Assembly (NCBI GenBank): GCA_905160935.1
Contig: CAJHZI010000741.1
Span: 987,001 to 1,051,000, forward strand
Length of the DNA stretch: 64,000 nt
Reading direction: 5' to 3'
Source of the DNA: Enchytraeus crypticus
Lineage: Eukaryota; Annelida; Clitellata; Enchytraeida; Enchytraeidae
Below, one piece after another: positions 1 to 64,000 of the stretch. The notes beneath the pieces were generated by a model. It had not been told where the DNA came from and did not search any database. It saw nothing but the letters and a program-made list of their open reading frames with translations. The number at the start of each line of letters is the position of its first letter. Position 1 is the first letter of the stretch. The position numbers were made by a program, and so were the translations under genes.

Positions 1-949
1 AAAAATCCGATGAAACTCAGAATTATTGTTGAATGGCATTAAACAACTTCTGAATACTCACATTCGAAGTAAAAACCAAGGTAAAACCGAGCCGATAGGC
101 AGCAATTTCGTAAGTTAAACGTACAAAATATTCTATATTGGTTCTATACAATAAATCATATCAAAATACATACGAGTTTAGCATCAGCTTCACAGTATTA
201 ACTACATTACCAGACTACACTACGCACAAGTTTCTGCAGATAACATTAGCAAGCAGTATTTATATGTACACAGCTAAGAGATTCATTTTTCATTAACCAA
301 TCAATAGATCAGTCAATCAATCAATCAGTCAATCAATCAACCAATCAATAATCAATCAATCAGTCAACCAATCAATCAATCGATCGATCAACTAATCAAT
401 AAGACAACCAATCTCCACACATACAAATATTAAAGCTCTATACAATATCAATCAATCTAGCAGCCCAGAAGAGTCATAAGAGACAGAACGAGCCAGCTGC
501 TACACATAATGACTCAGCACAATAGTTTATTCACCAATCATCTACTTAAATGGACGCAAGTTTGCAACTCCTAGTAATCACAGGGCTTCTGCAATTGCAA
601 AAATATAGTGAAGGCCTCAAATGTCTAGAAACGAATTGCTAAGTACAACAACACTAATCTGAACAGTATAGGGGCACAAGACCTGCGCATATAAGCTGCT
701 TGAGCAGACTCATGTCTGTATGGCAGTGCATGCAAATCATTGCAAAGTTTAGGTAATATAGCGTAATATGTCTTCAAGTTTGAGCACCAGCAATTTAAAT
801 CCCTTCTACTTTAGATAACGTAGAGAGATTTGACCGTGTTACATAATGCCGGAATATAATTTGCAGTAAAAAAACATTTGCATAAAACTGAAATTGATTG
901 AGATTGACGAAAGGTCCTCAGGAATTATTTCAGAGCTGTTAAGTCACAG
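1..949. other. Distal 3' UTR or downstream flank of LARGE
   Basis: No coding signal seen on either strand. Contains an imperfect (AATC)n tract at about 296-405. Part of it is probably LARGE 3' UTR. Confidence 0.5.
526..531 (-). other. Candidate poly(A) signal for LARGE
   Basis: AATAAA on the minus strand about 775 nt after the LARGE stop. It is the only canonical hexamer I noticed in the first 1.3 kb. No cDNA evidence. Confidence 0.3.
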
Positions 950-1316
950 AAGCAGTTATGAGCCAGCAGCTATGTGTCAGCAGCAATGTGCCAGCTGTTA
1001 TGTGACAGAAGCAGATATGTGCCAGCAGCAATGTGCCAGCTGTTATGTGACAGAAGCAGCTGTGCCAGCTATTAAGTCGCAGAAGCAGCTAAGTGCCAGC
1101 AGCAATGTGCCAGCAGCTATATGCCAGCAACTATCTGTCAGTTGTTATGTGACAGAAGCAACTATGTGCCAGTAGCTAAGTAACCGCTGCGAAGTGATAG
1201 AAGCAGCTATGTGCCAGCAACTATGTGCCAGCAGCTATGTGCCAGCAGCTATGTCCCAGCAGCTACGTGCCAGCAGCTATGTGCCCGCAGCTATGTGCCA
1301 GCAGCTATGTATTAAC
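950..1316. repeat. 15-bp minisatellite in the LARGE 3' UTR, reaching the stop codon
   Basis: Units of GTGCCAGCAGCTAT type, with longer variants containing TGTTATGTGACAGAAGCAG. The right end overlaps the LARGE stop codon (1305-1307). Plus-strand ORFs here are repeat translation. Confidence 0.85.
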
Positions 1317-1494
1317 AGAGAGATACTTGAGAGCCCTGAGTCCATATCTACGTGTGAGATCTCGCTGGAACTCTTCCTTCAGTCTCTTCAGGCAGTGACG
1401 ATACGTGGAACTGGATCTGAACTTAGCGATGTCCAGACTAGGGGCGTGCGGCATGTGAACAATAAATGCGTTGGGTAGAACTATGAACTCGTAT
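1305..1494 (-). CDS. LARGE: LARGE last exon
   Basis: Encodes [19 protein letters not shown] through ALKYLSVNT and the TAG stop at 1307-1305. The acceptor TTGCAG/ATACGAG has a polypyrimidine tract made of GATT repeats. The stop codon itself falls in the first unit of the downstream 15-bp minisatellite, so the array apparently sets the C-terminus. Confidence 0.95.
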
Positions 1495-4400
1495 CTGCAA
1501 TCAATCAATCAAACAAGTCCACAAATCACATAAGCTTATAAATAAAGCAATCAATAAATCAAACAATTAAGCTATCAATTAATCAATCAATCAATCATAT
1601 CTATGCAATTCACTCTCCTCACAATAAACTCTATTCACTTTCTTAACAATAAATCAATCAGTAAGTTAATCGATCACATATTCAATTAGATTAAGGAGGC
1701 TATAGTTATCCGTCATTCAATCATAACAGCTTCACAATTCTACGGACAATCCACAATTCTGTCAATCAATCAATGATCATCTTAGAATTTGTCATCACAA
1801 GTTGATTTCAGGAGCAGTACATATAATTACATAACGACAAACCCTTGAGCATCGAGCTCTAAGAAGTGTGAGACTTTGTTCCAGCCAAATCCAATAAACC
1901 TCTGATCAAACGAGGCTGCAGATTTAGGCAGCACTAGGAACGGCTCGTAATCAGGAGCCCATTTAACCTGAACAGTTAATTAAAGAAAACAGAGAAATTA
2001 ATGAGTCAATCTAATTAATAAAAAGTGACCCACCTCACCATGAAATATTTTCCCCAGGATTAAATGGTAACTAGTCCATCTAACTGAGGAAGGCAACGGG
2101 AAATCACATCAGAAGCCATACTTTTTCCAAGCTATAGGCTACATAAGCTATGGGTAAGGCATAGACTTTGTGAAGGGATTAACTTGTGATCTAAGGAGTG
2201 CTCTTATGGAGCGAGAAAGCAGACCTTGAGTACAAATATGTACCTTGAACCTGCCACTTGGCAGTGCACTGAAGAAGAAGAAGAAGACTAATTAATAAAC
2301 AATTTGTTACATCTGTATGAAATATCCACTTATATTATATCTACTTCTTTATTCGTCATCATCAGAAAGGAGAAAATAAAGCACACACTATTAAAAATCA
2401 AAATCAAAATCAATGCTAACATTGTACATAAGAATAAGCAAATCAACATAAACCATCACCAGTTAGACAGATAAAAGAAAAGAAGCAATATTTTGAAATA
2501 AACGTTCACTTCAACGACATACGACGGTCTAATAGGAGATAGGCCCCTTACTATTACGGTTACGTTAGGGCCAAACGTGTTCATAATACTTGTATACTTT
2601 ACATAATAGAAACTTGTATACTTTACATAATTATAATTGAAACTTAACAACACCGACTTGAAAATGACTAGTATAAGAAGTGCATAGTTTGACAGTAGTA
2701 AAATACTATTTGATAACATTATACAGTAAATAAAATATAAATTTGCACAGGTTGTAAAAATTAGCAATTATATATCTCATTGTAATATGTTTTAGAGCAC
2801 CATATCTAGGTAGCACGTACTTCTTTCTTAAAAAATTAATTTCTAACTGTACCCTAATATGTCTGAAATCTAATTTACCTAGGCCCGCCATAATAGATTA
2901 ATCAGACTCCCATCTGATATAGTGAAAGATTGATCTAAAAGCATTACTCCAAGTGCGTTTGGGTAACAAACATAGACGCATAGAGTGAGATAGAATTAAA
3001 GAGACATACATTGTATGCAGTCGTAGCCGATCTCCAACGAGCGTAATCTGTGGCAGACTGGCCCTGTGGCCACACGTGGTATCTACAATACAATATCATA
3101 AAACACAATACAAAACAATACAATACAAAAAATTACAATATATCAACCAATCGATCCATAAACCACCACGAATCAACCTACGACCCGGTCAGTCAGTTAT
3201 TAAATCAATTAATTAATTATCCAATCAATCAAACAAAATCAATCAATGAATGATTGAATTAGTATATAAATATACGTATTTCACTATTTTACAATCACTC
3301 GGCACTATGTTGGCAACTAAGCTACGTATAGCGACAACTTGCTAGTTCTTCATGTATCCAGCCAGTACACTTGATCAAAAAGGCAACAAGCACATAAGAC
3401 GAATTTCCAGTATTCTTACCAGAAGAACAAACAGAAGTTCTTCTTGTGGGATTATTATTCCAGTTCTAATGGTATAACATTAAGCTACAGTCATAAAAGC
3501 ATCGAGTTATATTAAATACAAATGTCGTGTAATTTCTCAGCAAACATCAAACTGTTATCACATAAAACCAGTAGCTATTGTGTCATAAACATCAAACTGT
3601 TGTCACATAAACATGTAGCTAAATGTGGCCACAAACATCAACTGTTGTCAAGTAAACCTGTAGCTATTGCGACACAAACATCAAATTGTTGTCACATAAA
3701 ACTTGTTGTATTGTGTCATAAACATCAAACCGTTGTCACATTAACTAGTAGTATTGTGTCATAAACATCAAATTGTTGTCACATAAAACTAGTAGTATTG
3801 TGTCATAAACATCAGAGTGTTGTCACAAAACTAGTAGCTATTGTGCTACAAACATCAAACTGGTGTCACAAAAACTCAGCTATTGTGCTACAAACATCAA
3901 ACTATTGTCACATAAACCAGTATCTATTGTGCTACAAACATCAAACAGTTGTCACATAAACCTGCAGCTATTGTGGCACAAACATCAACCTGTTGTCACA
4001 TAAAACTGCACAATTGAGACACAAACATCAAACTATCGTGGCACTTTACTCTGCGGTTGGTTCATAGTTTTGACAGAAAGTCGCACAGACCTGAAAGTAA
4101 AGAGATCTCCCACATCGAGCATACTGATCAGCTCAGCTTTGGAAGCAGGAAAGCTGCTCTTGTAGCGCTGAGTCTCAAATGCTGGCACAACAAAAGCCTG
4201 CTAAGAACAATAAATGTACCGACACGTGTCATTTTGTTTCAAACACTTTATACGGCAAGGTTTAGACACGACGACAAGGTTAAGGATCTGAACCTTGTCG
4301 TCGTGTCAGGATCTGAACCGTGTCGTTGTAACTGAACCTTGTCATTGTGTCTGAGCTTCAGGTACATCGCCAAGGTTCAGGTACAATGATAAGGTTCAGG

Positions 4401-7205
4401 TACAATGACAAGATTCAGGTACAATAACAAGGTTCAGGTACAACGACAAGGTTCATACACAATGACAAGGTTCAGGTGTCATGACAAAGTTCAGACACAA
4501 AGACAATGTTCAGGTACAACGTACGGTATAGGCATGGCCTATTCTACGAACAGCATAGAACAGGCATGGCCTATATATCTGTACGAGCATAGAATTCTAA
4601 TATAACAAATAACAACGGAACAATAATCTGCACTCAAATCTCCCCTCATATTCCAGTATAACAACAACAACAACAACAACAAACCTTTTTCTGACTATGG
4701 GCAGCAGCAGGATTGAGCAGACTGCTGATGGACAGCTTGAGTTGCTCATACAGGTCGTACATGGGCAGGAAGTCAATGTCGCAGACAAACAGGTGGCTCG
4801 TGCGCACCTGACTCAGAGCCACGTTGCGCAGGTAATTGATCGGATAGTATTGCTGCCCACAAGAAAACAATCAATCAAATAATCGATACAGATAAATGCC
4901 GCACACAAAACATTGTTCCAATCTTACCCTGAGCTATGTTATACAAACATCTCAGAAAAAACACATCTAGAACAGTCAAGCAGTCAATCAATCAATCAGT
5001 CGATTAATAGGCAATCAACCAATTACTCAATCAACTAATCCATTGTACCATCGAACAATAACACTTAACATTTAGCATCCCATAAAATTTTATAGATCTA
5101 TGTTGTTGTTGCTGAGATTTACTGTCAAAATTTCAGCAACAACAACAACAAAAACAAGCACTATTAGACTCCCAATGTCATCGAAGGCAACAAAAAGCAG
5201 TTTAAAACTTTCAATTCATCTAAGACAACAAAGACAGCAATAAGCACTTAGAATCCATGACACATTCCCCCAATGCTTAGTAAATTAGCTTTTCAAACAA
5301 AAACAAATACATACTATAAATTTGCCTGCTATAAATTTGCCCAATTAAATATCGATTAAATATCGCTCAAAAATATATATAATTATATAAATAGATACAT
5401 AATAAATCTTTTAATATCAATTAAATATCTGCAATCAACTAGCCAAGAATGGACTTGATATAGAAATACATAATCCTATTCTCTCACCCCGTCCTTATAG
5501 ACGATGTGATATCCAATGTTAGAACGAGCTGTCAGGACTTTAGAAGAAAGAGCATAGCGCAGAAACTGCTGAGCCTCTGCGTCCGACATGTAGAGGGCGA
5601 CGCTTATTGGTCCTGACCAATGAAGTGATAGAGTCTCTAGCATCTGTTATAAAATACACAGAGCACAGATACTGTCTGACCAATGAAATGGCGGTATTTA
5701 TAGTGCTCATACGTTACAAAAAAACAGAACAGAAGAGCAGAAAGTTCTTCCCATCAATCGAAATCATAATTTCCTCTATTTCTCTGATTCTGCAGTGTCT
5801 TGGCTCTTTACGCTATAGGTCCAAAGTACATAAAAATTTCTACTTGATGATCTATTGATATAAGCAACAGTTAATCCATGGATGTTCACTATAACGTCAG
5901 CCATGTTTATGCATAAAAGTTAAAGTGATGACCTTGTGGGTTACCAACTAGTAAGCTTTGAGAAAATCAACAACAGCGAATTGTATTTAAACCTATCGGC
6001 AGCTGCACGTGTTCATATGAGAAGACTAACCCAGACAGACACATGAGAGCTTTATGACAACATCGTGATGATTTCTATGAAAGAGATCATTTGCTACAGA
6101 TTTGATGGTCTAGATTCATATTTGGCCTTTACGTACAAGTCAACTTTATTCTTCAATTTCAATTCAGCACTTCTGCCGCGAAGATCTGCGGCACTTTAAA
6201 CTGAGCAGTGAGACACATTAAAGGATTGACTGATATGCACTACCAATGAGTAGAATGGCTTTAAATTGGAAACAGCTTTAGATTGGCTGGAGCCAATGGT
6301 GATGTCGGTAAGAAGTTCGACCGCAGATCATTATTTGCGGGGTTCAAATCCTGGGCTCGCCCGTCACTGACATCGCTTTCGAGTGAGGAAACTAACATTA
6401 ACATTAGCTTTTTTAAAAACTACTAACATTTACTTCTATACAATGAATTCAATGAAACCTGCAGCCTATCGGTGCTCAGCTGGGTGATGAGAGTAACATC
6501 GATGTCAGACACGTCCCTCACATTCTCCACGCTCCTCTCCTCGGGGGTCCTCAGGGTAGAGGTGGCTAGTCCGAGGGGGGACAGGGGGGCGGGGGTGCCT
6601 GCAGCCACCCTGGGGGGAGGGGAGGGGGGTGGCCCGGCACTGGGGTCGTAATCTATGTAATAGAGATGAGTGCGATGAACAATCATTCTCTCTCTCATAA
6701 ATTCATAGCATTCGTCCATTTCTTCCTCCTCTTCTAGTCTCTGGGCAGAATCAGAGATCATATCTGCGACTGGTGATGAAATCTAAAATAAAATTCAAAT
6801 GCATCACAAAATTGTGTCTTAAGTAAATGTAGTTCTGCCCAGGTGTCAGGATGATATGACCAGAACTGTACTTCGAGACTACTTTACAAAAAGCAGATGC
6901 GATCCTCAAAATGATAATACTTGACATGAGTTAAACTAGAAATTATTCCTCTGACATAACCAACATCAAAAGGCAGTTAATGCTATACTATTAACTGTGG
7001 TTAATGGTTACCATCATATAGCAGAAACACTCAAAACAGAATGAACTATTTACCAACATATAGCAGAAACACTCAAAACAGAATGAACTAGTTACCAACA
7101 TATAGCAGAAACACTCAAAAGAGAATGAACTAGTTACCATCATACGGCAGAAACACTCAACACAGAATGAACTAGTTACCATTATATAGCAGAAACACTC
7201 AAACA

Positions 7206-7243
<38 letters not shown>

Positions 7244-10200
7244 AATTCTTTATTCGTCAACACATGACAGGAAGAAAAGCAACAGTAAACAAATCAAACA
7301 GCATAAATATTAAAAGTAGGATCAAAAATAAACCACCACCAATTACACAGTTAGAGTTACAGTTAGCCTAATTGAATCAAAATACTCACTTTAGACATTC
7401 TATTATTGAGCATAGGACAACAAACATAACAAAAATTCAATAATATTACTATAAATCAAAAAGTCAACATTGCACATAAGAGTAGGCAAATCAACATATA
7501 ATTCAAAATCAGCCACACCGACTTGAAAAAGACTTAAGAAGAAGTGCATAGTTTGACAGTAAAATATATTATTCGACAACATAATAGAGTAACAAAAGGC
7601 AAATTAAATGTCTTGCACAGGTTGTCAAAGTTAGCGATAATATGCCTAGTTGTAATATGTTTTAGAACAGCATTACAGGGTATGAACTAGTTATCACTAG
7701 AAAGAACTAGTTATCACTAGAATGAACTAGTTATCACTAGAATGAACTAGTTATCACTAGAAAGAACTAGTTATCACTAGAATGAACTAGTTATCACTAG
7801 AATGAACTAGTTATCACTAGAATGAACTAGTTATCACTAGAATGAACTAGTTATCACTAAAATGAACTAGTTATCACTAGAAAGAACTAGTTATCACTAG
7901 AATGAACTAGTTATCAGAACTGACTACCATGGAGTCAATAGAAGTTCCGTTGACCTCTGACCCCGAGCAGACAAAGAACTCCTGTCGTAGAAGATTACCG
8001 TCGTACTCGAGAAAAGTAAGGTAGAGATTTCTAAAATACTCCAAGTGCTTGATTTTGACCTTTAGCTTCTTGGGTGAGTTCCAGTGTATCACCTGATTGA
8101 TGGAAAAATAGGAGAAATATGTAACATTATTTAAATTTAAAATTAACATTATTTACATTGAACATTAACATTATTAGCATTTTAAATTAACATTATTTAC
8201 ATTAAATATTAACATTACTTACATTTAAAATAAATAAATCCTGCTGCACTGATCAGAGCGCTAGATACATTTATTTTTTTAGACTTTATCAGGAAGGAAG
8301 ATATCAGGAAACTAGAGGCATTGAAAATGTGGATATGGAGAAGAACGGAAAGAATTTGCTGGACTCAAAAGGTTATAAATGAGGAAGTTCTGGAGAGAGT
8401 TGGCACAGATAGACATTTGATAAATATATTAAGAAATAAGAAGAAGATTTGGATACGACACATTCTAAGGGGGAAAGTCTATAAAAGAGGTCATAAAAGG
8501 TAGAATGGAAGGAAAAAGAGGCAGAGGCAGGCCAAGATTGTGTATGTTAGATGATTTAAGGACCCACTCATATGTGGACATGAAGTGGAAAGCGGAAGAC
8601 AGAGAAGAGTGGAGGAGTTATATACCATGGACCAGCCAGTAGGCAGTGCACTAAGAGAGAGAGACTTTACTGGTGCTATAAAAAATATGCAAAAAGTTAC
8701 TTAAACTCTACTTAATAAAATTACATAAAAATTTAACCAATGTAAAATCAAGGTTGCATCTATCATGCATAACATCTTATTGTTATGGAAATATAAATAT
8801 TATGGCTGACATACACATTTACAAAAATATCTAAAATTAACACTTTATTTGGAAAAACTTAATGTATAGAAATCTACAAGAAAAGTGGAAGCAAAACTGA
8901 TCTCAATGGAGTAGAACATAAAAGAGATAATTAGGTGATCAAGATATAACCTTGATGCTGGAGACTTCAGTGTAACACTGCTCACTTCTTGTATTATCAC
9001 TCAGCTGAACGTTCCACTGACATGGCAGAGTGAGAACCAGGTCTGGGCGCAGCTTAATCACTGCATTTATTATGTCCTACCAACATAAGACAACAATTAA
9101 TCACTGTTTTCGTTATATTTTTGTAGCGGGATTTAGCGCAGTCGGTTAAGGGTGCGTCAATAAACGAAGTTAAGATTTGTCAAGCCCGGTTAATACAAGG
9201 ATGGAAGGCAGACCGAGTGTCGACAGCCTTAAATGCAGAATTCCCTAGGTCCACAGAGCAGAGGTTCAACATACATAACTCAGGACGTGCTCAGACGAAG
9301 TATTTCACTTCACAAAAATGAATATTTTGGCAGAGTAGAGCCTACCAGTCGGCTGAATTCCTTAAAAAAATAATTCCGGCCACACTCCATTCAATATCAC
9401 TAATAGAACCAGTGCGCATACGCTAAAAAATAACTATTTATATTTTAGCTCAGTAGTTATGACAAAGCAGAAGTAGCAGAAGTTAACTCAATTGATTACA
9501 TCTCAAACATCGATAGGATATTTAGTGGAATGTGCTGATGAGAGACACAAAACTTTAGTAGTCAATAAATCAAGTGAAGCCACAGAACCAAAATGTTGAA
9601 TATTAAAATACAAATGTTCCGCTATCATATTAATATATATCTGTTAAGTTAAATAGTGGAAAATATTAAACACTTATGCAGAAGTGTTCAACTTCTAAGA
9701 TCGCTAATAAACTAACATTCGGGCTTCTTTCTATAAAGTACTTGTATAAAACTTTATGTGCTTCAAATCAGACACGAATACAAGTGCCAGATACCTAGTG
9801 CAAAAATTAGAAAAAATTGATGCTGTAGTTGCATTATATAGATGACAGAGATACAAGAAAAATAACAATAATAAAGACTTGAAGTTAGTTTCGCCCCCTA
9901 CGGATGGCATCAAAGAGGAAACTGTGACAGAATAAAAATCTATTATACCTGATCTGCTAATGCAGTGGCCATCATGGACTCGAGTTCTTTCTCCGCTACA
10001 GTTCTCCAGGTCCGCATCCAGTCCATGGACCTCAATCTCTCCAGGTTGAGCAAAATCACTCCAGTGTTGAACCCACGACCCTAATGTCATTTGTTAAACA
10101 TAATGTTAACATAATGTTAAACATAATAGTTCCACTCATATGTAGGCATTTTTTCCTAGTTTAGATATTAATTTAAATGTAATTGTTATTTTGCTTATTA

Positions 10201-13200
10201 TTACTATTGAACTCTTTCTGTAAAGTAGTCTCGAAGACTGAGTTCACGCCACGACACTGCTATATAAGTTTTCGTTGTTAAAAATAATAATAATAATAAT
10301 AATAATAACAATAATAATAATAATAATGAGTCCTTAGTGGTCACACTCTAATTAGAGCTTTGCATAAATAAAATAATAAATTTTCAAGTACAAACTATAA
10401 CTATAACTATGTCTATTCACAGTCAATGTCTTCAATTTGAGTTCACATAGACACCACGTTATAAGTGAAAATTCTTATCAATTTCAACTACAACCAATCA
10501 CTGTTTTTTATGGTAGCTTTTCAGTAATAAATTTTAAAAAATTATAAAAAACATAAATTACTTTTCTTTTACAAATGTCAAATACATTTTCCTGAAGTGA
10601 GCACCACTCATATTTTAATAAATTATTTAATATATTATACTATTCATTTATTATTATATTATATATATTATTTAATTATTCAATATTTAAAAAATTATAT
10701 AAATATTTCTTTATTACATATCAATTACTGTACATGTATATTACACGACATTAATAACTAGGGAATCTTAAATTTGACGAGTTAAATAATAAAAAAAATT
10801 ATTTGTAAGTATCACATTACTTTATTATTAGTTTAGTTTCAGGAGCCTGAAACTAAACAGAAATAGATTTCAACACATGGAGTACACGGAGAGAAATAAA
10901 CTATAAATATCTCTTTAGTCAGAGGGACTTGCACTTTAGTTTCTAGAGAAAAGAACTGTTAGGCATACTAGAAAGTGTAAATTTAAATGTATAATTTACA
11001 ATAGGAATTATGCAGTATAAATTTCTATTTAGCTGCAGAAAGATGTGACGTACTAGAGCCGGCCAAGGTCTGTGGTTAGGCCAGAGTTTGCCCAGATACC
11101 AGTCACTCTGATTCTCTACCAAACCAAATGCCTGCAAATTAACATAACCAATGCAACAGTTAATCAATTCAAAATAAAGATGCAAAAGCTACTGACTAAA
11201 TTTATAAAGCACAAAAATATATTTTTAAATTAGTCTTCAAATAATTAATAGTCTAATAAATTACTTAATTATAAAATTACGAGACCTAATTAATTTGTCA
11301 GTAAACCATTATCCAATTTCAGTAAAAACAAAATTTCAGCTTGCATTTGAACTTCTAAATTTATTTTAAAAATTTGTCAATGAATTGGTAAAACTAGCTA
11401 TTTAACAAATTCAACACGAAAGTCATCATAAGTTCATTCACATCCCATAAACTTTGATACATTTAAAAAATGTTACATTGGCTGAGCCTGTAGCAGTTCG
11501 GTAAGTTGCCCGACTGTGGATCAGTAAGTGCAAGGTTCAAAGCCAGTGCTCTCCAGGTCACAGATATAATTTCGTGTAGAAAATTGACGCTCACGTCTTT
11601 CATTAAAGCACTAGGTGTAGCGAGACATAATATGATCCAGGTCACCCACAGAGATCTCTTAGTTAAATGTTGTCTTGTGCAGTATAGATATATTTTATAT
11701 TATATTTCAATTACTCTTTCTGCTATACTGTTGAGGTTTGAGTATGGGCGGTTACGCCTGAATTAAATTAATCTATAATTAAAAAAGAAAATGATTAATG
11801 CAATACAGGATGATATTCTCGAACACATTTTCTACAGGGCGATCCTTGGCAATCACGATATTTCAATGAGGCTCTGACAATGAAGAGTTAAACAAAGAAT
11901 CAAACAATCAATAAGAATTTAACGTCCGGTTCCTCGCCATAAGGCAATGTCAGCGACGTCTCTTGCAGACTCTACACAAATAGGCGCCAAAGCACCACAC
12001 GATGACGACTGAGTACACAGAGACCACAAGAGAAAACGAGATCAAAACAGAGCAAGTCCAAGATCCAAACATTTAAAGTATTGAATTTTTTATTTCATTC
12101 AACCTGCTGTGCAGAAAATTTTCTAAACAGTTTCCATAATTCCCCGATATCAGTTGCAAACACCGTGTCTGTGTCCAGCACTATGACCTACAGTAAACAA
12201 CATGTGAAATGTAATATAGTACAACAAAATAGAGCTAAATAAAATACAATATAAAACTATACATTGCTATGATAATAAAATACAATATAAAACTATACAT
12301 TGCTATGATAATATGAGTCAGAAGTGAACACAAAGGGTGCAAAGGAAAGACAGCAAAGATTGCATCATAGTAGAAAAGGAAAACAATAGGAAAATTTATT
12401 TGAAAAGATTATAAAATTAACCAAATCATCAAATATACCAAATGACTAGACCAGGCTAGTTGAATGATGGCTAATAAATGCTAGGAGGATTAATAGAAAG
12501 ATTAGATTTAAAGGTTGATAAATTTGTGGGTAATTTGTCCATACTTGTTGGAATACTGATCGATCAACGGCAAAATGAGAAGACGATTCGACAGAATCTA
12601 TAACTTTGAGAGATGTGAAAGGCAATCAAACCTTGCTGAGTTGATTGGACAGAGTGCTTGGCAGCAGTAGCTTCATCAGCCCGTACACACCGCTATAATG
12701 CTTGTTAGGAATCCACGATACCTCTGCCTAGTCACACATCATAGTCATATGACTATTATTTACACACGTAACAAGCATGATACCTCCGCCTAGTCACAAA
12801 GACTATTACTTATACACGTAACAAGATTCAAGATACTGAGTCAAGTCATACATTACATTCGTAGAGTATATTCATTGTAAACTCATAACTACATTAGCAT
12901 AAACTATGGCGTTATGCCAGATGGTCATTAGGTTCCTCTTGAATCTGCCAGGTATTTAAGTGCTTTATATAAAGTACAATGGAACTTGTATTTTTTATTC
13001 AATACACAAAATAAGTTTGATTAATTGATATTATTTATTAATTTGATTAATAATGTACATTGTTTGCTTATTTTAAAACTTGTTTCTAAATCTTTCTATC
13101 TGCATTTATGTATATACATGGATATATGTTCTATATACATGGATTGCATAGACAGTTAAAAATTGCCAGAATGATTCTTGGCAGACTTAGCACTTACCTT

Positions 13201-16200
13201 TAGTGAGTCGGCATCGTAAAATGTCACTGAAACTAAACACAAAAAAATTAATTATCAGAACTAGAGTAGATTGTTGATGGAAGGGAAAGGAACATTGGTG
13301 AATGACGCAAGATTTTTTGGCTCGTATGGTCACACATGTCGTACCGTAGGCATTAAATAGTTTTCTAACGTAGTTTTAGTTTTTTTAGTTGTCTATATTT
13401 CCTCCTAACATTCCACGGTTATTAGTAATCTTTGCCTTTGCCTTTTCGATGGTGCATCAATTGTAGCCAGCATGGATTCAAGAATAACCTTCCAACAACT
13501 CGAGGCTTTATTCATTCAAAGCCGTGAATAAGGTCTTTCAAACTGGACACCCATCAAAGTACTACCTAGGTAAAACATGACGTTAAATAATTTCACATAA
13601 GAATTTCAGCCATAGTGGACAGCCACATATATGAGCCATTAATAATATTTCTTGTATTAAAATTAGAGACAACCAAAAAATACTCAGCCACAAAGCAATA
13701 TCAGAGATTAAACTATAAGAAAGAAGTAAATACTCAGAAAAATGTTAAGAGAATAAGTTGGCAATGATAAACCGATCCTTTATCAGAAGCATTTCATAAG
13801 AAGAAAGCTTGAGTGGTTAGCTGTAGTACTTACAGCTTAGTAGTGACACGAAACCTGACCCATATTTTGTCATGGATGATAATGGCACTCTAATTGCGTT
13901 GTTGTTGTCAGATGTTAAATAAATGATGCAAAGCAAGAGATCAAAGATGCTACCATTGTTACTTTATCAGGGAGTTGAAATAAAGTAACACTGAGCATTC
14001 AACAATTACTTTAAGAAAATCCTATAATTAGCTATACAACTCTACAAAATTCCTAATTGTATTAGTAAATCAATAATTATAACGAGCATTTTTATCTATT
14101 TCTATCTACCTTTATAACTATCCTGAGTAGGTTCAGGAAAATTGAAAATTGAACCTACCGATAATTAAGCACATTCGTAAGAGGCGACTGATGCAGATAA
14201 GACAGTGAAGAGGCTTGTACCCACATGGTGAAGATTTCAGTGTTTTACACCAATTGATTGCTCATACTCCAGGCTTGCAGAGTTCTAGTCGCTACACCGA
14301 TTGTGGCACTATACCACCAAACTACTTGACCTTCACTGTCCATTTAGCTCTATTATGGCATTTAGCATAGAGCAACACTTAAAAAATATACTTATTGCTA
14401 ATTATTATTATTATTCTTATCCATATATCAATCTATTTATCTATTTTGTATATATCATTATTTATTATCTCTATCTCGCTCTTAGTGCATTGCCTATCAA
14501 CAGGTCCATGGCACAATTATTTTAAATTATTTACTACACGCAATGTTTATTACAAATCCTAATTCTACGCAATGTGTCACAGTAGTGGTTGATTTCTATT
14601 CAGCAAAGCAAACCTTCCGGAATCATCCACGTGGAGAACACAGTCTCCAGGATGGCTCTGGCGATGGCGTCGGAGATAAAATGAAGATGAAGACGATTTC
14701 TACGATAGAACAGAATGCTCTTCATCAGTGTTATCACCTCTCTTGTTGAGTTGTACCTCGTGCACACCATAGATATGTGTATCACCTAGGTGACAACAAC
14801 AACAACAACTGAAGAGGTTATCACCTATGTGTCAACAACAACAACATCAACTAATTATGTTTTCACCTGAGAGTCAACAGCAACAACATCAACTGAAGAG
14901 GTTATCACCTGGGAGTCAACAGAAACATCAACTAAGAGGTATATGCACAGGAAATGATTAGCCCTTAACCTAAATTCATTCTTGTCAGTTAATTCATACT
15001 ACTACTATAGAGTAGATCAAAAAAATCTGTGAACAACATGAGTTGCAAACGGCGACCAAACAAGAACCTGAGAAAGGCAATAGAAAGCCATCCTCAAAAC
15101 ATATTTCCTAAGGTTAATGCTATGTTAAGATTTGGTTAAGGCTTAACCTTGGCAGTTGGTTAATTTTCTTGGTCAAGGGAGTGCATTTACTGAGCTTGAA
15201 AGCAGTCTCTGTAAGTATCTTGGACCTGCCAATTGGCAGAAAACGAAAGAGAGAGACTCTTATCAAATTTGTGACTATAAAAAGTATGCATGTCAATTAA
15301 GATATATAATGCAGCACTACTAGACCTAAAAATATGAAAGTAGCTGCGACAATTGAACATTACGCTGGTATTATATTTTATCATAAAACACTCACTCTTA
15401 AACAATAATTATTGTGTTTCGCAAAACTGCAGAATCATTCATCAGTATAACTATTGTGACTACAAAATACTTTCTTGTACATAAATTAGTGCATCGTAAT
15501 AAGTTTGACAGTAAGCTAACATCGTCAATATAGTTAGGAGATGTTAGAAAAGTCAAAGAGACACTAATATCTGGTTAAAACACAAAATCAATCTCATATT
15601 TATAAAGAACTTCACTCATAACCAAGAAATTTAACGTAGAAGAACATTACAAGCTTACAAGCATGCATACAAGAATGTCTTAATAGCGTAGGGGTAACGT
15701 CATGATGTTTTAAATGACAGATCCTAAGCTGAATTGAACCATCGTGGATTCGAATCCCAGCCACGCTGATCTGAGAGTACAATCTCAGACATTCACTAAA
15801 CTGGCTATAAGAAAAATGGTCTAAATTGTCTAATGGTTTAAACATGCGGTATTAAAAAGTGATAGATATCAACATGGTTGATCATTGCACTATAATGCGT
15901 GTTTACTTCTTTTACATGCATGCCCATTCTACAGACCTCACACTTTGGCAGATCAGGTTCCTTAATGCATTCTTGTTCCGAGACACTGAAACCAGTTTCA
16001 GCTCTCTTCTCTCCATTGTTACCATCCTCAGAAACACTCTTACCATTTTCTGATAATATCCTACACAGCAGCAAAACATTAGGCCTACATTGTAAACTAC
16101 ATTAGCATATATCTAATAAAAATGCATGAAAGTACTACTATAAAGCAATCAAATTAATTTAATATTAAAAAATTAAAAAATTCTTAAAAAGTTTTGATTC

Positions 16201-17401
16201 CATACTTAATTTATATATATTCTCTTAGCTGCTAGCATAGAAAATTAAATTATATCTTAATATTCTATGAAAGTGTATCGTAGCACGTGTTGAATGACGC
16301 TATCATCTCGCAATAATCTGAAAACTCAGAAAAAACCTATAAAAAACAGATATGGCTTTGATATGGTTTTGGCCACCATCCAATAATTGTTCGATTGCTG
16401 CAAAAATGGCATTACGATGTGCAAAAAGTACTTCCATGAAGAGTGCACTAACCTAATTCTCTGTAGCAGTAGATTATTCTGCTCTTCAAGTTCCTTTAAC
16501 CGATGAAGAAGTTCAGCCCGCCCATCATCTGCTCTGACTCCTCCTACTCCCTTGACCCCGCCCCTCAGCTCACTGTCACCATTCACAACTTCTAATTGAC
16601 TCGGTAGGATTCCTTGAAAACCACGCTCGCTGTCATTAGACTCTGCATCAAAAGTATGAAGAATTACTGTCAACAAATATTTTATACATGGAGGTAAATT
16701 TTTTATTGTAACAATGCTCAAGTAAGTCTGGTAAAAGCTGGTAAAGCTAAGGTTAACGTCAGTCTCCTCACTCGAAAGCGATGTCAGTGACAGGCGAGCC
16801 CAGGATTTGAACCCCGCACATACTTATCTGTAGCTAAGTGTCTGCTAATATAATGAAAAAATCAGTTCTAAACTCATACTCGCATAAAGCTACCCCAGAA
16901 CAAAGTATCTGTACCAGACAGATAAGTCATATACAGTTTTGAACCCATATATTCTTATTCATTTACCAGCCAGACCTACATAAATTCTTCATAAGAACAA
17001 GTGGTAGAATTTACATATTAATGTAATACTGCACATGGGAACCAAGTCTATATGCTAATAAAGATAAATTATTAAAGTAATAGCTGTAAAATTTTACAGC
17101 TATTACAGGCTTTTAAAGCAAGTTGTTCGACAGTGGAACAGTAGGTGCAGGGCTCAAATCCAGCATTCTCCTCGTCAATGACATGACTTTCTTGCAGAAA
17201 ATTGATGTTAAACTTAGCTTTTGGCTTTTTAATAGATAAAAGCAAATTTAACAAATAACCATAAGTAATTAATAGAGGTCAGTGTCAATGATTACACTAT
17301 TACTAACCTGAATCTTGATTTGGTCCATATATAAATATTGTGCTAATAACTGTTGCCATGCAGATAGTTGCGCATAGCAACCATCGCCATCTTAGCTTCA
17401 T
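1305..17401 (-). CDS. LARGE: LARGE-type xylosyl- and glucuronyltransferase, complete, 18 coding exons
   Basis: Type II Golgi glycosyltransferase that in vertebrates polymerises the xylose-glucuronate repeat (matriglycan) on alpha-dystroglycan. Exons, 5' to 3' on the minus strand: 17401-17308, 16642-16453, 16060-15937, 14785-14614, 13226-13198, 12727-12632, 12187-12104, 11131-11054, 10080-9949, 9076-8951, 8092-7928, 6782-6459, 5643-5488, 4852-4685, 4197-4091, 3082-3010, 1967-1843, 1494-1305. Every border is GT/AG, phases agree, and the sum is 2433 nt (810 aa plus stop). Order seen: signal anchor (residues about 9-26), coiled-coil stem with a Glu/Leu-rich run (about 70-90), GT8 half with DTD at 240-242 and [14 protein letters not shown]49 half with DID at 615-617 and HMPHAPS near the C-terminus. 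Both metal-binding DxD motifs are intact, so both activities are expected. Human LARGE1 is 756 aa; the excess lies mainly in the stem and in exon 12. The exons match LARGE end to end as recalled, so identity is firm; only the exon 15 acceptor is ambiguous. Confidence 0.95.
2080..2290 (+). mobile_element. SINE-like element (family D) with a LINE-type 3' end
   Basis: Starts near CTGAGGAAGGCAACGGGAAA and ends CCTGCCACTTGGCAGTGCACT plus (GAA)n. Other copies: 15125-15265, 22190-22262, 32540-32645 and 35705-35835 (plus), and 34495-34655, 37820-37975, 44435-44700 and 46375-46545 (minus). Another lies at 41040-42130 (minus), split by a hAT insertion. The 3' hairpin and microsatellite tail match the 3' end of the LINE fragments in this window. 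Located in LARGE intron 16. Confidence 0.7.
2330..2900. repeat. Dispersed repeat, copy 1 of 2
   Basis: Shares several blocks with 7235-7690, such as AAGTGCATAGTTTGACAGTA, GCACAGGTTGT and TGTAATATGTTTTAGA, with indels between. No protein recognised. Lies in LARGE intron 16. Confidence 0.6.
3522..4040. repeat. About 44-bp minisatellite in LARGE intron 15
   Basis: About 12 units of the type AACATCAAACTGTTGTCACA then TAAAACTAGTAGCTATTGTG. The array ends about 50 nt from the exon 15 donor but does not include it. Confidence 0.85.
4091..4200 (-). CDS. LARGE: LARGE exon 15 with a NAGNAG acceptor
   Basis: Encodes [17 protein letters not shown] and [17 protein letters not shown]. The acceptor reads TTAGCAG/GCT. 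Splicing after the first AG adds one Gln, after the second gives KK-AFVVP, which matches LARGE better. Both keep the frame, so the exon begins at 4200 or 4197. Donor TTTCAG/GTCTGT, phase 2. Confidence 0.9.
4255..4525. repeat. 19- to 20-bp minisatellite in LARGE intron 14
   Basis: About 14 units of AAGGTTCAGGTACAATGAC and variants, starting about 55 nt upstream of the exon 15 acceptor, in the usual branch-point zone. Confidence 0.85.
4685..4852 (-). CDS. LARGE: LARGE exon 14: second DxD motif
   Basis: Encodes [13 protein letters not shown] and [15 protein letters not shown]. The DID at residues 615-617 is the metal-binding motif of the GT49 glucuronyltransferase half. The donor AAAAAG/GTTTGTTG runs straight into a (GTT)n microsatellite (4659-4682 on the plus strand as AAC). 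Confidence 0.94.
6275..6415 (+). mobile_element. tRNA-derived SINE (family A)
   Basis: A-box-like TGGTGATGTCGGTAAG and B-box GGGTTCAAATCC, then a tail TGACATCGCTTTCGAGTGAG ending ACATTAGCTTTT. Minus-strand copies at 16740-16830, 27110-27245, 46972-47115 and 54268-54402. The non-tRNA tail and intron location argue against a functional tRNA gene. Confidence 0.8.
6459..6782 (-). CDS. LARGE: LARGE exon 12: inter-domain link with a Pro-rich insert
   Basis: The largest coding exon (324 nt), joining the GT8 and GT49 halves. [18 protein letters not shown] and [14 protein letters not shown] align well with vertebrate LARGE. Between them lies an insert of about 50 residues, rich in Pro, Gly and Ala (runs PPPSPPP and [10 protein letters not shown]), not in the human protein. 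A GC-rich purine/pyrimidine tract at about 6560-6650 encodes the insert, in contrast to the AT-rich surroundings. The start is taken at TTTTAG/ATTTCA because it is in phase with the ATG/GTAGTC donor of exon 11; a CAG 16 nt further in would break the phase. Confidence 0.88.
7003..7206. repeat. 41-bp minisatellite in LARGE intron 11
   Basis: Five units of AGAATGAACTAGTTACCA then ACATATAGCAGAAACACTCA. Followed by (TA)n at 7209-7240. Confidence 0.85.
7235..7690. repeat. Dispersed repeat, copy 2 of 2
   Basis: Diverged partner of 2330-2900, in the same orientation, in LARGE intron 11. Confidence 0.6.
7676..7918. repeat. 20-bp minisatellite next to the LARGE exon 11 donor
   Basis: About 12 units of AATGAACTAGTTATCACTAG. 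The array stops about 10 nt into intron 11 from the GT donor at 7927-7926. Unlike other arrays here, the unit does not clearly contain the splice site. Confidence 0.88.
8295..8680 (+). mobile_element. Non-LTR retrotransposon 3' fragment (LINE tail, family 1)
   Basis: Translates in broken frames to the tail that follows reverse transcriptase in many animal LINEs: [42 protein letters not shown]. It ends GACCAGCCAGTAGGCAGTGC then ACTAA and (GA)n. Related pieces: 39158-39565 and 52855-53100 (minus), 56890-57058 and 59655-59850 (plus), and a short one at 14455-14520 (minus). Dead 5'-truncated copy in LARGE intron 10. Confidence 0.8.
9121..9400 (+). mobile_element. Possible tRNA-derived SINE
   Basis: GGGATTTAGCGCAGTCGGTTAAGGGTGCG looks like the 5' half of a tRNA with an A box; no good B box follows. 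Lies in LARGE intron 9. Confidence 0.4.
10831..10858. repeat. Perfect 28-bp palindrome
   Basis: Arms GTTTAGTTTCAGG and CCTGAAACTAAAC with a 2-nt loop (AG), in LARGE intron 8. Confidence 0.9.
11475..11610 (+). mobile_element. tRNA-derived SINE (family C)
   Basis: AGCAGTTCGGTAAGTTGCCC and GCAAGGTTCAAAGCC, then a tail GTAGAAAATTGACG. Similar copies at 17095-17225 and 23145-23282 (plus). LARGE intron 7. Confidence 0.6.
12104..12187 (-). CDS. LARGE: LARGE exon 7: first DxD motif
   Basis: Encodes [18 protein letters not shown]. The DTD at residues 240-242 is the Mn/UDP-sugar binding motif of the GT8 xylosyltransferase half. The aligned human residues are D242 and D244. Acceptor CTGTAG, donor CAG/GTTGAA, both phase 0. 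Confidence 0.94.
12241..12312. repeat. Perfect 36-bp tandem duplication
   Basis: Two identical units (12241-12276 and 12277-12312) in LARGE intron 6, about 50 nt upstream of the exon 7 acceptor. Confidence 0.95.
12714..12825 (-). repeat. Tandem copy of the LARGE exon 6 acceptor
   Basis: Two units read on the minus strand. The real one ends GTGACTAG/GCAGAGGTATCGTG and continues into exon 6; the upstream one reads GTGACTAG/GCGGAGGTATCATG. Both share the upstream CTTGTTACGTGT block, so the duplication covers intron sequence, the AG and 14 nt of exon. Confidence 0.88.
13198..13226 (-). CDS. LARGE: LARGE exon 5: 29-nt microexon
   Basis: A 29-nt exon between TTTCAG and the strong donor GTAAGT. 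With the G from exon 4 it encodes [10 protein letters not shown], matching the VDFYNADELK stretch of LARGE. Phase is 1 in and 0 out, so skipping it would shift the frame and truncate the enzyme before the first DxD. It is too short to be found by ORF calling. Confidence 0.92.
14614..14785 (-). CDS. LARGE: LARGE exon 4: start of the GT8 (xylosyltransferase) fold
   Basis: Encodes the first beta strand of the GT8 domain ([15 protein letters not shown]) and the following KSILFYRRN and FSTWMIP segments, all with clear counterparts in vertebrate LARGE. The acceptor is CACCTAG/GTGATA, preceded by (GTT)n. This junction is copied three more times upstream as a minisatellite (14781-14940). Confidence 0.93.
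14781..14940 (-). repeat. Minisatellite containing the LARGE exon 4 acceptor
   Basis: Four degenerate units of about 40 nt (plus strand: GAGGTTATCACCTGGGAGTCAAC then AGCAACAACATCAACT). The unit at the exon carries the real CACCTAG/GTGATA acceptor. The others carry CACATAG, CTCAGGTGAAA and CCCAGGTGATAAC at the same place. Confidence 0.75.
15655..15895 (+). mobile_element. tRNA-derived SINE (family B)
   Basis: About 240 bp: TAGCGTAGGGGTAACG as A-box region, GATTCGAATCCC as B box, then a body with CATTCACTAAACTGGCTA and an end AAAAGTGATAGATATCAAC. Other copies: 50350-50590 (plus), 25110-25345 (minus) and 27262-27405 (minus, truncated). LARGE intron 3. Confidence 0.8.
16132..16322. repeat. 190-bp segment shared with the piggyBac interior
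   Basis: From TACTACTATAAAGCAATC to CGCAATAATCTG in LARGE intron 2. Close to identical to 19383-19578 inside the piggyBac element. Confidence 0.9.
17077..17106. repeat. Perfect 30-bp palindrome
   Basis: GTAATAGCTGTAAAA followed directly by its reverse complement, no loop. LARGE intron 1. Confidence 0.9.
17308..17401 (-). CDS. LARGE: LARGE exon 1: start codon and signal anchor
   Basis: The first in-frame ATG in good position gives MKLRWRW, followed by a hydrophobic run of about 18 residues ([18 protein letters not shown]) and then a polar stretch. Positive residues before the membrane segment and none after it fit a type II Golgi anchor with the catalytic part in the lumen. The donor is G/GTTAGT in phase 1, which joins the AG of exon 2 to make Glu. 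Confidence 0.85.
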
Positions 17402-18389
17402 GATTGCCCTGGCAAGATCCGCATAGTAAACAGACCAGAATTCGTCACCATAGAAACAAGGTGACAACTACATCAAGCTATTCTGTTTTCAATATTAACA
17501 TTCAGAAATGCTCAGTTCCATCCTGTGTCTATATAATCACCTTATAGAATTTAATTCATACATATAGAATGTAATTTTAACAAAGTTTCATAATCCTAAA
17601 AATAACACAAAATAAATTTCTACTTAGATATGCTTTGAATAGAAACAATAAGTAGGCAATAAACTACAGTACAGAGCCTAGTATGTGAGAAGAAAGAGAG
17701 CATCTTCCACCGGACAGTAAACGTCTAACAATGAGGCACCCAGATCATGGTCTGGAGTAGACTGTTAGCCCACCCACTCAGTACTATCTGCATATGATAG
17801 AAAATGAACTAAACTACTCTCAACAATTTTAACACGTCATTGACCAGAATATTTTTAAATTATTTGTTGAAAATTCCTCGAGAACTATGTATTAAATAAT
17901 TCACCTGGTCAGAGTTTGATGAAGAATTCTGAAGTAAGGAAGAGACGCCATACGAATTGGACACAAAGTCTAAGTGATTTTATATTAATTGTTGGTACTG
18001 GTCGGCTGCACACAGGTAATGACATGAGGAACATTACTGGCCTAGAAAAAGATTTTCTCTCAAAGTGCAATGTTTTATCAGAGGGAATGCAACACTGATG
18101 CACAACAGAGCTCTGCGTCATAGATCTTGCAAGGTTCAAGACTATCTAGACGAGACATAACTTGAGGTGCAGCCGGGGCCTGGATTGAACGGTATAGACG
18201 TAAATCCTATCAAAGGACTAATGCTGAAGGTCATACGAGATAAAGTCAGTTCTGTATGAGTTACAACCAGGACACAACTGGCTGCAGCAAGTCTGGTATC
18301 AGGATGTTCAAATGTCTAAATTAGTCCTTCTGCACACTCGGAGCAAGCCAGGATGAATGAAACCAATGAGTAGAGCAATTGTGACTTAA

Positions 18390-18427
18390 CTTAATACTAG
18401 AATGACTCTAGTCATTCTAGTATTAAG
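18390..18427. repeat. Perfect 38-bp palindrome
   Basis: Arms CTTAATACTAGAATGAC and its reverse complement, loop TCTA. Confidence 0.92.
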
Positions 18428-18811
18428 TACACTTATTCTAGTATTACTGCACACTTGATACAATTACAAATTGATTACTTAATACTAAACACTTTGTACT
18501 ATTGATACTCATTTCGTACAAGTATGTGCAATACAGTAATTGCAAAACTTTCTAATAATTTTGGTAATACTTCTAGTAATGCAAACAACATTGTAAAATG
18601 TTGAATGACTATAGCAGTTTTTTGTAAATTGTAGGAATGGTTCAGATTGGAAGCATTATTTTAAGATAATAAATTAATACCGATATAAGATTTAAAGAAT
18701 TTAATTTGATATAGGATAATTTTGAACTAAGTATTGATGCTAGTTAAGTTAATGATCATTATATACATTTTTTGTATCTAGTGGGTCTTAAACAAGCATC
18801 TAATGCTTTTT

Positions 18812-18955
18812 TCCCGACTTTGGACTGAATTTCTGGATTTTGGAATTTGCTCTGTTTTTGGACCTTCTTTTTTGCTCGCCGGCTTGATTTTGTCTCAATA
18901 GTGCTCGATGTTGTCATTGATGACAGTAGCACTCTAATTGCTGTTATTAATTGTT
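18812..18955 (+). repeat. Dispersed 140-bp repeat (family X)
   Basis: GATTTTGGAATTTGC ... TTGCTCGCCGGCTTG ... AGTGCTCGATGTTGTCATTG ... GCACTCTAATTG. Other plus-strand copies at 29432-29560, 45763-45885 and, partial, about 36425-36505. No coding signal or terminal repeats seen. Confidence 0.75.
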
Positions 18956-19057
18956 GTTATTATGACCCAGTACTGCACTGTTACAAGAGGCCTACATGTC
19001 CGGGATTCGCTTCTGAAAAAATGTAAAGCTAATAAGAGAGTATAACTTCTATGAGTA

Positions 19058-19093
<36 letters not shown>

Positions 19094-19382
19094 CGGATTA
19101 GTTATTCAACTGCCGCATTCGGTAGATATAAAATGCAAATATTCAGCATTCAATTAATGATGATATTATTATTATTTTAACATTGTTTTATTTATTTTTC
19201 TAAACCAATATTTACATATGAACTGGCAATAATACCAAGGTAGAGCTTCATATTCTTCTTTAACAATTTAGCTTAAACCAGACACTTATACATGCTTATC
19301 ACAAGCGATAAATTAACCTTCTAAGTACGGGAAAAAAACTTACACTAAAGACGGCTGGGTCACTACCGACCCCATACATACA

Positions 19383-19578
19383 TACTACTATAAAGCAATC
19401 AAATTAGTTTAATATTAAAAAATTAAACAATTCTTTAAAAGTTTTGATTCCATAGGCCTACTCAAATTATATATATTCTCTTAGCTGCTAGCATAGAAAA
19501 TTAAATTATATCTTAATATTCTATGAAAGTGTATCGTAGCACGTGTTGAATGACGCTATAATCTCGCAATGATCTGTA
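19383..19578. repeat. Block inside piggyBac shared with LARGE intron 2
   Basis: Near-identical to 16132-16322, same orientation, 3.2 kb away. No inverted ends or target duplication seen at either copy. Confidence 0.9.
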
Positions 19579-19726
19579 CATTTCATACGTCTTACAGAAT
19601 TAAAGAAATCTTAACATTACATTTAAATAATTTCAGAACTGAAATTAATCTTAACAATTTAAATATAAAATCGACAGTTTTGTGTTACATAGCTCTAGCT
19701 ACTATACAGTCATCGTTACTTTCATA

Positions 19727-21298
19727 TTAATGGTGACAATCAGTATTGCACATTATTCGAAAATGTTCTTTGCAAATGGGTTTGTCACAGGAGCTACATC
19801 TTTCTGTGGTCTTTTTGTCAGTGGATAGATGATACGAACTGCAGCGGGCAAGCTTACGAGCTCCTCCTTCAGTGGCAGGACCTTGGAGAGAAGGTGGATT
19901 AGGAACCTGGTTAAGTTGAGGTGATATCGTCTGACGTTTTTCGATTGCCAGTGTAAGCATATCCACAGCCAACTTTTCAAGAAATAGACGTCTGCGATGG
20001 GTTTTCCATGATCAATATCTGGATTCACTGCAAAGAAAACTATGGTAGCATTATAGGCAGCGATGTCTAAGAGGTTCTGGAAAAACCATAGGCCAGCGTC
20101 GTGACTTGAGCTGACAAGAGTAAGTTCTTACGAGCTTATCCAGTTTATCCACCGCACCCTTGGTTCTATTGTAGTGAAGGATTATCCCCGGTTTCTTGTC
20201 CTTTCGGTCGGCATGAATCTCAGCATTATGATGCTGAGTCGACAAAAGTACTACATTCTTCTGCGTCTCAGCAAATCCAAATCCATACGATGTGTCGATG
20301 TCACAAATCCATACCTTCATGCCATATTTCCCTGGCTTACTGGGAATATAGACTTTGAATGGACGCCGACCACGGTAATTCACCAACTGCTTATCAACGC
20401 AAAGCTGACTTCCAGGTTTATATGATGATCTACATATTGCGGCAAACTTATCATGGATGTCTCTGACGGGGGAAATCTTGTCCCTCTGTCGACGTTCTAG
20501 ACGTGTGGTTTTTTAATCACAGCGCATAACACGTGTAATATTTTGAAACCAATCTCTCGCCATTTCGGCAGCAAATAATGGCTTGTGGAGTCGTAAGCAA
20601 ATAAATTTGCTTACGACTCCACAAGTGAATGACTGGTTCTAGATGGCCACGATATACGCCCACCAGAAGCAACAGTCCGATATAGGTTTGCATCTCATCT
20701 GCTGTTATCTCTGTCCACTGATCATTAAATACGCGTACACCTTCATCGTTAGAACATTTCACAATAACGTCAATCATATCAGTTACAATGGAGCAGTCGA
20801 ATGCTCCCTGACAGGTCACTGCACGCTCGCTAACTTCAAGAGTTGGGCCGGCATTTTCACGTAAACTGTTATGCGCAGCCTGACGACCTCGAGGATTATT
20901 TACTGGTGGAAATGCTGACCACTTTGTTTTATCCTTAGATATAAAATTCGAATCGTCAGTTTGTGCTCCAGAGTTACAAGACACGGCGTGTGAATCACCA
21001 GTTTGTGTAGCAGTTGTTTTCGCTTCCAAACTGTGGGGTTTGTCGGTTCCTTTTCTTCATTATGGTCACCAACCTCATTGTCACTCACGCTCACAGCGTC
21101 AGACTCATCGCTGATGTCGTTGTCTATGACATAGTCATCATCATCTAATACATCATCATCAAGTACATCGTCATCTTCTGATTCATCACACTCTGACTGG
21201 AATATATCTTTCAGCGCTTCTGATGCATTGTACGAAACCTTGTCCCTCCTGGGTGTAGACATTTTTAAATGTGAATTTAAACAAATAAATGTTAACAA
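19727..21298 (-). pseudogene. piggyBac transposase relic
   Basis: Acidic N-terminus (DESEDDDVLDDD) at 21298-21030, then a frame change near 21029. DDE-like region: ITADEMQTYIGLLLLVGVYRG, KPLFAAEMARDWF, a TAA just before KTTRLERRQRDK, then CVDKQLVNYRG (first catalytic Asp), YIPSKPGKYGMKVW, YNRTKGAVDKLDKL (third Asp region) and SCQLKSRRWPM. A stretch of about 100 residues with the second catalytic Asp is missing between GFGFAET and QKNVVLL. The C-terminal Cys-rich finger is kept (CSSCDKPICKEHFRIMC). At least three frameshifts, one stop and one deletion: not functional. One frameshift coincides with a perfect palindrome at 20582-20625. Confidence 0.92.
20582..20625. repeat. Perfect 44-bp palindrome inside the piggyBac transposase
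   Basis: 21-nt arms (CTTGTGGAGTCGTAAGCAAA plus T, and the reverse complement) with a 2-nt loop. It interrupts the reading frame between HLWS and the KPLFAAEMARDWF segment, so it arose after insertion or in the decaying copy. Confidence 0.93.
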
Positions 21299-22365
21299 AT
21301 CTACCGGAAGTGCCTATCAGTTGTGGTCTTTTTCAATTTATTAGCCTAATAACGGCACAACTAACTGCAAAGCGTCATAATAACTGCAAAAACAATGCTG
21401 GGGTCACTAGAGACCCCACCGTAAGTAATGATGGTTCTTTTCAACTCCACCTATCTCCGTAAATATTTACACAAATAATATAAACTGCCTAATATAGAAA
21501 CAGGAACTCATAACTAAAATAATCATGGTCGGGCAGCTCATGGAAGTCAGTGGAAAAATAAAGCAAAAAATATATAATCGAACACCTGCGTGGGGTCGCT
21601 AGAGACCCCACCGTACTTAGAAGGTTAAAGCATTAAACATATGAAGTAAATTATTTAATAGATCATATGATTTTGTGACTCCATGCTACCGCACAGTTTT
21701 ACGTGAAAGATGTATAGCAGTCAGTGGCCCAAAAATTTGGAACAACATTACAGATGGCATAAAATCCCTTAATTCATTGCTGAATTTATAAATAAACTAT
21801 GAGATTCTATGGTTTTGCAATATTAATTATGTAATCAAACCGGTTTAGAAGATGTAATTTTCTTCTGTTCTAGTTATAAATATGAACCCCTGCTGCGTTA
21901 AAAATTATCTATGTTATATTAGTAAATTTTGAAAAGACACCGCTGATTACATGCGTACGAATGCTAATTAGAATTGTTCAAACATTTGTATTACATTACA
22001 TGAACTATCTTGTGTAATTTCAACAGAGTTATTTAAACTTCTTGCTGTGATTGTTTCTTTTTTAGATTAGTTTGAATTATTTGTTTGAAGACGTCTAAAT
22101 CGAACGTCTTAAATTCGCTATTCAATTATTTAGGATTTGTAGTTTCATGGCTTTTTGGCTTTTTGACCTCTATGTGTTTAGTCAATAATTAGCTTTCAAC
22201 GAAAGCAGACTCTGAGTATAAATATGTACCTAGAGCCTACCACTTGGAAGAAAACGAGAGAGTGAGCTATCTATAGAATATTTATCAAATATATATTTAG
22301 ATCTATATAAATTTCATATACGAGCAAAATACCAACCGACCCTCCACATCGAACATCTAAATTTT

Positions 22366-22408
22366 CCTGTCATAAGCTATGCCTTTAGTAATACAAAACA
22401 TCAACTAA

Positions 22409-22460
<52 letters not shown>

Positions 22461-22502
22461 TTAGTTGATGTTTTGTATTACTAAAGGCATAGCTTATGAC
22501 AG

Positions 22503-22503
<1 letters not shown>
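22366..22503. repeat. Inverted repeat around an (AT)n tract
   Basis: Arms of about 46 nt containing CATAAGCTATGCCTTTAGTA and AACATCAACTAAAG flank about 46 nt of AT repeat. A third, partial arm copy follows the next AT tract (22557-22588). Can form a long hairpin. Confidence 0.9.
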
Positions 22504-22558
<55 letters not shown>

Positions 22559-22799
22559 TTAGTTGATGTTTGTATTACTAAAGGCATATATATATAATAA
22601 TATATATTATATATCTATAATATATATATATATATATAATATATATATATATATTATATATATATATACATGTATATATATATATATATAGTGCAGCCTG
22701 TCTTGATATATGCGTGAAACCTGGGAAAATATAAAAAATAAAGCACAAACTAAAATATTTTTAACAAAGAAATCTTAGAAGAATATTTAATATTCATCA

Positions 22800-23108
22800 T
22801 TGAGACCACATCAAAAATGAAACAGTACTTGAAAGGTTTGGACTCAGAAAATTAGATGAGACAGTTTCAGAAAGATTGCGGTTCTTGGATCACTTATAAA
22901 GAATGCATCTGGATAGATATGCAGAGACTGCCATTAATTGGAAGCCAAACCAAGGAAAAGGAAACGAGCAAGGCCTAGGAGTACTTGGTTCAACACGATC
23001 AAAAGATTTGAAAACATTGAACTTCCCATGGGAAGAAGTTGTGAGGATGGCTGCTGATAGAAACGAGTGGAGGAAAGTTGCTGCCCTATGTTCTGTTCAG
23101 AACTGATG
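22800..23108 (+). mobile_element. Non-LTR retrotransposon tail (family 3)
   Basis: Broken frames give RLRFLDHL, INWKPNQGKGNEQG, LKTLNFPWEEVVRMAADRNE and WRKVAALCSVQN, the C-terminal pattern of a common animal LINE clade. Dead fragment. Confidence 0.7.
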
Positions 23109-24294
23109 ATGATGAAAACTAGACATCAACATAGGGATGGGGACTACCGGTTGAATGGCTGAGTTCGACCGGTCTATACTGAGAAGCAGGCAGCCATCAG
23201 TTCAAATTCCACCCGGACAGTCACTGACAATAGACAATATCCCATGCGATACGGAAACAGACGTTAAACTTAGCTTTTAAAATATATTGCTTTTTGAGTA
23301 ACTTCCCATATCCTTCCTAGGCTTCAAAACTTAAAAACCTAAACCTAATGAGGCGATAATTCTTATTCGTTGGAGAACAAAACTTAACAAAACGTTAATT
23401 AAATTACTAAATCATTAACATAATAAAATTTTTTAAATAAAATTAAAGAAAGAGTACAATCTATTGCGGCTGTAACCCAATTTAATAATGATCACAATTA
23501 ACACACTCAGCACTTAACTTCAGGAAATTTAAAACAACCACTTAAGGGTTACCAATTAATTATTTATGATTTTTCAACACGGACCAGACCCTACCAAAGA
23601 AACCTTAACAAAACTAACAGTAAAAATATATACTTCTTACAAACTTCTACATTAATGGCCGCATTAATAAAGACGTTATTCCATGGATTAAATCTCAATG
23701 GAGAACATTTATTAATTATTCCTTTTAAACGGCAGACTTCACCATTTTTCTCCCATAAACTCTACTGCAATGAAAGAAATGACGTTAGCTTGTAAAAAGT
23801 AGTTTTAAATTTTAAACAAAACTAGACACTTCATGATTTTACGAAGGCTAGTATGAATATTTGCTCTGATACTCTAAACAATCAAACCAGAATAAGAGGA
23901 ATCTCACTGAGATGTTCATAAACTGCACAGTTAGATGTGCTAATGAATTGTGTATCAACATATAGTAACGGAAAACCACCCATATGCCAGTTAATGATAA
24001 TTATATAGGCCTAAGAGGACGGCGTAATAGTGTAATATATTAAACGAGCAAAAGAGATACTCTTTTATATAATTAAATTAATCTACAAATCAATCTATTA
24101 AACTATTGACCTGTCAATAAACCAATCCATCAATCAATTACTCAATGAAAAATTGATTAAATTATTTAATATAATCAATCAACAAATCATTAACAGCACT
24201 ATAACATGGTGATGGTGGCGCTAAGCGATGTGGAGTAAGCCATCTGTGGCAAGCCAAGCGACTTGACATTAATTGAAGTTAATGAACGTGAAGA

Positions 24295-24418
24295 CACCTA
24301 TACTCAATGTGAAGCATGCAATGTGAAGCATGCAATGTGAGGCATGCAATGTGAAGCATGCAATGTGAAGCATGCAATATGACGCATGCAATGTGAAGCA
24401 CGCAATGTGAAGCATTGT
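24295..24418. repeat. 14-bp minisatellite at the EIF2B1 stop codon
   Basis: About 9 units of GCATGCAATGTGAA. The array ends within a few nt of the EIF2B1 stop (24422-24420), so it occupies the start of the 3' UTR. Confidence 0.9.
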
Positions 24419-24419
24419 C

Positions 24420-27400
24420 CTATGTAATCAGTTGAATGAGCTGATCGCAGACAGCAGATGGCGTGAGTATACCGAGATCAGTCAGGAGTAGAGTGATATA
24501 GGAGGGTGGCGTGTAGTCCACCATTGGATGTTCCTCCCTCAGATCACTGTGGCTCAGCTTAGAGGCTGCGTACTAACAACAACCATAACAACAAAATAGA
24601 TTTAATAAGAGCTGAGGAACTGATGTCAGGAGCCTCACAATGTCACTTAATTGACTAAATTAACAAAAGTTAATTAACTAAATCAATAGATCTCTTACTT
24701 TCTCCCAAAAAGTACTTTAATATGCCTAAGTCGATTTGTATCAATACATCAAAAAACTCAAAATATTAAAACAACAATATCAGTATTATTTCAACCAACC
24801 ATTAAATTGTTATATTATATTGTATTGTAATCGGTATTGTATTGTGTATGGTATTGTGTGGCTAGACATAGAGCAAACAGGCAAAGAGCAAACAGGCCAG
24901 AGAAACAGGAGCCATAACAAATATTATGTCATTTATCAATTATATTAATAATATTAACAAGCAGTTTGTTTTCTCTCATTCTCGTACTACAGTATGCTCA
25001 AATCCTTTGCGGTACACATAAAAGCTCAGTACTGCTGTGGTCTTCATTTCATTCAGAGGTATTTAAGCTTGCACTCAAAATTCGTTCAATAGATTTGCAT
25101 ACAGCATTAAAACACGCATTATAGTGAAATGATCAACTATGTTGATATCTATCACTTTTTAATACCACATGTTTAAACCGTTAGGCAATTTATTCCATTT
25201 TCCGTGTAACCAGTCCAGTGAATGTCCGAGATTTTACTCTCAGATCAGCGCGGCCGGGATTCGAACCCACGAGAGTTCAATTCACCTCAGGATCTGTCAT
25301 TTAATATTTCAAGACGTTACCCCTACGCTATTAAGACATTCTAGCATAGAGATCATTCTACGCACAACTCCTTGAATTTTAAAATTTATAATTCTCATCA
25401 ATGCGTATGCTCAATTTTGAAAAAATCGCAGCAGCACGTAATTGTTATTCGACGTATTTATAAGTAGCTAGCAAAGTTGCCGTCAATGTTATCGAAATAG
25501 AACATTAAGGACAAACTCGTACCTTAAATTCGTTAGGAACATCTTTTTGATTGAGCGGATAGTTCTTGGCAAACTTGAAGCTCTCGGCTACCACATAGAC
25601 CGGCTTGTGCAGCTCCTTTGCACAGACTGCCATTGTATATGTTCCTATCTGTCAGCGCAACAAAGCAACGGAATTCATCAAATGTATTAAATGAACGGGC
25701 TGGACATGTTATGCGCATAGAAGATAGTAGAAACCCTCGGAAGACATTTAACTATGAAGCAGACGGTAAGAGAACAGCGAGAAGACCTAAAAGAAGATGG
25801 AAGGACTGCCTCGAAGAAGACTTGAAGGCTGCTTGAGTTAGTATTTATGGAAGAACAGAAGGAAGAAAAAGAATGAACATCTAGGAAATGTCAAAGAATA
25901 GAGTTTTGTGGAGGAACATCAAAGAGAAATCTTTGGCAGGAACCAGCCCCAGGATGATCACATGACAGGACATTAAATGAATGTAACAACCCATCAGTAG
26001 AGAACTGAAGAATTAATGAATAAATCAATAAATCAATAAATACATCAATCAATAAATCAAAGAACAAAATAAATTTACTCTACACAAAAAATTCAATAGA
26101 GGCTATTTTCCAAGTTAAAAATCATATTTTTACTAATTAACTGATGGTGTAATTTTAACTGGAGAGAATTATTCATCCTATTTACAAAGGCCTACTAATA
26201 CCCCATTTGTAATGACAACTATGTAATATAGTAATATACATATGTTATTAAAACATAAAGAGTTCTATAAACATGCATTTAGTACAGCTTCTTTTTTCAC
26301 TAACTGTAGAAAAGATGAAGAATAAGAAGCAGGAAAAATTGAAAGAGATCATTTTTATTTGACTTGAACTGAACTGACCTATTTATAAGAACTCCAACTG
26401 GAACAAAGGAGGGAAAAACTAACAAGTTAAAGCTCTTAGTATAAACAAAAGCATTTAAGGCTTTTTCTATCACGAATATTTATTGGAATGATTCAACAGT
26501 CACCACCATCATCAAATTCCCTTTAATCCCAGTTTAACTGGGTCGGGATACGAATGGACCTTCTTCCCTCCTCTTAGTCCCATACCATCAAAATCTCTTC
26601 CATTCGTTTTAGAAAATTTTGTGGAAATTTCTGGAGCCTAGGTGCTCACCAACTGAATGCCCTTCCTGACGTTAGTATGGATCTTAGTGCTTTAGTCCCA
26701 TTCTACGACATGTGCAGTCACCGGTTGGTCAACTCTTCAAACAACCCGGACAGTCGGCGGACACAACACGGGAGCAATGACTCAACAGTAAACCTTATTA
26801 ATGATCCCGCCGCTTGCCATCACACCCTCGGCACCAACTAGAACCATATCAACCTTCTCCATTATATATCTGCAACAACATGAGAACAACAACAACATGA
26901 TATACCTACAACAACGACATGAGAACAACAACAACATCACACCCTCAGCACCAACTAGAACCATATCAACCTTCTCCATTATATACCAGCAACAACATGA
27001 GAACAACAACAAGATATACCTACAACAACAACAAGAGAAAAACAACAACATCACACCCTCAGCACCCACTAGAACCATATTAACCTTCTCCATTACATAC
27101 CTGCAACAAGTAAAAGCTGATAAAGCTAAGGTTAACGTCAGTTTCCTCACTCGAAAGCGATGTCAGTGACGGGCGAGCCCAGCATTTGAACCCGTATCAA
27201 CTGATCCGCGGTCGAGTATCTTACCGACTTCGCCACTGGCTCCAGCCAGTAAGCATTCATTAAGCAAGCACTATAGTGAAATGATCAATTACGTTGATAT
27301 CTATCACTTTTAATACCACATGTTAAATCCGTTAGGCAATTTAGTCCATTTGCCGTATAACCAGTCCTGTGAATGTCCAAGATTTTACTCTCAGATCAAT

Positions 27401-30400
27401 TGTTATAATAAACAACATGTAAGAGAACACGTTTAGTTGTGAAATACAAAAACATTAATTCGTCTTTAATCGCAATCAATCAAACCATTCGTAATCTCAA
27501 TTGAATAAAATAAATGTTTTTAGTAAAAGCAGTGAAGAGTAAATTTTTAAGCATATCAAACCGACCATTAGGATTAGTAGGATTTCACAAGATCTAAAAT
27601 TTCAATTAATTATTGCTACGGTTTAAGAAATTTATGATGAACATACTATCTGATCTAAATAATTGTACTAGACGCCTGAATTTAACATCTATTCTAAACC
27701 ATTTTTACAAGTCTACTTATTTGGAAAGCTCCATTTAAATGGGATTGATAGCAATTAAATAACTATCTGTTTAACATATGATAAGCAAACAAACTGCTTC
27801 AGAAAAGCTTCAGTTAGTAATACTAATAATAATAATAATAATAATAAATGTTTAACGTCCGTTTCCTCATCCAAGGATGATATCTGGGACGTCATTACAG
27901 TAGATAGAATATGAGTACAAGAAAAGTTCGTTTTCTTTGTAGAAAAACCCAAAGAATCGTGCCACTTGTCTTGCACTGTCACATTTATATAACTGGTGAA
28001 TCCAACACAAATATTTAAATGATTTTTAGAACTACTAGTGTTTAGATTTCAACTCTGGGAATATAAACATGAGAAAATTTGAGGAGCTAAAATTGTGCAT
28101 GGAGATGGCAGAATATTTCCATTTTGTATCTGTATTGAGCTTGATCACTACAAAATGTAAATAAGAAAACTGAGTGCAGAGCACAATGCTACAGAGGAAA
28201 CTGACAAAAAATCCAGAGTTTTTATGATTGTCAGTTCACAAAATGATTTTTAGGTAATGGGTTATAAAATATTTTTACAGCTCGGTGATAAACTATAGCA
28301 TGCTTTGCAGCTAACATCTCAGTAGCTCGAGTGTGCCGAGTCATCTAAGAGAACAGCTTCAGAAAATTTTTGTTAATCATACCGAAATAACACGTAACAT
28401 CTAATCTACCACGTAATATCTAAGCTGCCACATAATATCCACATCACGTAACACTAAGCAATATCACATAATATCTGCAACATAAGACAAATGAACGTCG
28501 ACAACAGAGCAAGCTGACCAACGTCATGTTCAATGTTTCCAATTTCTTCACTAAACATGTTAAACTATCTATATCACTTTTAGACCTAAACCTAAGCTTA
28601 CCCAACAGAAGAATCTAGAATAAGTATGGCAGGTATGCCAGCAGCTTTCAAATCTTTCACCATCTCACACCTGCACATAACAAACAAATAATGATACTCG
28701 GTTTAGCTGCACGTCAATTGAACGAAGTTTAGCTAAATCAGGTTCGGTTAGTAGATAATTGGGTGACAACCTTGGCAGACTGAGTATTAACAGCTTTGAA
28801 TGAAAAATAAACCTAGGGTGTGGGAAGGTTATTCTTAAATCTGCACTGGCTGCAACTGAAGGGCCATCAAAAGACAACGGCTACTAATAACCATGGACAG
28901 GAATGAAGAAATAACAAAAACAGAAATGAAACTCTGCAGTACATGCGGTTGTCATGTGGGCAACCATACGAAAGTTGCATTAATTCTTATTCTGCTTAAA
29001 TCATCGGAAACTCCATTACCATAAAGCCAGAGCCAAGTTTATCGTCAGTTTCTTGCTCGATAGCATCTCAGAAACGAAGATAGCTCTGGATTTGAGCAAT
29101 GCACAACTAATATCATAGCCAAAATTTTTCAGAATTCCAGTGTTGAGTTATACTAGATCACCAAAACAATACTTCATAGCCAAACATACATATGCATATC
29201 TGAGAATGTTTGACAAAAGAAAAGTAGTCTAGCTCACCACAGGCCACTACAGGCCTAGCATTGCAGGCCTAGAAATGAAGGACTAACCCATCATAGGCCT
29301 TACAGATACAGCCAGAACAATTCACAAATTTTGACCAACTCACAAATGCTATTTTAATTTTATTTAAAATTAAAATACTTCTTGCCAGCTATGAATAATA
29401 ATTAATAATAATAATTAATAGTAATTCCCCTTACTTTGGACTGATTATCTGGATTTTGGAATTTGCACCATTTTTGAACATTCTTTATGCTCGCCGGCTT
29501 GATTTTGTCTCAATAGTGCTCGATGTTGTCATTGATGACCATAGCACTCTAATTGTTATGTTATGTTATGACTCATATAAGCAACAACAACAATTTCTGA
29601 ATCTAATAATAGATTAGTTAATTCTTTGTTTAGGTAGCTCCACTTGCAGAACAGATTCACTGCTGTACTGAAAAATTATTATTGACTTACTGTGATGTAC
29701 TTAAGTACATATTAACACATTGTTAACTTGATTTACGCAGGTTATCTGGTCTTGATCTATAGCTAAACTCTTTGCTTGAGCTATTCTTTTCTACTGACGA
29801 GTTATATGGTCTTAATTAATTAATAAACTGTTCGACTGATAGCTGATTGATTGATTTACCCTGAGTTATATGGTCTTAATTAATTAATAAACTGTTCGAC
29901 TGATAGCTGATTGATTGATTTACCCTGAGTTCTATGGTCTTAATTAATTAATAAACTGTTCGCTGATCTACCCTGGTCTTAATTAATTAATAAACTGTTC
30001 GACTGATAGCTGATTGATTGATTTACCCTGAGTTATATGGTCTTAATTAATTAATAAACTGTTCGACTGATAGCTGATTGATTGATTTACCCTGAGTTAT
30101 ATGGTCTTAATTAATTAATAAACTGTTCGACTGATAGCTGATTGATTGATTTACCCTGAGTTATATGGTCTTAATTAATAAATAGACTGTTCGACTGATA
30201 GCTGATTGATTGATTTACCCTGAGTTATATGGTCTTAATTAATTAATAAACTGTTCGACTGATAGCTGATTGATTGATTTACCCTGAGTTATATGGTCTT
30301 AATTAATTAATAAACTGTTCGACTGATAGCTGATTGATTGATTTACCCTGAGTTATATGGTCTTGATTTATTAATGAACTGTTCAACTGATAGCCGATTG

Positions 30401-33400
30401 ATTGATTTACCCTGAGTTATATGGTCTTGATTTACCCTGAGTTATAATGTCTTGATTTATTGATTTACCCTGATATGGTCTGTTCAACTGATAGCTGATT
30501 GATTGATTTACCCTGAGTTATATGGTCTTGATTTATTAATGAACTGTTCAACTGATAGCTGATTGATTGATTTACCCTGAGTTATATGGTCTTGATTTAT
30601 TAATGAACTGTTCGACTGATAGCTGATTGATTGATTTACCCTGAGTTATATGGTCTTGATTTATTAATGAACTGTTCGACTGATAGCTGATTGATTGATT
30701 TACCCTGAGTTATATGGTCTTGATTTATTAATGAACTGTTCAACTGATAGCTGATTGATTGATTTACCCTGAGTTATATGGTCTTGATTTATTAATGAAC
30801 TGTTCAACTGATAGCTGATTGATTGATTTACCCTGAGTTATATGGTCTTGATTTATTAATGAACTGTTCGACTGATAGCTGATTGATTGATTTACCCTGA
30901 GTTATATGGTCTTGATTTATTAATGAACTGTTCGACTGATAGCTGATTGATTGATTTACCCTGAGTTATATGGTCTTGATTTATTAATAAACTGTTCGAC
31001 TGATAGCTGATTGATTGATTTACCCTGAGTTATATGGTCTTGATTATAATGAACTGTTCGACTGATAGCTGATTGATTGATTTACCCTGAGTTATATGGT
31101 CTTGATTTATTAATGAACTGTTCGACTGATAGCTGATTGATTGATTTACCCTGAGTTATATGGTCTTGATTTATTAATGAACTGTTCGACTGATAGCTGA
31201 TTGATTGATTTACCCTGAGTTATATGGTCTTGATTTATTAATGAACTGTTCAACTGATAGCTGATTGATTGATTTACCCTGAGTTATATGGTCTTGATTT
31301 ATTAATGATCTGTTCGACTGATAGCTGATTGATTGATTTACCCTGAGTTATATGGTCTTGATTTATTAATGAACTGTTCAACTGATAGCCGATTGATTGA
31401 TTTACCCTGAGTTATATGGTCTTGATTTATTAATGAACTGTTCAACTGATAGCTGATTGATTGATTTACCCTGAGTTATATGGTCTTGATTTATTAATGA
31501 TCTGTTCGACTGATAGCTGATTGATTGATTTACCCTGAGTTATATGGTCTTGATTTATTAATGAACTGTTCAACTGATAGCTGATTGATTGATTTACCCT
31601 GAGTTATATGGTCTTGATTTATTAATGAACTGTTCGACTGATAGCTGATTGATTGATTTACCCTGAGTTAAGGTCTAATTAATTACTAAAAACTGTTCGA
31701 GGGATAGTGATGATTGATTACCCGAGTCTTATGTCTAATAATTAATAAACTGGTCGAATGATAGGATGATGGTGATTACCCTGAGTAGATGGTCTTAATT
31801 AATAAAAACTGTTCGAACGATAGCTGATGATTGTATTACCAGAGTTATATGGTCTCGACTGAGAGCTGATTGATTGTTTTAGGGTCTTGATTATTAAAAA
31901 CTGTTCGACGATTTACTGAGTTATAGCTGAATTGATTGATTTTACCCTTGATTATTAATGAACTTCAACTGTAGCTGTGATTGATTACCCTGAGTTATAT
32001 GGTCTTGAATTATTAATGAACTGTTCGACTGATAGCTGATTGATTGATTTACCCTGAGTTATATGGTCTTGATTTATTAATGAACTGTTCAACTGTTAGC
32101 TGATTGATTGATTTACCCTGAGTTATATGGTCTTGATTTATTAATGAACTGTTCGACTGATAGCTGATTGATTGATTTACCCTGAGTTATATGGTCTTGA
32201 TTTATTAATGAACTGTTCGACTGATAGCTGATGGATTGATTTACCCTGAGTTATATGGTCTTGATTTATTAATGAACTGTTCGACTGATAGCTGATTGAT
32301 TGATTTACCCTGAGTTATATGGTCTTGATTTATTAATGAACTGTTCGACTGATAGCTGATTGATTGATTTACCCCGAGTTATCTGGTCTAGATTCGGTCA
32401 CGTAGACAGTGAAGCGTTTCTGTTGAGCTTGGGCTTCCTTCAATAAATGTAGCACTACTCTCGACTTTGAATGCGTTAGAATTGTCTGAACAATACAACA
32501 AAATCATTGTCAAATATTAAATGTATGGTTTAGTTTAAACAATGGAAGGGATTTTCTTTTGATCTATGGAGTGCTTTATATGAAGCGTGAGAGTAGACTG
32601 AGTATGAAAACGTACCTCGGACTTGCCAATTTGCAGAACACTAGACAGAAACATTCATTAAAGCTAGGGGATTTCTGGAGTGAAAAGTTCTGCATTATCA
32701 CCCAGAACACGAAGCTAATTTAATTAAACACTAATTACAACAGTTTTGATTGCATACTTGCCTTGTCAACAAAAGTGACATACTAATTTTTAGTGAATAA
32801 ACCTTATAGATCAATAGAGCTTTAAGATTATACTTACAACCTATAGACTGATTGATTGATTAAATTAGAAAGCATACAATTTCAAATATAAGAATCAGAG
32901 TCTCACCGTTCCATTTTGAACGAAAGGGTGTCCGACTTTTACTATTTTTCCACGAGACATGCTGGCTTTCTGTACGAAGAGCTCTCCTCTCCTTATCAGC
33001 CTCTCCTTCAATAGACTCCACTCCTGCATGAGTGGCGGACCAACACAACAACAACAACCATATAACATTTGGTTACTACAAGTATTCGACTGCTGCACAG
33101 GCTAACAACAACAACAATACAACATTTGAATACTACAAGTATTGGACTGTGGCAGGGGCTAACAACAACAACAATACAACATTTGGTTACTACAAATATT
33201 GGACTGTTGCAGGAGCTAACAACAACAACCATACAACATTTGGTTACTACAAATATTGGACTGTTGCAGGAGCTAACAACAACAACCATACAACATTTGG
33301 TTACTACAAGTATTGTACTGTGGCAGGGGCTAACAACAACAACAACAACAACAATCATACAACAGTTAAGTACTACAAGTTATGAATAGATACATTTCAA

Positions 33401-35103
33401 CAGAGCAGCCCAGTCGTCCAGAGAGCATTTACCTAGCACACATATTGTTTTTAGTTCAGGCTGTCAATGAATAAAAATATAATTAAAACCTATTGAATAA
33501 AATAAGTGAAAACCCTAAATCATAATATCTTGTATTTTAGAATAGAAGCCTCCTAAATGCATATAAACTTAATCGTAGTTAAATATTACATATCAAAATA
33601 TTGAACTATCAACACAAAGCGGTAGAGACAAAATATAATAAAGTTAAACTTAATGAACATATCGTACTCGCCAAAATCAATAAGTGTTAACTAATCTGCA
33701 ATTGAGCAGCAGCATAGTTCAAAATAAATAATATATAAAATACAATTCTCAAGAGCACATCTAACATAACATCTGATTTGATAGACCAGTACTTGATAAA
33801 CAAGTACTTGATAGACCAGTACTTGATAGACCAGTACTTGATAGACCAGTACTTGATAGACCAGTACTTGATAGACCAGTATGTGATAGACCAGTACTTG
33901 ATAGACCAGTACTTGATAGACCAGTACTTGATAGACCAGTACTTGATAGACCAGTACTAGATCAACATCTGATTTGATAGACAAGTACTTACCAGATCAA
34001 CAACATCTGATTTGAGAGACAAATACTTAGCAGATCTTCAACATCTGATTTGAGAGACAAGTACTTACCAGATCATTAACATCTGATTTGATAGACAAGT
34101 ACTTAGCAGATCAACAACATCTGATTTGAGAGACAAGTACTTACCAGATCATCAACATCTGATTTGATAGACAAGTACTTACCAGATCATCAACAGATTT
34201 GATAGACTAGTACTCACGAGATCATCGAGGTTGCAGAGCGTAATGAATCTGATGAAGAGATCGCAGCCTGTGCGTATTGACGTTATCAAACCCTCGTGGT
34301 CTGTCTCCAGCAGCCATTTAATCGCATTATTCACCTCCGCCCTCAACCCCAAAATCGTCTCAGCTAAAATATTATTACACGTTATGATCAAAGAAATTAT
34401 TAGCCAATCAATGATAAATAAGGAAATGATCAAAGAAAGTATTAGGTAATCACTTCAATCAATGATAAACGAGAAAATGATAAAAACATAAAGTAATATT
34501 TATCTCTCTCTATTCAGTGCACTACCAAATGGAAGGTTCAAGGTACATACTCATACTCAAAGTCTGCTTTCTAGCTCTGTATGAGCACTCCTTAGATCAA
34601 CAAGTTAATCCCTTCACAAAGTCCATGCCTTATCCCTATTATCGATGTAATATAGAACCCATTAAAGCCAACATAATTTAAGAGACCAAAGAATAAAACA
34701 CCAGTTATTTTCTTGGTGAAATGTTTCAGTGGCAATTCCCTCATAACCAAAATTAATCTGAGAAAGCCAAACCTTCCTAGCCAGTCTCAAAGTGATGCAC
34801 CCGATTCTGTGGATTCAATCAATTTTCACACAAAGACAGATTGGTCTTTGAGAGCCGGTAGATAATGATCAATTACATCTTCAAGAAAAGCAAACAGAGC
34901 TGACCTTTACTGTGTCGCAGACATTCTATCAGCGTCTTGATGGCTACAATGGCTTCAGACACACTCTGATCATTCCTGTGGGTTGTGGTGTAGTAAGCCA
35001 GTATCTCTACACACAGCGTGCAATATATCTATACCAGTGTCTCTATCTATATATATACACATATATCTATAGAATACATTAGAAATAATAGCATAGTATG
35101 TAG

Positions 35104-35150
<47 letters not shown>

Positions 35151-35408
35151 ATATACATATATAATATATAAATATATTATTATAAGATAAAAATAAGATT
35201 TATGAATTAATAAGATTTATGATACATTTATTATATATCATATATCACTATTATTGTACATTACATACGATTCAGTACTTGGTAGTTGCAATTATAATCA
35301 AATTTTCTTGATTTCATAACTAAAATTGTACATTATACAGATACAGGAAAACATAAGGCAGAGATGATAGAAAACAATTATAGCATTATGCATACCTTCT
35401 CTATTCAT
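24420..35408 (-). CDS. EIF2B1: eIF2B subunit alpha, complete, 9 exons
   Basis: Regulatory subunit of eIF2B, the guanine nucleotide exchange factor for eIF2. The alpha dimer bridges the decamer and helps sense phosphorylated eIF2 in the integrated stress response. Exons, minus strand: 35408-35396, 35006-34905, 34363-34218, 33023-32907, 32485-32373, 28670-28602, 26869-26794, 25648-25523, 24572-24420. All borders are GT/AG and phases agree; 915 nt gives 304 aa (human 305). Landmarks: [65 protein letters not shown] and [39 protein letters not shown] and [11 protein letters not shown]. Exon 1 has only 13 coding nt (MNRE plus one base) but is the only nearby ATG with matching phase and a donor. Minisatellites built from its own splice sites invade introns 3, 5 and 6. 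Confidence 0.95.
25655..25985 (+). mobile_element. Non-LTR retrotransposon tail (family 2)
   Basis: [40 protein letters not shown] and [11 protein letters not shown] are typical of a LINE C-terminus. Antisense to EIF2B1, it starts only a few nt from the exon 8 acceptor. A related fragment lies at 38310-39000 (WLKKMLRIS, ISEIIK, then the same tail). Confidence 0.7.
26495..26782. repeat. Dispersed repeat (family Y)
   Basis: Contains CTGGAGCCTAGG, ACCAACTGAATGCCCTTCCTGACG-type and CAAACAACCCGGAC motifs. Other copies near 37440-37715, 49715-49920, 51705-51790 and, reversed, 43965-44125. It begins about 10 nt past the EIF2B1 exon 7 donor. Class not determined. Confidence 0.65.
26794..27112 (-). 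repeat. Triplicated EIF2B1 exon 7 acceptor and 5' half-exon
   Basis: Three copies at about 115-nt spacing of the segment from the acceptor through [17 protein letters not shown]. The downstream copy (26869) is the real exon and alone continues to ASGGIINK and a donor. The middle copy reads GCTGGTATATAATGG and has lost the AG. The upstream copy reads TTGCAGGTATGTAATGG, which keeps the AG and also resembles a consensus donor. (GTT)n-rich spacers separate the copies. Confidence 0.9.
29700..32395 (-). repeat. 64-bp minisatellite, about 41 units, containing the EIF2B1 exon 5 donor
   Basis: The unit (plus strand) begins GATTGATTGATTTACCCTGA, continues GTTATATGGTCTTGATTTAT and ends CTGTTCGACTGATAGCT. 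On the minus strand each unit reads ATAACTCAGG/GTAAATC; the exon 5 end reads ATAACTCGGG/GTAAATC at 32373/32372. The first unit therefore overlaps the exon, and the rest of intron 5 starts with a string of near-copies of its own 5' splice site. Units at 29.76-30.36 kb carry TTAATTAATTAATAAACTG instead of TTGATTTATTAATGAACTG. The stretch 31670-31990 is unusually degenerate. Confidence 0.95.
33041..33385. repeat. 56-bp minisatellite next to the EIF2B1 exon 4 acceptor
   Basis: About six units of ACAACATTTGGTTACTACAA then GTATTGGACTGTGGCAGG and GCTAACAACAACAAC. It begins about 20 nt upstream of the acceptor (33024). On the minus strand each unit gives a (GTT)nAG run that looks like a polypyrimidine tract plus AG. 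Confidence 0.85.
33775..33960. repeat. 15-bp minisatellite in EIF2B1 intron 3
   Basis: About 12 units of TTGATAGACCAGTAC. It appears to be an inner expansion of part of the adjacent 38-bp unit (TTGATAGACAAGTAC). Confidence 0.92.
33961..34225 (-). repeat. 38-bp minisatellite containing the EIF2B1 exon 3 donor
   Basis: About seven units. The real junction on the minus strand is GATGATCTC/GTGAGTACTAGTC at 34218/34217. Units read GATGATCTG/GTAAGTACTTGTC, so they copy 9 nt of exon plus the donor. At least four units keep GTAAGT, a better consensus than the real GTGAGT; two have GCTAAG. Confidence 0.92.
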
Positions 35409-35512
35409 GTTGATAACGGTTGATCTGTGTTATGTTCAACAGCAATACTGTTAGTCCAATTCTGGTAAATGATGTATATGATAATTTATTGTTTGAAACA
35501 AAAACATTATAT

Positions 35513-35577
<65 letters not shown>

Positions 35578-35594
35578 CATATAATATAATAATG

Positions 35595-35655
<61 letters not shown>
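35100..35655. repeat. (TA)n tracts around EIF2B1 exon 1
   Basis: AT runs at about 35108-35145, 35511-35575 and 35599-35653. They lie in intron 1 and just upstream of the start codon, so the promoter region is dominated by AT repeat. Confidence 0.9.
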
Positions 35656-37307
35656 CATGTTGTGCCTGGAATACTGACCAATAGATCAAACATAAACTGC
35701 ATGTGCAATAACAGGTGACTGAGCGAAAACTGAGGAAGGCGATGGGAAACAATCTCAGAAGTCATATTATTATTATCCCAAGTTATAGGCTACATTATGA
35801 TGTGGCAAAGGCATACCCTTTTGTGAAGCGCTTAAATTCGTTGAAAAACTGGAAAAGCAGCATAGCAGCAAGAATATACATACTGTATATATTCGTTTAA
35901 TTATATGTAACAAATTTTAGTATTGCAGAGGTCCTGTAACTTTTATGATGGACGTCATGAGTATAGTAGTATGATGCATCTATGATCATAGTTAGACGAA
36001 GTGGAGACTGCGTTCTCTGTACTGCTCACTCACTATTATTAGAGCTCACCATATATTTAATTAAAACTTCCATACGGAAAACATCCGAATTAACGATTCT
36101 TGCATGTTTATTTGCCTCAATCAGCTCTTCTTATTTGCCAATATGATATTTCCATACGATATTATGATTTCCGATTGTTTACAAATCTGATGAAATTAAA
36201 GAACAAGATCAAGATTAAAGAGTTCTACGCACTTCTTTCAAAAGTATAGTGTCTATATTTCCTTTAACTTAATTTAACTTAACTTTATTATACTGGTTTA
36301 GGAACACTTGAAGGCTTGTAACACCAATCTATAGCAAAATTTTGAATTCTATTAACTATTTTAATGATAAAAATGTAGTATTAATCATACATAAATTGTT
36401 AGTGCCCATCGTTGGTTTGAATTTTGTTATTTTTCCCGGATTTTGGTTCTCACGTTTATTCTTGTCCTAGATAACAGTAGCCTAACACTATAATTGTGTT
36501 TTGCTGTTATTTAACTTAGCTGCTTGAATCTTAACTTTAATTTGTAATCATAATTTAAAAGCTTTAAAAATATTTAGTGACTTAATTAGCTGTAAACTTG
36601 CAAAATTCTTTTGTAGCATAAAGATAGAGTTACTTTATCTCATATTTTTTATAAATATGTGTATAGTTTTGCAATATTCTTTTCTATATATACATTATAG
36701 CTGGCCATAAAAAGCAAAATACCTGTTACTCGCTCTACATAATGGCCTTGGTTCTTAATTTAAATGACAATGTAAACAACAATTTAGCAACCTGTACAGG
36801 TAAACATAGCATGTAATCAGTAGATCTAATTTTAATTTAATTGTAAGCAATAGTTTAAATAATTTAACAAAAATTTAAATTAAACAATTCACTCCACCTA
36901 GCATATAATATTATAATTATTCTTTAAACAATGTTACGTTACATGATTGAAACAGTAATAAGCTTACTCTTCTAAAATATTTGATATTGCTAATGTATTG
37001 CCTATTTGATGATGATGATGATGATCCCTTCAAACTCTCTTCACTACACCTTCCTCTGTCTTTCTCACTATATGACCATACCATCTCAATCTAGACTGAG
37101 CCTACCTATCCCTGATCTCTTCAACACTCAAATTCATTCTTACATGTCTGCAATCTCTGCTTCTGTTACCTTTTTGTGCCCAGCACTCTGCATCGATCAT
37201 TAATTATTACTGGCCTAATTACCGAACTATAGAATTAACCTTTCGGTCTTAGTGGTATTGTCCTATCACACTGCAAATCACTAGCTGCCCTCCACTGTGC
37301 CCACCCA

Positions 37308-37349
37308 GCTTTAATTCTACTAGTAACAAGTTACTAGTAGAATTAAAGC
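37308..37349. repeat. Perfect 42-bp palindrome
   Basis: Arms GCTTTAATTCTACTAGTAAC and reverse complement, loop AA. Confidence 0.93.
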
Positions 37350-37879
37350 AATTAGAATTATAGTAGTTACTAATTCTATTCTATTCCTTTTCCAACTCCA
37401 TTCTCTTGTATTATTACTCTTTTCCATTCATTTTAAAGTTTTGAAGCAATCTCTGGAGCCTAGACTCTTACCAACCGAATGCCCTTTCTCAGGTAGGATT
37501 GTGTCTTAATAAACATTTTATGGTGATGTGGGCCTCTTTCCCCTCCTCTGCTCCTGCCCTTTGCTCCTTACATTTTTTGTAGCAATTTCTGGAGCCTAGG
37601 CGATCACCAACCGAATGCCCTTCTGATGCTGGTATGGATCTTAGTGTTTTAGTCGCCTTCTACGACACGTGCAGTTACCAGTCAATTCTTCAAACAACCC
37701 GGACACAACACAGGGAATATTTGCAGTTAATATAATCAAATTAGTTTAAATGAAAATAATGGGTTAAATTAGTAATTTAATGACATTTAAATTAAATTAT
37801 TAATAATAATCCATTAAGATCGCTCTTCTCTTGCTCTCTTTCACCCTCCCTGTCTAGTCCTGCTTAGTGACAGGTCCAA

Positions 37880-37926
<47 letters not shown>

Positions 37927-38094
37927 CTGCACATTCCGCTGGCAGGCTCCATAGGAGCACCCATTGATCAAGTTAGGTATAATATATATATATATAGATA
38001 ATATGTATCTTATATATATTATCATATATATTAGTATATAATTTGTATATATATATATTATATATATATGTATAAATATGTATATGTATATATG

Positions 38095-38175
<81 letters not shown>

Positions 38176-39157
38176 CTGTTGATATGTTCATTCATTTATA
38201 TGTGTGAAAGCATACTTAATCCATTCCCTTAGCTCTTCATATAGTTATTATCAGAAATCTGACACATCACGGAAATCATACATAAATATACGTATCGATT
38301 AAGCTACGGACAATAAAATAAATTACACTAAATGTTTGACAAATAAATAGCAGGTATTAGAGCATCCAAGTGATTAACAAAGGCAATGGAAAAGAAATTG
38401 AATGATACCAAAAAGAAATGGCTAAAGAAAATGCTAAGAATCAGTTCCGAAGAGCATGTAAGAAATGAGAACATTAGGATTAGGAGAAGGATTAAACAAC
38501 AAACAATCAGTGAAATCATCAAGAATAGTGACGATGATGAAAAGTGATAAGTAACTTTACCAAACTATAGCTAATTTTGTTTAAACATCATTATTTGTAC
38601 TACTGTGCTGTTAGTTCCACATATGTATTGTAATTATGTTCGCATGTTCCATTTCATATGTTTGTGTGTTATCCATCTGCAGTTGTCAGATTGTTTTGAA
38701 TTTGTGAAGATATATATAAAGCAGAATAAAGTAGGCTTGACTTGTGCTGTGGATTGACAGAAACAAAAATCCCCGAAAGATATTTAAATACAGAGCTAAT
38801 GACGTAAGAACTATGGGAAGACGTAAAAGGAGATGAATTGATTGCATAAAGAAGACCTGAGGGCTGCTGGAATTAGCTTCTTTGGGACAACAGAAGGGAG
38901 GAAAAAATCAAGGAAATGGCAAAGAATAGAGTCTTTTAGAGAAATATTATAGAGAAACCTCTGCCTGGAACCAGCCCTTGGTTGATCAAATGACATGACT
39001 TGTTTTTATTTATTGGTGAAATAGATCTTCCTAAGATACCATACTTAATGTGATATATTAGGAATTAAATAGTTTTAGCAAATATGATACAAAGTGTAAT
39101 CATACTTTAATGCCTGTATGGTAACGTAAAGCTTGCTACTCATGTAGCTATCTCCTA

Positions 39158-39565
39158 AGGGTTCACTTCTCTCTCTCTTTTAGTGCACTGCCTACTGGCA
39201 GGTCCATGCTATATAACGTCTCCATTCTTCTAGAGCTGTCTGCCGCTTTCGTTTTAATTTCCACATATGAGTGGGTCTTTAAATCATCTAACATACCTAA
39301 TCTCGGCCTGCCTCTGCCTCTTTTCCCTTCCATTCTACCTTCTGTGACCTCTATTAATAGACCTTCCCCCTTCGGATGTGTCCTATCCAACTCTTCTTCC
39401 TATTTCTTATTACATTTATCAGCTGTCTATCTGTACCAACTCTCTCCAGAACCTCCTCATTTGTTACCTTTTGAGTCCAGCTAATCCTCTCCATTCTTCT
39501 CCAAATCCACATTTCCAATGCCTCCAGTTTCTTAATATTATCTTCCTTAAGGTTCATGTTTCACA
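39158..39565 (-). mobile_element. Non-LTR retrotransposon tail (family 1)
   Basis: Minus-strand frames give [49 protein letters not shown] and LPVGSALKERE. Same family as 8295-8680. It ends in the CTGCCTACTGGCAG hairpin followed by (GA)n. Confidence 0.8.
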
Positions 39566-39998
39566 TCCATTAAGGTCCAGGGTTCACTTAGCCATTCATT
39601 AATATAAGTATCCTGATCCAAGAATCCTTTAATTTTAATTCTTTTATAGTTTGGTCATCAGTGATCAACATTTTCATTTTTTACTAACATTTAGTTTTTG
39701 AAACCGTCACACCTCAAGCACAAGTTTATTAATTTGATAATTTTTTGTAATTTCTAAATTATGCAATTAAATAGATATTTGGCGGATTAAGAATTAAGAA
39801 TGTAAAATCTGTAATATGCTTATGTAATTTTGAGATTAGCTAATTTTGAGATTAGCCCATCTATGCATTTCACAAACAGGATTATTAGTGCCTTATACTG
39901 CAGTTATCGGGCTCAGTTTGAACACAAGACTTTTTCTTAAACAATAAAGTAGTCAATTATCACTAAGGTTTACTGTAGCTTATTCTAGCAACACTAGC

Positions 39999-40072
<74 letters not shown>

Positions 40073-41071
40073 ATGTAATATGATCGATACATCAGCTGTG
40101 TTTGATAGCTTGCAGATTCAAATGTTAAATAAATCAAATAGGACAAATAGTTTAATAATTGAGGTGAGCATATTTGAACTTGCAGCTATGAGATTAGCGG
40201 TATAGCATATCAGAGAAAGATACCACTCTGCTGTCAGGGCCTATACTGGCTGGCCTTATCTAATGTTTATACGTGAATTTGCAGAATTGTTGTTTACATT
40301 ATCTTTTGATTACAAAACTCTTATCAAGCAAATATACTGAAATATCCAAGGATGAAGTCAGGGGTGTTCCACAGCACTCCCTGGATTTGGTCTTTAAATG
40401 CATGATTTATATAAGGATCTTCAATGCTCTATTGGTATAGGCTTGAATGTAATTAGTACAGGCCAAAGTACACATTAACTGGCTGAAGAAATCATCTAAT
40501 GGGTAGAGGGCAGAGTAATGAGCAGTGTTATAATATAAGCTTAAATATAATGATAATAAGACAAGAATAGTTTGTTGATTTCGGAGTTCTTGTAGTGAAC
40601 TCTGCCTCTTACTACGGTTTTCAAACCTAGATTTTGATTTAAAATGTAGGAATTTTTTTTTATTTGATCACTATCCTAAGCCTAATTCTTTAGGGAAGTT
40701 GTAAGTTGTATTAATGGAGGCCTGTCGTAGAAATATTTGTTCATTTTCAAAGACGGTGCCATTTTGTTATTTGTCAGGGTGTTCAAATTTTAAGTGGGAT
40801 TTTAACTTCGTTCAATCTGATCATATTTAAATGTTAGGCCTCAGGTTTTGAATTTATGCCATTGAATATTTTTAAATACTGTACACCTTTGCCTTTTATA
40901 TAGGCTATCTGTAAAGTTTTTCTTTAGTTCCATTCTACAGCTGAAATAATTCTTGTTTCTAAGAATTCTACAGCATTTGCATTTTTATTTAGAAATTTTA
41001 AGTAGGCCTAATTTGAATTTTAACCAATCTGCTGTAATCATTTCTGTCTCTCTCTCTAGCTCTCTCTCTCT

Positions 41072-41120
<49 letters not shown>

Positions 41121-41283
41121 ATGTTTTGCTAAGTGACAGGTCAAATATTTGTACATATTCCTATTCACATGTTGTTGCACGCTGTAGTAAGAGCACTCCA
41201 TCCAATAAGGAGTTAATCGCTTCTAAAAGACTATTCCTTAGATCGTCTTAGTGTAGCCTATACCTTGGTAACAATATGACTTC

Positions 41284-42029
41284 CAGTAGCGGATCCAGGG
41301 GGTGGGCCCAGGGGGCCCAGGCCGCCCCCCCTTATGCACGATGATAAAAAATGTTAAACTATATTTTCATTGTTTCTATGGCAATTTCTATGTGTCAGTA
41401 TATTTGTAAGGGTAGTGGTTAGGGTGGGGGTGGGTACGAGAGGGAATTCAGTTCAACTTGATCAGTGATGAAATATGGGACTAGGGGCCCATATTTTGTA
41501 TACTAGGAGCCCTGTAAATATAAGGGGGCCCGAAAAAATGTTGACCGTTTCACTAGCTCTCAATTTTCGCTTTAACTACTGTATAATAGGAAAAAAGGGT
41601 GCTAGTGAAATATGTAAACTCTGTCCCGGAGCAGTAGTGCAAACAGCCTTGGTTGGGAGGGGGTTTAAGCCCCCCTCCTATCGCCAAAATTAGGTCACTT
41701 TTGCAATTCGTCCAGATCCCCTGAGTTTCTTTAGAGGTGAAAAAATCAACCTACTTTTTTTCCAAAACAAATGTAGGATTTTAGGCATTTTAGGTTTCCT
41801 CTACTTTGTTACGGGTATGCCTGGGGTGTGGTGGGCGGGGTAAGATACACTCACTCTACTAGACGAGCTCAGTAGTGAAAACATTTTGACCAAACAACCC
41901 TCCCCCCCCCCCACAGCGTTTTTCTGATTGCGTCACATGTCCCGAAGAAGGCGGGGAGTAAGCAAAAAATGTGTACATTCTCAAAAAAATTTCGGGTCCC
42001 CCCTTAAAAAATTTCTGGATCCGCCCCTG
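41284..42029. mobile_element. hAT-type MITE with 8-bp target duplication
   Basis: Ends CAGTAGCGGATCCAG (left) and CTGGATCCGCCCCTG (right; reverse complement CAGGGGCGGATCCAG), a 15-bp TIR with two mismatches. Flanking 8-mers are ATGACTTC (41276-41283) and ATGGCTTC (42030-42037), 7 of 8 alike. 746 bp, with G/C runs at both ends and no transposase seen. It split a family D SINE, whose halves can be read on either side. Confidence 0.88.
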
Positions 42030-42243
42030 ATGGCTTCTGAAATGGTTTCCCGTTACCTTCTTCAATTCTTTCTTAGTCGTCTCATACGACTCGTGAAGTT
42101 TACTGTGCCGGACACCACACCGGGAATTGTTAGTGTATTGATTGAAAACTCAGTTTTGGATTGGCTATAAACGTCAATAGATGTGCAATCTTAGGTGCAC
42201 GTGTATTGAGAATTTTGTCCTACATATCGCTCTAAATCTATAG

Positions 42244-42319
<76 letters not shown>

Positions 42320-42619
42320 TATATGTAGACCTATATAGCAGCTTAGCCTTGCACGGGTAGTCCTACATATGTAGCAAGCTTTTAAAATGAACTGCCAGTG
42401 TAGGCGCGAGGCACGTAGGTCCACCGTTGTAGGACTAGGAGTCTAGTCTAAGACCTTGTAGCCTACATATAATAAAACTTCATGTGTTGAATATTAGTCA
42501 TCGTTATGTATTAGTTTGTTTTGATGCAGTTGCGGGTGTAGTTAAATTAATGCTTATACTAGTATTGGACCCTTTATTGTGCTCTTTATATTCAGTTAAG
42601 CAGTTTCACATAAATATAG

Positions 42620-42855
42620 AGAGAAATATAAATAATTTGATAGAATATAGGGAGAAATATAAATAATTTGATAGAATATAGGGAGAAATATAAATAATTT
42701 GATAGAATATAGGGAGAAATATAAATAATTTGATAGAATATAGGGAGAAATATAAATAATTTGATAGAATATAGGGAGAAATATAAATAATTTGATAGAA
42801 TATAGGGAGAAATATAAATAATTTGATAGAATATAGGGAGAAATATAAATAATTT
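42620..42855. repeat. 31-bp minisatellite upstream of SEC14L
   Basis: Eight nearly identical units of AGGGAGAAATATAAATAATT plus TGATAGAATAT. Confidence 0.95.
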
Positions 42856-42888
42856 TTCATGCTCAAAATCATGCTACTACTCTCTTAT

Positions 42889-43430
42889 TAGTCATGCTAC
42901 CACTCTCATATTCATGCTACCACTCTCATATTCATGCTACCACTCTCATGCTACCACTGCTACCACTCTCATATTCATGCTACCACTCTCACAATCATGC
43001 TACCACTCTCATATTCGTGCTACCACTCTCACAATCGTGCTACCACTCTCACAATCATGCTACCACTCTCACAATCATGCTACCACTCTCACAATCATGC
43101 TACCACTCTCATATTCGTGCTACCACTCTCACAATCGTGCTACCACTCTCACAATCATGCTACCACTCTCACAATCATGCTACCACTCTCACAATCATGC
43201 TACCACTCTCATATTCGTGCTACCACTCTCACAATCGTGCTACCACTCTCACAATCATGCTACCACTCTCGTAATCATGCTACCGCTCTCATAATCATGC
43301 TATCACTCTCATAATCATGCTACCACTCTCTTTATCATGCCATGCCACCACTTTCTTAATAATGCTACCACTTTCATAATTATCATGCTATCACTCTCGT
43401 AATCATGCTACCACTCTCAGATATACATGT
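42889..43430. repeat. 20-bp minisatellite upstream of SEC14L
   Basis: About 26 units of CATGCTACCACTCTCACAAT, with ATATTC/ATATTCG variants recurring in blocks (a higher-order pattern). It ends about 340 nt before the SEC14L ATG. Long ORFs with CYHSHNHATTLTIMLPLSQS are repeat translation. Confidence 0.95.
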
Positions 43431-43767
43431 ACATGTAAATAATAAAAGTTATGCTCGGTTTAGTCATCAACTAACAAGTATTTAAGAACCTACAACTGAA
43501 AATATATGTATGTACAAAGAATTATTTAAATCTATCTTGAATTAGCTGAATAATCTACTATTTTTAAACAAGTTTGTTTATGTTAATTGACATCATTTAT
43601 GATATATGCTAGACATTTAAACTAAAAATTTAGGTAGACATGGCAGAGTTTAGCTGACCTTATTGCTTCGGTGCGTGCAACATGTGAAATGATCATTGTA
43701 ATGCTATTTACAGAGGAGACGTTTGATTAGTAAGTATTGATTAAGTACTATTAGTCGCATAAATATA

Positions 43768-44438
43768 ATGCCAGTCAATAAGGAAAGAGAAAGAGCGGCT
43801 GCTATTGATGAGGTAAGAAATACATGTATATGAATTAATAAATGAACTTGTGAGTAATTAGATCTGTTTCTAACTTGTTGTATATCTTCAGTGCTTGAAT
43901 TTCTAGATCCAAATTTTAATTGCTTGATTTGATGTAATTAATGGCAAGCCTTGATTTTGAAACCTACCCGTGTTGTGTCCGGGGTTGCTGAAGAATAGAC
44001 CAACCGTGGACTGCACGTGTCGTAAAAGGCGACAAAGCACTAAGATTCAGCCCAGCGTCAGAAAGGGCTTTCGGTTGGTAAGCGCGTAGGCTTAAGAAAT
44101 TTCTACAAAATTGTTTTAAACGAATAGAAACGTTAAAAATCGTGACCCTTGTTATACTAGGATTCAAAAGAATGAGAAGATAAGGATATGATTGAATCTG
44201 AAACCTGCACCTACTTATCCGCAGTAGGTCATCTTAACAATGATATTCTACAGGTTCAGCCAGAAAATAGAATGCTTACGTCCCTGATATCATCCTTGTA
44301 TGAGGAAAGGGACGTTAAACCTTTTATTATTTATTATTATTATTAATGTAATTGAAAATATTATTCGCTTAGTGCCTTATTTATATACTGACTTTCAAAA
44401 TAGCTATCTTAAACTCGCCTCTTTCCTTTGACTTCTTT

Positions 44439-44480
<42 letters not shown>

Positions 44481-45643
44481 ATTGTCCTTCCAAGTGATTG
44501 TACCAAAGTACATATTCATACTCAGAGTCTGCTCAATAAGGAACATTTTATAGATTAACGAGTTAATGATTTCACAAATGGCTATGCCATATCCATACCT
44601 TGTGTAGCCTATTGCTTGTGAAAATATGGCTTCTGGGATAGTTTCTGGTTGCCTTCCTCAGTGTTTGCTTTGTGGCCTCTTACGACACGTGTAAGAGCAC
44701 CGGAATTAGTCTTTTATTTCTGAGATAATACCATTGACTCTTCGACCAGTGAGAGCAAAGGGACTACTAACTCATTTACCTCATCATGCTCAGTCATCAG
44801 CTCATTAACCCCTCTCACTGCTGTCATGAACTCATTTACCACATCATGCTCAGTTAATAGATCATTAACCCCTCCCACTGCTGACAGAATAGCCATTACC
44901 TAACACGACCTCCTGTCCCTAACATCTGGTGGCATAAGCTAAATAAATTTGGAATAATATTTTAAATATCCTACTAATTCTGGATGGTTGTTCTTGACGT
45001 GAATGTGCGATAAGCTCTGGGCTGTAATTCTTAACGTGACAAATCGCTGTTCTGTAGTTATAATTTATCCCATATGTAGGGTGTTAGAGAGGATTTGCTT
45101 TGTTTTTTGTTTTGTTTTTAATGTGGAAACCAATGGAAATCCACTCCGACGAAAGTATGGAGTCCACTTTCAATGATGTGCAGTTTTCAATGAAGGTGTG
45201 TTAAAATAATAACTGTCCCGGAGTAATTTATACAATGTTGAATTTTTATGATAGAAATACCTTAAAAATACTGCTACAATGATAATTATTTAATATTTTA
45301 GTTAAGGAAGCGTGTGACGGACATATTGCTTCCTATCCATGATGACATGTATCTGGCCCGATGGCTAAAAGGTATTTATTTGTTATTCTACATTTATTGG
45401 TAATATCTATTCGTTAGTATATAAATTATTCTTTTAGTTGAGGTATATCTCGCATTGATTGCTTTTAATAACATAAATAATCAGAATTCTTTGAGTGTAA
45501 TGCACGTTATTTCTGATATTTTAATATTTCTATATATATATAAATTTTCGCTTCAAATATAAAATGTTTCTAAAATATAACTCCTACATACTCTCTCTCT
45601 TCTCTCTCTCTCTCTTTCTTTCTATCTCTATCTCTCTCTCTCA

Positions 45644-45699
<56 letters not shown>

Positions 45700-48600
45700 A
45701 TCTTTCGTGGCAGGGTCGCAAATACGATATAATACCTATTCTGCTTGCAATTATTAATTACATTGGACTGACTTCTAGATTTTGGAATTTGCACCGTTTT
45801 TGGACCTTCTTTTTGCTCGCTGACTTGATTTTGTCTCGATAGTGCTCGATGGTGTCATTGATGACTACAGCACTCTAATTGTTGTTATTGTTATTAGCAT
45901 TAATATCCTGAACATTTGCATTACTTTATTACTGCTAGCGTTGCTGCTCTTCATATTCTGTATTACTCCTTTTATACTGATTTATGATTAGACCCAATTA
46001 TATTGATGATTTATGATTACTTATACAATTTTTATGATGTCTGATTTCAGCGAGGAACTATGATGTTGATAAAGCTGAAGAAATGCTGAGAAATGTAAGT
46101 TGTCGAAAGATTGCAATTTAAATATTTCTGATATGAAATCAATGAGATCATAACTTACAAAATAATACAGTAGTCCCTACCACTATTTGTGTATCTCTAT
46201 CACTCTGAAGCAATCCTACTCAACAGTACTTAGTAGTGTAATAGGTTTTGTTTGCAATACATTCTCGAGCAGACTTTTAATAGTTTTTATTAATCGTTTT
46301 GCCGCTCAGAACTTAGGCTCTATTATGGTAGCCACTTTTATATTGCTTGTTTGTTTATCTAATTACTATATAGCAATATCTCTCTCTCTTCAGTGCACTG
46401 CCAAGTGGCAGGTTCAAGGTACATATTCATACTCAAAGTCAGTTTTCTCGCTCCATAAGAGCACTCCTTAGATTAACAAGTTAGTCCCTTCACAAAGTCT
46501 ATGCCTTATCCATACCTTATGTAGCCTATAGCTTGGGAAAAAATATAGCAATATATAAACTGTAAAATAAAACTGTATGCCGAGAGATAAATAAATTATG
46601 ACTCATCCAAAAACACTCTATCACTATCAATATCTCAGATATGATATTAGATTTGCGATTTTTAAGTTCCTTGCTATCTATATTGTCTTCGTGCTGAGAT
46701 ATTTATGTGAATCCGTGTTGGTTTCATAGTACTCGATGTTGTCTCGGATTGCTGTAGACTGTAGTCGTGTTTTGCACAGCACATGGCGTGGCGCAAGCAG
46801 GTGGGTGCGGATGATATCCTTAATTGGGAGGCTCCGGAGGTAATCAAGAAATATTTTCCAGGAGGGTGGAGTGGAGGCTATGACAAGCTTGGTAGACCTG
46901 TCTGGATAGAGCCCAATGGCAGGGCCGATATGAAAGGTTTCTCTCATTTACTTGTCGGTTTTCTGCTAAATGGTAAAGTAAAAGCTGGTAACGCCAAGGT
47001 TAATGTCAGTTTCCTCACTCGAAAGCGATGTCAGTGACGAGCGAGCCCAGGATTTGAACCCCGCACATACTGATCCGCGGTCGAGAATCTTACCGACGTC
47101 GCCACTGGCTCTAGCCAAAATATGGCAGGTCCTAGCTACATATGTCTACTTAAAAATCTTCTTTCAGGCGCTGTACGAGACAATACGTTGACCCTCGGGT
47201 TGATCCCGTACAATGGTTAAGACTTTACTAAACATTTAATGCCGTTGTCGTGAGAATATTAAAGTTTTGTCTACCATTATTTAAATAAGCTAATTAGAGT
47301 TTTGCAGAATGTGTTTACAATTGAGATTATGCTTAGTATTGGCCGTATGTTAAGCATAGGCCTATGTATATAGTGATAGTAAGTCAAGTTTATAACTCTT
47401 TTATTCTCTAAGTTAATTAAATGAAAAAATAATTTCATGTGTTGAATATGGAGGATTTGCGAATTGTCAAATCTAAAATTGTTTTGATGAACAGCACCGT
47501 TAGGTCACTTCAGTGGTTACTATTTACAAAGATACTAATTTATGTGTGATAAGCGTCAGTATAGATCTCTGATAATCTCTGATAAGATCAGCATATTATT
47601 ATAGTCAACCATATGTCCTCTTTATAAATCAGATGAAAATTTACTCTGATTTGTATATATTTTAGACTCGTATATAGTCCTAATCGTTTTATTGATCAGT
47701 TGTGGTCGAAGATCTATTACTATATTGGCTCACTTATTGATCGGCTAGATTGATTGATTGATTGATTGACTACTATATTGCTGGATTAATTGAGTGCTTG
47801 TTTGATTGATTAGGCTTAATGCTGTCAGCTAAGAAGAGTGATTTGCTAAAGTACAAGATTTATCATTGTGAGCTTATTCAGAAACAAATCCGAGAGCAGA
47901 GGGATAAGGTATCTAATAAAAAAATCTTCATATAACCTCATGTAATATCATTTGCATGTAAATATAATCGTGTAACTTAATTAATTATTTTGAAATGTGA
48001 TATGTGAGTTATGTTATTTCGGTTCAAATCAGAGAATGAAGCATTTTTTATGTTGTCAATTTTGGAAATTTAGTATAATATCGTATTAACATTTTAAACC
48101 TAAAATGGCTAATGCCTAGTTTAACCTAGTTTGTTGCCTACTGAGAGTAGCAGTGGCGAGTTTGAACTTTGAGCCATATGTCTGATCCATAGGCGGACAA
48201 GTAACCGATATACCACCGGTTCAGCCCTTTAAGACACTTTTACATACTACGACAAAGACGATGTTCTATAGCGATGATTACAGTTATACATACTATGAGT
48301 GTAATACAGTGATATAGCGATGATTACAGTTCTACATACTACGAGTGTAATACAGTAATATAGCGATGATTATATTTCAGCTGAATAAGCACATTGACGG
48401 GATTGTGATCATCGTGGATGTGGAAGGGTTGGGCATGAAACATTTGTGGAAACCCGGTTAGTTGAATAAATTGTACTTAATTTTCTCCTTATATTAGTAA
48501 CTACAATCTTTCAATTTGAAAATAAGATTTGTTTTGAAAAAGCGCATTGGAGTGTCTATAAATCTCGTATTTTTGGTTCGAACTCATTCAAAGATCTTCA

Positions 48601-51252
48601 CACAATTTCATTAAAACAGATTTAATTGTTTAGTACAGACGTCGAATCGGTTTTCTAGAATTTAACCCACTTACTTTGTGTCTCTTAATATGTTTATAGT
48701 CAAGTTTAAAATCAACTTTTTTCTCTTGACAAGTTGCAATGAAATGGAACAGTTTTTAAATTATAACTGATTGTAAGTAGTTGTGCGAAGGGCAGCAATT
48801 TATTCAGTGAGAATCAAATAAGCTATGGTGAGGTAAATCGATCTGTGTATTATGTCCTACAGGATCTATTTCCTTTCTAGTTGATCAGTCAGTGATCTAT
48901 GTCCTATCATATAGGGTCTATTCCCGGGCTAGTTGATCAATCAGTGAGCTATGTCCTATCACACAGGATCTATTCCCGGGCTATTTGATCAATCAGTGAG
49001 CTATGTCCTATCTTATAGGATCTATTCCCGGGCTATTTGATCAATCAGTGAGCTATGTCCTATCTTATAGGATCTATTCCCGGGCTATTTGATCAATCAG
49101 TGAGCTATGTCCTATCTTATAGAATCTATTCCCGGGCTATTTGATCAATCAGTGAGCTATGTCCTATCTTATAGGATCTATTCCCGGGCTATTTGATCAA
49201 TCAGTGAGCTATGTCCTATCTTATAGGATCTATTCCCGGGCTATTTGATCTAGGATTAAAATTTTAGTCATATCCTGAATTGACAATTGGATTATCGACT
49301 AGGTACACTTCCTTTTAATATGTAGTATTGAAAATGCTAGAGATTGTCATGGATGATTTGTTTATTTTAGTGACTGTTTAATCTTTAACCTTCAATGTTT
49401 GATCTACTCATTACACTATCTGCAAGAATTATATGTTGATGTTTGATTGTTGTAGGGCTGGATTATTATGAAGACGTAATGAAGATTTTTGAAGCTCATT
49501 ATCCTGAAACACTTAAAACAGCATATGTTGTTAACTGTAGGTATTTTAAGCGTGTATTAATTTAATTATTAAACGGAATTAATTTTTGATAATTTATGTA
49601 GAAAAATAGAAATACAAATGGTAAGCTTATAGTGTATATTATATAATATAATGTAAGTTAATTATACTCTGCAAGCTTAACGCTATAATTTGCTTAAGTT
49701 AGTCATCGTCATAATCAGCTTCCTTCGAATCCTAGTTTATCTAGAGTCGGAATATTAAACTTTTCCATTTGTTGTAGAAAATTTTGTAACATTTTCTGGA
49801 GCCTAGGGGTTCACCATCCGAATGCCCTTTCTGACATTAGTTTGGATCTTAGTGCCTTGTCGCCTTTAACGACTCGTGCAGTCCACGATTGGTCTATTTT
49901 GCAGCAACCCGGAAACAACATGGTATGCTAAGTTAGTTGTATTGTAGAAAGATGAAGACAACTTCATTATTTTTATTATTCTTCATGATATGGTCATATA
50001 AGATATGATCTGTTTATAAATAAAGCAAATGCACTGTGAGGCATCTTACCCTGAATCTGACGTTAGATATTCGTATCAATCTGATGTTAGATATTCATGC
50101 AGTCATTTTGTTTTTGTTCTGCGACTGCGTTGCTTTGTTACGTATATCTGCTTCGCAATTTAATTTGTCCACATTAAATTTGATTCTATTAAAAGTTTCA
50201 AATACTTGGAAGAATAGTACTGAGAGCTAGTGCGGACTGGCGCAGGAAGTCTTCCATAAATAGAGGCATGACGTACATCTAACATTTAAATTACGTAATC
50301 CGGATATTTAACAGACTAGTCCATTATCTCTGTGGCTTCACAGTGGCACTAAGTTGAATGTCTCCATAGCGCAATGGTTAGAGGTGTAGATAACGTCATG
50401 AAGTTTAAATGACAGACCCTAAGGTGAATTTAACTCTCGTGCGTTCGATTCCCGGCCGCGCTGATCAGAGAGTAAACTCTCGGGCATTCACTGGACTGGC
50501 TACACGGAAAATGGACAAAATTGCGTAACGGATTTAACATGTGACATTAAAGTGATAGACGTCAACTTAGTTGATCGTTTCACTATAATGTGTGTTATTA
50601 TTATTATTTTATAAGTTATCGTTTTGTTGTTATTCAGCCATTCCTATCTTTCCTCGTTGTGTTGTTATGCAGCCATTCCTCTCTTTCCTCGTTGTGTTGT
50701 TATGCAGCCATTCCTCTCTTTCCTCGTTCTGTTGTTATTCAGCCATTCCTCTCTTTCCTCGTTCTGTTGTTATGCAGCCATTCCTATCTTTCCTCTTTTT
50801 GTTATTATGCAGCCTCTCCTCTCTTTCCTCGTCGTGTTGTTATGCAGCCATTCCTCTCCTTCCTCCTTTTGTTGTTATGCAGCCATTCCTCTCTTTCCTC
50901 CTTTTGTTGTTGTGCAGCCATTCCTCTCTTTCCTCGTTTTGTTGTTATGCAGCCATTCCTCTTTTTCCTCGTTTTGTTGTTATGCAGCCATTCCTCTCTT
51001 TCCTCGATTTGTTGTTATGCAGCCATTCCTCTCTTTCCCATTGCTTTCAACCTGATGAAGAGATTCTTCAGCGAGGAGACGCGGCAGAAGATTTTTGTGC
51101 TGGGTGGAAACTGGAAGCAGACTCTGCTCAAATACATAGACTCTGATCAACTGCCTGTCCACTGGGGAGGAAACAGAGTCGATCCTGTGGATGAAAACGA
51201 CTACTGCACCTCTTTTGTAATTGTTATATCTTTTCGCTTTCGTTACTTGTTA

Positions 51253-51300
<48 letters not shown>

Positions 51301-53428
51301 CTCCGACAGTTTCCATAGCGTTGTCATAGCCGTTGTTCGGTCTTCGAGACTGCTTTACCACTTTTAATTGATCTGCCAATTTATATATATACTACTATTT
51401 ACACGTAGATACCTATTTGTACCTGTATTTGCAGTATTTGGGATAGTTATGCTTGATGACTACTAAATTGGCTTTTTCTGCACTTTGACAACTTGTCTAA
51501 TTAATTCCTCTAAGTGAAATTGTCTGAAAACTAAATCTTGCACTCTACTCTTGAATATAGTGGTAGGAGAAAGTTGATTTGTTAATTAAATAAATAATTT
51601 ATAGATATAATGTGTGTAGTTTTCTACAAGAGATGATGCCTGAGTGTTACATACGCATATTTACGAAGATGCAGAAGCTTGTTAATTGATTGAATAATTG
51701 ATTCAGATCATCTTCCCTTGGGTCCCAATTTAGCTAGGTTCGAGATACGAATCTTCCCTTTTCCATTCGTTTGAGAAAATTTTGTATAAATGTTTTATTG
51801 AAGAATTTGTTAATTGACAAATAAAAGAAAAATAATTAATAAAAAATCTAATTAATAATAATAATAAATATTAATTATAAATAATAATAAATTATTATTA
51901 CTTATTATTTTATTATTATTAATTATACATATTAATTTATTATTAATATTTATAATTAATTTTTCTATATGAAATGTGTTTGTAGTTTTCTATAGGAGGT
52001 GACGTTGATCCTAAGTATTATATTCACGAGGACGTCGACAGAGGGACATTCAGTCAGGCTAGCATAGCAGCACGTGACTCTCTCAGTCTCACCTTCAACG
52101 TCAAACAAGTCGGATCTGTACTGAGGTAAAACTAAACACCTGTTTAACTGTTTATACCTGTTTATATTTGAAATACATAATAGTAATGGAAGAATTACTA
52201 GCACGCTGAACCTGCTGACCTGAAGTAAGAATTCAAACTGATCAAGATTGGTCTACCATCTCAGCCTAGAACATTATAAAAGATATGACGTGGTTTTGAA
52301 TTAATGCTTAAATAAAATTTAATTGATAGCTGTTTTAAAGGCTTTGGTAAATGTTTGTCAGTTTGAGCAATTATTTATTATTTGTGTTTATTATATGTAA
52401 ATATTTATTATTGGTAAATATTTATTCATTTAATTGCTCTTTTATGTTGCATCTTTAGATGCTAATATTAAATCGGATTTATCGAGATTTATCGAGAGGC
52501 ATGCTACTTTTGGATTTTATGAGCACTTTTTGACCCACTAAAGCATACTAATTTAGAAGCTGATTTAGCGTCATAAATTCCATCTGTTTAGCCTGAGTTG
52601 GAGATTTTGATGATTGTTAGATGTATTATAATAGAGATATCGGATACATTAAAGGTCTTTTAATTCTACAGGAAACACTGTCAAAAAGGCCTTGTTAACT
52701 TATAAGGCAGAGTTTAAAGTAAAATCAGGGAGGCAGCAAATAATGATACATGTAACTGTTTTCTTTTGCTCTGTTATTCCGACGATTTGGATCTTGAAAA
52801 TTGAAGCGTTACTGTTTCTGGCTTTCCGATTTTTGTGATCAAGCAACTTTTTCATTGTTCTCTCTCTTAGTGCACTGCCTACTGGCAGGTCCATGGTATA
52901 TAACGCCTCCACTCTTCTCTGTGTTCCGCCTTCCTCTTCATTTTCACATATGAGTGGGTCTTTAAATCATCTAACATACCTAATCTCGGCCTGCCTCTGC
53001 CTCTTTTTCCTTCCTTTCTACCTTCTATGACCTCTCTTAATAGACCTTCCCGCTTAAAATGTGTCCTATCCAACTATTCTTCCTATTTCTTAATATATTT
53101 TCATTGTTATATGGTGAAAAATGATATTATCCTATGCAATAAGTGAAGTTTTTGTTATATTTCTTCAGTTGGCAGTTTCTGACCGAGAACTATGACATAG
53201 GCTTTACAGTGACCTTTGACCCGGCCGTCGAGGGGTCAAAGAAGGGTCAGACTCTGGTGCCTTACGCCAAGCACAATTGCTACATGGTTGTTCAGGACGG
53301 TAGCGCGACGTGCCCCACTCCTGGCGTCTGTTAGTAGAAGTGCTATTTTATTATAAGGGCTAAAGCTAAGCTCAAATCCAGTTACGTCTCTAATATACTT
53401 CTACAGTATCGTATGATACGTGTGATGC

Positions 53429-53506
<78 letters not shown>

Positions 53507-54849
53507 TAGGGTCTCTACGTGTATCAGCGTTGTATTTTAATTGAGTGCGTATTGAATGGTTTTATTATAAGGTGGTCTGTGTGGTTTCCTCTTAAACACA
53601 AGGGCATCTTCGCCATAATCAGTTATCAATAGTTGACGCAGTTTGCGTCAAGAAATTCTCCAGTGGTACCTGGAAAGTAAATTTAGGGGAGTACTGTACA
53701 ATCTTACTGTACCCAACTAAGTTGTGTTTTGCATCATAAACCAAAGGGGAGAAGACGCCCCTGATTAACTTAAACATATTGAACAGGGTCGACATGAATT
53801 ACAGAATTAAATTTGAGACGTCCCTGACATTGCCCTATGGCGAGGGACCGGAAGATAAATTCTTATTTATTGATTGATTGATTGAATTAGAATTAACAGG
53901 TTTTCTCTGCGTTATCTCCAAAGCCTTGCTGTGTAACATAGACTGTACTCATCTTCACAAACCTCGAATGTGTCATAAACAAACACTCGAATAAAATGTT
54001 CTCATAACATGATGTGCTAATATTTCGTCAATCGAATTATATCTAAATTTCTATGCATTTAACAGTTTTCCATTTAATTACCTGAGGTAGTAACTGATAT
54101 TGTCTATTGCGGTTCCTTAGAAATCATCTAAAGAAAATTCAATCTGAAATCTATATGCATGCCAGTGATATAGGAAATGAATAAAACGTGTTGAGGAAAC
54201 TGTATCACCTCGTCCAATCATAGCCGACTTAATCTTCAAACTGGCTTTCTAGCATCTCTAAGATAAAAAGCTAAGCTAATGTTAACGTCAGTTTCCTCAC
54301 TCGAAAGCGATGTCAGTGACGGTGGATCCCAGGATGTGAACCCGCAGATACTGGTCCGCGGTCTAATATTTTACTGACATCGCCACTCGCTCCAGCTAGT
54401 GAAGAACTTATTAACTCTGCATTACCTAAAACTAGCCTGTATCTTTCATAAAACGTATCGCTAAATTATTTAATACATAATATTTATTTAAATTATTTAA
54501 TATGTACAAATCTGTGATATTTTTACTCTACTGCAGACACGGTCACATTTGAAAACACGTAATACCTAATCTGTGTTAATTTTACTCTACTGCAGACACG
54601 GTCACATTCGACAACACGTACAGTTGGACTAAGAGTAAGAAGCTTCTCTATCAGGTGGAGCTGCTGCCTGGTCTGACGGGTGGGCAGCGATTGACGGGTG
54701 GGCAGCGATTGACTGCAGAGGACGAGACCTTGAAAGATAAATCCGTCAGGAGGCTCGATAGTGTCCTGGACGAGGCTGCTGGCGTTGCCACTCCGTCCAA
54801 CAACGTCGATGACAAAGACTCTGAAAGTGGCAACTCGACAACTTTTTAA
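43768..54849 (+). CDS. SEC14L: SEC14-like protein, CRAL-TRIO plus GOLD, complete, 11 exons
   Basis: Cytosolic lipid-binding protein of the SEC14L2/3/4 type (supernatant protein factor), which binds squalene, tocopherol or phospholipid and may act in trafficking. Exons: 43768-43812, 45302-45371, 46051-46094, 46780-46936, 47814-47908, 48381-48456, 49456-49536, 51023-51216, 51986-52125, 53169-53329, 54596-54849. All GT/AG, phases agree, 1317 nt gives 438 aa. Order: CRAL-TRIO N-terminal helices ([23 protein letters not shown]), lipid pocket ([76 protein letters not shown]), then GOLD ([36 protein letters not shown]). Human SEC14L2 is 403 aa. The extra C-terminal tail is acidic and has a duplicated LTGGQR from an 18-bp tandem duplication (about 54674-54710). 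Which paralogue cannot be told. Confidence 0.94.
44435..44700 (-). mobile_element. SINE-like element (family D)
   Basis: Begins on the plus strand with (TC)n, then the family D body reversed, ending near GGTTGCCTTCCTCAG. SEC14L intron 1. Confidence 0.65.
46375..46545 (-). mobile_element. SINE-like element (family D)
   Basis: Plus strand reads TCTCTCTTCAGTGCACTGCC then AAGTGGCAGGTTCAAGGTAC. This is one of the best-preserved copies, in SEC14L intron 3. Confidence 0.75.
46972..47115 (-). mobile_element. tRNA-derived SINE (family A)
   Basis: Reverse complement carries GGTTCAAATCC and the TGACATCGCTTTCGAGTGAG tail. It begins 36 nt after the SEC14L exon 4 donor. Confidence 0.8.
48237..48380 (+). 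repeat. About 47-bp minisatellite ending at the SEC14L exon 6 acceptor
   Basis: Three units with TATAGCGATGATTACAGTTC and TACATACTACGAGTGTAATA. The last unit runs into the real acceptor as TAGCGATGATTATATTTCAG. Earlier units have GATGATTACAG there, i.e. an AG without a good pyrimidine tract. Confidence 0.75.
48845..49255. repeat. 52-bp minisatellite in SEC14L intron 6
   Basis: Eight units of ATCTATTCCCGGGCTATTTG then ATCAATCAGTGAGCTATGTC and CTATCTTATAGG. Very homogeneous in the right part, and about 400 nt from exon 6, so not junctional. Confidence 0.95.
50350..50590 (+). mobile_element. tRNA-derived SINE (family B)
   Basis: ATAGCGCAATGGTTAGAGG (A box) and GTTCGATTCCCGGC (B box) give the best tRNA-like head of this family. 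The 3' part matches 15655-15895. SEC14L intron 7. Confidence 0.85.
50634..51040 (+). repeat. 35-bp minisatellite copying the SEC14L exon 8 acceptor, 12 units
   Basis: The unit is TTGTTGTTATGCAG/CCATTCCTCTCTTTCCTCG. The real acceptor is the last copy (AG at 51021-51022), where the exon continues CCATTCCTCTCTTTCCC into ATTGCTTTC. AG positions of the copies end at 50637, then every 35 nt from 50672 to 50987, giving 11 decoys with the same pyrimidine tract and 15-18 nt of exon. The array has no stop in any of the three frames, and 35 is not a multiple of 3, so the frame changes with each decoy and returns every third unit. Confidence 0.95.
51605..51672 (+). pseudogene. Possible decayed copy of SEC14L exon 9 start
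   Basis: AATGTGTGTAGTTTTCTA followed by AGAGATGATG, CCTGAGTGTTACATACGCA and ACGAAGATG parallels the exon 9 acceptor region (51975-52035: AATGTGTTTGTAGTTTTCTA, GGAGGTGACG, CCTAAGTATTATATTCA, ACGAGGACG). It is in intron 8, 373 nt upstream, with indels that break the frame. Confidence 0.45.
52855..53100 (-). mobile_element. Non-LTR retrotransposon tail (family 1)
   Basis: Minus-strand frames give [20 protein letters not shown] and [20 protein letters not shown]. Ends in the CTGCCTACTGGCAG hairpin and GA-rich tail. SEC14L intron 9, about 70 nt before exon 10. Confidence 0.8.
53431..53504. repeat. (TA)n microsatellite in SEC14L intron 10
   Basis: Uninterrupted AT repeat of about 74 nt, about 100 nt after the exon 10 donor. 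Confidence 0.95.
54268..54402 (-). mobile_element. tRNA-derived SINE (family A)
   Basis: Reversed copy with GATGTGAACCC in place of the B box, so degenerate. SEC14L intron 10. Confidence 0.75.
54512..54630 (+). repeat. Tandem copy of the SEC14L exon 11 acceptor
   Basis: Two 59-bp units. The upstream copy reads TTTTACTCTACTGCAG/ACACGGTCACATTTGAAAAC then ACGTAA (AG at 54535-54536). The real one reads TTTTACTCTACTGCAG/ACACGGTCACATTCGACAAC then ACGTACAG (AG at 54594-54595). The duplication includes the whole acceptor and about 28 nt of exon. In the exon frame the decoy copy hits TAA. Confidence 0.95.
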
Positions 54850-55104
54850 TGTTGATTTGAAACTGAGATAAAGCGCTGGTAGTTGACTTTTATATTATCA
54901 TGAGATGCATGACATAGAAAAATTGTAAGGATTTTAGCGGAAAAAATCTGGAAGAGACAGATTGGACAATTTTAGCGTTTGTTGATTGAAGGTTTTACAA
55001 TTTTATGTCGTTTTTATCGAGGCTGATATTTTAATACCTGTGGTGCATAACTGCTGTATTTGTAGTTATAAGTAATTGCCATCTGAATGTAAATTCGAAA
55101 TTGA

Positions 55105-55435
55105 TTGATAGTAGCTGTTGGCTGTAATGCTAATCGATTAATTGTAGCTGTTGGCTGTAATACTAATTGATTAATTGTAGCTATTGGCTGTAATGCTAAT
55201 TGATTAATTGTAGCTGTTGGCTGTAATACTAATTGATTGATTGTAGCTGTTGGCTGTAATGCTAATTGATTAATTGTAGCTGTTGGCTGTAATACTAATT
55301 GATTGATTTTATCTGTTGGCTGTAATGCTAATTGATAGATTGTAGCTGTTGGCTGTAATGCTAATTGATAGATTTTAGCTGTTGGCTGTAATGCTAATTG
55401 ATAGATTTTAGCTGTTGGCTGTAATGCTCATTTAT
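55105..55435. repeat. 33-bp minisatellite in the SEC14L 3' UTR
   Basis: About nine units of TTGTAGCTGTTGGCTGTAAT then GCTAATTGATTAA, starting about 255 nt after the stop. Confidence 0.92.
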
Positions 55436-55912
55436 TCTTAGATTGACTCGTTGTTTGATTTGATCGTAACGTTTCGCTGAGTGTGAAGAGAATGAATATT
55501 TTGTGAATCGATAATTATTTGTAAAGCAAAATATCTCTGTGAATACTTTCTAGCAGATTGGAGTTATTCTGAAATGAATTAGTTGAACCGGACTTGTTTT
55601 AAGTTTAATATAATGTCCGTAAATTAATTTTCACCTAAGCTTTCCACACTTTTAATATGCTATTTGGTTAGGTGGTGCATTTAGTTACGAGTATATTTTT
55701 GTGATTTGTATCATTGGTTCATATTCTCTCAGTTTCTTTTATAAGAATGTTACTGCTTTTAAAATATGATGAATTTTGTCTTTCATATAGGGCATTTTAT
55801 ACAGGTTCAAACTTGCTTAAATTGTTTAAAAATCTCCCTCATATCTTTTAACAGTGAATTCGCGGTCTTCCTAGTTTGACGAGCTCGTGTAAGAGTAAAC
55901 CACAATTGGCTA

Positions 55913-55962
55913 AATAAAATGCTACTGTGTCTACGACGACATCTTTGATCGAAAATAATAAA
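55913..55962 (+). other. Candidate poly(A) signals for SEC14L
   Basis: AATAAA at 55913-55918 and again at 55957-55962, about 1.1 kb after the stop. Confidence 0.4.
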
Positions 55963-56649
55963 ATATACTGTAAAATGCCTAGGAAATTATGTAAAATGTG
56001 GAAAATATTAATTATGCATTATGTATAGAAAAATTAAAAATAAATCTGTGTAATAGAAGAAAAATAAGATATATTATGTGTAATCTATTGCTGTAAATGT
56101 TTACCTGTTTTATCTGATGGAACATGTTTAACAGCAACCTTTCGTTTTTCTTATTAAGTTTCATACTAGAAATGTTTAATTCTTGCTACGTTAGTCAACG
56201 ATTTCTCTTCTATGCCTTTGTAACCGTTTCTATATAACCGTTGCTAGTTGTCACTGTATAATTATGTGAAAGAGGTCATTGAACTATCCTTGAACTCTTA
56301 CAATAGTTAGGTTCATTCAGATATTATGCAACTGTATAACAAAGTACGTGTGTTATCTGTGTTCTTAATTCTTGACGCATTTTGTCTTGTCTTGATGATA
56401 ATGTCTGCAACGTTTCTAAGTAACGAGTTTAAGGCTTTTCCAGCAAACCTAATGTACTGTGATGAAACTTGTGTGAAATATTTTATACACTTGATTAATT
56501 CATATTTTAATTGAATGACAAACATAACATTTTTATACTTATTTAAGATTGCCTAGCGATTTTTATAGACTTTTACTATTGTGGCTTAATGTTTAGTATT
56601 TTGATGATATACTGAGAAAATCAACACAAGAAGCTTCCGCGTAATGTAA

Positions 56650-56719
<70 letters not shown>

Positions 56720-57006
56720 TTATTGTTGTTTTACTTCTTAATTTGTTCCGCGGCGAAATGTATAGGCTGATATACGCGTTTTCTCAGGAAATGACGCCCC
56801 TGCCCCTTAAATTTTAGTCGAAGCTGAGGAAGGCATTGGAGGCCCACATCGTCAGAAGCAGTATCCCCAAGAATAATTGTATATCAAAAGAAATATATAG
56901 GTGATTTAAAGATCCACTCGTAGGCCTATGTGGACATGAAGAAAAAAACGGAAGATGGAGATGAGTGGAGGTGTTATATACCAAGGACCTGCCAATAGGC
57001 AGTGCA

Positions 57007-57058
<52 letters not shown>

Positions 57059-58176
57059 TCACACTCCAACTTTTGTGCTCAAATCGAAATCCAGAAATGT
57101 ATGAAGACACTACATATTACACGTAGTAAAATATGCCACATTCATGCAATAAAATATGCCATATTACTTGCAATAAAATAGGACGTATTGCATATAGCAC
57201 GAAATGAGCAAAATTTGTGCAAAATTAAATTCTTAAAAATGTTATGTAGGCCTACTCTACGGCGCTGACACATGTTGTTAATAGTGGCCACGAATTTAAC
57301 TGAATTTAATAGTCGATAGACTCGGATAGAGAGACACAAAATGCCATTTTCATGCTCGGCAGGAGCACCACTTCTCCATGTGGCAAGCGAAACCCATTGC
57401 AACATTGTAAGGCTTTATAGCAGTGGTTGGACGAGACAAAAACGTGTCTTGCGTCAAGACGGTCTCGATACAGCATAATACTGCCTTGGTCTTGGTCTTG
57501 CTGGTCACTGTCTTGGTCTTGATATTGCAAAAACTGTCTTGGTCTTGAAAGACCAAGATAGTAACATATACTCTTTCTAAAATTTCTCTCATTACGTTTT
57601 AGGACTCATTACTTTTGTAGGCATACTCGTATCGCAGTCAGCACTTGTATTTTTTTTAGGTATTCCTGGTCTCATTACATAATACATATGTTTACAGCGT
57701 GATATATACACATTTTTATAACTGAGTTAGCCTCACATTCCATTCGAAACATGCAACAAGTGTTTTCGCCGTTGACCTATGGGCTACTAATAATGCGACT
57801 TAATACATGTAGCTATTGATTTCTTAAGTCGCTGAATATTTTAGACTATTTAGTTGTTTGATGTTATGTTCTGTTGTTATGCTTGCTTAGTACTTTAGAA
57901 TTTAGCTTGAATTTCTTTAAACATTACTGATGGCTGTATTTGTAAATTGAATAGATCATGTACATATATATGAATAGCTTAGAATCATGTAAATTTTTCT
58001 CTAATAATGTTAGCCTAGCATTCTATTTAAAAATGTGATATAAATAACTCAGTATAATAACTGTAATATCTTAAACAAGCATATAATTGCTTCCTGACTC
58101 TGTAATGTTATGTTAAAAGTTTGCTTGTTGACGTAGGCCAATGCCAAGAGTGTGACGTTGTACATGTATAGCATGT
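55963..58176. other. Intergenic region downstream of SEC14L
   Basis: AT-rich, no coding signal. Contains (TA)n at 56648-56717, a SINE/LINE tail composite at 56815-57058 ending in (TA)n, and a tract rich in GTCTTGGTCTTG (57420-57560, reversed relative to a similar one at 61255-61350). Confidence 0.6.
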
Positions 58177-59654
58177 CAGTGGCGTAGCGAGGGGGGCAGG
58201 GGGGGGGGCTTGTGTCCCCCCAAGATTTCATGTAAAAATTTTATCAAGCCCAAAATTTAAGTGCGCAAATTGCTCAAAGTTTGAGCTTAGTGCTATGTGT
58301 GCTAATTCGTGTTCGTTCATTTATTTGAGCATATTTATGTTTATTTATTCATAATTCATATATGATTTTTTCTTGAGCTCGGATGGTTTAAATATTACAA
58401 AATCATCGAGTGGTGTGCGTGAAGATCATATGATAATGAAAAGACAATCTGTCCCGCTTCTAGTAGCTATTGGGAATTCAGGAGGTAAAAGCTGTCGATG
58501 GTTGTTAAAAATGAAGGCCATCGAATTGTTAATACAAATTTAATGATGATCTCAAGATAGTCACAGTCACACCTACTGCACACATCCTCCCACGAGACAC
58601 GCCCCCGCCCCCTCCCTTCCCAATGCTGCTCCCTTCTCTGCCACTAACAGCTACACAAAATGACTGTGTGACTGTTATACATTGTTCTAAAGAGAAATGA
58701 GCGTCAGCGAGCAAAAATATCTAATGAGATTATATATTTGTTTATAATAACAGCAAAGAAGAAATACGGAAGCAAACCTGTGGGTTCGAAGATCTAAGAC
58801 ACAGCTTCACTTTCTCAGAGACAGCAGATTGTGTCCTGATAAGGAAACATGCTAACACTATTTCATGCTGACAGATTTAAGAAAAAATAATACTGTGTAA
58901 ATACAAATGTCCAAGAGTATTTAATTCAAATCAGATGTCAATTCAATCTGACATCAGATAGACCCTGCCCTAACCGTCAATCCTGTCATTCAGTTGAATC
59001 CCTTATCTTAATGTCGTGTAATTAGTCTGGATTCAGCCTCTGTTCAACGGACTGTAGCGAGGCACAAGACAAAGAGGCCAGGGATGTAGGCTATATGTAG
59101 TTGTATGCATTGCCGCGTAAATCTGCATTCAGTCTGATTTTTTCAGTTACAGTGTTATGTCGGTAAAAATATGAACTATCTTTTATTAGAATAACATTAG
59201 CATACTATAGGTTGTTTAGCTAGTAACGCTTAAATCGTTTGGTCTATAATTAATGCGCTTAAGTAGGGCCTAATTCAAACAATCAGAATAACAATTGATG
59301 TATAATGTAAGCGTAAGATTATGTAAGTTTATACCTTATTATTGAACATATAGGCTAAGTCATTAGTTAGTAAAATCATTATTCAGTAGGAAAAAGGTTA
59401 GGCCCAATTTGTCTGAAAGTAAGCGTGCTCACTTTACTAGCATATATTAGCTTGGATTAATAAGTTTTAACTAAAGTTTTTCATTGCGAGGATAAAGACC
59501 CATAGCGGAACAAATATATTTCTTGTATTGTAGGGACTATATCTATCCGAGATGGATTACTGATTTTCAATACCCCTCCATCAGTGGAACAAGTGGGTCT
59601 GAAAAACCTAGATGTTCAAACAGCTCAAACAAATTTTCGCATCCCCATCATTTT

Positions 59655-59844
59655 AGTCGTATATGAGCGACACTGAGAAGAAGACCGAGACTTGGGATGA
59701 TGGATGATTTGATAACTATAATTCGTATGTTGATATGGAGGAAGAGGTGGAGGACAGAAGTATGATGAGGAAGTTATATACCATGGACCTGCCACTAAAT
59801 ACCATATTATATATTATATATATAGTTATATACCATGGCAGCGC

Positions 59845-59850
<6 letters not shown>
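59655..59850 (+). mobile_element. Non-LTR retrotransposon tail (family 1), nested in hAT
   Basis: ATGGATGATTTGATAACT ... GAGGAAGTTATATACCATGG then ACCTGCCACTAAA parallels the last 120 bp of 8295-8680. Followed by (TA)n. Confidence 0.6.
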
Positions 59851-60137
<287 letters not shown>

Positions 60138-60138
60138 G

Positions 60139-60392
60139 ATATTTCAATATTATTTCACGCTATAGTGCTAGACCATAGTTAGACGCACGATAATAAACCT
60201 ATAATCTCTCACTATTATGTAACTATTAATTAATTTTAATCAAGGCGGCGGCACGGTTCCCCCACTTTCAAAACCGTGCCGCCGCCCCTGATTAAAATTA
60301 ATTAATAGTTACTTAATAGTGAGAGATTAGAGGTTTATTATCGTGCGTATAACCATGGTCCAGCACTATAGCGTGAAATAATATTGAAATAT
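60139..60392. repeat. 254-bp foldback (inverted repeat), MITE-like
   Basis: Arms of about 120 nt, almost perfectly complementary, from ATATTTCAATATTATTTCAC to GGCGGCGGCACGGTT, around a 13-nt centre (CCCCCACTTTCAA). A few mismatches. The GC-rich centre and AT-rich ends differ from the surroundings. Confidence 0.95.
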
Positions 60393-60475
60393 ATTGTGCA
60401 GGAAGTTTAATGCCATCAAAGCCTTACGCGTTGTGATTGGATATACGTCATATTGTTCCACATAAAGTGCGTAAT

Positions 60476-60601
60476 ATGGGAGAGGAAAGGTTGGAGGCTT
60501 TGATATTGCTGCAAGCATATCTTGACAGAGCGCCATCAATTAGTGATGTGATTGATTTCTTTGCTGCAAATGGTGCTCGTCGGGCAAACTTGACTCTGTA
60601 G
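60476..60601 (+). pseudogene. hAT transposase C-terminal (dimerisation) relic
   Basis: Reads GEERLEALILLQAYLDR then SISDVIDFFAANGARRANL and a stop. This matches the pattern of the end of hAT transposases: a leucine-rich ERLxxLxLLxxxRD helix, VIDxFA, then RR. Only this last part is seen; upstream frames are closed. Confidence 0.65.
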
Positions 60602-60943
60602 GCTAATGCTCTTCTGGTGATTCGGTTACATTGCTAAGAGTTATAGAACTGTGAACTATTGATTTAGGTAAGTTCTTAGTTTACAGTTTTTTTAGCGTAT
60701 TCAGCGAATGTAAAATTGCTAATAAACAGGGTAGTTGATCGGGATTAAGCCATATGATATACATGTATACATGTATAGTGACCCTAAAATAAGCAGTAGG
60801 CGTGGTTATTATACCTATTGTTAATCTATAGGCCTATATCGATATTATATGATTGCTTACTAGAGAAATAGTTGACCGTGCTCAAAATTTCCTAAAATGT
60901 GCCTCTCCCAAGATTATATGCTGGCTACGCCACTGCAGCATGT

Positions 60944-61934
60944 AAATTATATAACTACATGTAAATGCAGTCATGCATTTCTTAAAGCCTTCAAATTGAA
61001 TCGAGGCGTTTGCAATGTAGATCTATCGCCTAAATGCATTCGCGTTCCTGAAATTACAAACGGAGATCAAGTAATAAAGTTAAGGACAAGTTTAACGCCA
61101 GTCCCAGTTGCTCGACAGCATGTCAATGACACAAATAGATGCGTCATGTAGGTTATCAATTCTACTAAATAATTGAATAATAACGACTGTATATACTATT
61201 ATTTATATCAAACAAGAGACTACACATGTCTTGGCTATAGACTGACTCGTGACACTATTTCACTGTCTTAATGGGTCTTGGTTTTGCAGGTCACTGTCTT
61301 TGTCTTGATGGTCAATGTGTTGGTCTTGCAAAACCTGTCTTGGTCTTGCGGAAACTGTCTTGATCCCATTCCTGCTTTATGGTATTATTTTAGGACGGTG
61401 ATAAGACGTAATGTTCAGAGTTTTCGCCTGGGATGCGAGTGGCCTGGATTCAGTCACAAAATACAAGTATAAGTCAGACAAGTCAGCCATGCAGCATATG
61501 ATGGTTATCCCCTTATAGCCAAAGTTATAGTATATTATGTAAACGGAAGGTTGCTAATATGTCAACTTTTACTGCCAGTTGGTTCTTTTACTACCAAATA
61601 TCTAACTAACTATGAAAAGGAATGATATATACCTACCAGAATCTGTATGTTAGCACAAATGGGTTTTAAAACAGGAATATAAGTGCATTCTCTCTTTGAT
61701 GCACTCTGAGTTCTGAACCAGTACTGTTATAATTGTTGTTGCTCATATTGTTGGTTCTCCATTTGTTGATAAACAAATTTTGTAAATAATTCATCGAGAA
61801 GCGTGTATGATACTGTGATATTATTACTATAGTTATAATTATAGCTGTTATTATAAATGTTAGTATAATAATTGTATATAACGTTCTACAAAATTTAACT
61901 AAAAATCTTTCTAAGAACAATTTGTAATTTAAAT
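60944..61934. other. Region upstream of CTU1
   Basis: No coding exon seen. Includes a GTCTTGGTCTTG tract (61255-61350). Should hold the CTU1 promoter; no clear core element. Confidence 0.5.
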
Positions 61935-62100
61935 ATGCCTGCAAAATGTGCTGGATGTTCGAAAAATGCTGTTCTGAAGAGGCCAAAGACGGTATTATTT
62001 TCAATATCTTTTGATAATGTAATGTTTTAAATTTATACTAAATATAAAATAAAGACGATATCCAAATACATATTTAATAAATGTATCATCATTATATATA

Positions 62101-62142
<42 letters not shown>

Positions 62143-62510
62143 ATTAAATTATACTAAAGTGTTTGTACTTTAACCAAAGCCAGGTTAAATAACACAATTT
62201 AGGCCTACTAATATTGAACTCAACTGCTGTCAGCACGTCTGCTCAACACAATTTAGAGACTACTGTGATCCATGATGACAACATCGAGCATTATGCAGTC
62301 AAAGCAAAACTGATGAGTAAGGATAAATATGCATTAAGGTCAGTCTAGGCCTAGGTACCAGCTTACAAAAAATTATGCTTATATATAGTTGCCTTAGCTA
62401 CAATTCTCAATCAAACATAATTATTTGCGATTGGATTACCACTAGACACATATCAAACTGGTAAGCTATATAACGGATATTAAGGCTCCAGTGCATAGTC
62501 TAAGCTGTAA

Positions 62511-62598
<88 letters not shown>

Positions 62599-63403
62599 TT
62601 ATACTTGAAAAAAACTTCCAGAGACTTTTAGATGTATATTGTTTCCTAAGTAATTAGTTAAACTGCAGTTAATTTATCCAGATTTTAAGAGAAAAGAATT
62701 GGAGCCCCCTATCTATTTTAAGGCCCTTCTTTCAAAGTTCTTTGCACATGTAGTGAAGTATTTTGCAACTTCTATTGCATTGATGTTCTTTTAATGATGG
62801 TTTTAGTTGTACTTTATAATCTTGTTATATCCTTAATTTTTAGCATCTCTATCTGGCCTCTTTAGTATATCTAGAGACAATCTTACAAAAATTGGAGACA
62901 ATGTTACGCTATTAACAATAAATGCTAATTGTTGAGATGGATAATGGTTTAGACTTACCTTTTGAACACAAGTCTTAAAAGTTTTCATTAAAATGTTTTG
63001 CAGCTATTTATCTGTTAATAAAACTTCCTTGAGTTGCTTTAAATCTTTTGATAAATTAAAGATAAATTAAATAAATTTCAGTAATTCTTATTACTAGGAC
63101 TTTAAAAAGAGATTTTTAGGTTTTACAAATCATTCAAGCTAAGACCAAGTGTATTATGATACGTCTGAAATTATAGATAAGAGGTCAAATTGCATTTAAA
63201 TTCTTGCTTTTTGCCCAATTATGAGAACCAGTTGATTCCCTCTTCTCGCAAATGGATTACTCTTTATGTCTTTTCTTAGGGAGATGCTATGTGTAGAGAA
63301 TGCTTCTTCTATGCATTCGAGGAGGAAATTCATCACACAATAGTTGATGCCAAACTCTTCAGTCCTGGAGATCATGTTGCTATTGGTGCTTCTGGCGGTA
63401 AAG
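61935..63403 (+). CDS. CTU1: Cytoplasmic tRNA 2-thiolation protein 1, exons 1-2 (runs off the window)
   Basis: CTU1 (NCS6/ATPBD3) with CTU2 thiolates U34 of tRNA Lys, Glu and Gln in the cytosol, using sulphur carried by URM1. Exons: 61935-61991 ([19 protein letters not shown]) and 63280-63403 ([20 protein letters not shown] through [10 protein letters not shown]). Sixty complete codons, donor G/GTTAGA in phase 1. Seen: N-terminal zinc site CxxC at 5/8 and CxxC at 24/27, and SGGK at 57-60, the start of the PP-loop ATP-binding motif SGGKDS, whose Asp codon begins with the last G of exon 2. The next exon was not found before 64000. Start is the first ATG and agrees with family N-termini. Confidence 0.93.
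62104..62595. repeat. (TA)n tracts in CTU1 intron 1
   Basis: AT repeats at about 62104-62140 and 62514-62595. The remaining intron has no recognisable element. Confidence 0.93.
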
Positions 63404-64000
63404 GTTAGAACTTTAAAAAAGCTGATCAATGTTAATTTCCTTTTTATCTCTAAAGGTTAGAACTTTACAAGCGCATACATGTATGTGTATCTTCCTGGTA
63501 TCTCAATTGGTGTTGAGTATCGTTGCTTTATTGCACTGGGACAATTATATGAAATATAATTGCATATATTCTTAGCTCGAGAGATTTGAAATAATAAATA
63601 CTACCAATCTTCAGCGCTGGTCTAATCTAAAAGGTGTTAGGTGACTGATTAAGGCTAGATAGGAACTGTTTGAATAAATCTAGTTTTAAAGCCTAAAGGT
63701 AATTAAATTCCGTGGCTGTGCCTGATTTAGAGGGAAAGCAAGACAGTCACTTTGAAATCAAATCTGCAAAGTTTAGGATTGAACCTGTTTGCCTGATATT
63801 TTCTTTACCCAGGTCAAAACTTTTGACTGTGGTACTGTATAGAGAATTAGAGTACCTTAACTTATTGTTTCAAGTAATAGACAAAATATTATAAAATGAT
63901 TTTAAGGATAAAGATAAGTAACATTTTAAAGATAAGATTTTAAGGCTATTTATGCTTGGAAATGTTATAAATCAGTTTGTAATTGAATTTTCATTTGATT

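Follow-up and report, generated by a model that had tools for sequence, protein, structure and literature searches.

The 64,000-nt stretch of Enchytraeus crypticus DNA analysed here, referred to as the window, carries three genes with 66 splice junctions in total in homology-checked models. A 15,205-bp mitochondrial contig with a one-strand gene order, the annelid pattern, argues against a sponge or a lancelet as its source. LARGE comprises 18 exons in a single clean reading frame, EIF2B1 comprises 8 exons in a clean frame and a SEC14L2-like gene comprises 9 exons, exons upstream of those listed being left out of the latter two models. Comparison with the PDB identifies the EIF2B1 product as eIF2B alpha (E 1e-97, 298 residues), the SEC14L2-like product as SEC14-like protein 2 (E 3.5e-93) and the LARGE product as LARGE1 (E 5e-49, 119 residues aligned). 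Outside these 119 residues we take the LARGE model to be correct, judging by its clean frame and by the human sequence.

Tandem arrays were detected with TRF, and junction probes were used to find repeat copies and to count the splice dinucleotides they retain. The arrays at or beside coding edges in the window are:

934..1310, minus strand, LARGE stop-codon array, 14-nt unit x 24.8
7682..7916, minus strand, LARGE donor-adjoining array, 20-nt unit x 11.8 (TRF)
12714..12838, minus strand, LARGE exon 6 acceptor duplication, 62-nt unit x 2 (probes)
14793..14940, minus strand, LARGE exon 4 acceptor array, 42-nt unit x 3.6 (TRF; weak case)
24305..24415, minus strand, EIF2B1 stop-codon array, 14-nt unit x 7.9, beginning 4 nt past the stop (TRF)
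26818..27109, minus strand, EIF2B1 exon 7 acceptor array, 114-117-nt unit x 2.5 (TRF)
29799..32394, minus strand, EIF2B1 exon 5 donor array, 64-nt unit (TRF, probes, exon model)
33961..34226, minus strand, EIF2B1 exon 3 donor array, 38-nt unit x 7.1 (TRF)
48267..48372, plus strand, SEC14L2-like exon 6 acceptor array, 46-nt unit x 2.3 (TRF)
50619..51038, plus strand, SEC14L2-like exon 8 acceptor array, 35-nt unit x 12 (TRF, probes)
54509..54620, plus strand, SEC14L2-like exon 11 acceptor duplication, 59-nt unit x 1.9 (TRF)

Tandem repeats span exon-intron junctions in three genes

The repeats across exon-intron junctions that a first-pass annotation of this DNA had described in all three genes are real: seven of the 66 junctions lie inside a local tandem repeat, in the copy on its exon side. 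Six of the seven cases, all of which had been called clear, are indeed so, while the LARGE exon 4 acceptor is weak, its array ending 7 nt short of exon 14614-14785 with about 6-8 nt of sequence, judged by eye, common to both. Donors (EIF2B1 exons 3 and 5) and acceptors (EIF2B1 exon 7, SEC14L2-like exons 8 and 11, LARGE exon 6) are both affected. As claimed, the arrays always extend into the intron (7/7), a direction to be expected from selection however the arrays arose. TRF finds five intronic arrays that reach into coding sequence at a junction, with overlaps of 9, 22, 52, 16 and 25 nt.

The largest of these is the exon 5 donor array of EIF2B1, for which the probe count is 39 copies, close to the roughly 41 estimated before; GT is retained in 37 of them, and the true donor lies with the last 22 nt of exon 32373-32485 in the outermost copy. 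The exon 3 donor array takes in 9 nt of exon 34218-34363 and retains the dinucleotide in 5/6 probe matches; several of its decoys (CTG/GTAAGT) are closer to the usual donor consensus than the true site (CTC/GTGAGT). By inspection, the decoys of both EIF2B1 donor arrays are more alike among themselves than to the true junction. The exon 7 acceptor array includes 52 nt of exon 26794-26869, retains the dinucleotide in 4/5 probe matches and is crossed by one open frame of 126 aa; its upstream AGs, if used, would add 36, 150 or 231 nt, all three multiples of three.

The SEC14L2-like exon 8 array takes in 16 nt of exon 51023-51216 and keeps AG in 12/12 copies, the true copy not being set apart from the decoys on inspection. 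The exon 11 duplication covers 25 nt of exon 54596-54849 with the dinucleotide in both copies. The exon 6 array adjoins its acceptor without spanning it, stopping 8 nt before exon 48381-48456, and the eighth junction match in the probe test is the exon 9 acceptor, which the first-pass annotation had listed among its weaker cases. The two-copy LARGE exon 6 duplication is missing from the TRF list, yet plain by probe; it includes about 14 nt of exon 12632-12727, its ends set by eye, and both copies retain the dinucleotide. At LARGE exon 4 the acceptor is flagged at thresholds of 18-20 of 24 and missed at 21, with the dinucleotide in 3/4 probe matches and decoy offsets that are multiples of three in 2/2 cases.

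Two LARGE arrays have different positions. The array at 7682..7916 adjoins a donor, beginning 11 nt into the intron after exon 7928-8092, and that at 934..1310 covers the last 6 coding nt including the stop codon, i.e. a coding edge without a splice site.

Decoy sites are numerous and probably passed over

Across eight arrays, 65 decoys carry the splice dinucleotide, 42 of which would shift the frame if used. In the six arrays other than EIF2B1 exon 7 and LARGE exon 4, multiples of three account for 1/4, 12/36, 3/11, 0/1, 0/1 and 2/7 decoy offsets, which is about the chance level. At six of the true junctions in the window, protein homology passes through gap-free; the seventh, the LARGE exon 4 acceptor, sits where the aligned stretch begins. 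Together with the analogy to lancelet genes discussed below, this suggests that splicing probably proceeds past the decoys.

Junctions lie in terminal copies more often than intron interiors

To obtain an expectation for a junction in a terminal copy, 24-nt probes were applied to 26,552 intron-interior positions, where the terminal-copy rate is 1.8-3.3%. At thresholds of 18, 19, 20 and 21 of 24, exon-side terminal copies contain 8, 8, 8 and 6 of the 66 junctions compared to 1.84, 1.65, 1.50 and 1.37 expected, an excess of about four- to five-fold. The corresponding binomial P values of 0.0005, 0.0002, 0.0001 and 0.0025 are optimistic, as are the other window P values given below, as the window was chosen for its repeats, neighbouring positions are non-independent and the interior rate is governed largely by a few long arrays. 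In a permissive array-placement null, 5 of 26 arrays span a junction versus 1.5 expected (P 0.014, range 0.007-0.024), and 9 of 26 span one or lie within 12 nt of it versus 2.4 expected (P 0.0002). Plain array coverage, which amounts to 21% of intron versus 8% of non-gene sequence in the window, was rejected as a null because a junction can sit in a terminal copy only. A placement null restricted to introns, with 0.4-0.9 expected within 12 nt versus 7-9 observed, was too strict and is not relied on.

Similar arrays occur in genes outside the window

Three further genes with 19 junctions were fetched by membership of Pfam family PF01008 alone and were not picked for repeats. An EIF2B4-like gene carries a 47-nt x 9 acceptor array that takes in 22 nt of exon and retains the dinucleotide in 8/9 probe matches, the true copy not being distinct from the decoys. 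An EIF2B2-like gene has a degenerate donor repeat (identity 39/50 and 34/50), and in an MRI1-like gene an 18-nt x 21 array begins at a donor. Junction-spanning repeats are found on two contigs besides that of the window, and the donor-edge array on a further contig. In these genes 2 of 19 junctions lie in a terminal copy versus 0.4-0.5 expected (P 0.06-0.10). Pooling all six genes, 9/85 junctions are affected and spanning repeats occur in five of the six. Arrays also overlap or adjoin three of the five stop codons in view (LARGE, EIF2B1, EIF2B4-like). What the arrays have in common may accordingly be the coding edge and not the splice signal.

Discussion

The first-pass annotation knew of no described system of this kind, which is incorrect: lancelet genes carry 'mirages', minisatellites across exon-intron boundaries. 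In the sections cited, they are reported for Adh3, the globins BflGb6 and BflGb9 and TnC, and PGBD5 is likened to them (PMC3087553, PMC3902484). There, a minisatellite-like unit lies across the boundary on the 5' or 3' side, AG or GT occurs in many but not all copies, and regular splicing in the lancelet is reported to be undisturbed (PMC3087553, PMC3902484). Units measure 10-72 nt in Adh3 and 150-160 nt in the globins according to PMC3087553, and 60 and 108 nt in PGBD5 according to PMC3902484.

The worm arrays share the boundary-crossing unit, at donors including EIF2B2-like and acceptors including EIF2B4-like, and the retention of AG or GT in many but not all copies. Window units of 35, 38, 42, 59, 62, 64 and 114-117 nt fall within the lancelet lengths, only that of EIF2B1 exon 7 exceeding 72 nt. 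Homogenised copies with the boundary copy excluded, a further mirage trait, are seen by inspection in both EIF2B1 donor arrays but not in SEC14L2-like exon 8 and EIF2B4-like. Unlike the lancelet cases, the host is an annelid and not a chordate, 9/85 junctions in six genes are affected and stop codons carry arrays too.

We therefore consider it probable that these are mirage-type minisatellites, produced by ordinary tandem duplication that is filtered by selection for a working exon-proximal junction, possibly together with a genuine enrichment at coding edges. Local tandem duplications, which are frequent here within and beside genes and measure about 35-117 bp, would sometimes cross a splice site or stop codon. 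The observed anatomy, in which the true junction is the exon-side terminal copy and the array extends outward into non-coding DNA, would follow if only those duplications survived whose exon-side copy keeps the reading frame joined. Growth and partial homogenisation may proceed via unequal exchange or gene conversion. GT or AG persists in most decoys, and use of most of them would shift the frame; the spliceosome would nevertheless pass over them, probably owing to a preference of exon definition for the site pair nearest the exon.

A purely neutral filter of this sort predicts no excess, yet the window shows one of about four- to five-fold and also exceeds the permissive placement null; moreover, homogenised decoys beside a constrained terminal copy are found in two arrays only, the EIF2B1 donors. 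A modest but genuine surplus of arrays at coding edges seems likely, and might stem from the terminal copy acting as an enduring conserved template. That there is no excess, units crossing junctions at the expected rate in a minisatellite-rich genome and the window being conspicuous through having been picked, seems somewhat unlikely. It would fit the array content of introns and non-gene sequence, the spanning P of 0.007-0.024 before allowing for the choice of window and the borderline result outside it, but the outside genes, not selected for repeats, match the window rate (2/19 vs 7/66) and arrays also crowd the 12 nt beside exons. As selective filtering of ordinary duplications is compatible with the absence of excess, the odds of these two explanations overlap and do not sum to one.

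The first-pass proposal that a genome-wide process seeds repeats at splice sites goes beyond the data, given the arrays at stop codons, a moderate excess in a chosen window and a small outside sample. Active promotion of tandem duplication by splice sites or coding edges, e.g. through a GC step, stalled replication, R-loops or factors bound to splice sites, is unlikely in our view: the junction excess, the similar rate in three independent genes, the involvement of both donors and acceptors and the GC step from 48% in exons to 33% in introns argue for it, but splice signals seem unnecessary at stop-codon edges and many window arrays are located far from any junction. Decoys that tune splicing or create alternative exons would agree with the open frame and in-frame AGs of EIF2B1 exon 7, the in-frame LARGE exon 4 decoys and the better-fitting donors among the EIF2B1 exon 3 decoys; with multiples of three near chance in the other six arrays, such a function is very improbable. 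Collapse or expansion of repeats during assembly is hardly credible, even though arrays are prone to mis-assembly and the published assembly, GCA_905160935, is described as combining short with long reads in a hybrid approach (PMC8460440), since copies differ among themselves, short two-copy cases exist and the spanning repeats lie on three contigs with the donor-edge array on a fourth.

Related effects are known elsewhere. In human segmental duplications, minisatellite-size internal tandem repeats at exon-intron boundaries alter gene structure (PMC2812944); the sections cited concern paralogs of recent origin in primates that show alternative splicing and new introns, whereas the worm genes are old and conserved and their junctions apparently unchanged. 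Introns can also be gained when segments bearing AG/GT are duplicated in tandem (Rogers, cited in PMC3087553). This mechanism likewise copies a splice-signal-bearing segment within a gene, but the worm arrays show no new intron position; they keep the conserved junction and place extra copies inside an existing intron. In another clitellate, an earthworm metallothionein gene has intronic minisatellites and one clone with duplicated exon 4 copies absent from the transcript (PMC12783039); the portion of that account cited describes no repeats spanning a junction, in contrast to the arrays here. Within the literature searched, in the parts cited, mirages by that name are known from lancelets only, a related effect being described for human paralogs of recent origin. 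As far as this literature shows, mirage-type arrays in an annelid, with spanning repeats in five of six genes, are new.

More tentatively, and rather doubtfully, about one coding edge in ten genome-wide might carry an anchored tandem array, with splice sites and stop codons acting as duplication hot spots convergent with those of lancelets. If so, the very many decoys ignored per genome would put exon definition to a natural test and provide a permanent source of material for new introns. E. crypticus, a soil worm kept in the laboratory and with a published assembly, makes coding edges as duplication hot spots, splice choice among near-identical sites and intron birth accessible to testing. 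Gene prediction could be misled by the decoy junctions.

Exon models and junction-spanning arrays

The exons of LARGE, EIF2B1 and the SEC14L2-like gene were placed by hand and then translated, giving a single clean reading frame for LARGE (18 exons), a clean frame for EIF2B1 (8 exons) and a SEC14L2-like model of 9 exons with one acceptor set at 51986. In the PDB the products match LARGE1 (7zvj, 119 residues, E = 5e-49), eIF2B alpha (6caj_H, query 1-298, E = 1e-97) and SEC14-like protein 2 (1o6u, E = 3.5e-93), respectively. Of the seven cases of a repeat at an exon-intron junction, six have a true junction that these alignments cross free of gaps; the remaining one, at the LARGE exon 4 acceptor, is located at the start of the aligned stretch. 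The last SEC14L2-like exon also carries, entirely within its coding part, a tandem duplication (54674-54713, 18 nt x 2.2) that keeps the frame.

TRF returned 103 rows for the window, which were merged into 41 non-microsatellite arrays. Five of the intronic arrays reach across the junction into coding sequence, by 9, 22, 52, 16 and 25 nt, and the LARGE exon 6 repeat pair, missing from the TRF list, is plain by probe. The first-pass annotation had described arrays that include splice junctions, and this anatomy is real. Its LARGE exon 4 acceptor case is weak: the array is present but ends 7 nt short of the exon.

The splice dinucleotide is intact in 5 of 6 (exon 3), 37 of 39 (exon 5) and 4 of 5 (exon 7) probe matches in EIF2B1, in 12 of 12 (exon 8) and 2 of 2 (exon 11) in SEC14L, and in 2 of 2 (exon 6) and 3 of 4 (exon 4) in LARGE; for the EIF2B4-like gene described below the figure is 8 of 9. 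Within both EIF2B1 donor arrays the decoys, i.e. the extra splice-site copies inside the intron, have differences from the true copy in common; the arrays at SEC14L exon 8 and in the EIF2B4-like gene show no such separation of true copy and decoys. Several decoy donors of the EIF2B1 exon 3 array (true donor at 34218) are closer to the usual donor consensus than the true donor. The EIF2B1 exon 7 acceptor array lies entirely within an open frame of 126 aa (26782-27162, minus strand), so that upstream acceptors would yield longer in-frame exons.

Comparison with chance

Because only the copy at the exon-side end of an array can hold a junction, the fair control is the rate at which intron-interior positions fall within a first or last copy, which is 1.8-3.3% (n = 26,552 positions). 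At thresholds of 18, 19, 20 and 21 of 24, terminal copies contain 8, 8, 8 and 6 of the 66 window junctions, compared with 1.84, 1.65, 1.50 and 1.37 expected; the eighth hit, which comes in once the threshold is lowered, is the SEC14L exon 9 acceptor. Under a placement null made permissive by letting the outer unit extend into the exon, spanning arrays in three array classes number 5/26 vs 1.5 (P = 0.014), 4/14 vs 1.2 (P = 0.024) and 4/9 vs 0.86 (P = 0.007), and spanning arrays plus those within 12 nt number 9/26 vs 2.4 (P = 0.0002), 7/14 vs 1.7 (P = 0.0005) and 5/9 vs 1.1 (P = 0.002). Since the window was picked for these repeats, none of these values is fit for a genome-wide claim. The excess of arrays at junctions is suggestive.

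An independent sample came from a PF01008 search, done before the loci were seen, which matched three genes besides the window EIF2B1. By resemblance to human sequences they are putatively EIF2B4-like, EIF2B2-like and MRI1-like; they lie partly outside the fetched loci.

Repeats at junctions of the three independent genes
EIF2B4-like array, locus L002, 1117-1539: 47-nt unit x 9, every unit combining 22 nt of exon with an acceptor-like region
EIF2B2-like repeat, contig C332: a stretch of the donor and about 40 exon nt that recurs twice (identity 39/50 and 34/50)
MRI1-like array, contig C385: 18-nt unit x 21, starting at a donor and holding 10 copies of GTATGT across 420 nt

The MRI1-like array has 1-3 nt in common with the exon and was hence left out of the spanning count. 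Scored with probes as in the window, 2 of 19 independent junctions are spanned, against 0.39-0.53 expected (P = 0.06-0.10), which with 7 of 66 in the window makes 9 of 85.

Arrays at stop codons and possible origin

The LARGE stop codon lies within the outermost unit of an array (934-1310), that of EIF2B1 4 nt from one (24305-24415) and that of the EIF2B4-like gene about 7 nt from one (L002 2236-2276), all with 14- to 20-nt units; no array occurs within 200 nt of the SEC14L and MRI1-like stop codons. An overlapping or adjoining array at three of five stops, a small number from which the EIF2B2-like stop, being out of view, is excluded, points to the edge of coding sequence in general, rather than the splice signal, as the common feature.

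Most likely, the arrays originate by local tandem duplication of the ordinary kind, which would then pass through a selective filter at coding edges. Alternatively, an active hot spot of tandem duplication may be at work.

Relation to described arrays

The first-pass annotation knew of no described system of this sort, a view contradicted by the lancelet "mirages", minisatellites spanning exon-intron boundaries, of which one paper gives PGBD5 and TnC as further cases (PMC3902484). A related case comes from recent human paralogs, whose exon-intron boundaries carry internal tandem repeats (PMC2812944), and an earthworm gene has intronic minisatellites, with one clone carrying exon copies lacking in transcripts (PMC12783039). 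Among the matches listed, mostly titles and abstract beginnings with most subscription literature outside their scope, there is no other description of junction-spanning arrays. The window arrays are of a known kind in an apparently new place.

Genome setting and other elements

The assembly searched comprises 802 contigs and 524,188,772 bases. GC is 34.4% in the window; the genome paper of Enchytraeus crypticus gives 35.4% for a genome of 525,192,231 bases, and for the mitochondrial genome 15,205 bp and a gene order close to that of Lumbricus (PMC8460440). In gene regions GC steps from 48% in exons to 33% in introns.

The mitochondrial contig C802 has a COX1 match in which TGA, occurring 12 times, is the sole stop. 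The open frames and rRNA matches of this contig lie on a single strand in the order cox1, cox2, cox3, nad6, cob, atp6, nad5, nad4L, nad4, rRNA, nad1, nad3, nad2 (most names putative), an order of annelid type. Five more COX1-like matches, with internal stops under the standard code (contigs C361, C424, C796, C373 and C166), are probably nuclear copies of mitochondrial DNA.

By eye, a dispersed element occurs at five places in the window (about 6290-6410, 16720-16830, 27110-27250, 46980-47120 and 54260-54400); it carries a tRNA-like B box and is probably a SINE. Another tRNA-like element lies near 15690-15900, 25120-25340 and 50360-50600. Several overlapping frames at 19727-21313 (minus strand) may represent a piggyBac-type transposase, which they resemble.
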